Shown: piece after piece, positions 1 through 64,000 of the stretch
How the letters are laid out: each line of letters opens with the position of its first letter
Numbering within the stretch: position 1 is the stretch's first letter
NCBI GenBank assembly: GCA_030272155.1
Contig: CP126202.1
Coordinates: 930,001-994,000 of the forward strand
Length of the DNA: 64,000 nt
Origin: Tetradesmus obliquus
Lineage: Eukaryota; Chlorophyta; Chlorophyceae; Sphaeropleales; Scenedesmaceae
Reading direction: 5' to 3'
The notes under the pieces: generated by a model
The model's database searches: none
Told to the model about the DNA's origin: nothing
The model's input: only the letters and a program-made list of their open reading frames with translations
Made by a program: the position numbers and the translations under genes

Positions 1-144
1 GTAGCAGCAGCAGCAGCGGCGGCGGCGGCGGCATCATCAGCAGCGTATGTTGCCGTTGAAGAAAGTACTGTGCTGCGGACCAGCACCAGCACAGATATGT
101 GCATGTCGCGTACGTGAGGTGCTGTTGCTCCAAGCCATGCTCAC

Positions 145-5778
<5,634 letters not shown>

Positions 5779-6883
5779 CTGCAGTTGCAGAAACATTGGG
5801 AAGCCTCAGATGCATGCACTGAAGCCTCCAAGGGATGTACACGGTGCAGCTGTCTTTGCATGATGTTACCGACTGCTGTATCACTGCCATTTCACAAACA
5901 ACAATTGCAACAAGTACAGCAATGGGTTGCTGTGCAAGCAGTAACTAAATTCAAGTTGTGTAAGTGACTGCACTTTCGCCGCCTGCAGACACAGCAGCAC
6001 TGCCTGAGGCACACACTCGAGCGTGTCAAAGCATACCAAAACTAGGGGAACACCCACAGCCACCTTATATCTGTCGGCAGCGTCACATGCACGTTGACTG
6101 TGCTACGTTCTCTGCTGTCGACGCGTAGCTCACCCTCTACACCTCACGCGTTCGAGCTGACGGGCAACTGAGTTTTTTGAACTTTACGATTGAAGTTGAG
6201 GTGGTCTCGAAACGTGGTGGCGCCCCGCAAGCTGAGCTTGCTGCCAGCAACCCAGTCAACGGCACCAGCTTGCTGATCATAAAGCGAATTAATTTGATGC
6301 AGTTGCTAGTATTACATGCCCGAAAACGTTGGGGGTCATCGGGAGCACTCCATGTGATCAGCACTGCAGATCCCGCGCCAAAATCTTGTCATCACCAGTT
6401 CCTGCACTGTTAGGGTTCGCTAGGGTGCTGCAAATTCTGCAGTGCATAAACGAGCCTTTAGAGTGCAGCATCCTCAACACCGCAATGAAGGATCGATATA
6501 ATCTAGAAAATAATATCAATGCTATTTTATGTTTCAGTGGCGCACATGAGTGGCGACATTTGAATCCAGGCAAGGGCACAACAAGCGCTGCTGCCATCCA
6601 AACACGCAACACGGTATGCCTTGACTGTCTCGGCAGTATACAGAAGTGCAGGTGACCCACATTGCAGTAGCACAATGCAGGCAGCGCTCCTCGTGCAGGC
6701 ATATTTAGAGTGCAGCATCCTGAACACCGCAACTGCTGTAGCAGCAGCAGGCCCGCGTGCACTGCACGGCATGTGCCGAGCTTGAGCTTGCTGCAAGCAT
6801 TTGTGCATATCTACACACATCAATTGATCACACACATGTACTGCACTGTCGCAGTGCATTGAATGCATTTCGCAGAGCCACGT
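5779..6883. other. Intergenic: upstream of left RWP-RK gene, downstream of POLD3
   Basis: No gene recognised. It should hold the unrecognised 5' exon(s) and promoter of the left RWP-RK gene and the POLD3 3' UTR. A segment containing TTTAGAGTGCAGCATCCT occurs twice (about 6457 and 6706), a local duplication with a period near 250 bp. A minus-strand TGTAA (plus TTACA, 6312-6316) could be a poly(A) signal but lies far from the POLD3 stop. Confidence 0.5.
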
Positions 6884-7830
6884 CTAGCGCTTCGTGAAGA
6901 AGCTGGTGATGTTCTTCTGTGCACCGCCAGCAGCAGCAGCAGCTGCCTTGCCTGCCTTGCCACTACCTGAACCAGCAGCCTTGCCAGCACCCTTGCCGCT
7001 GCCAGCAGCAGCACTGCTCTTCACAGCTGCAGCACTGCCGCCCTTTGCAGCACCCTTACCGCTGCCAGCAGCAGCAGCACCACCGCCGCTCTTGCCACCA
7101 GCAGCTGCTGGTGCTGCTGCTGGGTTTGGAGTTGGCTTTGGTGCTGCTGCTGCTGCTGCTGCTGGCTCCTCCTCCCCCCAGATCTCCTCGCCAGTGACAG
7201 GGTCGATCCTGGGGCCTGCTGCTGCTGCCGGCTTCTGCCGCTTCGCTGCTGCTGCTGCTGCTGCTGCAGCTGCATCATCCTCTGGCTCGGGTGAGCTGCG
7301 CTTGGTACCTGCTGCTGCTGTTGCTTTGCTAGCTGCATCCTCCTGCTGCTGCTGCTGCTGCTGCTCGTCAGGCCCATCTTCCTCCATCACATCTGCCTTT
7401 GAATCCCAAGATACCTCCTCATCCAGCTGCTGCTGCTGCTGCTGCTGCTGCTTGGCATTCTGCTTGACTATAGCCCTGCTTGCTGCAGCTGGCTTCTTGC
7501 CACCTGCTGCTGATGCAGCTTTGCCCTTCTTGCCTGCTGCGCTCGCCTTGCCACTGGCTGCTGCTGCTGGCTCCTCAGCCTCATCGTCCCCAATAGCTGA
7601 CAGCAGCTCAGCATCAGCATCTGCAGCAGCTGCTGCTGGCTTGCTGCTGTTGGCCGGCTTAGCAGCTGCCTTGCTGCTGCCCTTGCCCGCTGCTGCTGCT
7701 GTCTTGCGTGGCTTTGCAGCTGTTTTTGCAGCTGCCTTTGATTTTGTTGCTGCTGCAGGTGCAGCTGGAGCCTCAATGGCTGCCAGCAGCTCATCATCGT
7801 CCTCGGATTCAGAGTCTGCAGCAGCAGCAG

Positions 7831-7884
<54 letters not shown>

Positions 7885-8238
7885 CGGGTGAACAGCAAGA
7901 GACAGGTGTACAGCCAGAGCACCGCAACCTACCACACCCAGACACACAGCCAACACTGATTCCCACACATGTTGTTTGCACACTGTTGCCTGCAAAGCAT
8001 GCTCCAACTTCATTCTGCAGGCACCAGTTGAGCAAGCAATGAAATAAAAAAAGGTTGTTCTGTCATCTGTGCTGCCTTCTGTTAGATGCTGTCAATAAAA
8101 GGGGACTTTGTTATAAAGTGTACAGTCTAGGCTGGCCTCATCCAGCACGCTCCAAACCTAGAAGCAGCCCCACACAGCACCAACCTGACACCCACCTAGC
8201 ATCACTCGGCCCCTTGCTTTCTTCTTGGCACCACCCTC

Positions 8239-8273
<35 letters not shown>

Positions 8274-9585
8274 CCTCATCATCCTCCTCCTCTATCAGCT
8301 GCTGCCTGCCCCGCTGCCTGCCCCTTGCAGGACCAGCAGCAGCAGCCGGCGAGTCTGCAAGCTCTGCTGCTGCCGGAGCTGCGGCTGCTGCTGCTGTGGG
8401 TGAGGCAGGCGCCTCTGCTGCTGGCTCTTCCTTCTTAACTGCTGCTGCTGCTGCTGGCTTGGGCTTAGCAGCAGCTTTGCTCCACAGGTTAGAAAGGCTG
8501 CCACCAGCAGCACCGCCCTTCTTGCCACCCTTCTGTGCTGCTGCTGCTGCAGCTGGCGCTGCCTTGCCTTTGCCAGATCCTGCTGCTGCTGCAGCAGCTG
8601 GCTCTGCTGGTGCTGCGGCAGCAGGTGCTGCCACAGGGCTGCTGTTGTTGGTGCTGTTCTCTTTGCCCTTGCTAGCTGCCTCCTTGCCTTTATCAGCTGC
8701 AAGCTCGTCTTTCACCGGCTGCTGCTTTGCTGGCACCTTCTGCTGCTGCTGCTTCTGGCCGCCACTGCCTGCACCCTTCGGCTGCTGCTGCTCCTGCAGC
8801 TGCTGCTGCTGCGGCCGCCGCTCTGAGGGTGGCAGGATGCTTGGCGTGAAGCGCACGCTGCTGCAGCTGTTCTTGGCCAGCACGTCTGCGCTGCCGCTGC
8901 TGAGGGCGTCCTCCTTTATGATGCTGTTGTAGAAGTGGCGGGCTTGTGCTGCGTCTTCTGCTCGCAGCCTTGCAGGGTCTGTGATGGGGTTCGTCTCTGC
9001 TGGCATCACGCTGACAGTAGAGGAACAAGCAGCAGCAGCAGTGCCAGCTGTTGGGGCGATTGCTGCATGTCTATAGTGGCGCGTGCGCTTGCAGGATTTG
9101 GTGAATGAGCACAGCTGCCGTATCGACGGCGCTCGCAGCAGGGCAAGAACATTATCAAGCACGAGTATCGATCATCTGCCAAGACAGCAGCCCAAAAAGC
9201 GCGGGACGTTGCTGTGGTGCACCCTGCTGCTGTTCTGGTGCTGCCAATCTCACTGCAGCCACCTTGCTGCTGCGCATGACAGCACTCACCTGTACACGTG
9301 GATGCTGGTTTGAGTCTCCAGCTTGCTGCAGCAGCTGGCGAGATCAGCTGCGTCCACAAGGCGGACCACATGCTGGGTGTTGTCCTCCTTGAGAAAGCCA
9401 GAGACCAGGTACACTGCTTTTACGTTTGCGCCCTCTGTCTCCACAAATTTGAAAAGTATCTGTTTTGCAAAGTTAGAAGGCACAGAGTACTGGCGTGCCA
9501 GCCACTTGTAGGATACAATCTTCAGCTCATCGTGCACAATGGCTTTCAAGTCGCTGAGGAGGCTCTCAGCATCCACACAGCTCAT
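6884..9585 (-). CDS. POLD3: DNA polymerase delta subunit 3 (POLD3/Cdc27 type)
   Basis: Accessory subunit of replicative DNA polymerase delta, acting in the nucleus by linking the polymerase core to PCNA. Exons 9585-9290, 9010-8196 and 7815-6884 (phases 2 and 1 match) give 680 aa. Residues 1-99 match the POLD3 N-terminal domain: DELKIVSYKWLARQY, VYLVSGFLKED and the family signature SIHVY at the first exon end. The middle is a low-complexity Ala/Lys/Gln/Glu linker with acidic blocks (SESEDDDELL, IEEEDDEDE) and RIDPVTGEEIWGEEE. The C-terminus is QKNITSFFTKR, a canonical PCNA-interacting (PIP) box of the form QxxIxxFF, as at the C-terminus of human POLD3. Human POLD3 is about 466 aa; the excess is homopolymer. 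Intron 2 ends in a (CTG)n-CAG acceptor. Unlike its neighbours, this gene shows no partial exon copies. Confidence 0.93.
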
Positions 9586-10396
9586 GGCAAACGATTAGGT
9601 GAATGATTATAAAGCTGGTTTACAGTAAAGCGTCGCACATTCAGCGATCGAGCCTCTACAAGCAGCAAGCAGTTTGAACTGGGCGCCCACGACACCAAAC
9701 GTTTGCCAGCCGGTGAAGCCAGCACGTGCCGTGTGATACTAATCAAGGTGATCAAAGCACAGGCATTGTGACTATTACATCCCAGCACATGCATAATGTT
9801 ACGGGGCGACAATAACATTCACTTGAATTTGAACAGCCATCAGCTGATCCACCACCTTGCATGTAATGCTCACAAAATGAGCTCTTCAGCAGGTGCTTCC
9901 CAGAAAATCATACACAACGAAGCTGTATGCCTTTCAGGCGTGCAGAAATGCCTTGTGCCAGCAGCTGTGCACCTCCCTGAGTGACCCACTCCTTACCCAG
10001 CTGGGCTGCAGCTGCACAATAAGTATTCACACAACTGCCTGGCAATGTGCTGTGCAAGACAGCCAGTGCTGCAAGAGCGACAAAAGAAAACACAACTATA
10101 CCTTGCAGAACACCATGCACAACTCACTGCCACAACTGCACCGGCAGGCTGCATTTGCGCCTTCCAGGCTTGGCCTGACATACACCTGAAGGCAACAAGC
10201 ATATGCTCTGCAAGGCTTCCACACATCTATCAATGTATCAGCATGCGCAACCGTTTGGCCATCCTGCAGCGTGCCATTACAATAGTGCCTGCGCCATCAG
10301 CACCCTAAGTCTGCCTATGCGCCAGCCACAACAGCAGAACTTGCTCACAGCAGCCATGCGTACCCCGCCACTTCATGAGTCAGGTCAGCTGCCCCA
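9586..10396. other. Intergenic: POLD3 promoter side and 3' flank of BTB-like gene
   Basis: No convincing coding sequence. It should contain the POLD3 promoter (minus strand, upstream of 9585) and the 3' flank of the BTB-like gene. Confidence 0.5.
10277..10281 (-). terminator. Candidate TGTAA poly(A) signal for BTB-like gene
   Basis: TGTAA on the minus strand, about 116 bp beyond the BTB-like stop at 10397. TGTAA is the usual chlorophycean poly(A) signal. A pentamer match alone is weak evidence. Confidence 0.35.
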
Positions 10397-11828
10397 CTAC
10401 AGCAGCTGCAGCGCTGCGTCAAAGTAAAACTCGTTGATGTACACGCGCCCTGTGCCCAGCAAGTCAATTTTGACATCCACCTGAGTGCCTGCAGGAGCAC
10501 CACAGACCTCCTTTTTCAGCACAGCTTTGATTCGACAGGCGATTTCTCCTCCTCTGCGACATCCACTGGCTCAAACAGCACCTGCTTGCTGCCAGGCTTC
10601 AGCACATGCACGAGGTGCAGCACGTGCGAGATCCACGCGTCCCTGCCCAGTTTGTTGCTGCCGAGCGCCGCGTCCAACACACGCTCGCTGAACACTACAT
10701 CTGACAGCCCTTCAAGCAAGCCTTCCTGCATCGCCATCTCCAGGCGCAAAAACTTGTGCAGTTTCTCAATCAGGGTTGCCAGCTGCAGCCTGTAGGCCAG
10801 CCACAGCAGCTGCTCCGCCTGTGCTGCCACCTGCTGGCAGCATTCCTGCCCATCTGCTGCGCTCGAGAACGGTTCACCAACATCAAACCCGTCGTCCTGG
10901 TGGCAGGAGGAATCGCGATGCAGCTGGTATCTATCCTGCTCATCAACTACGACTTCAAAAACCATGTACGAACAGTCTGTATCCAGCTGCAGCTGCTGTT
11001 GACCCAGCTGCACGTGTACCTGCAGCCGTTCTAGGTGTGCTAGGCAGGATAGCAGCGCTGCTTTGGTGGCGCCGACAGCATCTGCCAGCTGCAGCAGCTG
11101 GTACAGGCCCTGGAAGCTGCACGCTGGGTTGGGATCCTGCTGCTCAAAGTCTGACTCGTAGGCCCTCCTGCAGCAGTGCAAGGATAGTGACGAGTTTGCC
11201 ACAAAAAAACATCCAAGTGACAAACATCTGACTACCCAGACCTGTCGTGATGCTGCAGGCAGTAAGGAACCACTGCCTCGACAACAGCAAATCCTTCCCG
11301 CCCCAGTGCAACAATGCCGTTGCATATGCAGATCGTAACACTAAGCACAGAGGTGCGCCAGTGCACCACTGTGCAGCACTGCAGTTTGCTGTAGCAGGTG
11401 CATGTCAGCGAGCACATGTGCTGCCAAGCCTTGAAGTTCTGTATGTACAGCAGACAACAACAACAGACCATCTGTAACTCGTGGAGCTTGCTTCAAAAGC
11501 ATTGTACATGCACAACAGGCTGCTTGCAGGACTTGAAGGGCACACTGCTGCTGTTTGCTTCTCTGCAGCCCCTGTGCATCTAGCCCAGCTACTATGGTCA
11601 CCTGTACACCGCGTTCAACCATGCGATGACAGTAGGCCGTGTCACGGGCTGTGCGTCAATCAGCAGATTTTTGAGGTATCATTGTCTTGCATCTTGGGGC
11701 AGGCTGCGGGCTACTGAAGAGAACAGGCGTAGCACATAAGCATCAGCCTCTACTGCATCGCCTTCAGCAAGCTTGATACGCAAGGTTTGATCCTCTGGAA
11801 AAGCTTTGGAGTGTGCACGCCTGCTCAT
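10397..11828 (-). pseudogene. BTB/POZ-like gene with in-frame TGA and frameshift
   Basis: Two exons, 11828-11602 and 11167-10397, joined in phase 2. The first begins MSRRAHSKAFPEDQ and reads LRIKLAEGDAVEADAYVLRL, resembling the start of a BTB/POZ fold. The second has GLYQLLQLADAVGATKAALL and a helical region (LIEKLHKFLRLEMAMQEG, VLDAALGSNKLGRDAWISHV). Two lesions are visible. An in-frame TGA at 11681-11679 follows SLPQDARQ, yet coding-like sequence continues (YLKNLLIDAQPV, VIAWLNAVYR). Near 10545 the frame must shift to read the likely native C-terminus (GEIACRIKAVLKKEV, ending VYINEFYFDAALQLL and TAG at 10397); without the shift it stops at 10516. The shift lies in a GAGGAGGAG run, so sequencing error is possible. 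The family call is tentative. I treat it as a recent pseudogene or a damaged allele. Confidence 0.55.
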
Positions 11829-12211
11829 GTTGGCACCCGACAAAGTTCGAAACAGGAAGACATGTGCAAGCGTGCTGTGCGTGATGCCCGGGCCTTTCAA
11901 TGTTGCAAATCACAGATCATAGGTAACCAAATCATACACGTTCAGCAGCAGTGCATAATAAGAGGCAAGCAACCAGATGCACATGCAACTGGAAGGCAAA
12001 TCACTGAATGTCAGCCAGCTTTGGTCACAGAGGGTTCTACCAAAGAACGGCATTACTGTTACCAATAATTCCCAGTGGGGAACATAACAGTAAATATCTG
12101 ATGTGAATTGCCAATACAACTCCTGAACCGTCCTCAATGTGGATTTACCGGGGAGCTGGCGGCCCATGGGCTCGGGTGCAGCTCTTCTTGACTACCACTC
12201 ACACCTTCACA
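11829..12211. other. Intergenic spacer
   Basis: About 380 bp between the GT14 stop and the BTB-like start, both on the minus strand. No coding signal or strong motif seen; presumably the BTB-like promoter and GT14 3' UTR. Confidence 0.5.
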
Positions 12212-12829
12212 TCACGCAGCGCTGTGCTCTTTCGCATCAACACGGCTGCCACGGCACCAGCTGCCAAGTCCCACCCCGTTGCAGCTAAGTGCCAGCGCAA
12301 GCGTCTGATTGACCACAGCAGCAGCAAACTTGCGCCCAAACAGCGGGCAGTGACTGCCCAGCGGGGCATAGCCGGCTGCCACCAGCCAATTGCTATCACC
12401 CTTGACATGCAGCTCCTCTTTCTGCTGCTGCTGCTGCTGCTCCTGCTGATGCTGCTGTGCATCCTGCAAGCCATTAACACTCTGCTGATGGTCTATCGCC
12501 AGCAGCTGCTCGTGCCGGCCCCACTCACTGCCAGCCCTGCGCTTGCCTGCTGCAGCTGCACCTGCTGTTGCACTACTGCTGCTGCCACCCTCAGCACTGC
12601 TGCCATCGGCCACGCCTGATGCCAGACTCTCCAGTGGTTGGAAGATGGTGGCTGCTGCTGACCTGGCGGCAGCAGCAGCATCACATGCAGCTGCCTGCCC
12701 CAGGCTTGTGCTGCCGAGCTGGCGACCGGCCCTCATGCTGTGCAGCAGCGCTGGTGTTATCTCTGCAGCTTTGAACTCCTTGGGGTGCCAACCCCCAGCA
12801 CTCCAGTCGGCGTAGTGGCTGAGGCCCTG

Positions 12830-12901
<72 letters not shown>

Positions 12902-14113
12902 GGCAGTCATCATTACGGATGCCATTGGACGCCACGAACATTGCAGGAGATTCTGTTGCCCACCGTGACTGCTGCATCTGCTCATATCCACCTGCCGGAT
13001 CGCCGCAGGGGGCAGGTCCGGCAGCATGATGCGTAGACAGCACCGCTGCAGAACTGCTTGCAACAGCAGGCAACCCCATGTGTACACATGTGTGTGATTG
13101 ACGAGCACTACCGACTGGCCCTGCTGGCAAGCTCCTGGTTTACCAATTACCAAGTACCAAAGTAGGGCCACAGGCCCACACACTAAGGAGCCAGACACGA
13201 TTCTGGGGTCAAAACAGATCCTACAAAGAAACACAGACACTAAGCGTCGGTTTACACCACGGACTGCCAGGTGAGGCTGCTGCTTTGCTGCCGGCGCTGC
13301 ACCGTGCTGCTGCTGCCTCTGTTGCTGCTCACCTTGATGCCTACCCTCATGGATGCTCTTAGCAAGCGAGATACTACCTCTTAGCAAGGATGCTCTGCGC
13401 ACCCTCACGGATGCTCTTAGCAATGGAGATACTATCTCTTAGCAGGGACGCTCTTAGCACCCTCATGGATGCTCTTAGCAAGGGAGATACTAGTGTAGTA
13501 CACTCGCAGCCCCACCTGGCAGTCCGTGGTGTGGTCCAAGCCATAGCTCGCCATCAAAGTAGCGGCGTAGTGCTCGTCCCTCACACACATGCGGCTGCCT
13601 GCTGTTGCAAGCAGCTGCTGCTGCCCACCGCACATGCCTGCTGCCGCTGCTGCTGCATGCCCTCCACTTTCAAACCCTTGCCTGCTCTCAGCATATTGCA
13701 ACGAAGCAGCACCGCAGCCTCACCTGGCAGTCCGTGGTGTGATCCAAGCCGTAGCTCGCCAGCAGGGACGGCAGGTAGCTACCTAGTGCGCACTATAGTG
13801 CTCATCACCGACACACATGGGTTACTGCCTCAAGCAGTTGCACTGTCCAGACCATAGCTCGCCATCAAGGACGCGATGTAGTGCTCGTCACTCACACACA
13901 TGGGCTACTGCCTCAAGCACACACCCCTAACCTCTAATCTTAAACCACACCCTTACCTGACAATCAGTTGCGCTGTCCAGGCCGTAGCTGGCCATCAAGG
14001 AAGCCAGGTAGTGCTCATCACTCACACACATGGGGCTGCCTGCTGTAAGATTGGTGTAGCAGAAGCTGTGGAACAGCTCGCGCACATGAGTGTCTGCTAC
14101 TGCAAGCATGGCT

Positions 14114-14146
<33 letters not shown>

Positions 14147-15538
14147 CACCATCTTTTTATTTTTATGTCAGGTTGATGTTCTTGTGCCAGGCTGGTGTAG
14201 CAGAAGCTGTGGGACAGCACATGCACGTCGGTTTCCGCCGCAGCCGGCACTGCTGCAGCCAGCCAGCAGCACCAGCAGCAGCACGACCCTAAATGTTTGA
14301 TAGGTTGGTGTTGCAGATGCTGTGGAGTCAGGTTGGTGTAGAGAAGATGTGAACCACCATGTCTTCCACCAACCTGACCCCACAACATCTGCCGTGCAAT
14401 CAGCGGTAGCAGCAGCAACAACATCATAATTGAGGTTGTTGCTGTCCTATTGTTGCGTTGGTGTAGCAGAAGCCATGAACAGCTTGCACACGTGATTGTC
14501 TGCTACAGCTAGCTTCAGTTCAAATGAAGCTATGAACAGCTCGCAAGCGTGAGTGTCTGCTACAGCCAGCTTCAGTACACATGAAGCTATGAACAGCTCG
14601 CACACGTGAGTGTCTGCTACAGCCAGCTTCAGTTCACATGAAGTGCATTTCTGCATGGCGAGCTTGCGCACCAGAGCAGCCTGAGCGCAATCATTGGCAA
14701 CAGCATCAGCAAGTTTCATACAACAACCACAGTAACACACCTGCAGGGCGGCTGAGCGCAAACCACTGGCTGCTCTTGCGCCAGTGCTGCGTGCTGAAGC
14801 AACTGGATGACAGCAATAGTAGCAAAAGGATTAACACCATGCAATCTACCTGCAGGCCGGCTGAGTGCGAACCACTGGCTGCTCTTGCGCCAGTGCTGCG
14901 GGCCAAAGTGAGCTGAGGCCATGTAGGGTCGCCACCTACTGGCGGCGGCAGCAGCAGCAGCAGCAGCAGCAGGGCAGACTGCTTAGAATGCACCGATCAG
15001 CAGCATTGTTGATGTCACTAGTGTTTGCTATAATTGCATCCCAGATCACTGTACATCTCTGCAACTTGAGTGACACAATCAACTAGCCCGTACCAGCAGT
15101 CCCCACCGTCACATTGCCAGTGCGGCATAACAAATATCATGCATCCAGACGTGCACTCGTCACCAGCACCTTGAAACAGAGCCTGGCACTGTGTCTCAAC
15201 AACAGCAACACACACCAAAACCATGCGTGCATACACGCGCACTGCGCAGGGGTGCCCGGCAGCCAGCCATGCAGCCGCCACCAGCACACACATGGCCAGT
15301 TTCCAATCAAATCCTTGAACAGTGCTCAAAGCAAAACACAGCAACAGTAACTGCACACGCATTGCGCAGGGGTGCCCTGCAGCCAGCCATGCAGCCGCCA
15401 CCAGGCGTAGACGGCTAGGCTGACCGGGATGTTGTTGCGGCGCGCCCACCTGTAGAACTGGCGGTCCTTGCGCAGGTCCACACACGCGTCCAGGCGGCTC
15501 AGGGGCTCAGACAGTAGTTGCGCCCAGATGACCTGGCG

Positions 15539-15571
<33 letters not shown>

Positions 15572-16552
15572 GCAGCAGAAGCAGCAGCAGAAGCAGAGTA
15601 TTGGTTGCGCAGTGCGTTGGGTTGTTCAGTCCGGAAATCTACGCAGGCGTCCAGGCGGCTGAGGGGTTCAAAACGAAACTGCGCGCAGATGACCTGGCAG
15701 CAGCAGCAGCAGGAGAAGCAGAGTATTGGTTTTCAGTGCGCTGCAGGTTGGTCTGTCCGGATCTCTACATGGGCGTCCAGGCGGCTCCGCAGTTCAGAAA
15801 GTAGTTGCGCTTATATGACCTGGCGGCAGCAGCAGCAGCAAACTGTTGGTTTTGCAGTGCCGTGAAATGAGGGTCCTTGCGCACGTCCACCGTGGATGCG
15901 GAGCAGGTGCCAAGCGGGCAAGCTTGGACAGCAGCTGCGCCCAGATGACCTGGCGGCGGCAGCAGCAGCAGCATACATAGCAGCAGCAGCAGCATGGTTT
16001 AGGGTGTTGCATCTAGAACTGCTGGTCTTTGAAGATTTCATGTGTTGCAAAAGCAGAAGCACCTGGGGAGGGTACAGCGGCATGGCGCTGTCAGGCACCA
16101 GCCTAAAGTGTGACCCACCCAGGGCCGCATGCAGCAGCAGCACCTCCGCTTCTGCCAGCACATGCTGCGCACAATGAACACCATAACATCTGACAACCCA
16201 TATCGTAACAGTACTGTAACAGCGGGCATCAGTGTTTGCTGCTGTCAACAGGGCATGTACAGATATGTCAACATATCGAATGCACCTGGGGAGGGTACAG
16301 TGGCATGGAGCTGTCAGACACCAGCACAAACTTTGTGTTGGCTGCATCACCCAGCGCCGCATGCAGCAGCAGCACCTCTGCTTCTGCCAGCACATGCTGC
16401 GCATAACCCCGCGTGGTGTTGAGCCGCACTGTCAGCTCAGCACCCGAGAATATGCTGCTGCTCGGCAGCAGTACACCAGCTGGGGTGTGCACATACACAG
16501 AAAAGAGCTGCTGCTGCGTCAGCAGCGGGTGCAGCGGCCCGCGGCGGCTGTC

Positions 16553-16593
<41 letters not shown>

Positions 16594-16816
16594 GCTGAGG
16601 CTGTTGCGCAAGCTGGGCTTTGTATGCGAGTGCTTCTTGCATGGTGGCAAGCTGAGTCTTGTATTCCCAAGATGCCTCACCCTGCTGCTGCTGCTGCTGC
16701 TGCTTCAAGGCATCATGGGTGTCTGGTGACGCAGCAGGAGCATCATATTGCTGCGGTGACAGCTGCAGCAGCCGCTGCATCTCCTGCTGCATTGCTGCCT
16801 GCTCCCAAGGAGACCC

Positions 16817-16864
<48 letters not shown>

Positions 16865-18848
16865 CTGCAAGCTGTTAGCACCCCCAGCTACTGCTCCTCT
16901 GCTACCTTGCTGCTGCTGCTGCACCCAGCTGCTGCTGCTGCTGCTGCTGCTGCTGTTATGTCTGCCTTTTGTGGCATTCAGTGCTGCTTGCGGCTGCGCC
17001 CAACTGTAGTAGCTCCTCTGGGGTTGAGCTGGTGGCGGTTCAGCGCCAGGGCTCAGCCCATGCTGGATCCTAAACCCTGGGTAGATCCAGGGCTCGTAAA
17101 CCTCAAGCGTGGGGTGCAGGGTTTTGTTGCCGAGGAGATCTGAAACGCTGGCGGCAGCGGTCTGCTGTGCTGCTGCTGCAGCTGCTGCAGCAGCATGGGG
17201 CTTTAGCTGCAGGGCTGCTGCTGCTTCGAAAAATGCACGCCAGATCGGCTCATTGGGGATCAAGTCCTTTACCAGAAACAACAGGGCTACCTGGTGCGGC
17301 AAACTCACGGGTTGAACGGCGCAGCAGCAGAGGGAGGGTTCACAACACAAGCATGTTAAAGCACAGGTGACAGCATGCCATTGCGAACGGGCAGCGCAGG
17401 GACACATTGAAGTGTTGCACCAATCTTAAATTGAACTTGCACAAGTCAGCTGCACAGCGCAGTGCAAAGCAGGCGGCATGCACTGGCCAACTGGTGTTAC
17501 ACGACAGCGCTACTGCTGGTATTGCCGCTGCTGCTGCTGCTGCTGCTGCTGCTGCCGCTGGCACAAGCCGTACCTTGGGAACCCCAGCTGCTGTTTGCGT
17601 TGTTGACCGTGCTGGTTTGCTTGCAGTCTTGGATTGCTTCTTCCTGCTGCCTTTTTTGCTGCTGCTGTCGGTGATAAAGCCATGCACAATCTTGCTGTGC
17701 TCAGATACACCGTCGCCTGCTGCTGCACCTGCATTTGCACTGTTCTGTTGCCCTGCCAGCTGCTGCTGCTCCCGCTCCTGCTCAATTTGCAGTTGCTGTT
17801 GCCTCCTGCCATCCTCTCTGCCGCCGCCGCCCCCGCCGCCCCCGCCGCCGCCGCCGCTGCTGCTGCTGCTGCTGCTGCCATCATCAGCAGTATCTTGCAG
17901 GCGCCAGCTGCCATCGGCAACTTGAATGACCGTCAGCTGCAAGCTGTTCACCGCTGTCTGCTGCTGCTGCTGTTCTCTGCTTGATGGTGCATTATTCTGC
18001 TGCTGGCTTCCCACAGACCTGCTGTCAACTGTCTGCTGCAGGCTGCCGTGCATGCTGCTGCTGCTGCTGCTGCTGCCAGGGAGTAAAGGTTCTAGATGGC
18101 CCCTGTGCGTCTGCCACCGGGCATACACCTGCAAGCAAGCAAAACATGTTTATGCACCCAGCGGTCGCCAGAATGGTTGCAGACCTCGCTGCTGCCTGTT
18201 GGGGCGTGCTTCACAACAACATCAAACAGCACACCCTAGACAGACAGGCGTGCAAGTACCTAAAGTACAGCATCCAGCAATACTATTCTTTCTGAGAAAC
18301 AAGATCAGCGGGACACACTGTGTAACACCTAAGGTAGCTGCAGGGTGCATACACGTGCATTACCGCCTGGATCAGCGAGAAGAATGCATCTGCACTGTGC
18401 GATCGCCTGCATGTGCATGTGCACTGCTTGTGCTCACATGAGTGTGCAAGTGCTGTACAGACAACACCGCCCAGGCGCCCAGCAGCAGCCCCACTATAGC
18501 CGAGCAGCACGCCAGCACAGCTTTCGTGCTGAGCAGGCTGCCAGCTGCTGTTACACGCTGCCTGGCCGAGCCAGCAGCACTTGAGTCGGGCCTCTTAGTA
18601 CCAATGCTGCTGCGCACGCTGTGGCCTCCGCCAATTGCAGCTTTTATGCTGCGTTGGCGCCTGCTGCTGCTGCTGCTGTGTTGGGTGGTGAGGCGCTGGG
18701 AGGGCAGCAGCAGCGGAGTGGAGGTAGCAGGCCTGCTAGCTGGGGTGCTGCTGGTGTTCGTAGTGGCGGTGATTGGTTCAAGAACATCACGAACAGCTAC
18801 TTTTGAGGTATCAGTGGAAGATTCGACAGCCTGATCTGCTGCTGACAT
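12212..18848 (-). CDS. GT14 family (core-2/I-branching-like) glycosyltransferase, type II membrane protein
   Basis: Predicted Golgi glycosyltransferase that adds a sugar to glycans; donor and acceptor cannot be read from sequence. Seven exons: 18848-18438, 18128-17574, 17290-16286, 15532-15450, 14935-14850, 14099-13957 and 12826-12212. Phases 0,0,0,2,1,0 all match and give 965 aa. A cytosolic Ser/Thr-rich N-terminus is followed by one membrane anchor (about residues 108-130, AVLACCSAIVGLLLGAWAVL), then a low-complexity stem with a poly-Gly tract. The catalytic region starts near residue 322: KVALLFLVKDLIPNEPIW, SVYVHTPAGVLLPSSSIFSG, AEAEVLLLHAAL, KFVLVSDSSMPLYPP, HWRKSSQWFALSRPA, CVSDEHYLASLM, HYADWSAGGWHPKEF and CPLFGRKF. 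These are the ordered GT14 blocks. Q/S/A tracts interrupt the domain, so it is much longer than typical GT14 proteins (about 400 aa). Exons 3, 4, 5 and 6 have decayed partial copies in adjacent introns. Confidence 0.9.
13041..13925 (-). repeat. Donor-side partial copies of GT14 exon 6
   Basis: The tail of exon 6 (CVSDEHYLASLMASYGLDSATDCQ plus donor) recurs downstream in gene order as degenerate copies near 13860-13910, 13800-13860, 13500-13610 and 13055-13120. Recognisable pieces are the plus-strand strings GTGCTCGTCACTCACACACA and CCTGGCAGTCCGTGGTGTG. A short unrelated repeat containing GGATGCTCTTAGCAA also occurs at about 13345-13490. Confidence 0.8.
14460..14640 (-). repeat. Acceptor-side partial copies of GT14 exon 6
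   Basis: Three tandem copies of the exon 6 head (KLAVADTHVCELF, with variants ending NHVCKLF and HACELF), period about 61-62 bp, lie upstream of the intact exon at 14099 in gene order. The intact head reads VADTHVRELFHSF. Confidence 0.85.
15641..15960 (-). repeat. Acceptor-side partial copies of GT14 exon 4
   Basis: Three degenerate copies of the exon 4 head, each preceded by (CTG)n-CAG. They read VIWAQFRFEPLSRLDACVDF (near 15695), VISATTF (near 15820) and VIWAQLLSKLA (near 15952). The intact exon is VIWAQLLSEPLSRLDACVDL at 15532. All copies lie upstream of the intact exon in gene order. Confidence 0.88.
16060..16180 (-). repeat. Donor-side partial copy of GT14 exon 3
   Basis: A copy of the last part of exon 3 (HVLAEAEVLLLHAALG ... 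MPLYPPQ) lies just downstream of the intact exon in gene order. It is shortened and out of frame relative to the intact copy. Confidence 0.88.
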
Positions 18849-19285
18849 GATGCTAGCAGCTGCCTTGGCGTTCGCTGCGGCAGCACCTGCAACCTTGCCG
18901 TCTCAACCTCGGACGCTTGCTGAATGGCATGGAAATTTTCCGAGAGCTGATAACATAGCATACGCTGGTGAAAGCGTCAAGCACGCAGCTGTAATCAGCT
19001 TCAACATACGTGACGCGCACGCCGACGCTGGCGGGTGCAAGCGCCGATCATGCACACGCATACCATCGGTGTACGCTGCCGATCTACTCAACATGAAATA
19101 ATATACAGCTTGTACAAATCCATTTACCTGAGACAGGTCGTACCACACATAGATACGTTGACATCTAAATGCACCTGCTGCTGGTCCCACTGTGCAGCTG
19201 TGAGGCAGCATGCCCCACGGGGCTCGCCTAGCGAACATGCGTTCCAGCTGATCAGGAACGTTCCGTTCCACATCCACTACACCAT
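18849..19285. other. Intergenic with duplicated CYB5D2 3' tail
   Basis: Spacer between the GT14 start and the CYB5D2-like stop, both minus. At about 19225-19275 there is a second copy of the CYB5D2 terminal coding sequence (minus strand ERNVPDQLERMFA, compare the intact ERNVPAELEAMFAS). No other gene seen. Confidence 0.7.
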
Positions 19286-20834
19286 TCAGCTGGCGAACAT
19301 GGCTTCCAGCTCTGCAGGAACGTTCCGTTCCTCGTCTGCTGCCTCCGCCTCTGGGTTTGTCTTGCAGGAGTGGGCATCAGGGTAACAGTCAACATACACC
19401 TTGCAAGGTGCAGCAGTGTACAGCAGCGGCAGCGCCGGAGGCAGCAGCAGCAGCAGCAGCAGCTTAGCAGGGCGCAGCAGCTGTCTGAGGCGGCATCACG
19501 AACACAAAACAGCTAGAACACATAACGCGGGCACCTCGCTCTGGCTGGCATCAGCTGAGTTTGGTTTGCTCGTAAATGTGGCAGCGTTGTTGGTGCTTTG
19601 TCGAACAGGATATAAATCAAAACAATAACATGACAACCAAAAGCCCTGTGACAACATATTGGTTGCCTTGCGCACATTGACGACAGCTTCAGCCCATTGC
19701 TTACATGCTGAAAATGTAAACTTGATCCACTTGCTTTGCATGCTTTAAAAACTCTGCAAACTCCATGTTATCATCGCTGCAGCCCAGCTCCTTGAAGCGT
19801 GAGCAGCCCTGAGCATGATGACGACAACACATCACCAAGCATGATGACAGCCATACAGCTGCAACAGTAGTAACAAGGCTAACATCCATACCTTGCGCAC
19901 ATCACTCCAGCCAGCTTTTTGAAGCACACACCGCATCTGATGTCACCAAGAGCACAACACAGCAACAGCAAAACCAAAAACTGGGAAAAACCGGCAAAAA
20001 ACGACTGAATTTCACCAACAAAGGGGTGACTAAATGTCACCTTGCGCACATCACTCCAGCCCAGCTCCTTGAAGCACCCAAAGAATTACTCATACCGACA
20101 GAGATCAGCACCACATAGCAACAACGATAGCTGAAATTGCGTAAAGAACGAAAAATAATCTGAAAACGACTTTTCACCTTGCGCAGGTCGCTCCAGCCCA
20201 GCTCCTTGAAGGACGCGCAGCGCCCGACAGCAAGCATGATGACAGCCATACAGCTGCAACAGTAGTAACAAGGCTAACATCCATACCTTGCACACATCAT
20301 TCGTCATTTGTCATTTTACATCATTCCAGCCCAGCTTTTTGAAGCACACACAGCATCTGATGTCACCTAGAGCACAACACAGCAACAGCCACACCAAAAA
20401 CTGGGAAAAACCGGCAAAAAGTGACTAAATGTCACCGGCAAAGGGGTGACTAAATGTCACGTTGCGCACGTCGCTCCAGCCCAGCTCCTTGAAGCACCCA
20501 AAGTATTACCCATACCGACAGAGATCAGCACAACATGCCAACAACGAGAGCTGAATTGTGTACAGCACGTCAAACAATACGCTGATTTTTTTTTACCTTG
20601 CGCACGTCGCTCCAGCCCAGCTCTTTAAAGCACGCGCAGCGCCACACCGCCCTGCCCCCCTTCATCTCCATGAACAGCTTGCGCGGGTACATGCCATCAT
20701 CACACCACACACTGCCGCCTGCAGCAGCAGCAGGATTGGCAGCAGCAGCAGCAGCAAGTGATCAGCTGCCCCCCTTCATCTCCCTGAACAGCTTGCGCGG
20801 GTACATGCCGTCATCACACCACACACTGCCGCCT

Positions 20835-20867
<33 letters not shown>

Positions 20868-21202
20868 TCGGCAACAGGTTCAGTGCCCCCCCCCTTCATT
20901 TCCATAAACAGCTTGCGGGGGTACATGCCATCATCACACCACACACTGCCGCCTGCAGCAGCAGCAGCAGCAGCAGCAGCAGGATTGACAGCAGCAGCAG
21001 CGGCAAGGTATCAGCTGCCCCTATTCATCGCAACAAACAGCTTGCGTGGGTACATGTCGTCGTCACACCACACACTGCCACCTGCGGCAGCAGCAGCGGC
21101 AGCAGCAGCAGCAGCAGCAGCAAGTGATCAGCTGCCCCCCTTCATCTCCATGAACAGCTTGCGCGGGTACATGCCGTCATCACACCACACACTGCCACCT
21201 GC

Positions 21203-21254
<52 letters not shown>

Positions 21255-23149
21255 TTGACAGCAGCAGCAGCAGCGGCAAAATATCAGCTGCAGCTATTCA
21301 TCTCCATGAACAGCTTGCACGGGTACATACCACCATCGCACCACACGTTGGCACCTGCAGCAGCAGCAGCAGCAGCAGCAGCATCGGAAGCAGCAGGACG
21401 AACAGCATGTTTGTGGTTGTAGGTGCCACCACAGACAACAGCTGCCAAGAGATCCATGATCCAGCAAGTGACACGCCTGCCGCTGGGGCTGCTGTACAGT
21501 TGCTGCTGCTGCTGCTGCTGCTGTCCCTAGGCTGCTCTTCTCCTGCCACTTTTGCCGCTGCGCACCTTCGTCTGCCGTCCACTTGCTGTTACAGGAGGGC
21601 CAGTTGGCCTCCTCTGCCTCCCGCGCTGCTTTCAAGGCTTCACCCTCCTTGGCTCTGCAGACAGTGCAAATTAAGAGTGATCATTTGAAATAATGTTTTG
21701 TTTCACCTGTATGCCCTAATTGTGAATGTTTACCCTGCGGCACTTTGCACGCCGCTGCTCTGCCAGCACTGCTGGCAGTACAGTCATAGTCCTGTGGGCA
21801 CCCCGACATGCACCACATGCATGCACCACATTAGCATGGGGTTTACTCATCGCCACACACGTCCCCTTCCTTACGCGGGTGTTGAGTATGCAGACACCAC
21901 GCGTAGGTCAGTCATTCATGCATGCACCACATTGCCTGCTGGCAAGCAGCAGCAGCCACCGCCGCGCCCCACCCGGCGTGCACCACACTGCCTTGTGCAG
22001 CACATGTCACTGCTGAGACACGTGCAGCACATGTCACTGCTGAGACACGTGCAGCACATGTCACTGCTGAGACACGTGCAGCACATGTCACTGCTGAGAC
22101 ACTGCGGCAGCGCACTGCAGCAGGCTGCAACTCTGCCACCTTATGCACACCACTGCATGTACATTTCAGCTGCAGCATGCCCCACCTGGCGTGCAGGGAG
22201 TCCAGTGCTGCGGTGGCTGCGCCTGCTGCATCGTAGAAGCGGCCTATGAGCTTGCCTTGATAGGTGTAGGTCTGCGGGCACAGCAAATCAACGAAATGTT
22301 GCTTGATAGGTGCATGCACTGGAACAAGTGTAACAGCAGGAAACCTTCAGCGCAGAGTTTCAGGCGCTCATTGAACCCAGGCGAGCCAGCGTGTCACTGC
22401 AAGCAGGCGGCCAGGAACATGCCCGACAAACAACGAAAGCCCTGAACCAAGTTTCAACATAATGCATTTCAAATATTTTCAAATCTCAATTTCAAACTCA
22501 AACTTAAATCATCTCAACCTGCCGCTCACCTTGTGGTAAAAGTCGAGCCAGCCCACCAGCCCCAGGCAGGCCTCAGGGTCCAGCTCAGACACGTCATCCG
22601 TCACGTCACCCACAAAGTCACCTGCAATTGGCGTGCAAAGAACAGGGTTTGGCAGGAGCAGTCAAAGCAGGGTTCAAAGATGCAGCCCCAGGCAGGCCCC
22701 AGGGTCCAGCCCGGACACATCATCCGTCACGTCACCCACAAAGTCGCCTGCGGCACACGCAAGATACACAGCACACACAGGATACGGGCAAGACAGGTAC
22801 ACTGATGGTCACCAAGCAAGCCATGTATCCTTTCTGCAGGGTCCAGCTCAGACACGTCATCCGTGATGTCACCCACAAAGTCGCCTGCGGCACACACACA
22901 CAGAGCATTGACTAGGGCCTGATAATGATCACCAGGCAAGTAGCTTATCATCCTTGCCTCCGCGTGTAGTCCTGACATGTCAACGATTGCGTCGGCCACC
23001 AGCACACACGAAGCCTGCTGCCGTCAGTGCGCATTTTGCAACACGCTCAACACATCATATTGAGCTCAATGCAGTGCCAGCCCCCACCAGTGATGAAACT
23101 CTTGCTGCCATCGGTGCCTGCAAAGTGGCCGTAGCCCTCCCCGGCACCT

Positions 23150-23205
<56 letters not shown>

Positions 23206-24379
23206 TTTGCGTAATGCACTCAAGCTGCCATGCGCGACACGCTACAGTGCCATGAGAGCAGCAGCACTATTGTAATGCAAAGCACCTCATGCTGCTGCTA
23301 CTGCTGCCCCTGCCTTGCACTTCTCCACAGCAGCAATACTACTGCGTCGCCTGGAACCAACATTGCTATGCAGCAATTGTCCTGCATGTGCACAACACCG
23401 GCTGCAGAAACCTGCTGCAGCTGCTGCTGCCAGCCGCCGTGGCCATTCCTTGCCCAAGTGGCCGTACCTCTGACGCTGCTGCTGCTACTGCTGCCATTTG
23501 GCGTAAACTATTCACTCACTGTAAAACTGAGGTGCTTTTGACACGTCAAACACCTGCCCCAGGATGGCGATGTAGATCCGCTGCTTGGCGGGCGGTGGGC
23601 CGCCTGTGTATTGCGCCAGCTCCACCCGAGTAAACAGCTGCTCACCACTGCTGCTGCTGCTGCTGCTGGTTGCTTGGCTGTCAGTGCTGCTGCTACTGCT
23701 GCTGCCATCCTTAGCAGGATGTGGTGACAGCTTTGCTAAAAGTGCTGGCGGCAGGTGAGCCTGCAGTGATGTCAGTAGCCCGCGGCAAACATGATCGCAC
23801 ATCACTCAATCTCAATGTGTAAGTTCCAAGTTGATTGCCGATGCAAAGAGCACAAGATGAAGCCTGCAAGGCGATCAACTGCAGCTGTCGCTTTCAAGCC
23901 TGGCAAACCCTAGCCAACCAGCATGCCTGCGCATTAGCAGTAGTTTACTGCCCCTACTCCTGAAAGCAGCGTCCATTCACCTGCAATGGCGCCAGCATAT
24001 GCTGCTGTACTTGCCGCAGATCGATCAGCTGCAGTCGGTGAGCGCCGACAGCTGCTGCTGCCAGCACTGACACGAGCAGAAACACAGCTAGGCCGGCGCT
24101 GCTGGAAGATGCTGCTGCTGCCTTCTGTGCTCCTACACGTTGTGATGCATCTGCCTCTGCACTAGCACCATCTGCAAAAGGCAGCAATATTATGCGGGTG
24201 GGCAAGGGTCAGTGCTGCATGCAGCATACAGCAGTAGCTGCAGATGTACAGGTACAGCAGACAGCACAGCAGGCAGCACCTGGCACGCATGAGCGACTAA
24301 TTTCAAACGCTCGACGCTGACCTGGTTGTTGATCGTGTGTGTCTGCTGCTTTCCTGCGGCTCCTGATTTCGCTAGACAT
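19286..24379 (-). CDS. CYB5D2: Neuferricin-like protein (CYB5D2/MAPR, cytochrome b5-fold heme-binding)
   Basis: Membrane-associated progesterone-receptor-type cytochrome b5-fold protein; heme binding is expected from the family but not provable here. Nine exons: 24379-24322, 24171-23981, 23760-23520, 23147-23088, 22621-22530, 22271-22186, 21654-21566, 20718-20597 and 19399-19286. All phases match; 350 aa (human CYB5D2 is 264). One N-terminal membrane anchor (about residues 46-62, AGLAVFLLVSVLAAAAVGA). The b5 domain covers about residues 125-210: LFTRVELAQYTGG, IYIAILGQVFDVSK, EGYGHFAGTDGSKSFITGDF, DDVSELDPEACLGLVGWLDF. The neuferricin tail follows: YQGKLIGRFYDA, NWPSCNSKWT, VWCDDGMYPRKLF, WRCACFKELG and a Cys-rich end. 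The last intron has an unusual acceptor (TTGCAAG). Exons 5, 6, 8 and 9 have decayed partial copies nearby. Divergent from the SOS1-like gene. Confidence 0.9.
19783..20500 (-). repeat. Donor-side partial copies of CYB5D2 exon 8
   Basis: At least six copies of the exon 8 tail (CFKELGWSDVRK followed by GTGA or GTAA) lie in intron 8, near 19790, 19910, 20060, 20195, 20335 and 20475. The surrounding intron is also duplicated: blocks such as GGCAAAGGGGTGACTAAATG and CTGGGAAAAACCGGCAAAAA recur. Confidence 0.9.
20760..21360 (-). repeat. Acceptor-side partial copies of CYB5D2 exon 8
   Basis: Five tandem copies of the exon 8 head (VWCDDGMYPRKLFMEMKGG and variants), each led by a (CTG)n-CAG acceptor, sit upstream of the intact copy that starts at 20718. 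The period is about 110-160 bp, varying with CTG-run length. The intact copy is the only one continuing into WRCACFKELG. Confidence 0.92.
21997..22104 (-). repeat. 27-bp tandem array in CYB5D2 intron 6
   Basis: Four perfect 27-bp units (plus strand CACATGTCACTGCTGAGACA plus seven bases) just beyond the exon 6 donor. A degenerate exon 6 tail (GTGCACGCCGGGTGGGGC on minus, near 21975) follows it. Confidence 0.95.
22680..22895 (-). repeat. Acceptor-side partial copies of CYB5D2 exon 5
   Basis: Two extra copies of the exon 5 head (GDFVGDVTDDVSGLDPGACL near 22745; GDFVGDITDDVSELDPAE near 22888), each with its own acceptor, lie upstream of the intact exon at 22621. They lose similarity before the exon tail VGWLDFYHK. 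Confidence 0.92.
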
Positions 24380-25207
24380 CGTTGCGGTGTGAGCAGACAA
24401 GCCTTGGGAGTGCGATATGCAGCTTCGCAGGGCGAGCGCCGCGCGAGCCCACAACGTACAACGATACAACGTATTTTTGCACCCTTTTGAACCTACAGAC
24501 ACCTGGAATTGTTGACCACCCGAGGCACCCTGCTTGGTTACAGGGCAGGGTGCAGGTCACAGAGCCAGGGTAATGTCAGGGTTGCCGAGAGGAACAGAGA
24601 CTGCTACCGTTTGGCCTACAATTTCCTGAAACAGAAACTGCTGGCATGGTGAACGATGCCCATCTACAACGTTTGTGGCACAATGCTTCGCAGCCTGACG
24701 TTGGTGTGGGCGAGCGCCATGTGATGTGCTTGCTTGCTTGCTCCAACAGCTTTATTTGGTGTCCCTGATTTGGGCATCTGAACAAGACTTTTTGTGCCTG
24801 ATATTGTGCTGCTCTGGGAAGCTGACAGGCGACTGCATGCCAACTTCACTGTAGCAGTGCCACACGTGCTGGCCCATGGGCAGACTCTGACAGCTGGCAT
24901 CTGCTTCAGTCTGCTGCTGGGCTGGCATTCCTTCCTCATGCTGCAGTTGCGAGTCAGCACAGCCAAATGTGACGAACAACAGCTTTGACTAGTCAAATAT
25001 GCTGCACCTATACTAATCTGGCCTGGTAACCGATGCATTCTGCAACAAGGGTTGTGCTGGATTCCGTGGCGATCCAAGGCAGAAGCAACATCAACTGCTT
25101 GCTCCATTGTGTCAAGCTGTTCATGTTTGTCGTCTATTACGAAGTATCGAAGCCTAGAGCTGCACCATTGCGACATATGTGTTGGTGACACCGGCGAGGC
25201 TGCAAAG
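24380..25207. promoter_or_regulatory. Divergent intergenic region between CYB5D2-like and SOS1-like genes
   Basis: About 830 bp between two divergent predicted starts (24379 minus, 25208 plus). It should hold both promoters, and possibly 5' UTR exons. No clear TATA box or coding exon recognised. Confidence 0.45.
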
Positions 25208-26296
25208 ATGCAGCTGGCGGGCGAAAGCAGCTTCTGCTTGTCTCAAAATGTGACATATGGGCACAGGGTATATGATCCAGGTCAGTGCGCTGTCAAACAA
25301 GGCAGCGTTCACGATGCCTGCAACCTGAGACTGCTACATTATAAAGACGCAGTTTCCCAGCTGCTGCAGCCGATGTTGCATCTGTTTGCTTGTCAAAGCA
25401 GTATATAATTGCCGCCTGGTACACTATGGCTGGCAGGGTTTCACGAGCGCTGACAGCGGCACCCATGTGACCCCCCTCTGCTGCTGTGTCACCACTGCTG
25501 CACTGTGTCATCACGTCAGCGGGCGCAGCAGTCTTCCCATTTTACACCGTAGTAAAGATACATTGGTTGATACACGTTCAACCTTCTGCTGTGTACCGTC
25601 TGGTGCTGCTTGCTGTCCCTGCAGACACGCTCAACTGGTGCCCTGTGCCGGGCGGGGGCGCAGATGCACTGCTGTTTGCAGGACTGGCAGTCTTCTGCAG
25701 CTGCGCCCTCTACTCCAAACTGTCTGCAGTGTGGGTGCTGCTAGCAGGTGCGGTCCTGCTGTCAGCCACTTCATGTGCGCTAGCAGACACGTTTCTGAGA
25801 ATGTGGGGCAAACAACGCTGGCTAGGCAGGCCAGCCTGCAGGTCGGGCGTGGCCGGCCAACTGCATGCGCTACATAGCAACTGCTGCACTTATAGGGGCA
25901 CCAACAGATGAAGCCGGGTGTTGGCAGAGCACGACAAGTGCAGCAGCAGCAGCAGCAGCAGCAGGATGCAAGCATGCCTCACTGGCAAGCAGTGCACCAT
26001 CTGTTGGCACAGCTATCAGGCTGCAACCAGGTGCAGGCTGTGAAGCCTGCATGTGTAGGAAGGCAGGCAGGCAGCAGCAGCAGCAACAGCAGCAACAGCA
26101 GCAGCAGCAACAGCAGCTGCCAATGCAGCATGCACAGCTGATAGGTATCATGTGCACAGCTGAGCCATTCAATGGCAGTGCTGCTGCTGCTGCTGCTGCT
26201 GGTGCAGGTGCACTGTTCCAGGTGGCCAATGTCTACTTCAACATGAACCACTTCAGCAACGCGCTCACCATCTGGCTGCTCTTCTGCTGCCGCTGC

Positions 26297-26350
<54 letters not shown>

Positions 26351-27466
26351 TGCTGCTGCAGGCGCGCTGTTCCAGGTGGCCAATGTCTACTTCAACATGA
26401 ACCACTTCAGCAACGCGCTCACCATCTGGCTGGGCATGCACCCCAGCACCATCTTCTTCCAGATCTTCCTGCCGCCGCTGCTGCTGGACAGTGCAGTGAG
26501 GGTGGACTTCTTCCTGTTCAAAAAGGTGCGTCTTTTTTGATATATAAGGCATGGTTTAGGGTATAACAACGCGGTTGAAGCAGTGGCGCGGTGGGCTAGT
26601 TGTGAACTGCAGCGGTGTTGGCACACACGTGTTGCCAGCGCTGCATGTTGTTGTGTCTGCTGCACTAGCAGATGGCCGCGCACTGCCTCATCCCCGTTTC
26701 AACCTGCACTCCGCTGTAAAAAACGGCTGCTTCCTCCGCTGTAAAAAAATCTGTGGTGCTGCCTCATGCAGATGGCCGCGCACTGCCTCATCTTTGCTTT
26801 GCTAAATGTGCGGTCAGTACAGTGGCGTTCATCCCCCTCATGCTGTACTACCTCAACTTGAACAAGACAGATCGCCACACACCCTTGTTGCCCGTGCGCT
26901 GCATGTGTTCGTGTCTGCTGTGCTTGCAGATGGCGGCGCACTGCCTCATCTTTGCTTCGCTGAATGTGCTGGTTAGTACGGTGGCCTTCATCCCGCTGAT
27001 GCTGTATGGACTGGACCTGGCAGCAGCAGGCTGGCGGCCCATTGATGCAGCACTGTTTGGTGCCATCCTGGGTTCAACAGATGCTGTGGCGGTTACAGCC
27101 ATTTTGAAAGCAGGTGCGTATGGTGTGCGTGCTGGCAGGCAGCTCCAGCAGTAGGTGTAGTGGCTGTGTTTGTGGCTGCTCCTCAAATCAAAGCAGCTGC
27201 TTGAGTTGTGCAAAAGAGCGAGGCACTGATGTTGCATGTATTCTGGTGGCTTCCGCAAAGCATCTCAATACACTTGTTCCATAGCTGCTGCTGCTGCTGC
27301 CGCGGCTGCTGCTACTGCTGCTGCTGCTGCTGCCGCTGCTGCTGCTGCTTCAGGTGGCGTCCCCGAGATGCTGTCAACCCTCCTTGAGGGGGAGATCGTT
27401 CAACGATGCATCCTCTATCGTGCTGTTTGAGATCTTCCTGCACATGGGCATAGCTCACTGATAATG

Positions 27467-27564
<98 letters not shown>

Positions 27565-27884
27565 CAGGTGGCGCCCCCGAGATGCTGTCAACCCTCCTTG
27601 AGGGCGAGTCCCTGTTCAATGACGCCTCCTCCATCGTGCTCTTTGAGATCTTCCTGCACATGGGCATGGCCGCTGACAGCAGCGGTGCTGACGTCAGCCT
27701 GACAGGGGCCGCCTGGGGCATACTCAAGCTGATCGGATGGCTATCCGTGACAGGCGCGGCGGCTGGCCTGGCCATGGGCTTGATCACAAGGTGGGTTGTC
27801 ACTAACATGTTAGTAACATGTTGGCGACACTTGTTTTGGATCAGCTGGGCTGCAGGTTGATGTGTAGGGCATCCTGAAAGCTGA

Positions 27885-27919
<35 letters not shown>

Positions 27920-28038
27920 GCAGGCTTCTGCTATAGCGGCTGCACCTTCCTTATGCTTGGTGTTGCCAGGTATGCGGCAGATTCTTTGCTGTAGCATGTG
28001 CACGGTCATACTTCTGCTGCTGAGAGGAGTTGCTGCTG

Positions 28039-28087
<49 letters not shown>

Positions 28088-31000
28088 GCAGGTTGCTCTT
28101 CAAGCTGCTGCACCGGCGTCACGTGCCGCCGCCAGTGGAGGTGGCGGTGTCCCTGGCAGGAGCTTACACAGTGTACCTCTGCACAGGTGCGGCTCGATTT
28201 GGATAAGACATTGCAATTGTGCTTTACTGGCATCAAGGGCATGTACGTGCTGTCCATGTCTGCTTTGGGTTGCACTCGTTGATCAACTGCCAATCGTTGA
28301 GGTGCTTTCATCGACACGTTTTGCGCATGTTGCTGCTGCTGCTGCTGCTGCTGCTGTTTGGATGGCTGCAGAGTACTGCATGCATGGCTCTGGTGTCATT
28401 GCCGTGTTGGCAGTACGTGGCTACACTGCAGCAATCAACACCTCACCCCACTGCTGCTGCTCCCGCTGCTGCTGCCGCTGTTTGATTGCCTGCAGAGTAT
28501 TATGTGCATGGCTCTGGTGTCATTGGCGTGGTGGTGTATGGGCTCTATGGGGCCAGCAGCTACCTCTGGAACTTCAGCAGCAAAGGCATGCGCCAGCAGG
28601 TGAGATATCTCTGAACAAAGGTTTGCATTTTATGTTGGCAGTTGTATCCTATATTTTGTCGTCAGGGCTGCACGGGGCCAGCAGCTACCTCTGGAACTTC
28701 AGCAGCAAGGGCATGCGGCAGCAGGTGGGCAGTTCACAGTACTGCAGTCGTGTTGTGTGCTAGTGACTCTGCTGTCAATTGTCAGCTGTGTGGGCCAGCA
28801 GCTACCCTCTGGAACTTCAGCAGCAAGGGCATGCGGCAGCAGGTGTGGTTGAGACTGAACAGAGGCTTTGCTTCTGTGCTGACCAGCATTGCTATGAGAA
28901 TAAATAGGCTGCGCTTACATGGCGGGGCCCTAAAAATTGGGATGAGAGAAGCCAACTGCCGTGGCGCAAACTTGACCTGCCACTCTCAGCCGCATGTGCC
29001 AGAGATTCTCCAGCACGTTTGGGTTGAGGTGCAGGAGCAACCCAAGTCTCAACTAAATTGGCATGAATAGAAGCCACACGTGCCGGTCACTCCCCAGCAG
29101 TGCCGGCTGTGGCCGCTGTGGTGAACCAGCAACTCAGTTGCAGTAGTACAGCAACCATGCTGACGTACTGACGCTTGTGTACCGCCATCACGAAGCAGGT
29201 CGCACACACACTAGCTGTAATAATGATTCCTACTGTTATTTCAGGATGAGCGAGTTTTGTTCAGGGTTGCCGCAACTATGCTATGATAGCAGTTGAGGGT
29301 GTAAGCATAGCAGTTACGGAGCATGCTTGGCGACGGTAGACCGGCGAAGTGTACTAGCATGATCATGACGATGTTGCCACCACACACGGCCTTGTTTTCT
29401 TTAATACGCCGCACGCAAATTACTGCTGGCATTCCTCACTGCATCACGATGTGTATCGCAACAGCCGGGCACTGCTGATCACACTACAGTCACTCCTGAT
29501 CACACTACAGTCACTCCTGATCACACTACAGTCACTCCTGATCACACTACAGTCACTCCTGATCACACTACAGTCACTCCTGATCACACTACAGTCACTC
29601 CTGATCACACTACAGTCACTCCTGATCACACTACAGTCACTCCTGATCACACTACAGTCAGCGTAAATATGGCTCTGCTGGCAAGTTTTCTTCTTCTGCT
29701 GGCATCACATGTGCGTCCGCTTTGGCCTCCACGCCGGCGGCATGTATGATTGTGTTTTCTGTACAGTTTGGTGTGTTTATTACGTATACTAGTTAAAGCG
29801 AGTATGGCAAATGACAGTCATTCCGTGTAGCTCTGCTCAGGCAGTACAGCGTGCGTCGCAGTAGCTCAGTTATCTAACAACATAGTTGCACGAAACGTGG
29901 GGTCCGGCTGTTTATGAAATGAAACGAAACGTTTAAAACGTGCGTTTTAAACGCCTTCAGTGTGAAACGCTGTATCTAAACGGCAGCTCTAGTGGGGCTC
30001 AGGCGTTTGAATGCAGAACCCCTCGTTACTCGGCCTAGCGGCCCGTTCAGGTACTCAGGGCTCTTCAAAACATTTACTGTATATTTTTGTTGGTATTTGA
30101 ATACTTGTTGTTCTCCTATCAGTCACCGACATCCCTGATACGCCGAGCAGCCCTCCAGCTGCTGTGGTACCTCGCTGCACATGGTCCGTGGACATCAACG
30201 CATTCACACGATATCACGATTAATAAGTAGATTACGCACTGGCACCTCAATTCATTTTGACTTTGCGAAGAGCTGTCGTGCGACGATCGCCAAGTATGTT
30301 CAAGTGTTGGAGCTGTACTGCTGTCAACTAGTCAAGCCTGCTGCCGTGCCTTGGCAGCCCTCCAAGCCCGGCAGGCACAGTTCTGGGGTCAATTAATGAC
30401 TATAAAGACTAGTATTGATCATTTACAAACAATTAAAATGCAAAGAATTGATGTAACTGGCCTCTACATGCCTCTAGAGTGCATACTGTGACATGGCGTT
30501 TCAGCAGCGTTTCAGCAGCGTTTCAGTCCAGGCACTGGCGTTTTAAACGCGTTTAGAAACGAAACGTTTCGTTTCAAACGAAACGTTTCGTGCAACTATG
30601 TCTAACAACCTTCTATCAAAAAGTATAGAATTTTCTAAAAAAAATAGTAGCAGTGGCATACCGAGATATCCAGGACTTTGTTTTCTCTACCAAGCTCACG
30701 TTGTCCTCAAATGCATTCAAATAATCCGGACTTAGCAAACGCAACAAATTGCGATTGCAGGTACTGCCGGAAAACGCCTGTGACAGGCACACCAGCAACA
30801 CAAACCTATATCCCGCCTGATTCCGACCGCCTACGCGCTCGTACACCATATTCATACTTTTCAGATGAATTTATGCTGTGTTTTACCTAAAAATACGGCA
30901 TCTCTGCGTACAGCCCACAAAAATAAGAACACTACTGCTGCCACATCATGACAATGGGGTCATCACCACCAATGCCGTGCCTGCTATTTGATGGGGTATG

Positions 31001-33781
31001 CTGCGATTGGTTTCGGTATTCTCACATGGCATGACGCACATTTTTTGTCCCGTAAAATTTCGGTAACAGCTCAGCCCGGAAGTCTTGAGCTGTGCTCTAA
31101 ATCCAACTGTTCACTACAACACATCAAACAAGTTATACAAGTTATACTACAACAGCCATGCCACCGCACAACAGCGGCGTCTGGCCCGTTCTTGGATGTC
31201 ATGCTGCTGTCACGCTCGTCGCTATAGCTCTCGCCTCACCCGTTACTGTAGCAAACAAGCATGTCACAGTGACGGCGACAGGTCCGGATCGACAGCCTGC
31301 AGCAGCTGTCCCCAATGAGGAGCAGTTGCTGGCCCAGTCACTGCAGGCGGTTAGACAGCGCCAGCAGCAGCAGGCAGCCACGCGGAGAGCTCTTGCTTTA
31401 CAGCAACGCAGGTCTGCCCCTTCCAGCACAGTAAATGTCCTGGGAAGTCCGTTTGTGTCAGCGCCTATTGGGTTCCAGCCTAGCGCTGATGTCGCTGCAA
31501 CCATGGCTGGTGCTGCGGTAGGGTCAGGTGTCAGCAACTGCCTTGACTTATACACTAACAGCCTGCACTTCACTGCATGCATCAACAACAACAGAACTTG
31601 CAAACAGCTGCTCGAGTAACAGTCACACTTCTACTGTCCAACCAATGTCACGGTGGAGCTCTGTCGACGTTTGCAGGTGTCACAAACACACACAACCCTC
31701 GATGCAGGATGGGCCCAAGTCCGCGCAACGCGGCGCCCATTAACATCCGACTAACATTCAAGTATCGGTGTCCGTATCTATCCGTATCTTTAGTATCGCT
31801 AGGATCCGTCCAGAGCTGGAACTGGTTGCGATGGACGAGGTTTGGTCACACCACAGTCAGCACACTCGACACTCTTTCACCACGATCGGAGATCAGCAAC
31901 TGTGCAGCCCAACATTTATTATCGCAACAAGCACTAATAAAGCTGGTACCCCGTGACGCTGCCGTTGCGTGATCAGGAAGTAACGCAGTTCAAAAGAGTG
32001 TAATGAGGGTTGCTGTGCTGAATTCGTATCGTGCAGGTTGTAGTAGTTTAGATCTCCATTTCAGTGCACTGCCTCTGCGAGAAGCAGACTTGTGTGACTC
32101 GACGATTGCACACAGCGCGTTGACTGCGATTAGCTTGGCTGGGGCCCAACACAGCGCACTTGCAATTCACTGCAACTTCAACGTTACGAAATGCGACGCA
32201 GCTCAAAAAACGACGACAGTAGATTCGAGCAGCAGTGTTACGGAGATCGCTTAACACTCAAACACGTCCGCTATAGTAGCACCTACGGGCCCCGCCCATA
32301 AGCTGTGTGGCAATGCCTGGGTGGACTTTATTTTTCTTATTATGACTGCTCATGTGCTGGTTTGCTTCATAAAGGTCGGCATGCACCAATGCACCTGTGC
32401 ACCAGCTACACTGTGCATGCATCAAGCTCCTGACGTCTAGACGTCAGGAACCAGATCTGGTTCTGCTGCTCTTGTTTGCGAATCTCATCTGCTGCCTCTG
32501 CTGCTGCCTCTGCTGCCGCTGCTGCTGCTGCTGCCGGCCAGGCATTCTTCCGCTTCTGGGATGTGGCCAGCTTCTGCATCAACGGCATGGTCTTCTTCTT
32601 TGTGGGAGCATCCGTGACGAACTTCCTGATCAGGTGGGGCTGTGAAGTTCACTGTGGGTGTTGGAGGTTCAATGTGAACTTCAAGTGTAGTTTGCAATGC
32701 GGCCAGCTGCTGCATCAACGGCATGGTTTTCTTCTTTGTGGGAGCTTCGGTGACAAACTTCCTGATCAGGTGAGAGTGTCAAGTTCACTGTGGACAGTTT
32801 GGTGCCATGTCTGGAAGGTGAACTGTACATTGCATTTTGTTTTGCACTATTGAGATGTGTGCATATCTGTCCAATCTTTGCTTTCCTGCAGCCTCACTGG
32901 GGAGCTGTTTCAAGGCGGCTCCGCAGCAGCTCTTTTGACCCTCAAGTGCCTGCCGGCAATCATCATAGCAATGTTTGGCCTGCGCTGGCTGCTGATGACG
33001 CTGGAAACTGCAGCACCAAAGTCCAGAGAAAACGTACTAACAGTTGTCAACGTGCTGCCTTATGCCTGCATTGTACTTGCTGCAGCCTCACTGGCGAGCT
33101 GTTCCAGGGCGGCTCCGCAGCAGCTCTTTTGACCCTCAAGTGCCTCCTCGCCATCATCATAGCTGTGTTGCGCCTGCGCTGGCTGCTGATGACGCTGGAA
33201 ACTGCAGCACCAAAGAAAACGTACAAACGGTTGTTGACAATGTGCTGCCTTATGCCTGCATTGTACTTGCTGCAGCCTCACTGGCGAGCTGTTTCAGGGC
33301 GGCTCCGCAGCAGCTCTTTTGACCCTCAAGTGCCTGCCGGCAATCATCATAGCAATGTTTGGCCTACGCTGGCTGCTGATGACTCTTGAAGCTCCCTTAC
33401 TCAGTCTGGTGGGCCCTCGGCTGAGCTGGCAAGAGGTGGCCTTCAGTGCAGCTGGTGGGCTGAGGGGCGGGCTGGCGTTGATCCTTGCGCAGACGGTGCT
33501 GGCGTCACACGGCGCCACAAAAGACCCACAGCTCAAGGTGTGTACAACTGCCATCTTTTGTTGGTTGTTGTTGTCGGCTCTGCTGAGCTAAATGTCGTCG
33601 CGTATCCTTGCAATTGTGTTTCATACGGTTGCACGTGAGCCGCTTAGGCCGCCTCGGCCCATAAACTTACGCGTCGAGCGCACCCAAGCTCGGCCCGCGT
33701 AGCTATTCCTATTCCTATTCCTACGGTTGCGCTTGGTGGGCTGAAGATGCTGGAAGCTCCACAGTGGTGCTCTTCACACTC

Positions 33782-33819
<38 letters not shown>

Positions 33820-36800
33820 AGGTGGTGCATGCTGAGATGGTCATTTGGGTGGCTGCGGTGGTGCTGTTCACGCTCACTGTGAATGCGAGCCTGCTGGGGC
33901 CGCTCATGACTGCCCTGGGGCTCAACAAAACCACGCCGGCACAACGTCATATGCACAAGTGAGCGCTTTCTTGTTTCTTATGTTTACGAGATTCTAATAA
34001 GATGTACATTCTTACCACGTAGCACTGCTACTAAACGTCACAGTGCATGCGCCCCTGCTGGGAGCGCTGATGAGTGTGCTGAGACTCAACAAGACCACGC
34101 CGGCACATGCACAAGTGAGCCCAATGCCGGCACAGCCTTACTTTGAATGCGTAGATGTGTGATGATGTCAATGTTACGTTGCAAAAGGAGCATTGTTTGT
34201 AATGCTCGGTGTCATCGCACCCTTGCTGGGCTTGCTCATGAGCGCCCTGGAGCTCAACGAGACCACGCCAGCTCAACGCCACATGCTCAAGTGAGAACTG
34301 GACCATCATCTTCCATAGTACAAGTTACAGAAAGTCTTACTGACTAGCATTGTGATTTAAAGCTGTTGGGCCTGCTTCATGACTGCACTGGGCCTGAACA
34401 AGACCACGCCAGCTCACATGCTCAAACGAGTGGTGGCACCCGCTGCGCATCATCATGTCTTTGTTCGTGCGTGCAAGGTCGTTAAATATCAGCGGTTCTG
34501 AGCCGTGCTCATAATTCCAAATGTCCACAGCCATTATGCCAAGATGAGTGATGAGCGTTGTTTCATGTTTGTGTGTCTCCTGGCTGCAGGCGCGCGTATG
34601 GTGCACTGCTGCAGTTCACGCGCCGCACCATCGCCGAGCTGCAAGCAGACGATGACGAGATCCTGCGGGGCGTCGACTGGTCGGCGGTCGCCTGCACCGC
34701 GGACATGTGCAAGGCCGTCCAAAAGGTGTTGAAATCGAGTCAAAGTGACAAAGTAACAGTTCGAAACGACGGCGGTCGTTCAGCTCGCCAGTCGTCCGAG
34801 TTGGCTGGATCAATGAGGCGTAGGCACCAGAAACCGAAGGCAGCATTGGGAGCAGCCACAGGCCAGTCGAGCCTACTGTCTGAAGTCTACTCTTCTACAG
34901 ATGATGGCTACTTTGGCAGTGAACCAGGTAGCAGTGGGCAGCAGGGTTTTGGCGGCAGCTCCGACGACCAAAACCCTGCCAGTCCGATGTTCCTCACACG
35001 AGCCAACCTGGCAGCTGCCAGCAGCAGGAGCTTCCGAGGTTTGACTGTACCGCTGCTCAGTAGGCAGTACAGCTCACGCGCTGCTGAGCGCTACAGCTCA
35101 GCCGCTGCGGCTGCTGCTGCTGTCGATGGCTTGTCGGAGGCTTCAGGGGAAGGGCTCGATGCAGCAGACGACGTGGAAAGTGGGCTGCTGCAGCAGCAGC
35201 AGGTGAGGCACAAACAATACAATGCTCAACATGCCTTCTGATCCTGCTCCAGTTGCCTGCCAGCCATCACATCCTGCTATCAGTGTCCGTCATGTTTGCA
35301 TGCTCGCAGAAAACTAGGTGAACTGCATTTTATGATAGCTGGCTGACGTATGGCTGCACTGCTGCGCTGCTGCAGCGCAAGCCACGGGTCGTGGCTGAGA
35401 GCAGCAGCGAAGCAGTTTTCATTGCCAGCCGGCTGCAGGAGCAAGATGAGCAGCTCGCAAAGCACGCAGAGGAGGCGGAGCATGGCCCTCTGCTGGCCAA
35501 TGCACACAGCGCAAAAGCAGCAGCAGCAGCAGCAGCAGCAGCGGCAGCAGCAGCGGGTGACAGCGACAGTTCGACTGGGGCTGTTCACACTGCAGAGGAG
35601 CAGGAGGAGGAGGGCGACTGGGGCAGCAGCAGCACAGATGCGGACTCTTCTGCAGGAGAGCAGGAGACAACAGCGGAGGCAGCAGCAGCCGCAGCAGCAG
35701 CAACAGCAGCAGCGGCTGAGGGCAGCAAGAAGGTCAAGTTCCGGCTGCTGCAGCCGCTGATCGTGCTGCGCATGACTGGTGAGGGCCGCTCATGCGGTGT
35801 CTGCGTATTGGTTGGTAATGGTATTGGTACTGGTGTACGGTATACTATGTGGTATACTGGTATTTGGTGCTGGTATATGGTACTGGTATTGGTTGGTAAT
35901 GCCGTTTCTTGGGTGTCACACCAATCGTGCACGTCTCATGTATGTGCAGTGAGCTGTGCTACTTGTGCTGCACTACATGCTACCAGGGCCTCTGTTGATG
36001 CAGGGTTGATGTCTTTCAGTGCAGCAGGTCCATCAGCAGCAAGCATACGGGCAACACATGCATATTTGTATTGTTGTGTGTTGCCGCTGCTGCTGCTGGT
36101 GGCAGCATTACATGCTGCTGCTTGGCTTGTGCAGATGTGGAGGCTTCAGCAACCATCACACAAACCACGCGACACTTGCTTCTGCTGCCACTCCTGCTGT
36201 CGCTACTGCTGCTGCGGCGGCGGCTGCAATGCTGCTGCAGACGTCATGCGCCACAGCTCTCAGTACGACATGACCGGCGCGTACGGCCACGTGCATTCAG
36301 CAGCACTCGCATCTGCTGCGCCAGCCACACTTGCAGCCACAGCTGCTCCTGGCCCAGCTTCCTTCAGCAGCAGCAGCCAGTCAGCGTACAACAGCAGCGG
36401 CTTAGCACGGCTGGGGCTGGGCCAGCTGGGTGGTGGTGGTGTGGAGGGCCTGAGGAGCAGCAGTGTACACATCCTGAGCAGCATGTACCGACAGCAGATG
36501 CTGCACCAGGTGGGTCTTTCGTGATGTTTGGGTGCCGCTGACCACCACCGCATAATGTTTGTGACAAGTGCATGCACATTCCCACAACACCCCTGCAGGG
36601 CGGGTGCGACGAGGTGTAGGGAACGTATTCCTTCCATTGGATCTGCTTAAAAAGCGGCCACTACTTGCTGCATACTGCTGAGTCATAAAACTCGCCCTGT
36701 TCCCTCTGCCGATCACCCACAGGGAGGCCGCAATGAGGCGCTGGGCGGTGCCCTGGCTGCTGCTCAACGGGCCTGGAGCATCAGCAACCCTGCTGCTGCA

Positions 36801-37733
36801 CACTGCTGCATACTGCATACTGCTGAAGTTGAGACTTTTTGTCCTTGTTCCTCTCCCAAACACCTGCAGGGTGGCCGCAACGAGGCACTCGGCGGTGCCC
36901 TGGCTGCTGCGCAGCGCGCATGGAGCATCAGCAACCCTGCTGCTGCTGCTGCTGCCAGCACCCCGCCAGCCTGGCAGCAGCAGCAGCAGCGGCAGTGGGT
37001 GGGCCGCAGCCAGGCTGCTGGTCAGGCGGTGGGTCTGGCTGATGGTGATGCTGCAAGGAGCTTGCTGGAGGACTTTGGGGAGGCGCTAAGTGACATGTCA
37101 GATGATGAGGATGAGATGACACAAGAGGAGGTGAGCTTCACTGTCATCTGCACAAATAACACAACAATGACACAACTATGACACAAAGTGACACAAAACA
37201 AAAGGCGTGGGAAGAGGCGTGCTTCACTGACAGCACCAACATGAGGATCCGCTTTTGTTACTGTTTGTTACTGATTCAACGAGATGTGCAGTTTTGCAAC
37301 AGATGGCAACACATCAGCACAACCAGCAGCTGCCCATATGTTGTGGGCAGCTGCTGGACGGCCACTTGGCGAACCAGACTGGTAGTATGGGCCGGACCTT
37401 GCTGCAGCAACACAACCCCGGCACATGTTGTGGTTTAATTAGCCGCCGCCGCTGCTGCTGCTGCTGCTGCTGCAGTTCCTGGAGGAGTGCCGCGTGTCGC
37501 TGCTGGCAGGGCTCAAGCGCCACTTCAGGTTCAAGGCGGCTGAAGGGTGCGGTCTATTATGTTTGTTATGTTTGTGATGATTTCTACGAATGTAGCCCTA
37601 GACAACTTTTCCATGTACACCTGTGATGCAGACTCGCAAAGTCAAGTTCGACGTGCCTGTTGAAGCCATGTACTGACGCCCTGTCACCTGTGTGTTTGCT
37701 CCTGAGGCAAATGCATGCTCATGCGGTGCCCAC

Positions 37734-37764
<31 letters not shown>

Positions 37765-39090
37765 CTAGGCTGCTGTCCAAGACCAGCCTGCGGCTGCTGG
37801 ACTATGCCTGTGACGCCTGCCTCTCACAGCCTGGGAAACCACTTGACCTGTGGCGCACGGTGGGTACCTGTCCGCATTATGTAATCACTAGGGGATTGGT
37901 GGTGCTAGTCGGGTGTCTCAACGCCAAAGCTGCTGACTACGCTTGTATGTAACGTAACGTAACGCTTGTAATGCCTGCCTGTCACAGCCGGAGAAGCCCC
38001 TCGACCTGTGGCGCACGGTGAGCACTTGTTAACAAATGATGTGTGCATGCGTGGCGCAACCTCCACCATGGCTGGCCTGCACCTGCGGCTCAAACTCGAC
38101 AGTGCTCGCTGCTGATGCCAACTGTACGATTGGTTTTCACTTGTGTCTGTAGATTGGCGCGGACATCAGGAGGCGTGGCGCCACGTCAACCATGGCCAGG
38201 CTTCACCTGCGGCTCAAGCTCTACAGTGCTCGCTGCTGATGCACACTGTACAAATTAATCTCATGTTTGTTTGCAGATTGGCGCTGACATCAAGCGGCGT
38301 GGTCCCACATTAGTGCTCTGGACACTTCGGGTAAAAATACCGCTAAAAAGAAGCCCGCTAAAAGGAATTTCGGCATCGACAATGGCCAGGCTGCACCAGG
38401 CGCACAATTACGGTCACTCATAGCCGATTGCACCTTTTGCCGACGAATTCGTTGTGACCATTGCAGCCTGGCACCATCTCCCATACATACTGCACTGCAG
38501 CTAACACATGATGCGTGGCCGCTGCTGACCTAGACACGCGGTGGCTGTTGAATGTTGTCTGCAGATTGGCGCTGACATCAGGCGGCGTGGCGCCACCTCC
38601 ACCATGGCCAGGCTGCACCTGCGCCTGCGGCGCTACCAGACGCGCCTGCTGCGGCTCACCACAGGTGCGCTGTGACTAATGTGTGCAAGTGACGGATGTG
38701 TGCGAGTGACGGATGTTGTGTATTGAGGCTTGTGTAGGCACTCCATGCTCCTACCAGACGCGCCTGCTGCTGCTCACAACCGGTGCGGCTAGGGTTCCAG
38801 GGTTTTGCTTTTTTAAAGTGCGTTGAGGTGCACTTGCAGCTGACCACATGTGCTGAGCGGCATGAGCGCTGCGGTACACTGTTATGTCAGAGTCACACAC
38901 GCACAACCGGTTCCCCGTTGACAATGAGCTGCTGTTTTACTTTTGAGGCATACTACTGCTTATATTCGTGATGACAAGATTAATTATTGTCATTTCACTG
39001 CTGCTGCGTCAGGTGGTGGGGGCTTCCTGGTGGCGTGGCTGCGACTGGGTCTCTCTGCTCACCCTCTGCTCACATGACATCTGACGCCGC

Positions 39091-39149
<59 letters not shown>

Positions 39150-40377
39150 GTCAGGTGGTGGGGGCTTCCTGGTGGCGTGGCTGCTGCACGGCCCGGTGCA
39201 GCGCGCCAGCAGGCTGCTGCACGACAGGCTGGGCATAGTGAGTGGCAGATATGACTTATGTTGTTCTGATCTGTATTGATGTCTTGAACATTTTATAGTC
39301 AAAGGCCAGGTGCTGGACGACAGGCTGGGCATCGTGAGTGGCAGGGCAATTGTCATCCAGTTTTAACCTTTGTCTATATGCTGGCCACATTGCAATGACC
39401 TTGTGCTTTGCAGCAGCACACTACACTATGTAGAGGCATGTACCGCACTGCATGTTGCATCGTGTACGCTACAAGATACTGCCGCCCGCCAATTTGGCTG
39501 AACATGTCTGTTGTTTGCCCGCAATTCCCTGTCTTATTGCTACCTTTGCCTCGAATCAGAGGCGCACAACTAACCCCAACAAGAGTTGTAATGAATGGAC
39601 ATGCTGCTGCTACTGCTGCTGCTGCTGCTGCTGCTGACACTGCTGTTCTTTTCACGCCTGCAGGCCGCGCTGACTGTGCTGGAGGTGGCGCTTGAGCTGT
39701 GGCTGGCGCTGACGGCTAGCCCTCAGGCGCGCATGCTGCGGCAGGGCACCTCACGCGCCTCCGCAATGCTGCAGGTAAGCTGTTGCTGGCAAACGCCTGG
39801 CTGCATGCATGCCCACAGCCCCTGCAGGACTGCTGACACCGTATATACTCTGGCGTTCATACAGCTACTGCTTTTCCCATGCATATCACAGGAGGAGCTG
39901 CGTGCTCAGGCGGACACGGTGTGGCGCTTCGTCCTGGACAGGCAGGTGGAGGCGCCCGACGAGTTTGCCAGCCTGCAGACGCACCGCGTGCAGCTGGCGG
40001 TGGCAAGGCGCCAGCTGGCTTTTGTTGAGCAGCTGTCAGAGGTGCGGGCAGCTTGGGTAAACAGTATGTTGTGTTATGTTTGTTGTTTGGTTACATGTGC
40101 TGTGCTGGCAGCTTTGTGAAGCGCTTTAGTGCAGCCAGACTCTTGTCTGCACAGCGCCAGAGGTGTGTCGGTTCCTCAGCTGGTGCTGGCGCGGCAGCAA
40201 GTGGCATTTGTAGAGCAGCTGCCAGAGCTGGGAGGGCTGTTAGGGTACATTAACTGCAAACATCTTTGTGGATTTGGGCAACCTACAATTGACTGTAGCA
40301 AGGTGCAGCGCAGTGTGCAAGCAGCTTGACAAGAAGCAGGCGCAGCTGAGCAATGTATGGTGGGGCTTGACACAGCT

Positions 40378-40413
<36 letters not shown>

Positions 40414-40659
40414 AGGTGGGTGCGGTGGAGGAGGTGGCGGCTGAGGCGCTGCAGGAGATGGTGGAGCGGCGGCTGCACAGGTGGGCGGCTCATGACATAA
40501 TAACTGTTATAAGATGGTCACAATAACACTTTGGTAAGAGCAGGTCGGCGCATGATCAGGAGATAGCAGCCAATCACACATGCTGCTACTAGACACGGAT
40601 ATGCTTGTCAAAGCGCGGGGGGCCGTCGTTGGTACCAGCTACTGCCAGCTTTCTTCACA

Positions 40660-40691
<32 letters not shown>

Positions 40692-41208
40692 GCCGCAGGC
40701 TGGAGCGGCGCGGCCCCTCCTGGCAGTCACCCTCCCTCACTGAAGTGCTGCGGCGGCAGCCCTTCCTGGCTGACCAGGTGCGTGCAGCATTATTTTTGTA
40801 GTTTCATTGACCACTTCTTATTACAAACGATGTGCAGAGATAGCCAGTGATGGTAGGGCTCTGACCTCACCACCTTTGCTGCTGCTGCTGCTGCTGCTGG
40901 CTGCAGAGTGAGGGCATGCTGCTGTGGCTGCGCGCATACGGAGAGCTCAAGAGCTACTCGCCGGGCCAGTGCATCGTGCCGCGCAGGGTGAGCCGGCTTG
41001 ATGTGACAGTTAGATCAAGACGCGTCTATTGCAGCATTCCGCGTGCTTACTGTTTTGCCTAGAAGGGATTAGGATCAATTACAAAATAGGGCACTGCTGC
41101 TGCTGCTGCAAAGGTCTGGTCCGCCTGGCATTTTCATTCTGCTGTCAGGCCTGGTCAAGGTGGAGCTGCTACCAGCCACCATACAAACAGTCGCGTTCTA
41201 ACAGTCCA

Positions 41209-41260
<52 letters not shown>

Positions 41261-41354
41261 AGAGGTCCGGCCCGCCAGGCGTGTTCATCGTGCTGTCAGG
41301 GCTGGTGAAAGTGGAGCTGCTGCGCTGCAAGACACCAACCATTGTTGACGTTCA

Positions 41355-41410
<56 letters not shown>

Positions 41411-42205
41411 AGAGGTCCGGCCCTCCTGGCGTGTTCATTGTTCTTTCAGGCCTGGTCAAGGTGGAGCTGCTGCGCTGCAAGACACCCACCAGCTACTTTG
41501 TGGGAGTGGGCGGCAGCGTGGGCTACCTGAGCAGTTTGTTAGGCAGAGACCTGCCAGGTGTAGCGCTGGTGGCGGCCTTTGCGCAGGTGAGGACAGCTCT
41601 TGATGTAGTCATTTGCAACTACAGCATAGATCTGGTCTTGCAATTGGCTCATGATAAGGATGCCATGGGCGGCAAGCTGCCCACGCTGCGCAGTGTGGGC
41701 TACCTGAGCAGTTTGTTAGCCAGGGACCTGCCAGGAGTGGCAGCCTTTGCGCAGGCGAGGCGTCATACGATACCATGCACACAGGTCGCTGCTAATGAGT
41801 GTTAGTGTGGGGCTATCTCAGCAGGCCGTTGGGACGGATTTGCCAGGGGTGGCGTTGGTGGCACCCACCAGCTACTTTTGGGGCGTGGGTGGCAGCGTGG
41901 GCTACCTGAGCAATGTTGTTAGGCAGAGACCTACCAAACGTGGCGCTGGTGGCAGCCTTTGCGCAGGCGAGGCTGAGTGACTGATTTGCGCTATATGTAT
42001 ACTCCATCTGACATAGATGCTCAAACCAATGTCGAGAATGATCGTGGGGCTACCTGAGCAGGTGAGGCACACTATGCCGCTGAACCTCACTGATGCACCT
42101 GCCCATATGGCTGCTGGCCATAACCCTTGCTGAAGAAATGCCACCTGCCGACTTTTTGTTGCGCGCCGCTTTTCCGTCACAGAGCAATGCACGTGAGCGG
42201 GGGCC

Positions 42206-42240
<35 letters not shown>

Positions 42241-45200
42241 ACCTGCCCATGCGGCTGGCATAGCTTGCTAGCGCCGCTGACAAAAACTGCCACTCAACAT
42301 TTGTTGTGTCGTTGCAGGGCAATGCACTCGGTCGCGGGCCGCTGCTGCTGCACCTGCCCATGCGGCTGCTAGCAAGCATACGCCAGCGCGCAGCAGCAGC
42401 ACTGCCAGCAGCAGCAGCAGCAGCACAGATGGGGCCTTTTGGCCTTCAGGGCTACGACCCACCCTCATTCAGCGGTACAATTGGCGGTACAATTGGCGGT
42501 ACAGTCAGCAGTACAGAGCCCAGCAGTATGAATGCTGCTGCCTTTGCGCAGCTGCTGCTGGACATGCACCGGCAGGCTGGCGTACTGCTGTTGGACCGCA
42601 TGGGGGATAGTGTGGTGCAGCACATGGCTGCACATGTGGAGGTGGCAGTACAGGTGGGTGCACGTGGCAATTGTACTGCTATATTTGTTACTGTTACTGT
42701 ACTGCTGCTGGACCGCATGGGTGACAGTGTGGTGCAGCACATGGCTGCACACGTGGAGGCAGCGGTACAGGTGGGTTGGTCCGCATGGGTGATAGTTTGG
42801 TGCAGCACATGGCAGCGCATGTGGAGGTGGCAGTACAGGTTGGTGTGTTTGTACTGCCTATGTACTGTGGATGCATTGTGAAGTGTTGTTGGACCGCATG
42901 GGTGACAGTGTGGTGCAGCACACGGCTGCACATGTGGAGGTGGCAGTACAGGTGGGTGTGTTTGTACTGCCTATGTACTGTGGATGTATTGTGAAGTGTT
43001 GTTGGACCGCATGGGTGACAGTGTGGTGCAGCACATGGCTGCACATGTGGAGGTGGCAGTACAGGTGGGTGTGTTTGTACTGCCTATGTACTGTGGATGT
43101 ATTGTGAAGTGTTGTTGGACCGCATGGGTGACAGTGTGGTGCAGCACATGGCTGCACATGTGGAGGTGGCAGTACAGGTGGGTGTGTTTGTACTGCCTAT
43201 GTACTGTGGATGTATTGTGAAGTGTTGTTGGACCGCATGGGTGACAGTGTGGTGCAGCACATGGCTGCACATGTGGAGGTGGCAGTACATTTAAGTGCAT
43301 CGTACTGCCAATGTACTGCTGACGTGCTGTTGCTGGGTTGTTGTGCCGCATGGGTAACATTGTGGTGCAGCACACGTGAAGGTGTGAATGCAGGTGGGTT
43401 CATGTGGCACTTGTACCACTTATGTAGTGCTGCTGCTGGACCGCATGGGTGACAGTGTGATGCAGCACATGGCTGCACATGTGGAGGTGGCAGTACAGGT
43501 GAGTGACGTGTACTGCCTATGTACTGCTGACGTGCTGTGGCTGGGTTGTTGTGCCGCATGGGTAACAAGCTGGTGCAGCACACGTGCAGGTGTGAGTGCC
43601 GGTGTGTTCATATGGCACTTGTACTGCTTATGTAGTGCTGCTGCTGGACCGCATGGGTGACAGTGTGGTGCAGCACATGGCTGCACACGTGGAGGTGGCA
43701 GTACAGGTGGGTGCATGTGGCATCCATACTGCTGTGTTGCGCTGTTGTTGTACTGCTGCTGGAACGCATAAGTGACAGTGGTGCAGCACATGGCAGCACA
43801 TGTGGAGGTGGCAGTACAGGTGGGTTCGTGTGGCACCTGTACTGCTGTTATTGTACTGCTGCTGGACCGCATGGGTGACAGTGTGGTACAGCACATGGCT
43901 GCACATGTGGAGGTAGCAGTACAGGTGGGTGCATGTGGTAGTTGTACTGCTGCATTTGTACTGCCGTTGGACCGCATGGCGTTTGGTGCAGCACATGGCT
44001 GCACATGTGGAGGTGGCAGTACAGGTGGGTGTGTTTGTACTGCCTATGTACTGTGGATGTATTGTGGAGTGTTGGTGTTTGTACTGCCTATATACTGTGG
44101 ATGTATTGTGGAGTGTTGTTGGACCGCAAGGGTGACAGTATGGTGCAGCACATGGCTGCACACGTGGAGGTGGCAGTACAGGTCGGTTCATGTGTACTGC
44201 ATATGTACTGCATGTGTGCTTTCGAGATGCTGTACTGCAACATTGCATGGTGACATGCATGGTGCAACTGTCGGCTGCACCACGCTGTCACCAAGCAATT
44301 TGGCAGGACAGCATCACAATAGCACACAAGCAGTGCATAAGCATGCCTGCACATGTGGAGGAGGGCGCAATTGGCAATTGTACTTCTGCTGTTGTACAGC
44401 TGCTGCTCTGCTGTTGCGCTGCTGGACTATATGGGTGACAGTGTGGTGCCACGTACATCGCTGAATGCTGGAACCCATCTACACAACTGTCCACTGCTGC
44501 TGCTGCCACTGCTGCTGCTGCTGCTGCTGCTGCTGCAGGCCATCGTGGAATACGCTGCTCGGCTGCCGCCAGCCAAGGGTCATGCCCGGCTGCAGCGGCT
44601 GCTGGAGGCGCTGCTGGGCAGCAGCAGCAGCAGCAGCAGCAGCGCGCTGGCAGCAGCAGGTGAGATTGGAATGGCTAGCTGAAGTGCAGGGTTGTAGGCA
44701 CTAGACTGGCCAGAAGCAGCAGCAGCAGTGGGGGCTGCAGGAGGCGCTGCTGGGCAGCAGCAGCAGCAGTGCACTGGCGGCAGCAGGTGAGCTCTAGGGA
44801 TAGATGGGCAGCAGCACCAGCAGCAGCAGCAGGAGCAGCACCAGCGCACTGGCAGCAGCACATGAATATAATGTCTAGGCTCATGTTGCTGTCCTTGCTG
44901 CTCGCTGCATCACGGCGGCTCTTGTCGCAACGGCTGCCGGTTGCTTGGCAGTTGCATGACAGCAGGCGCCGCTAGTGATGACTCTTATGGTAGTGCACAC
45001 ACTTTGCGGCTTTCAGTTTTAATTCCTAAGCGCCACAAACTGCTGCTGCTGCTGCTGTAGGCTTCGCTGACATGGCAGCAGCCAGCGGCAGTATTGCTGC
45101 AGACGCCTTTGCCCTGGCAACAGACAGAGACGCGCGCAGCAGCGGCAGCCTACGCACTGCGGCAGCAGCAGCAGCAGCAGCAGCAAGTGGCAATGAGCTG

Positions 45201-45686
45201 CAGGCAGCAGTGGCAGAGGCAGCACTGGCTCTGGTGATGGAGCGTGCTGCTGCTGCTGCCGTGCTGCTGCGTGGCCTGCTGCACACTGCAGACCTGGTCA
45301 CAGTCGCCCCAGGTGGGCGCCACTTTCATTCTGTTGTTTTTGTTGCTTTTGTTACTTTTGTCGCATATAATTGTTATGTTGTACGTTGCCGGCTGGTGGG
45401 GAAAAGGACTGCTTCTGCTGGCATGTAGTGATGTGTCCTGTTGCATGCTGCAACCTGCCTTTGCGGTAGAGATGCAGCAGACACTCGTCACCTGTTGTGT
45501 ACACCTGCACCATTTGCCTTGTGCGCGCACACGCCACTCACTGCAAGTGCTCTGCTGCTACCCCGCCGCTGCTGCTGCTGCTGTTCTGCAGGCCAGCAAG
45601 TCAGCCAGGGCTCTACAATGGTGCTGCTCAACGGCTGCCTGCGCCTGCACAACAGCAGCAGGTTCAGCAGCAGCCTGCCACTGGAC

Positions 45687-45718
<32 letters not shown>

Positions 45719-46620
45719 GCCTGCTGCTGCTGCTGCTGCTGCTGGCAAGGCTGCAGCTTGCAGCAGCGCTGTCATGAAGCAGTTCAATGCACCTACACTG
45801 TTGGCGTGGGCACCAGAGCTGTTTGAGCAGCTGGAGGACAGGTGCGCGCAATCTGGTTGTTATTTTTATTGTTATGTTGTTGACTCACCAACATTGATGA
45901 CAATTCAACACTGCTGGTGTGAGGGCCTGAGCTGTTTGAGCAGCTGGGGGACAGGTGAGATTGTGCTGCAGGTGTTTGTTATCATTTTGTTGTTTATAGT
46001 ACTACTGTTGTCACTGGCGTGGTTGGCGTGGGCACCAGAGATGTTTGAGCACCTGGAGGACAGGTGCGGGCGATCTGGTTGTTATTGTTATTATGTTATC
46101 TCGTTGATTCACCGACATAGTTGGCAATTTAACACGTCTGGTGTGAGGGCCTGAGCTGGTTGAGCAGCTGGAGGACAGGTGAGGTTGTGCTGCATGTGTT
46201 TGTTATTCTGTTGTTATTTATAGTACTATTGTTGTCACTGGCGTGGTTGGCATGGGGGCCAGAGCTGTTTGAGCAGCTGGAGGACAGGTGCGGGCAATCT
46301 GGTTGCTACTGTTATTGTTATGCCATTGATTCACCGACATTGTTGGCATTTTCACACGTCTGGTGTGAGGGCCTGAGCTGGTTGAGCAGCTGGAGGACAG
46401 GAGACGCTGTGCTGCAGGTGCTGCAGGTGTTACTGTTATTCCGTTGTTGTTATACATAACATTGTTGGCATTGTTGTATGACTGAAACGGCCTGCCAAAA
46501 CTTGCATGTGCATAGCCATTTGTTTCAAAACTTGAAGTGCTGTGTGCAGTGCTCCATGAGAGCTCGCTGTGCAGGCCAAATAGTCAGATGCTCCTGGACA
46601 TTGTTGTGATCACTAATTGG

Positions 46621-46670
<50 letters not shown>

Positions 46671-46964
46671 AGGTATGCCCTGCAGTTTGCGGTCTACACT
46701 GCCGGCCCCAAGGGGGCGCTGCTGCTGGTGACACCCAGCGCAGGTGGCAGCAGCAGCAGCAGCAGCAGCGAAGCAGGAGACACAGCAGCAGCCGGCGGCG
46801 ATGCAGCAGACAAGAAGAAGCAGCCACAGCAGCAGCAGCTGCAGCAGCAGCAGCAGCGGAGCAGGCATGGCGAGTTGCGGCAGCAGCCTGAGCGGTTGAG
46901 CTCTGTGCGGCCGCTGCACAAGACTGCAGCATCAGCGGTGGGGCCCGATCAGGATGCGGTGTGA
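25208..46964 (+). CDS. SOS1: SOS1-like plasma-membrane Na+/H+ antiporter (CPA1 family, with cyclic-nucleotide-binding-like domain)
   Basis: Predicted exporter of Na+ in exchange for H+ at the plasma membrane. Exons: 25208-25280, 25625-25747, 26362-26525, 26930-27113, 27568-27790, 28092-28186, 28496-28599, 32542-32633, 33276-33537, 33822-33958, 34590-35202, 35376-35778, 36241-36509, 36870-37130, 37476-37546, 37769-37859, 38565-38664, 39155-39237, 39664-39774, 39892-40041, 40416-40480, 40699-40777, 40907-40987, 41413-41586, 42318-42653, 44539-44659, 45061-45312, 45592-45841, 46673-46964. Every phase matches; 1752 aa. Transporter core: ADALLFAGLAVF, FFQIFLPPLLLDSAV, GSTDAVAVTAILKAGGAPEM, LEGESLFNDASSIVLFEIF (CPA1 acidic motif), GSGVIGVVVYGLYG, AAGGLRGGLALILAQTVL. 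The long cytosolic half has DDDEILRGVDWSAV and a CNBD-like segment (GVFIVLSGLVKVELL ... GSVGYLSSLLG, about residues 1279-1336). Plant SOS1 is about 1150 aa; the excess is Ala/Ser/Gln tracts. The first exon (MQLAGESSF) is inferred from phase and consensus donor only. Confidence 0.9.
26206..26276 (+). repeat. Acceptor-side partial copy of SOS1 exon 3
   Basis: CAG followed by ALFQVANVYFNMNHFSNALT and WL, then CTG repeats. The intact exon at 26362 begins with the same residues and continues into GMHPSTIFFQIF. Confidence 0.93.
26670..26855 (+). repeat. Acceptor-side partial copies of SOS1 exon 4
   Basis: Two upstream copies of the exon 4 head (MAAHCLI near 26671; MAAHCLIFA near 26771, the latter with a shifted frame further on). 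The intact exon is at 26930. Confidence 0.88.
27354..27445 (+). repeat. Frameshifted upstream copy of SOS1 exon 5
   Basis: Repeats GGVPEMLSTLLEGE, then loses bases where the intact exon encodes SLFND, giving a frameshift. It ends with the equivalent of IFLHMG and a stop. The intact copy starts at 27568. Confidence 0.93.
28371..28430 (+). repeat. Acceptor-side partial copy of SOS1 exon 7
   Basis: A CAG acceptor followed by a diverged copy of the exon 7 head (EYCMHGSGVIAVL in the exon's frame). The intact head at 28496 reads EYYVHGSGVIGVV. Confidence 0.9.
28670..28845 (+). repeat. Donor-side partial copies of SOS1 exon 7
   Basis: Two downstream copies of the exon 7 tail: GASSYLWNFSSKGMRQQ plus GTGGGC, and a variant with ATLWNFSSKGMRQQ plus GTGTGG. 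The intact tail ends at 28599. Confidence 0.92.
29473..29660 (+). repeat. 21-bp tandem array (9 copies)
   Basis: Nine nearly perfect 21-bp units (core CTGATCACACTACAGTCAC) in the large SOS1 intron 7. Open in frame on both strands but no sign of coding. There are no spacers, so it is not a CRISPR array. Confidence 0.97.
29881..30600. mobile_element. hAT-like non-autonomous transposon (MITE), 720 bp
   Basis: Terminal inverted repeats CATAGTTGCACGAAACGT begin at 29881 and, inverted, end at 30600 (18 bp perfect). The element is flanked by a direct 8-bp duplication TCTAACAA at 29873-29880 and 30601-30608. An 8-bp target duplication with these ends is typical of the hAT superfamily. Subterminal GAAACG/CGTTTC and TTTAAACG motifs repeat at both ends. 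No transposase reading frame is inside. It lies in SOS1 intron 7 and is AT-richer than its surroundings. Confidence 0.92.
31158..31619 (+). CDS. Possible nested small secreted protein gene in SOS1 intron 7
   Basis: Uninterrupted 153-codon frame starting ATG. The first 32 residues include a hydrophobic stretch (AAVTLVAIALASPVTVA) that could be a signal peptide. A Gln/Arg-rich helix and a C-terminus with three Cys (CLDLYTNSLHFTACINNN, then CKQLLE) follow. No family recognised. It lies in the longest intron of the window, which otherwise holds repeats and a MITE. It may be a real nested gene, a transposon-derived frame, or chance. Confidence 0.25.
   Translation: MPPHNSGVWPVLGCHAAVTLVAIALASPVTVANKHVTVTATGPDRQPAAAVPNEEQLLAQSLQAVRQRQQQQAATRRALALQQRRSAPSSTVNVLGSPFVSAPIGFQPSADVAATMAGAAVGSGVSNCLDLYTNSLHFTACINNNRTCKQLLE
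32428..32463. repeat. Two adjacent perfect palindromes
   Basis: A 22-bp perfect palindrome (core TGACGTCTAGACGTCA, 32428-32449) abuts a 16-bp palindrome centred on CCAGATCTGG (32448-32463). They lie about 80 bp upstream of SOS1 exon 8 and could form hairpins. Confidence 0.9.
32699..32770 (+). repeat. Donor-side partial copy of SOS1 exon 8
   Basis: Copy of the exon tail (CINGMVFFFVGASVTNFLI plus AG and a GTGAGA donor). The intact exon ends at 32633 with GTGGGG. Confidence 0.93.
32892..33235 (+). repeat. Acceptor-side partial copies of SOS1 exon 9
   Basis: Two copies, starting after acceptors at 32892 and 33086, of the first about 115 bp of exon 9 (SLTGELFQGGSAAALLTLKC and on to LRWLLMTLE). 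The intact exon starts at 33276 and continues into APLLSLVGPRLSW. Spacing is 194 and 190 bp. Confidence 0.95.
34022..34430 (+). repeat. Donor-side partial copies of SOS1 exon 10
   Basis: Three downstream copies of the exon 10 tail (APLLGALMSVLRLNKTTPAH; APLLGLLMSALELNETTPAQ; ALGLNKTTPAH), each near a GTGAG-type donor. The intact tail is LLGPLMTALGLNKTTPAQRH, ending at 33958. Confidence 0.92.
36720..36800 (+). repeat. Acceptor-side partial copy of SOS1 exon 14
   Basis: CAG followed by GGRNEALGGALAAAQRAWSI, upstream of the intact exon at 36870, which has the same start and continues to a Gln tract and an acidic end. Confidence 0.93.
37970..38310 (+). repeat. Partial copies of SOS1 exon 16 (tail) and exon 17 (head)
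   Basis: A donor-side copy of the exon 16 tail (EKPLDLWRT plus GTGAGC, ending 38018) is followed by acceptor-side copies of the exon 17 head: IGADIRRRGATST near 38155 and IGADIKRRG near 38278, plus a poorer piece near 38050. Intact exon 17 starts at 38565. A donor-side copy of its tail (YQTRLLLLTTG) lies near 38750. Confidence 0.9.
39012..39345 (+). repeat. Acceptor- and donor-side copies of SOS1 exon 18
   Basis: An upstream head copy (GGGFLVAWLR near 39014) and a downstream tail copy (VLDDRLGI plus GTGAGT near 39310-39340) bracket the intact exon 39155-39237. Confidence 0.9.
41100..41345 (+). repeat. Acceptor-side partial copies of SOS1 CNBD-like exon
   Basis: Two upstream copies of the exon 24 head (PGIFILLSGLVKVELL near 41120; RSGPPGVFIVLSGLVKVELL at 41273). 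The intact exon starts at 41413. Each follows a (CTG)n run. Confidence 0.92.
41685..41985 (+). repeat. Donor-side partial copies of SOS1 CNBD-like exon
   Basis: Downstream copies of the exon 24 tail: VGYLSSLLARDLPGVAAFAQ near 41693, a piece near 41830, and PTSYFWGVGGSVGYLSN near 41865-41975. The intact tail ends at 41586 with LVAAFAQ. Confidence 0.9.
42172..42260 (+). repeat. Acceptor-side partial copy of SOS1 exon 25
   Basis: Degenerate copy of the exon 25 head (SNARERGPLLLL ... HLPMRL in the exon's frame) with a long CTG run inserted. The intact exon starts at 42318 with GNALGRGPLLLHLPMRLL. Confidence 0.85.
42690..44200 (+). repeat. Large donor-side array of SOS1 exon 25 tail (about 13 copies)
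   Basis: The exon 25 tail (LLDRMGDSVVQHMAAHVEVA plus VQ and a GTGGGT donor) recurs downstream about 13 times in 1.5 kb. Four consecutive units beginning at 42891, 43004, 43117 and 43230 are almost identical with an exact 113-bp period; others are more diverged (for example near 43345 and 43550). A last fragment occurs near 44420. The 113-bp unit is not a multiple of three, so it cannot be added to the reading frame unnoticed. Confidence 0.95.
44735..44865 (+). repeat. Donor-side partial copies of SOS1 exon 26
   Basis: Two degenerate copies of the exon 26 tail (EALLGSSSSSALAAAG plus GTGAGC near 44740-44788, and a poorer one to 44860). Confidence 0.8.
45905..46405 (+). repeat. Donor-side partial copies of SOS1 exon 28
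   Basis: About five downstream copies of the exon 28 tail (LAWAPELFEQLEDR plus donor; the intact copy ends at 45841), near 45925, 46035, 46150, 46265 and 46375. The copies alternate between a better and a poorer version, suggesting duplication of a dimer. Confidence 0.9.
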
Positions 46965-47007
46965 GCAGCAGCAGCAGCAGCAGTGGGGCCTGTTTAAGAT
47001 CAGTGTG

Positions 47008-47038
<31 letters not shown>

Positions 47039-47111
47039 GCAGTGGGGCCCGATCAGGATGCGGTGTGAGCAGCAGCAGCAGCAGCAGTGGGGCCTGATTA
47101 AGATCAGTGTG

Positions 47112-47142
<31 letters not shown>

Positions 47143-47173
47143 GCGGTGGGGCCTGATCAGGATGCGGTGTGAG

Positions 47174-47209
<36 letters not shown>

Positions 47210-47215
47210 GTACAT
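46938..47215 (+). repeat. Repeats of SOS1 stop-codon region in the 3' flank
   Basis: The last coding stretch and stop (GTGGGGCCCGATCAGGATGC, then GGTGTGAGC) recurs downstream at about 46983, 47042, 47087 and 47146. Spacing alternates 45, 59, 45, 59 bp, so this is a dimeric higher-order repeat with two unit types. Confidence 0.93.
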
Positions 47216-48516
47216 CGCCACCTAACAAAGTGCTTTCTGACAGGACTGTGGTTCATTGAATGATGCTGGTTGAGGCTTTCCGGGCAGCTGCGCAGCAGTG
47301 AAAGCAGTTTGGCCGGCTGTAGAGCCAACGGCAGTTTTGCACGGTCAGTTGCGGCTGTCGCTGCAAGGGGAATGTTGAAATCTTCAATGTATAGTGAGTG
47401 AGCCTGTCTGTCTATGGTGTTGCTCTGTGGTGAGGGCTGCCCACAAGTGGGGTGCATGCTGCAAGCGTCATGCCACCATGGCATGAGCTGCACGTTGTAC
47501 CCCTTGAATAATGAGCTGCTTGCGGTGCATTGCACATTTGCACGCATTGATTGTTGGCGCAGTTAATTGGCTGCGCACTACTGATTTATTCCAAGCGTAA
47601 ATTCAAAAATTCCGGCTTATATTTTGCATCTGTTGGATCTCAATGTCGAATGTTGTAAGGGCCTTGCCAACCAAAGCAATGACTGGTGTCTGCTGCTAAG
47701 GCAGCCCAGCTGGACAGCCACAGCATCTTGTTCGGCAGCAGCCCCCAACGCTCCCCTACCCAAGTGTAACTTTCCAGAAAATAACCTCGAAACCTAGATT
47801 CCTCGGCACTCATTCTACCTTTCATCGCGCTGTACAGGAGTAGCAGCACCACAACATTGAAGTTGAAGCAGCCATGCTGGTCCTGGGGGGGGCCTTCTTG
47901 CCATGTGAGTACGCATTATGTCGCATGCGCTAGCAATGATGGACCTGCATGCACGTTATAACCCTTAAATACGATGCTGCGTGGGACCTGCCAGTGACAT
48001 GTTTTGGCGCGGGGTCAGCACATTGACTGCACGTATTGGCGCCAGGCAGTGTCGGACAAGAAATTTCAAGTACGTGTTTAACTGTTTCTCCGTATGATCA
48101 GCAAGCTGGTGACGTGACTGGGCTGGGACAGCATGTAGAGCTTGCGCAGGGCCACCACGTCGTTTAGAGACCGTCAAAACATCGACTTGAAAGACATTGA
48201 AAGCCTTCAGCCGCCCGGTAGCGTGGACGCGTGAGGTGTAGAGGGTAAGCTACGCGTCGACAGCACAGAACGTAGTACAGTCAACGCGCATGGGGCGATG
48301 CAGACGGATATTGAGCTGTTTCTGGGTGTTCGTCTAGTCTGAATATACTTTGGCATGCCTGGGTGCTTGCCCCAGGCAGCGCCAGGCTGTCTTTTGCTGC
48401 ATAGACCACACCAGTGCCGCAGCTGCTGCTGTGCTGTTGCCGTCACCCCGTCAACTGTACACAGGCTCACGCTCATGTACGTTTCAATTGTCGTTGCAGG
48501 CTGCAGCAGTGCAAAC
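47216..48516. other. Intergenic: SOS1 3' flank and right RWP-RK upstream region
   Basis: No gene recognised. Candidate TGTAA signals at 47654-47658 and near 47764. The acceptor-like TTGTCGTTGCAG ending at 48499 may close a 5' UTR intron of the RWP-RK gene. Confidence 0.5.
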
Positions 48517-51352
48517 ATGGCAGACTTGGCAGCACTGCAGCATTCGCTGTTGCCCCTGGATGCAGCGGTGAGCAACACTAGCTTGCTGTGGCAGTCCCTT
48601 GGCTGACATGCATCCGCACTGCATGTTTTGGTTGAGCTGTGTTGGTCATGGACTGTTTGCTGAAGCCCCGCCGCACGTGCTGCGTCCAGGCTAGGTACAG
48701 CCAGCTATGTTCTGCTGGCACACAAGTGACACTCCCGTTACGGCAGCAAATAGCGACACTGCCATTTGCAGCAGCAGGCCACACAACATCATGCCACATA
48801 CCATACAGCAGCTGCCTTGCTGCGCTGCTGCCTCTACTCTTTGTGATGTTCTGTTATCTGATATGTCTGTCCTGCAGGAAGATGCCAGCCTTGGCCCATA
48901 CACTGGCCTACTGCAGGATGCCATGGGTACGGCTGCAGCAGGCATGCCCTATTCGGCTGCTGCAGGCATGCCCTACTCGACTGCTGCACTGCACGTGACC
49001 ACTGCTGAGCTGAGTGGCGCCGACATGCTTCCCCAGGTGTGTATCAGCAGCAGCAACAGCAGCAGCAGCAGCAGCAGGGGCAGTCACAGCTGCCAGGCGT
49101 CGCAGCAGCACCAGCAAGCTGCTGTTGCCACACAACAGATCGTTTGCTTGCAGCTTAGTGTCTCACGTGCCCCGCCGAGTAAGCTTAGCTCATCATTTCA
49201 TGTGTTTAAATGTTCACATGTTCACATGCGACACACACATGTTGTTCACATGTTCGCATTGTTGTTCGCATGTGACATGTTCCCGCGCATTTTCAAATGC
49301 AGGAACTGACACCAGTCACAGGCCAGCTGCAGCAGCTGTTCGCAGATCACGTGCAGCTGCCTGCTCTGTTCTCTGCTCAGTATTCTGCTCAGTTCCAACA
49401 GGGTGACCTGACGTTTGAGCCATGGCACCAGCAGCTGTGGCAGCAGCAGCTGCAGCAGCCGCCGCAGCTGTGGCAGCAGCAGCTGCAGCAGCCGCCGCAG
49501 CTGTGGCAGCAAACAACACAGGAGCAGCTGCTGCAACAGACGCAGGAGCAACTCATCTTGCAGCAGACACAGCAGCTGCAGATGCTGCAGCAGATGTTGC
49601 AGCCAACACAGCAGCAGGAGCCGCAAGTGAGGCAGCCAACATACGTCCCACCAATAAGGGAGCGGTTTCCTGCAGGTGCGAAAATATGCATTGCACCGGC
49701 TGGCAGTGCTATCTCCCCGCCACCAGCAGCAGCAGGCAGCAGCGCAGGGCGCAGAGCAGCAGCCGCTGCAGCACAGTCAGAACATAACAATAACAAACCA
49801 GATCCCCCGGTGAAATACCTGCCGCCTGCTGCCTGGTGCAGCAGCAATGACAGGTCGCTGCTGAAGATGCGCAATGTGTTTATATGGGTGGCTGAGGCTT
49901 TGCAGGAGCTAGGGTTCAAGGCTTCAAGGGAGATGCAGGCTTATCAGGAGCAGCAGCAGCTGCTGCGGCAGCAGCGCAAGCGGCGGCGGGACCAGGGCGG
50001 CGAGGAGCCGCAACAGCAGCAGCCGCAGCAGCAGCAGCAGCAGCAGCGTAACTTGTACAGCAGCCCTGAGACAGAGGATGCAGGCAATGATGCACTCACA
50101 CAGAAGCAGCAGCAGCAGCAGCAGCATCAGCATGCAGATGAGGTGCTGCTGCAGCAGGAGATCCTGCAGCAAGAGCAGCATGAGCAGCAGGTGCATCAGC
50201 AGCAGGTGCATCAGCAGCTGCAGCAGCAGAAGCGGCGTCCACGGATGCCTTGCTTGGTTATGGATGTGTGTGGCACAGGCAAGCGACGCAGCAGCAGCGG
50301 CAGCGCTGAAGCACACTCGCCACAGCCAGCGTCACAGCCAGCAGCATCCTCGGCAACTCCCGCGACAGCAGCAGCAGCAGCAGCGGCAGCAGCTGACTCA
50401 ACTGCCGCCGCCGCCGAGGAGGATCGCATAAAGTATGGCCGAGGCAGGAAAAAGGTGCCTCGCTTGGTGCAGGAGGTGAGCAGGTTGCAGTTGCAGCGGC
50501 GCAATGCCATTGTGGGCTTGTTTGTGCAGTCGAGGCTGCTGCTGGCAGGAAGCAGCAGCAATGACCCTGTAGCTGAAGACGCAGCGGCAGCAGCACTGCC
50601 AGAAGCAGCTGCAGCACCAGCTGCAACAGCACAACCAGCAGCAGCAGCAGGAGCGGCCGGCAAGGCAGCAGCAGGAGCGGCAGCACTGCAAGGAGCGGCT
50701 GAGACGGAACCGTCAGCAGCAGCAGCAGGAGCACACGGCACAGTAGCGGCTGCAGTGACAACAGCTGGCAGCGACTCTGATGGTTGTGCGAGCATGCCGG
50801 CGGCAGCAGCAGCAGCAACAGCTGCAGAAGGCAGCGCTGCTGCTGCTGCTGCTGCTGCAGCTGGGATGGGTCAGTCAAAGTCAACTGCTGATCAACTGCA
50901 GCAGCTCAAGCAGCAGTGGTCAGACCCATTGCTGTGGCAGAAGGCCTTCCTCACTGTCGACGACCTCAAAACACTAGAGCGACACAGCTTTGAGCGGCGG
51001 CAGCAGCAGCAGCAGCGGCCAGTGCAGGCTGACGTGCGCATTGTGTACAGCCAAGAGTCTGATGAAGATGAGCAGGTGCAGTTTGCTGCTGCTCTGGCTG
51101 CTGCTCGGCAGAAAGAGGCCAGCTCACAGGCATATGCAAAGATGATCAGCACATGCGCAACAGCCGCAGCAGCAGCGGTTGTGGTGCAGCAGGCATTGGC
51201 TGCTGCAGGTGTACTGAACCGGCTGCAGCAGCTGCTGCCTGATGCTGCTCTGCTGGCACTGGCTGATGGCTTACCTGGCTGGCAGCAGCAGCAGCAGCAG
51301 CGCACAACACTGACAGCAGCAGCAGTGTGGCTGGCATCAGCAGCAGCAGCCG

Positions 51353-51399
<47 letters not shown>

Positions 51400-52632
51400 C
51401 AGGGGGAGCTGCAGCTTGTCGTGCATGACGAGGCCATGAGGATGGATGATGCATTGCTGCTGCCACAACTGCCAACGGTAGAGGAAGGGTTGTCATATGT
51501 GAAGGCAAGGCGGCAGCAGAAGCTGCAGCAGGCGCAGCGGGCAGCAACAGCAGCAGCGGCAGTGAAGGCTCACATGGACAAGCAGCAGCAGGAGCAGCAG
51601 CAGCGGCTGGAGCAACAACAACATGACCTACAAACACATGAGCAGGAGCTGGAGCAACAACAACAGCAGCAGCAGGAGCACGAAATGCAGCAGCAGACGC
51701 AGGAACAGCAGCAGCAGACGCATGACCAGCAGCACGATCAGCAATATGACCACCACCAGCAGCAGCAGCAGCAGGTGCAACAAGCACAGGATCAACAGCA
51801 GCAGCAGCACGACCAGGAACAGGAGACTTTGAAAGATGGTTTGGCGCTGCAGCAGCAGCAGCAGCAGCAAACATTGCAAAACCGTCAACAGGCACAGCAT
51901 GAACAGGCACCTGCCACTGTGCAGTGCTTGACGCCTGAACAGGAGCAGCAGCTGCGGCAGTGCCTCAACACAGCCTCGTGGCACACACTCGAGTGGCAGA
52001 AGCAGCTGGCAGCAGCAAGCAGCAGCCTGCAGCAGCAGCAGCAGCAGCCCATGCTGCCAAGTGCTGAGGCGGCACCACAGGAAGATGCTGCTGCTGCTGC
52101 TGCCGGTGCTGCAGCACAACTGCAGTTGCAGCCTGCTGATGCTCTAGCAGCAGTAGCTGTAGCACCTGCTGACACGCCAGGTGCAGAGCCTGGTTGTTCT
52201 GCTACCAGCTTGCTTTGCTACTCTGCTGTCCCAGGTCCCAACTTCCCTGTTGGTGACCCTGCAGCTATGGCTCAGCAGCAGATGCAGCTGCACTATGCAT
52301 TACTAGACAGTGAGGCGCATGCTGTAGCAGACACCATAATCAACGCTGCTGCTGACCATGGCTTTGACCAGCGTGCAGCAGCTGCTGCCCTGCCCGCAAT
52401 GCTGCAAAGCACTGCAGAGGGCATGAAGCGGGTTGCAGCAAGCAGGCTTGACTCCATCAACCAGCAGGAGACAGAGCAGCTGCTCGCAGCACAGCCAGCA
52501 GCAGCAGCAGCAGCAGCAGCAGCTGAGGCTGGCGCTGTGGCGGGTGACAGCAGCAGGCTGCGGCCCAGCACCCGCAAGCGCACCAGGAGGCAGATGCTGT
52601 CAGCCAGTGGAGAAGAGGCTCACTGTGCTCCT

Positions 52633-52694
<62 letters not shown>

Positions 52695-55362
52695 GGCTGG
52701 CGCTGTGGCGGGTGACAGCAGCAGCACCCTCAAGCGCTCCAGGAGGCTGATGCTGGCAGGCAGTGGAGGGCAGGCCTTGAAAAACAAAAAGAATGATGAG
52801 CAGGGGCAGCAGCCAAGCGAAGCAGCTGCGCCGGCTGAGGCTGCTGCTGCAGGTGCTCTAAGAAGAATAAAGGAGAATGAATGAGATATGTGTTCATACA
52901 AAGGAGCAGTCTCACGGGCAGTGATGGGCAGCAGCAGGGCGCTCCTTGTCTTTCAGCCTTTTTTAGAATAAAGATTGCAGGCCTCTGTGTGTTGGTCAGC
53001 AGAAGAGCGCACGCGGTAAAGGAAAGCATGCTGAAGACACCACAGATGTCCAGTGTTGGCAACAACTCGAGTGGCCTGTTCGCTGTTGCAGGGGCTGCTG
53101 CTGCTGCTGCTGCTGCTAGCGGCGGCGCACTGCTGGCGGGTGCATCCGTGACAGTCAACAAGCGCAAGTGGAAGGACGGCGAAGATAATGAAATTGATCG
53201 GCCTGAGCGCGAGATCACAGTAGAGGCCCTCAGGGCGGTGAGTCAGCACAAGTTTGAAGTTGTTGTCATGTTTGGCACAAGCTGATTAGCTGTAACGGCA
53301 GAGGACGCCATGTTGCGAGATGACAGCCGAAGGCCTTCAATGTGGGCAGCACCGCCATCCAACCAATTGCATAGCTTCCAACCACTCTGTCACCAATCTA
53401 TCACCAAGCTGCTGCTGTCTGTGCCACGTATGTGCCTGCAGGTCTTCTACCTGGACGCAGAGGCAGCACGGGCAGCTTGAATGTGGGCGAAACCGCCTTG
53501 AAACCGACTGCATAGCTTTACACCACGCCATCACCAAGCTGCTGCTGCCTGTGCCACGTATGTGCCTGCAGGTCTTGCACCTGGACGCAGATGCAGCAAG
53601 GCTGAGCTTCAATGTGGGCGAAACCGCCTTTCAACCAATTGCATAGCTTCCAACCACAACACGCATGTGCCTGCAGGTCTTCACCCTGGACGCAGAGGCA
53701 GCACGGGCGAGCTTGAATGTGGGCAAGAGTGTGTTTCAGGCGGCGCAGCGGGAGTTGGGCATCGAGCGCTGGCCCTACCGCAAAATTATGGGGCTGCGCA
53801 GCATGCTGAGCTACTACGAGGCAGTGGGGCCCGAGGAAGATGTGGCATGGCTGCGGTGAGTGATGCACAGCTGCGCGATGGTTGCACCCCGTGCGTATCA
53901 GCATGCTGCTTGGTCGCCATGGCGACACGGCGCCATGTGCATCTGTGTGCGCGGCATGCTGTGCTACTACGAGGCAATGGGGCCCGAGGAAGATGCGGCA
54001 TGGCTGCAGTGAGTCATGCATACCTGCGTGATTGCCATGCTGATAGGCATCCCGTGCGTATCAGCATGTTGCATGGTCAGCATGTGCATTTGTGTGCGCG
54101 GTGTGTTGCGCCGCTAGAGTGAAGTGTTGCCTGCGGGGGATGCGGCATGGCTGCAGTGAGTCATGTGCGGCTCATTCAACTACTCTGCAGTACTCTACTA
54201 GTGGTGTTGCTGGTATACAAGTGGCTGTCTTCCTAGTTTAATGCGGTGTGCGGCATGCTGAGCTACTCAAAGGCGGTGGGGCCCCAGGAAGATGCGGCAT
54301 GGCTGCGGTGAGTCATGGCTTGTGCTGAATTTTAGCGTTGTGCGCGGCGTGCTGCGGCATGACGTGGCTACGGTGCGTAGCGCTCAGCTGCGCTATGGTT
54401 GCTGCATGTGCATGGCTGTGCTGCACGGCCGGCATTTGCACATCGGTGCGCGGCGCGCTGCGCTACAAGCAGTTGTGCATCTGCCATGCCTGAAAAACCT
54501 GTCATCTTACGAAGCTGTGGGGCCTGCGGAAGACGGGGCATAGCGCACGTTCGCAGCTCTGAAGACTTAGCTGCTGCTGCTGCTGCTGCCGCAGGGAGCT
54601 GGAGCAGCAGCTGATGCTGTACCCCAACATGGAGCTGCTGCGGGATGGGCCGAGCCGGCACGCACAGCTGTACAGGGTGAGCAGTGCTAAATGCGGCACA
54701 GCACCTCATGTGTGCCGCATCTGCAGCCCCTTACCAGGGAACTAAGGTACTGCCAGCATAGCGTGTGCATTGCACAGCTGTGCGGGGTGAGCAGGGAATC
54801 AGCCCAGCACCTCATGTACGCCAAATGCGCAGCCGCTTATGCAGGATGATTGAAGCAAGTGTGCAGTCGTAGTGACATGTAGCCGGTGCGCTACGCACAG
54901 CTACGTGGGGTGTTAGTGAGTGAGTGAGTGAGTGAGTGACTACCTTGGCAGCTCTGCAGCTTCTGGGTAAGAAGGTGTGTGTGGCCAGGGGCGGCGCCCC
55001 TGGGCTCCACGCCCTCTACCCGTCCACTTGCGCCTTAGGGCACAAGCGGGGCGTGTGTTAGTGAGCAGGGATGCAGCTGAGCACAGCTCATGTGCAGCAT
55101 GTCGGCAGCCAATTACCAACGAAGTTTGCACAGCATGTGTGCAATTTTCTAATGTAAGCCCACTATGCAGCCGGAGGCAGCGTGGTGTCGCATGCATTCG
55201 TCTTGCTGTTTACCTTGATAGATTGTGTATGCAGCTTTAGGTGTTGCCTGCAGAGGCTTCCCTGCTGGCATGGCATGCCCAGCTGCTGTCCTTTTACTGC
55301 TGCTCGCACTGTGTTTGCGCCTGCAGAGGTATGAGAAGCGCGACAGGCAACTCTACCCGTGA
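48517..55362 (+). CDS. RWP-RK domain transcription factor, right paralog
   Basis: Predicted nuclear DNA-binding regulator of the RWP-RK (RKD-like) class. Exons 48517-48567, 48878-49036, 49303-52852, 53092-53237, 53677-53855, 54595-54676 and 55327-55362; all phases match; 1400 aa. It starts MADLAALQHSLLPLD. The 3.55-kb third exon carries conserved islands shared with the left paralog (YLPPAAWCSSND, VFIWVAEALQELGFKAS, MPCLVMDVCGTGKR, KVPRLVQEVSRLQL, QQWSDPLLWQKAFLTV) among Gln/Ala tracts. Exon 4 has a basic patch NKRKWKDGE. Exon 5 is the RWP-RK core: VFTLDAEAARASLNVGKSVF, AAQRELGIERWPYRKIMGLR, SMLSYYEAVGPEEDVAWL. The protein ends RYEKRDRQLYP. Partial exon copies surround exons 5 and 6. Target genes cannot be inferred. 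Confidence 0.88.
53334..53665 (+). repeat. Acceptor-side partial copies of right RWP-RK exon 5
   Basis: Two copies of the exon 5 head with acceptor (starts 53442 and 53572) and a leading fragment near 53334. The first lacks one base and stops early (VFYLDAEAARAA then TGA). The second reads VFHLDADAARLSFNVGETAF in the exon's frame apart from one codon (TTGCAC), then diverges. The intact exon starts at 53677. Confidence 0.93.
53950..54545 (+). repeat. Donor-side partial copies of right RWP-RK exon 5
   Basis: Five downstream copies of the exon 5 tail (SYYEAVGPEEDVAWL plus donor), ending near 54009, 54156, 54308, 54373 and 54542. The first two retain CTGCAGTGAGTCATG; the last ends in GCATAG. Confidence 0.92.
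54770..55100 (+). repeat. Donor-side copies of right RWP-RK exon 6 and a GTGA microsatellite
   Basis: Three degenerate copies of the exon 6 tail and following intron (HAQLYR, donor, then CAGCACCTCATG) at about 54773, 54890 and 55040. A (GTGA)n run lies at 54910-54940. Confidence 0.85.
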
Positions 55363-55406
55363 GAACCACAGCTGGAAGTGGCATGGCAGCCGCACACCAC
55401 CACCAC

Positions 55407-55408
<2 letters not shown>

Positions 55409-55437
<29 letters not shown>

Positions 55438-55554
55438 CATCCCTGCTGTGCTTCAAGCGGTGTCGGCGTGCACGCCAGCGCACTGCAGACGTCAACGCGG
55501 TGCGGGGAGCACTCTGCACTGCACAAGGCAGGCTACAAGGCGTCAGGTGGAAGC

Positions 55555-55588
<34 letters not shown>

Positions 55589-55705
55589 GCCCTGCTGTGC
55601 TTCAAGCGGTGTTGGCGTGCACGCCAGCAAGTTGCAGACGTCAACGCGGTGCGGGGAGCATTCTGCACTGCACAAATCAGGCTACAAGGCGTGAGGGAGG
55701 AGCCC
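55409..55705 (+). repeat. 149-bp tandem duplication in 3' UTR of right RWP-RK gene
   Basis: Two copies, offset 149 bp (anchor CCCTGCTGTGCTTCAAGCGG at 55441 and 55590), each led by a CAG run. They lie after the predicted stop at 55362. Confidence 0.93.
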
Positions 55706-55775
55706 AGTAGCCTGTCTGCTGGGCAAGTCGTGTGGGTGCGAGGATGTGACGCTGCAAGTGGCTGATTGTGATTCC

Positions 55776-55780
55776 TGTAA
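55776..55780 (+). terminator. Candidate TGTAA poly(A) signal
   Basis: TGTAA 414 bp beyond the right RWP-RK stop, just after the 3' UTR duplication. Plausible chlorophycean poly(A) signal; only a pentamer. Confidence 0.45.
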
Positions 55781-56719
55781 TGAGTGTGCCCTGGGCATTC
55801 GGCATTGTCAGCGCGTCATGTTTGGGGCATGTGCAGCTGCAGCTGTGCCTCGTATTTTGAGTTTCTGAGACATGTGCAGCCCCCTTTGGGAGATAGCTCT
55901 GTCAGCTGGTCGAATCTGAGTTTGGCAGCCAGCAAATTGCCATCACATGCCTGCCTATGCATATGCATTCACCTGTCACCCATGCTTCAGCAACATGCAA
56001 GCTCCAGTGCATTACGCCGTTGTTCAGTTGGCATCTCTCTCACGCACTTTCAGACTATTAAACCTCGGCCTCTCTGACACTGCCAGCATTGCAGCATCGC
56101 CATGCACATTCAGCCGATGTTTGTTGCTCAAGCGTTGCTGCCACAAGCACCATTCCATCATCATCGATGTCACTTCTTGCGCTTGCATCTGAACCAAAGC
56201 TTGTACCCAGCACTGAACCCAGTATCTGTGAGCTGCTTCTTGCATCCTACACCCTTGAATTGCATCGTGCGTCCTTGGCCAAGCCCTGAATCTTGCATGC
56301 AGCTGGCATGGTACGTATGCATGGCTAGCTCAACAACATGAGAAACAATTGTCAGGCACAAAGCTGCTTCTGCTGTGTAAAGCGTATCACGTGTTAGGGT
56401 TGATGCAGAGTGTTTTGCAGCTTTACGCATTCATCAGCGTGCTGCCATGACACTTTATGCGGTGATGCTCAACTTGAACTGAAAGCATACGTCTGGCAGC
56501 ACTGTGCTGTGACTCACAGTGTGGTGACAAATGAGGGCTGCTGCATGTATAATCAGCTCAAAGGCTGGTTGCCAAGTGCAGCATGTCAGGCAGCACCACG
56601 CTAGAGTCCTTGTGACAACTGTTCAAGTCTCTGTGAGGTTGGACTCGGTGGTTGCTCAAAGTGCATGTCATTGGCTCATGAACAGGGCTGTGACCCAGTG
56701 ATGTAGCATACAAGATAGA
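55781..56719. other. Intergenic, nothing recognised
   Basis: About 940 bp with no convincing coding frame, repeat or element. Confidence 0.5.
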
Positions 56720-56723
56720 CATA

Positions 56724-57413
56724 CGGTACCCGCCGTAATGTTGGTTGAATGACATTTCCACGCAATGTTCCCTCACTGCTGCGAAGATCAGCTCTAGCTC
56801 GGCGTACAGTGAACGTCACGTTCGCACTCCGACACCAGTGTGCAAGGCTGGCCAAGCCCCATCACATATCTCCAATGGCATACAGTTTTAGTGCTTAACT
56901 CCGGGCGACAGACGGTTCAAACGGCCAAAATAACACAGGGTGACACCCCACTCCGGGACAGCTGCACAAGCAGCAGGAGCAGCAAGCACCATGTTCACGC
57001 TGACAAGCAAGTACAACACGAGGAGCCAGGGGCTTAAGGTGCGCCGATGATGCCGGCGTCACAGAGCTGCAGCATCACCATCACCAGCCAAATTTGCAGC
57101 TCCTCCAAAACGCATTTTGCTAACCAGCACACAAAAGTTGCAGCCATCACTGCGCCTGCCAGCGTGATCGTGTGCGTCTCACCGAAACACTACTTCCACG
57201 CTGCAGCACGGCAGGCAGCTCACAGCAAGCAAATCACAACATGCATATTTGTCAAGCCTCCTGAGCGCTGCAGCAGCCCCAAAACGTCATCCGAAAACCT
57301 CAAGAACTGGAGCCACAGACACATGCTGCAGCTTTTAAGCACAGCAGATTAATGCATTAATGCACATCTATCCATGTGCAAAAGCAGCTCAACCAACATT
57401 ACGGCGGGTACCG
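56724..57413. mobile_element. MITE-like element, 690 bp with 25-bp terminal inverted repeats
   Basis: Ends begin CGGTACCCGCCGTAATG at 56724 and close with the exact inverse at 57413; 25 bp match perfectly. The 4-bp sequence CATA flanks both sides (56720-56723 and 57414-57417), a possible target duplication. No transposase frame inside. Superfamily not assigned. Confidence 0.8.
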
Positions 57414-57469
57414 CATAGAGTTGACATGTGTTTTGATTGACATGCAAGCAGAGCACCTACATCACATTG

Positions 57470-58330
57470 CTAGGGGTTGATCACTTTCCAGCTTGCCAAC
57501 TGCACATCCCGGCTCACACGCGCCCGCTTGATGTCATATTGAGTTGGTATACATGGATACAATTTATGACGGCTTGTGGGGTGCAGAAAACAGCTGCACA
57601 CCTGACAGTTTGCCGTAATTCTTGCAAAACTGCAGCAAGCCCAAGCGCAGCACCGTGCTAGGGAGTGATCATTTCTCAGCTTGCCAACTGCCCATCCCGG
57701 CTCAGACGCGCCCTCTTCATGTCATATTGAGTTGGTAGACATGGATGCAAATTTATGACGGCTTGTGGGGTGCAAAAAACAGCTGCACACCTGATAGAAT
57801 GCCGCAATCCCTGCAATATTGCACCAAGCCCAACCGCAGCACCGTGCTAGGGAGTGCTTGCTTCCCAGCTTGCCAACTGCTCATAACGGCTCAGATGAGC
57901 TTCCTTGATGTCAAATTAGTTGTTATACACGGATGCAATTTTATGAAGGCTTGTTGGGTGCAGACAACAGCTCCGCACCTGGCAAAATGCTGCATTCCCT
58001 GCAAAACTGCAGCAAGCCCAAGCGCAGCACCGTGCTAGGGAGTGATCATTTCCCAGCTTGCCACCTGCCCATCCTGGCTCAGACGCATCCCCTTGTAGCC
58101 ATATTGAATCGGAATACATGGATGCAAATTATGACAGCTTGTGGGAGACAGAAAGCAGCTCCGCACATGACAGAATGATGCAATCCCTGTAAAACTGCAG
58201 CAAGCCGAAGCGCAGCACCAAGATAAGAATTGATCACTTCCCAGCTTGCCAACTGCACATCCCAGCTCAGACGGGCGCCTTGATGACATATTGAGTTGGA
58301 TTACATGGATGTAAATTTATGACGGCTTGT
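57470..58330. repeat. 188-bp satellite, 5 copies
   Basis: Five diverged units with anchor CAGCTTGCC at 57489, 57677, 57866, 58054 and 58242 (spacing 188-189 bp). Each contains a gene-like but unconserved mix of CTGCAGCAAGCC and GACAGCTTGTGGG motifs. No coding capacity. Confidence 0.93.
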
Positions 58331-58375
58331 TCAGGGGTGGTGAACTGCTCTGTTCGTATCACACAAGTCAGGTCA

Positions 58376-58690
58376 CCGAAGGTTCTGGGCAAAAGCAGCC
58401 AGCGGTGGTGTGACCCTTGTACCGCTGCCTGGCATTCATTTCCGGTCATTTGCACGTACGTATAACAGCAATGATCTGCAAGGTGTATTGTAAATCTGCA
58501 GCACCTATGAAGATGCCCAAAAATGTAGTGGTGATGCAGTGCAACAGACCGCTTGACACACAGTTGCCTAGTGTCACGGCCGTTAAGCATGGCGTCAGTT
58601 GCAGGCAAAAACAGCCGGCGTTGGTGTGCCCCTTGGACCGTTGCTGCTGGTCTGGATTTCCGTGTGTTTGGAATGTACTAATATCAGACA
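58376..58690. repeat. Tandem duplication, period about 216 bp
   Basis: Two diverged copies (anchor GCAAAAGCAGCC / GCAAAAACAGCC at 58389 and 58605). Confidence 0.75.
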
Positions 58691-61600
58691 AGATTTGAAG
58701 GTTTTAAAATTATGGTGAACATGTGGTCCCAACATCATTTCGGGCAGTGGCAGCGTCACAGGGTGTTGGCCAGCGCATCCGCTGACACGACAGGTTCCAC
58801 CCGAGTTTGCCATGCATGCGGCTTTGTCTTGACGTCGGTTCAGCATTCAGAGGAATGCCAGATGGTGGCTGGATCATATGTTGGATGTCATTTTACCGGT
58901 GAAATGAACACACCTGCACTTGAGGCAGCATGCATGATGCACTGTAGATGATCTGCAAACCCACTGGCTGTTGCCATTTGTGTTTAGCTAAGCGGTACCC
59001 ACTAGGTATCACCATGAACTCAGCACAGCACCCAGCCCAGGCTCGAGCTGCTGTTATTGTGGAACCTTTCACGGCATGCTTAGCCAATTATGCTTTCCCC
59101 GCACCTGTCAAATGTTTGCAAGCAACACCTGACCTTGGTGCAGCAGCTGTTGAGCCACCAACTGCCACTGATGCAGCAGAACAAACTATTGCTGACAAAG
59201 CGAGCCAGAGCCGCCCGCATGGAGCACCCCATATAGGACACTGATCTGTCCAGCATGCAGCAACTCCGTGCACCAAATCAGTGGAAAACCAGTGCTGACA
59301 AAGCCAGTCAAAGAGGCCCGCGGTCGGCACCCCTTGGGGGTCGATGCTTTGCCCAGCATGCAATAGCTCCATGCACCAAGTCCGTGCCCAGTCATTCAGT
59401 TTTGGTGGCCTAACGCCCTGCCAAAAGCATACAAGACGACTCACAAACAAGCTGAAAAGTCAATAAACTAACACATGCACAAGCCTGGTGCATTGCAGGG
59501 TGTGTCCCCAGGTGCCAACAGGCTATGCTTTATAAAAGGTCTGTGTTTGACAGTGCTGGCTACATATAGTATAAGCAACGTGAACTACATGGGGCGAGCG
59601 AGTCGTGCTGAAGTCGGTTGCACAAGCCAGGATGCCCCACAAAACAGCCCCAAGGCCCCTTTGTGACGATTTGGCTGCATCGCTCACACAAGCCAGCAGC
59701 TGCGGCTGCTGCTGCTGGTGAAGACAGCCGCTCTGACGCTGCATGCACACCCCAGATGAGCAGCAGGCCCATTGCTAACCTTCGCTCTACGAGCAGCTAA
59801 GCTGGCCTGGCCAGCTGTGCAACCAGCATCTAATCAACCTTGTCAGCAAGTGCAGCAACAGTGCCATGTTGCGGCCTAAATGCACAACTATCAAGACACC
59901 AACTACACACTTTGTTTGTGATGCGTGTGCCCTCACAGCTGCAATACAATTTTGTATCAGCCTGCTGCTGCCTGTTGGCAACACCTGGCACAGCAGCAAC
60001 AGCAGCTACATGAACCAGCAAGCTGACAAGCACAATGCCACGCACAGCTGCACAGCAACTCAAAGCCCTACAAGACTGCCTCGGCAGTTGTTTAAACCCT
60101 TGCAGCAGCGCCTCTAAACCCTCATTAGCGCCCCCAGCAAAAGACCCAGCCACAGCAGCCTTCATTCCCACTCCAACATACATTCAGCTTTCACAATCAT
60201 TAACCCTGCGGCGTCACCAAGTAAGTGGCACATGTACACAACCAACTCAACATGGTCCGCAGCAGCAGACAATCGGACCAGCATGCATGCTATCCGGCAG
60301 AACAACACACGTATTCTGAAGATCACAACATTGTTTACATCTGTTCAGTTTCACCGTGCTGGCATGTTGCTGTTGGATGCATTCGGGCCTGCCATATGTC
60401 CGAACACTGACAACAGCGGTAGCTCATACAGTGTCAGCAGCACAGCGACGGGCTGCACCAGCCAGACAGCCGTCTGCAACCTACTCTGTAAAGTAGCTGC
60501 TGCTCTAATGACCACTGCAGGTCAGCACACACAACTATTTCTTTGTATATAGTCAGCCGGCAAAACGAGCGCGTGGGGCATGCAATCAACTGATGCAACA
60601 CTGGTGCTGACCGCATCCAGGATACAGCAGACGGCGGTTTGAAGGTGCAACCGCCTTGCACAAAAGCCGCCAGCAGTCGCAATCAGAAAAGTATCAGCGT
60701 CAGCTGCATAGCCCGCACAAAGCGACTCCACTGCAATATCATAACTGCTGGCCAGCACGCAAGTCGACAGTACTACAGTGCCAGCTATGCCACGCGGGCG
60801 CACAGCCTCAAATCAACTGCTGCAGTGTTGCTGGCATGCACAACCAAAGTGACTAGATGCGAGAAAGGCGGAAGGTGCAACAGAGCCTTGCACAAAAACA
60901 GTAAACAATTGCAAGGTATCCTGCAGCAGCAATGCCAGACAGCCTGCATCAAGCTCGGTGGCCAGTGGTCAACTCAACACACCATGTGCAGCGAAAGCAG
61001 TCAACGCAATCAACTGTTCTTATCTTTGTCCAGGCCTCAGGCACCAGTGCTATTGCCCATAGCATGCGACAGTCATTCAACAGACGTGTAGCAAGCAAGC
61101 AGAAACTGAAGAAACACACAAACTGCAGTTGCCAGCACTCATTTCAAGCACCGGTTTGTGACACATGCACGGTCGGCGTGCACACACATGCACGTGTGGT
61201 GTTGCCAAAGCAACAAGCATGCAGGCAGTCAAAGAATGCCTGTGTTTGACCGCATGGACGGACCCTACACTGCTTTGTGCCGTCAGGCCATGCCGTTCGT
61301 AAAACCAGAAGCATCAGCACTGTGCAAAGCTGCCCGGTTGCTTTTGATATGCAAGTGGTTGTGTCAACTGCACAGTTGGAGCATGCTGATGACAGCATTG
61401 CAATTTCACAACCATGAAAAAGGCAGAGCCCAGGTAACTGCCAGCACTGCGCTCCTGCACGCAGCGCATTCAAAACCGAACTTTGCAAACCTCACCAGCA
61501 TCATGAGAGGAGGGTCAATAGTGGTGCTGAGAAAACCCCGGGGTCAGTGCGTGTACTGATGCAAGCACGTCTGCACAAGTACTTAGCAGCTGCACGTGAT

Positions 61601-63032
61601 ATACAGTTAGGTGTGTCAACTGTACAGTTGCGGCATGCTGGTGACAGCACAGCGATCTCACAGCCAAGAACAAGGCATAGTCAAAGCACTGCACAGCACT
61701 GCGCATGCATCTCAACACCAAGATCAAAATGCAGCCAAAGTACTGCCTGTGCTGCATTCCTTCAGGCAGCGCATTCAAATAAACCTCAGCAACGCTCAGA
61801 AAGCAGCATGCGAGGAAGGTCCGCATGTTGCTGGGGAGGCCAGTGTGTGAAATAATGCAAGCGCCTCCATGCAACTGTGCCTGCAGGAGTAATGTTCGGC
61901 ACATTCCTGCCAAGAACAAGTCCATAAAGTGCCAGGCACATGTTCGAGCCTCATTCAAACCTCATTCACTGAATGAAGCAAGCCTGCTGTGGGTTCAGCA
62001 GCGCCCAGCAGGGGCAGCAGTGGTGCAATGCCAAGAGGTATGCAGCATGCCTCACCTGCTGTGGCAAACAAACACCGGCAACGCTGTGCCTATAAACATT
62101 TGGCAATAATTGCAGAGAAAAGGGTCTGGCCGGCCCGGGGGAAGCAAGCAGACAATCGCATGGCACAAACACAAAGCACACAAAGCACACAGTATTAATC
62201 AGCTGCACATGCAGCCTCACCAAAGTGTGGTGGCTCCACAATTCAACCATGCAAAAGCCTACCGCCCTCGCAGCAGCACATATAAAACCTCAAAGAAGTG
62301 CTTACAAAGCAGCTGCACATGCAGCCTCGCCAAAGTGAGGTGGCTCCACAATTAGACCATGCAAAGGCGTCCCATCCCTGCCATCATTGTTGTGATCATC
62401 AGCTGTTAGTTGATGCTGGGTCGAGGCGTACCACTCATTGGCACCACAGCATGAGGAAAGAACGCCGGTTTGGAAGAAATCCTCAACGCCGCAGCAGGAA
62501 ACGCACCATCTGTAGTGTGCCACATGTGGATGTACATTTGTCAGCAGAACAGCAGTGGCTGCGTCAGTGATGCTGCTTTTTCACCGCTGCCAGGTACGCA
62601 TATTGCACACAGGCGACTGCTGTGCATGCGGTCAAGCAGGCAGCAAACACTCAGCGTTTAAGCACACCTGATGTGCCAGACAGCGACAAAAGCCTCAAAA
62701 TAACCACAACCGTGTGCAAATACAGATCTAGGCGCAATTGTTGGCAAGCTGCGCCATCACACTAATCAAACCTTTGGCCCAGCAAAAGATGCCCTCGTTT
62801 CCTGCAAGCAAAGCGAATGGTGTGTTTCCTGCAAGCCAAGCGCATGTCTTTTAAGCCGTCAGCCCTTGTGCATAGCTCTGCTCAACCGCCAGCCAGCAGC
62901 TAGCTGCAGGCAACAGCCCTCTGGTAGGTTGCAACAAGAAGAAATCCCCTGCAAACCAGCCCCAAGCAACGCCTGGTTCAGGATGAGCTCATCAAAAAGA
63001 TGAGCTGATCACAAGCTCATCAAAGCAGCACC
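58691..63032. other. Gene-poor region with degenerate local duplications
   Basis: No gene recognised in 4.3 kb. Local duplications occur at 59194-59400 (about 110-bp period, containing CAGCATGCA), 60640-60960 (about 230-bp period, GAAGGTGCAAC), 61350-61830 (about 240-bp period, GTGTCAACTG) and 62210-62370 (about 128-bp period, GGTGGCTCCACAATT). It probably includes the 3' UTR of the kinase gene; a minus-strand TGTAA is at 62302-62306. Confidence 0.5.
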
Positions 63033-63748
63033 TCAGTTTAGCACCAGCTCTCCAAACAAGGCCCCCGCTTGCTGCTGCAGATCCTCCGCCTGCTGCAGCA
63101 GCCCCTGCAGCTGCTGCACAATCTGCCCAAATGTGGGGCGCTGCTGAGGCTCCTCCAGGCAGCAGGCCTCAGCTAGGTCTTTGTAAGGCTGGGGTACAGC
63201 AGCGCTAAAGCGCAGCCGGGCACCGCGGTTCATGACGTCATTCAGGATCTCAGCCATGAGGCGGCCCTTCCATGGCTGAGCTGCCATGATGGTCTCCCAC
63301 ACTGCAGTAGTGTGTGGCGGTGGCAGCAGCAGCAGCAGCGGCAAGTGCTAGCTGTTGGCAACAATGGTTGACAACATCTGTTCAAGATCTCAGCCATCAG
63401 GCGGCTCTTATAAGGCTGTGCAATCATGATCGTCATTCACACTGCACAACACATGGTGTAACACAATAGCAACTTCAGGGCAGACGAAAGTGAGGGTTCC
63501 CGGGTGCAAGCTGTAGACGTCACGTCAGAAGTTCTGGTAGCAGCTGTCCTCATCAACTGCACTTAGTCACGTACTTCAAAAAGGCTTTTGCTGAACCAGA
63601 TCCTGTGTGTGGCCACTCACTGATGACACCAAAGCTGAAGACGTCCGCCTGCTTGCTCAGCCTCCCACTTCGCATCAGCTCGGGTGCCTGGTGGCTGACT
63701 GTGCCCATGGCGGTGGTTGACAGATGGGTGAAGCCCTCATTTATCACC
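63033..63748 (-). CDS. Protein kinase, C-terminal part of the catalytic domain (partial)
   Basis: Two 3' exons of a kinase gene whose 5' part lies beyond 64000: 63748-63621 and 63301-63033, joined in phase 1. The first runs from just after the expected DFG segment: VINEGFTHLSTTAMGTVSHQ, APELMRSGRLSKQADVFSFG (activation loop, APE motif, subdomain IX). The second has MWETIMAAQPWKGRLMAEIL and PQPYKDLAEACCLEEPQQRP (subdomains X-XI, with the conserved Arg), then a Gln-rich helix and stop. The motif style suggests a tyrosine-kinase-like (TKL) Ser/Thr kinase. Substrate unknown. Both exons have upstream partial copies. Confidence 0.88.
63365..63436 (-). repeat. Acceptor-side partial copy of kinase last exon
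   Basis: IMIAQPYKSRLMAEILN, compare the intact IMAAQPWKGRLMAEILN; it lies upstream in gene order. Confidence 0.88.
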
Positions 63749-63804
63749 CTGAGGAATGCAAAACCATAACCACAGATCAAAGAGGTGTCAGGGGACATGT
63801 TGTA

Positions 63805-63875
63805 ACAAGGCGGCTGATTGTACCCATGGCGGTGGATGAGAGGTTCGTGAAGCCCTCATTTATCACCCGGTGCAA
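63805..63875 (-). repeat. Acceptor-side partial copy of kinase activation-loop exon
   Basis: RVINEGFTNLSSTAMGTIS, compare the intact RVINEGFTHLSTTAMGTVS starting at 63748; it diverges before the APE motif. Confidence 0.9.
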
Positions 63876-64000
63876 TTGGAAATAGCAGCAGCAGCACATG
63901 GGTCAGCTAGCATGTCGCGTAAAAACAAGCCGACTATGTGCATGGCGTGGTGAATGATTCAAGGGAGGATGCACAGGTTGATTGCTTTGCCATGTTTGAA

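Follow-up and report, generated by a model that had tools for sequence, protein, structure and literature searches.

A 64-kb stretch of the genome of Tetradesmus obliquus (assembly GCA_030272155.1, contig CP126202.1, positions 930,001 to 994,000 of the forward strand), referred to as the window, includes several genes whose introns carry extra copies of the ends of neighboring exons. An earlier note on this DNA labelled these genes SOS1, GT14, RWP-RK, kinase and CYB5D2. The labels were supported by PDB homology for the Na+/H+ exchanger and by Pfam for GT14 (Branch), RWP-RK and the kinase, while the CYB5D2 label was unconfirmed, with no match in PDB and none in Pfam for a hand-trimmed model. 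A search of the window against Rfam gave no match at the gathering score. The analysis was extended to nine genome blocks of 324 kb in total, the window included, and exons were predicted with a gene-finding HMM self-trained on the same 324 kb and blind to repeats. Another assembly of the species, GCA_030272055.1, appears in a table of PMC12571836. Copies designated as acceptor-type contain the acceptor and the exon head, and donor-type copies contain the exon tail and the donor. The features are as follows, in window coordinates.

13505-13904, - strand: decayed copies of the tail of GT14 exon 13957-14111, lying downstream of it in gene direction; one has an in-frame TAG
14458-14643, - strand: head copies of the same GT14 exon, upstream of it, internally repeated with period 57
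14848-14903, - strand: an exception, the whole 53-bp exon 14741-14793 copied with its donor
20775-21356, - strand: acceptor-type array with a unit of about 117 bp for exon 20597-20718 of the putative CYB5D2 gene, upstream of it in gene direction
25208-47145, + strand: SOS1/NHE-type Na+/H+ exchanger gene with many arrays (HMM model; PDB homology with a hand-trimmed model; 3' end uncertain)
26200-26278, + strand: acceptor-type head copy for exon 26362-26525, at an offset of 154
27350-27454, + strand: acceptor-type head copy for exon 27568-27790, at an offset of 214
32883-33203, + strand: acceptor-type array with a unit of about 194 bp, 5' of exon 33276-33537
36668-36789, + strand: acceptor-type copy for exon 36870-37130, with 8 synonymous and 0 nonsynonymous changes
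37964-38029, + strand: donor-type tail copy for exon 37787-37859
38998-39042, + strand: acceptor-type copy for exon 39155-39237, 45 bp identical to its acceptor and head; spacer unduplicated
39307-39344, + strand: donor-type tail copy for exon 39155-39237; intervening spacer unrelated
41094-41341, + strand: acceptor-type copies with a unit of about 150 bp, for exon 41413-41586; the nearest has 9 synonymous and 0 nonsynonymous changes
41690-41972, + strand: donor-type tail copies for exon 41413-41586
42318-42653, + strand: anchored exon with downstream copies of its tail and donor
42699-44449, + strand: donor-type array for exon 42318-42653 (exon tail, donor and intron head repeated), unit about 113-117 bp
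45908-46473, + strand: donor-type array 3' of exon 45592-45841, unit about 111 bp
52693-52768, + strand: donor-type copy of the tail of RWP-RK exon 52379-52606
53335-54317, + strand: copies flanking RWP-RK exon 53677-53859 on both sides
63381-63446, - strand: acceptor-type copy for kinase exon 63045-63301
63809-63876, - strand: partial copy of kinase exon 63621-63798, classed as exon-only

Self-BLAST of the window detected 117 local direct repeat pairs. When pairs of at least 45 bits and an offset of at most 1500 were counted, 125 direct and 2 inverted local pairs were found in the window, and 287 direct and 3 inverted pairs in the nine blocks; chance similarity is therefore excluded. Cluster alignments revealed that the copies have diverged through point changes and indels. 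The presence of exon-end copies in the adjoining introns, as claimed in the earlier note, is thus real: introns hold tandem, partly decayed ends of neighboring exons, and it was confirmed that the pattern extends beyond the window. It is extremely improbable that the arrays are an artefact, whether of wrongly predicted genes, of protein repeats in coding sequence or of errors in the assembly. The exons are ab initio predictions, but inverted pairs are nearly absent, point changes and indels separate the copies, and comparison with conserved enzymes, described below, reveals the duplicated segments as extra.

Non-redundant clusters were counted when they shared 20 bp or more with a predicted exon, exon-free clusters being left out. 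Among the 107 such clusters of the nine blocks, 87 involve a single junction in the expected direction (49 with downstream copies of exon tails and 38 with upstream copies of exon heads); the departures are 5 clusters in the opposite direction, 9 whole-exon copies and 6 exon-only clusters. Self-comparison with the exon models overlaid gave 37 exon-overlapping clusters in the region 12212-63880, and the rule is followed by 28 of them (15 upstream exon-head and 13 downstream exon-tail copies), the rest being 2 donor-type clusters on the other side, 4 whole-exon and 3 exon-only clusters. The direction was previously described as consistent with no exception. The rule stands for most clusters, but the existence of reversed, whole-exon and exon-only clusters makes "no exception" an overstatement. 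The consistent direction results from tandem duplication together with purging of coding changes; it is a geometric outcome and not independent evidence. Geometry alone would also yield the single-junction structure under a purely passive process, in which random tandem duplications are equally tolerated and exon-linked ones dominate as the constrained exon stays recognisable.

The nearest-copy offset is 110-149 bp in 63 of 105 arrays and 100-159 bp in 70, and this narrow distribution hints at a specific duplication process. The lengths of the exon part and the spacer are inversely correlated (r -0.62 and -0.51 for offsets <170), which indicates that their sum is the constrained quantity. Under permissive alignment, 86 of the 107 clusters are covered over 0.8 or more of the offset and 68 over more than 1.1, upper estimates of contiguity as such alignments may over-extend; in the other 21 clusters, less than 0.8 is aligned even permissively. 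In the 15 arrays with at least three copies, the exon-side ends lie within 8 bases in 7 and more than 20 bases apart in 5. The intron past +5 is alignable in 53 of 102 donor-type copies and unalignable in 49, whose exon parts match as well as those of the others. The intron side is unalignable in 48 of 69 acceptor-type copies, a count for which the null is inflated by CTG tracts. An unalignable intron beside a similar exon part is not the product of one recent contiguous duplication.

Introns might themselves be duplicated exonic segments containing AGGT, as in the Rogers model. According to the accessible text of Lehmann et al. 2010 (PMC2891723), such gains were proposed in Drosophila, and the resemblance lies in the tandem duplication of sequence near a splice motif, concealed by splicing. 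The consensus sequences of the donor (CAG|GTGAG) and the acceptor (CTGCAG|G) also have CAG|G in common. However, in the model as accessible there an exonic segment becomes the intron, while the duplicated unit of these arrays often takes in a real splice site and intron that already existed. The copies lie on the side predicted for junction-spanning units, and the alignable sequence past +5 in about half of the donor-type copies means that the intron predates the duplication, instead of an exonic AGGT unit with an intron of unit length. The Rogers model is therefore very unlikely to explain the arrays.

Junction preference depended on masking. After masking of exons, of the copies derived from them and of simple repeats, 23 of the 28 genic clusters were exon-linked, under a generous definition of linkage, where geometry predicts 0.51-0.54; this argues against the passive process. 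Cruder masking of exons only gave 34 of 53 exon-linked clusters and placed hits between copies within exon arrays in the intron-only class; on the same count, 7 of 16 clusters with at least 88% identity were junction-type, no more than geometry predicts, as the passive process would have it. Recognisable copies accompany 105 of 1152 predicted exon ends (9%) in the 324 kb. Their distribution is uneven: 1 of 272 exon ends has copies in two blocks versus 67 of 692 in six others, so that arrays are nearly absent from two of the eight blocks beyond the window. This regional contrast in array density provides a built-in comparison. Instability of CTG/CAG tracts was considered as a driver and rejected, as tracts showed no clear association with arrays: a tract within 70 nt on the intron side was found at 6 of 47 donor arrays versus 103 of 522 other donors, and at 13 of 32 acceptor arrays versus 163 of 533 other acceptors.

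The copied exon parts look better preserved than the adjoining intron, which is unexpected for sequence discarded by splicing. Identity is 0.89-0.91 in exon-derived parts and 0.59-0.71 in flanking intron, copy-copy comparisons included. The third-position excess is 2.60 (95% 2.17-3.11) between exon and copy and 2.22 (1.72-2.86) between copies, the dN/dS of copies is 0.26 (0.22-0.32), and the fraction of synonymous changes is 0.57, compared with 0.41 expected if the copies were neutral. The 171 copies also contain 19 stops and 49 frameshift gaps, and dStop/dN is 1.17 (0.62-1.74); per site, stops are no rarer than missense changes. In permissive alignments, position-specific divergence is 0.67, 0.64 and 0.96 of the intron rate, as expected if an exon under constraint had been copied and the copy were neutral, and the stops and frameshifts likewise agree with the passive process. 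Against it, copy-copy pairs, in which no exon is involved, still show both greater similarity of the exon part than of the spacer and the third-position excess, and the synonymous fraction exceeds the neutral expectation. The purely passive process is thus considered unlikely.

Other readings were also tried. Hypermutable synonymous sites as the source of the third-position excess were not supported, since intron rates adjusted for base and CpG predict near-equal codon positions in the permissive alignments. A "fossil" model, in which the exon was copied at different times, permits a ratio of third to first and second positions of up to about 1.75; the copy-copy value lies above this bound, with a lower limit that touches it. 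Exchange tracts gave a significant result when all trios were used, and P was 0.0014 with one trio per array and neighboring sites kept; when sites <4 bp apart were merged, P was 0.17, 0.27 and 0.51, the clustering of sharing patterns was gone, and such tracts are not claimed.

The copies retain the donor GT in 89 of 102 cases and the acceptor AG in 61 of 69. Mean scores are 5.44 for anchored and 4.04 for copy donors, and 6.46 for anchored and 4.42 for copy acceptors; 83 of the 102 copy donors and 47 of the 69 copy acceptors reach at least the 10th percentile of anchored sites. Among the HMM gene models of the 324 kb, 102 predicted exons resemble copies, and the gene finder labels 80 of the 171 copies as exons. 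It is rather doubtful, nonetheless, that the copies function, through use of different copies in different transcripts, as alternative exon ends or as small cassette exons with their amino-acid sequence under selection, to which the synonymous excess in both comparisons, the retained splice sites and the exon calls would point. The stop frequency per site equals that of missense changes, dN/dS is 0.26 in called and uncalled copies alike, and multiples of three are not favored among the offsets (53 of 171 copies). Inclusion would also create insertions foreign to homologues: in glutamate-1-semialdehyde (GSA) aminotransferase, formate-tetrahydrofolate ligase and RNase H2A, the duplicated segments have no partner in the solved homologues. 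These extra segments in three conserved enzymes suggest that the copies are probably removed by splicing, and it is possible that they supply alternative splice sites.

It is moderately probable that the arrays arise by recurrent tandem duplication straddling a splice junction, hidden by splicing, with the copied ends staying exon-like. The genome would repeatedly duplicate segments head to tail, preferentially in units of about 110-150 bp, the length observed in the offsets. A unit across one splice site would leave a complete exon and a spare exon end within the intron; the spliceosome, to judge from the homologues, would join the outer, exon-anchored sites, leaving the main mRNA unchanged. 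The intron would gain length and the array could grow further, while duplications within exons would be purged. The hiding of such duplications by splicing, proposed from the start, fits most arrays, given their contiguity and the extra segments in the three enzymes. As a purely passive filter it fits only partly, because of the masked exon linkage, the preservation of the exon parts and the regional unevenness. The copied ends would remain more exon-like than the spacers, most likely owing to repeated contact of copies with the exon, through short-range exchange in replication or repair or through occasional splicing use; if copies keep meeting the exon, damaged copies may be costly.

Tentatively, intronic exon-end copies might even be under indirect purifying selection through sequence exchange with the exon 100-150 bp away, although this is not the likely outcome. 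If so, a missense, nonsense or splice-breaking change in a copy would endanger the gene, never-translated sequence would show coding-like conservation while spacers drift freely, and introns would grow and persist as exon-templated arrays.

In tandem exon duplication with mutually exclusive splicing, extra exon sequence and splice sites lie beside an exon. The arrays similarly place spare exon sequence with splice sites next to the exon, but they are mostly partial exons with one splice site; duplication of a whole exon with both sites would describe the 9 whole-exon clusters and not the arrays overall. Introner elements are repeated sequences in many introns of one genome. The arrays share this property, but were detected as matches to their own neighboring exon. 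A further likeness is a tandem duplication across an intron-exon boundary (acceptor and exon head), with splice signals carried along, in an RdRp gene of potato (Ma, Lan and Niu 2016, PMC4974935). As described in the accessible text of that article, this intron gain by boundary-crossing tandem genomic duplication produced a new intron and inserted exonic sequence, supported by RNA-seq, in one gene, and a further 83-bp tandem duplication inside the first intron is mentioned. Direct tandem repeats spanning the boundary were likewise found here, in the 87 rule-following clusters and with the contiguity given above. In contrast to that single gene, as far as the same text goes, there are many arrays on both donor and acceptor sides, often with several copies, and the copies apparently stay within the intron, judging from the three enzymes, instead of being retained as exonic sequence. 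Boundary-crossing tandem duplication is thus already known from potato (PMC4974935); relative to the accessible text, the array density and the preserved copies are new.

The arrays address the origin of intron sequence and the lengthening of introns without transposons. If the preservation reflects exchange or splicing use, they would offer a natural system for measuring the tolerance of decoy splice sites. A genome-wide search with 12212-14000 returned, among the matches listed (40 of 384 candidates scored), mostly a dispersed element of about 110 bp, located at about 13140-13250, or triplet-repeat stretches.

Exon-end arrays, in which partial tandem duplicates of a neighbouring exon end lie in the intron, are real, widespread, and uneven between regions in Tetradesmus obliquus. 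The assembly GCA_030272155.1 is described in PMC12571836 as 104.70 Mb in 17 contigs with a GC content of 56.5; the genome searched here has 104,662,953 bases in 17 contigs, and the window is positions 930001-994000 of contig 12. Eight extra blocks (five of 40 kb and three of 20 kb) were chosen blind by fixed coordinates, giving 324 kb including the window. Exons are predictions from a purpose-written generalised HMM trained on these same nine blocks, and the training reached the consensus donor CAG/GTGAG and acceptor CTGCAG/G. Copies were at times called as extra exons by the HMM; 102 such copy-like exons were flagged, and they were excluded as anchors from the first masked-repeat test onward.

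The predicted proteins include the Pfam domains Branch (GT14), kinase, RWP-RK, and CDC27/POLD3, and the first three agree with gene labels that had been proposed from the sequence by eye. The Na+/H+ exchanger label was likewise borne out, as solved NHE and SOS1 chains match one hand-trimmed gene model. The gene labeled CYB5D2 had no match in PDB or Pfam.

In the nine blocks, 287 local direct repeats were detected versus 3 inverted repeats (45 bits). The direct repeats form 126 clusters, 47 of them in the window, and the smallest offset between repeat partners is 100-159 bp in 87 of the 126. Selection from 230 pairs gave 107 non-redundant clusters, each with an offset up to 300 and no less than 20 bp of overlap with a predicted exon, a set from which exon-free clusters are excluded by construction. 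The copy having more exon beyond the alignment was defined as the anchored copy. By this definition, 49 clusters are exon tails copied downstream and 38 are exon heads copied upstream; the others are 5 in the opposite direction, 9 whole-exon, and 6 exon-only clusters. The earlier note had described this direction as having no clear exception. The rule holds in the main, including 28 of 37 clusters between positions 12212 and 63880, but these 5, 9, and 6 clusters depart from it. A tandem duplication across an acceptor must leave its downstream copy attached to the remainder of the exon, and one across a donor its upstream copy. The constant direction thus follows from tandem duplication and the loss of coding changes, and does not by itself show splice-site targeting.

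The arrays are a dense form of an already known kind of event. Their closest precedent is the potato case (PMC4974935); related background is in work on Rogers-type intron gains in Drosophila (PMC2891723) and in a review of intron evolution (PMC3488318). No account of such arrays in T. obliquus was found among the open-access papers listed, as represented by partial texts.

Of the 107 clusters, 86 have an unmasked banded alignment that spans 0.8 of the offset or more, including 68 in which it exceeds 1.1, and 21 fall below 0.8; the 86 is an upper estimate, because this permissive alignment may over-extend. Among 15 arrays with at least three copies, the steps between offsets are fairly regular, and the exon-side ends fall within 8 bases in 7 and more than 20 apart in 5. 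For offsets below 170, the median nearest-copy offset is 126 on the donor side (n = 47) and 134 on the acceptor side (n = 32), and the exon part is inversely related to spacer length (r -0.62 and -0.51). Since the two compensate, the preferred total length belongs to the duplication, not to either part alone.

Comparison with solved homologues suggests that the copies are most likely omitted from the functional mRNA. The proteins compared were hand-trimmed predictions retaining some copies. In glutamate-1-semialdehyde aminotransferase, formate-tetrahydrofolate ligase, and RNase H2A, query segments are doubled where the homologue has a single partner. For the exchanger, most of the repeated stretch falls between the two segments aligned to solved homologues.

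Changes in the copies are biased to synonymous ones, with dS 0.226, dN 0.059, and dN/dS 0.26 (0.22-0.32). The synonymous fraction is 0.57, where a neutral copy would give 0.41. The dN/dS does not differ between copies called exons and the others (0.26 and 0.26). A mixture of constrained and neutral copies fits better (log-likelihood -263.3) than a single class (-269.3), and an all-neutral model gives -316.2. The third-position excess is 2.60 between exon and copy and 2.22 between copies, and against constraint, the copy-copy interval (1.72-2.86) barely takes in the value reckoned possible without it. Also against constraint, the position-specific rates are 0.67, 0.64, and 0.96 of the intron rate in permissive alignments, which fits a copy evolving neutrally beside a constrained exon. 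The dStop/dN is 1.17 (0.62-1.74), and the 171 copies contain 49 frameshift gaps. Support for exchange tracts was lost once neighbouring sites were thinned.

The preserved exon-derived parts are not fully accounted for by a passive process. At the donor junction, copies match the exon at about 0.89 over the exon part, keep G and T at 0.96 and 0.90 and the +5 G at 0.88, and drop to 0.51 one base further on. Acceptor-side identity declines from 0.91 at four bases upstream of the exon to 0.57 over bases 11-20. This profile is ungapped and covers copies aligned to within 6 nt of the junction. Gapped flank identity averages 0.59 for donors (null 0.48) and 0.67 for acceptors (null 0.53), with 0.90 in exon-derived parts. 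Between copies, exon-derived identities of 0.89 and 0.90 accompany flank identities of 0.60 and 0.71. The flank beyond +5 is not above the null in 49 of 102 donor copies, although their exon part is about as similar (0.893) as that of the rest (0.908); the flank likewise fails to exceed the null in 48 of 69 acceptor copies, where the null is raised by CTG tracts. Such CTG-type tracts often precede acceptors in all blocks (e.g., positions 39092-39149 and 41356-41410 of the window), and 163 of 533 array-free acceptors have one of at least four units no more than 70 nt upstream.

Masking of exons, the copies derived from them, and simple repeats left 44 clusters at offsets of 80-300. Of these, 29 are linked to an exon-copy array; the other 15 are unlinked, and 10 of those are intergenic. 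Among genic clusters, 23 of 28 are linked, versus 0.51-0.54 predicted by uniform placement over tolerated positions, and this excess is moderate evidence because linkage was generously defined. A cruder first masked version gave 34 of 53, and 7 of 16 at 88% identity or more.

Arrays per predicted exon end in the window and the eight other sampled blocks (C numbers).
Window: 37/188
C11: 13/72
C6: 19/126
C14: 10/88
C9: 6/80
C4: 10/170
C1: 9/156
C2: 1/156
C3: 0/116

C2 and C3, with 86 and 67 predicted exons, together have an array at 1 of 272 exon ends, which differs from the six other sampled blocks with P = 4e-9. Their median introns are 270 and 251, versus 171.5 to 254.5 in the other blocks. 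Recognisable arrays are thus not the sole source of intron length.

Other repeats were observed in the window. Inside one GT14 exon-tail copy lies a dispersed repeat about 110 bp long (about 13140-13250), with at least 37 other places among the matches listed. By eye, it has GGTTTAC as a direct repeat on both sides and so resembles a small mobile element insertion. Positions 57460-58339 carry 4.6 copies of a 188-bp unit in tandem, without a predicted exon. Minisatellites at 468-789 (29-bp units) and 29470-29660 (21-bp units) are nearly perfect, whereas the exon-end arrays are decayed. Segments look alike by eye between two related genes in opposite orientation, at 37-5796 and about 49275-55860, the latter with an RWP-RK match in Pfam.
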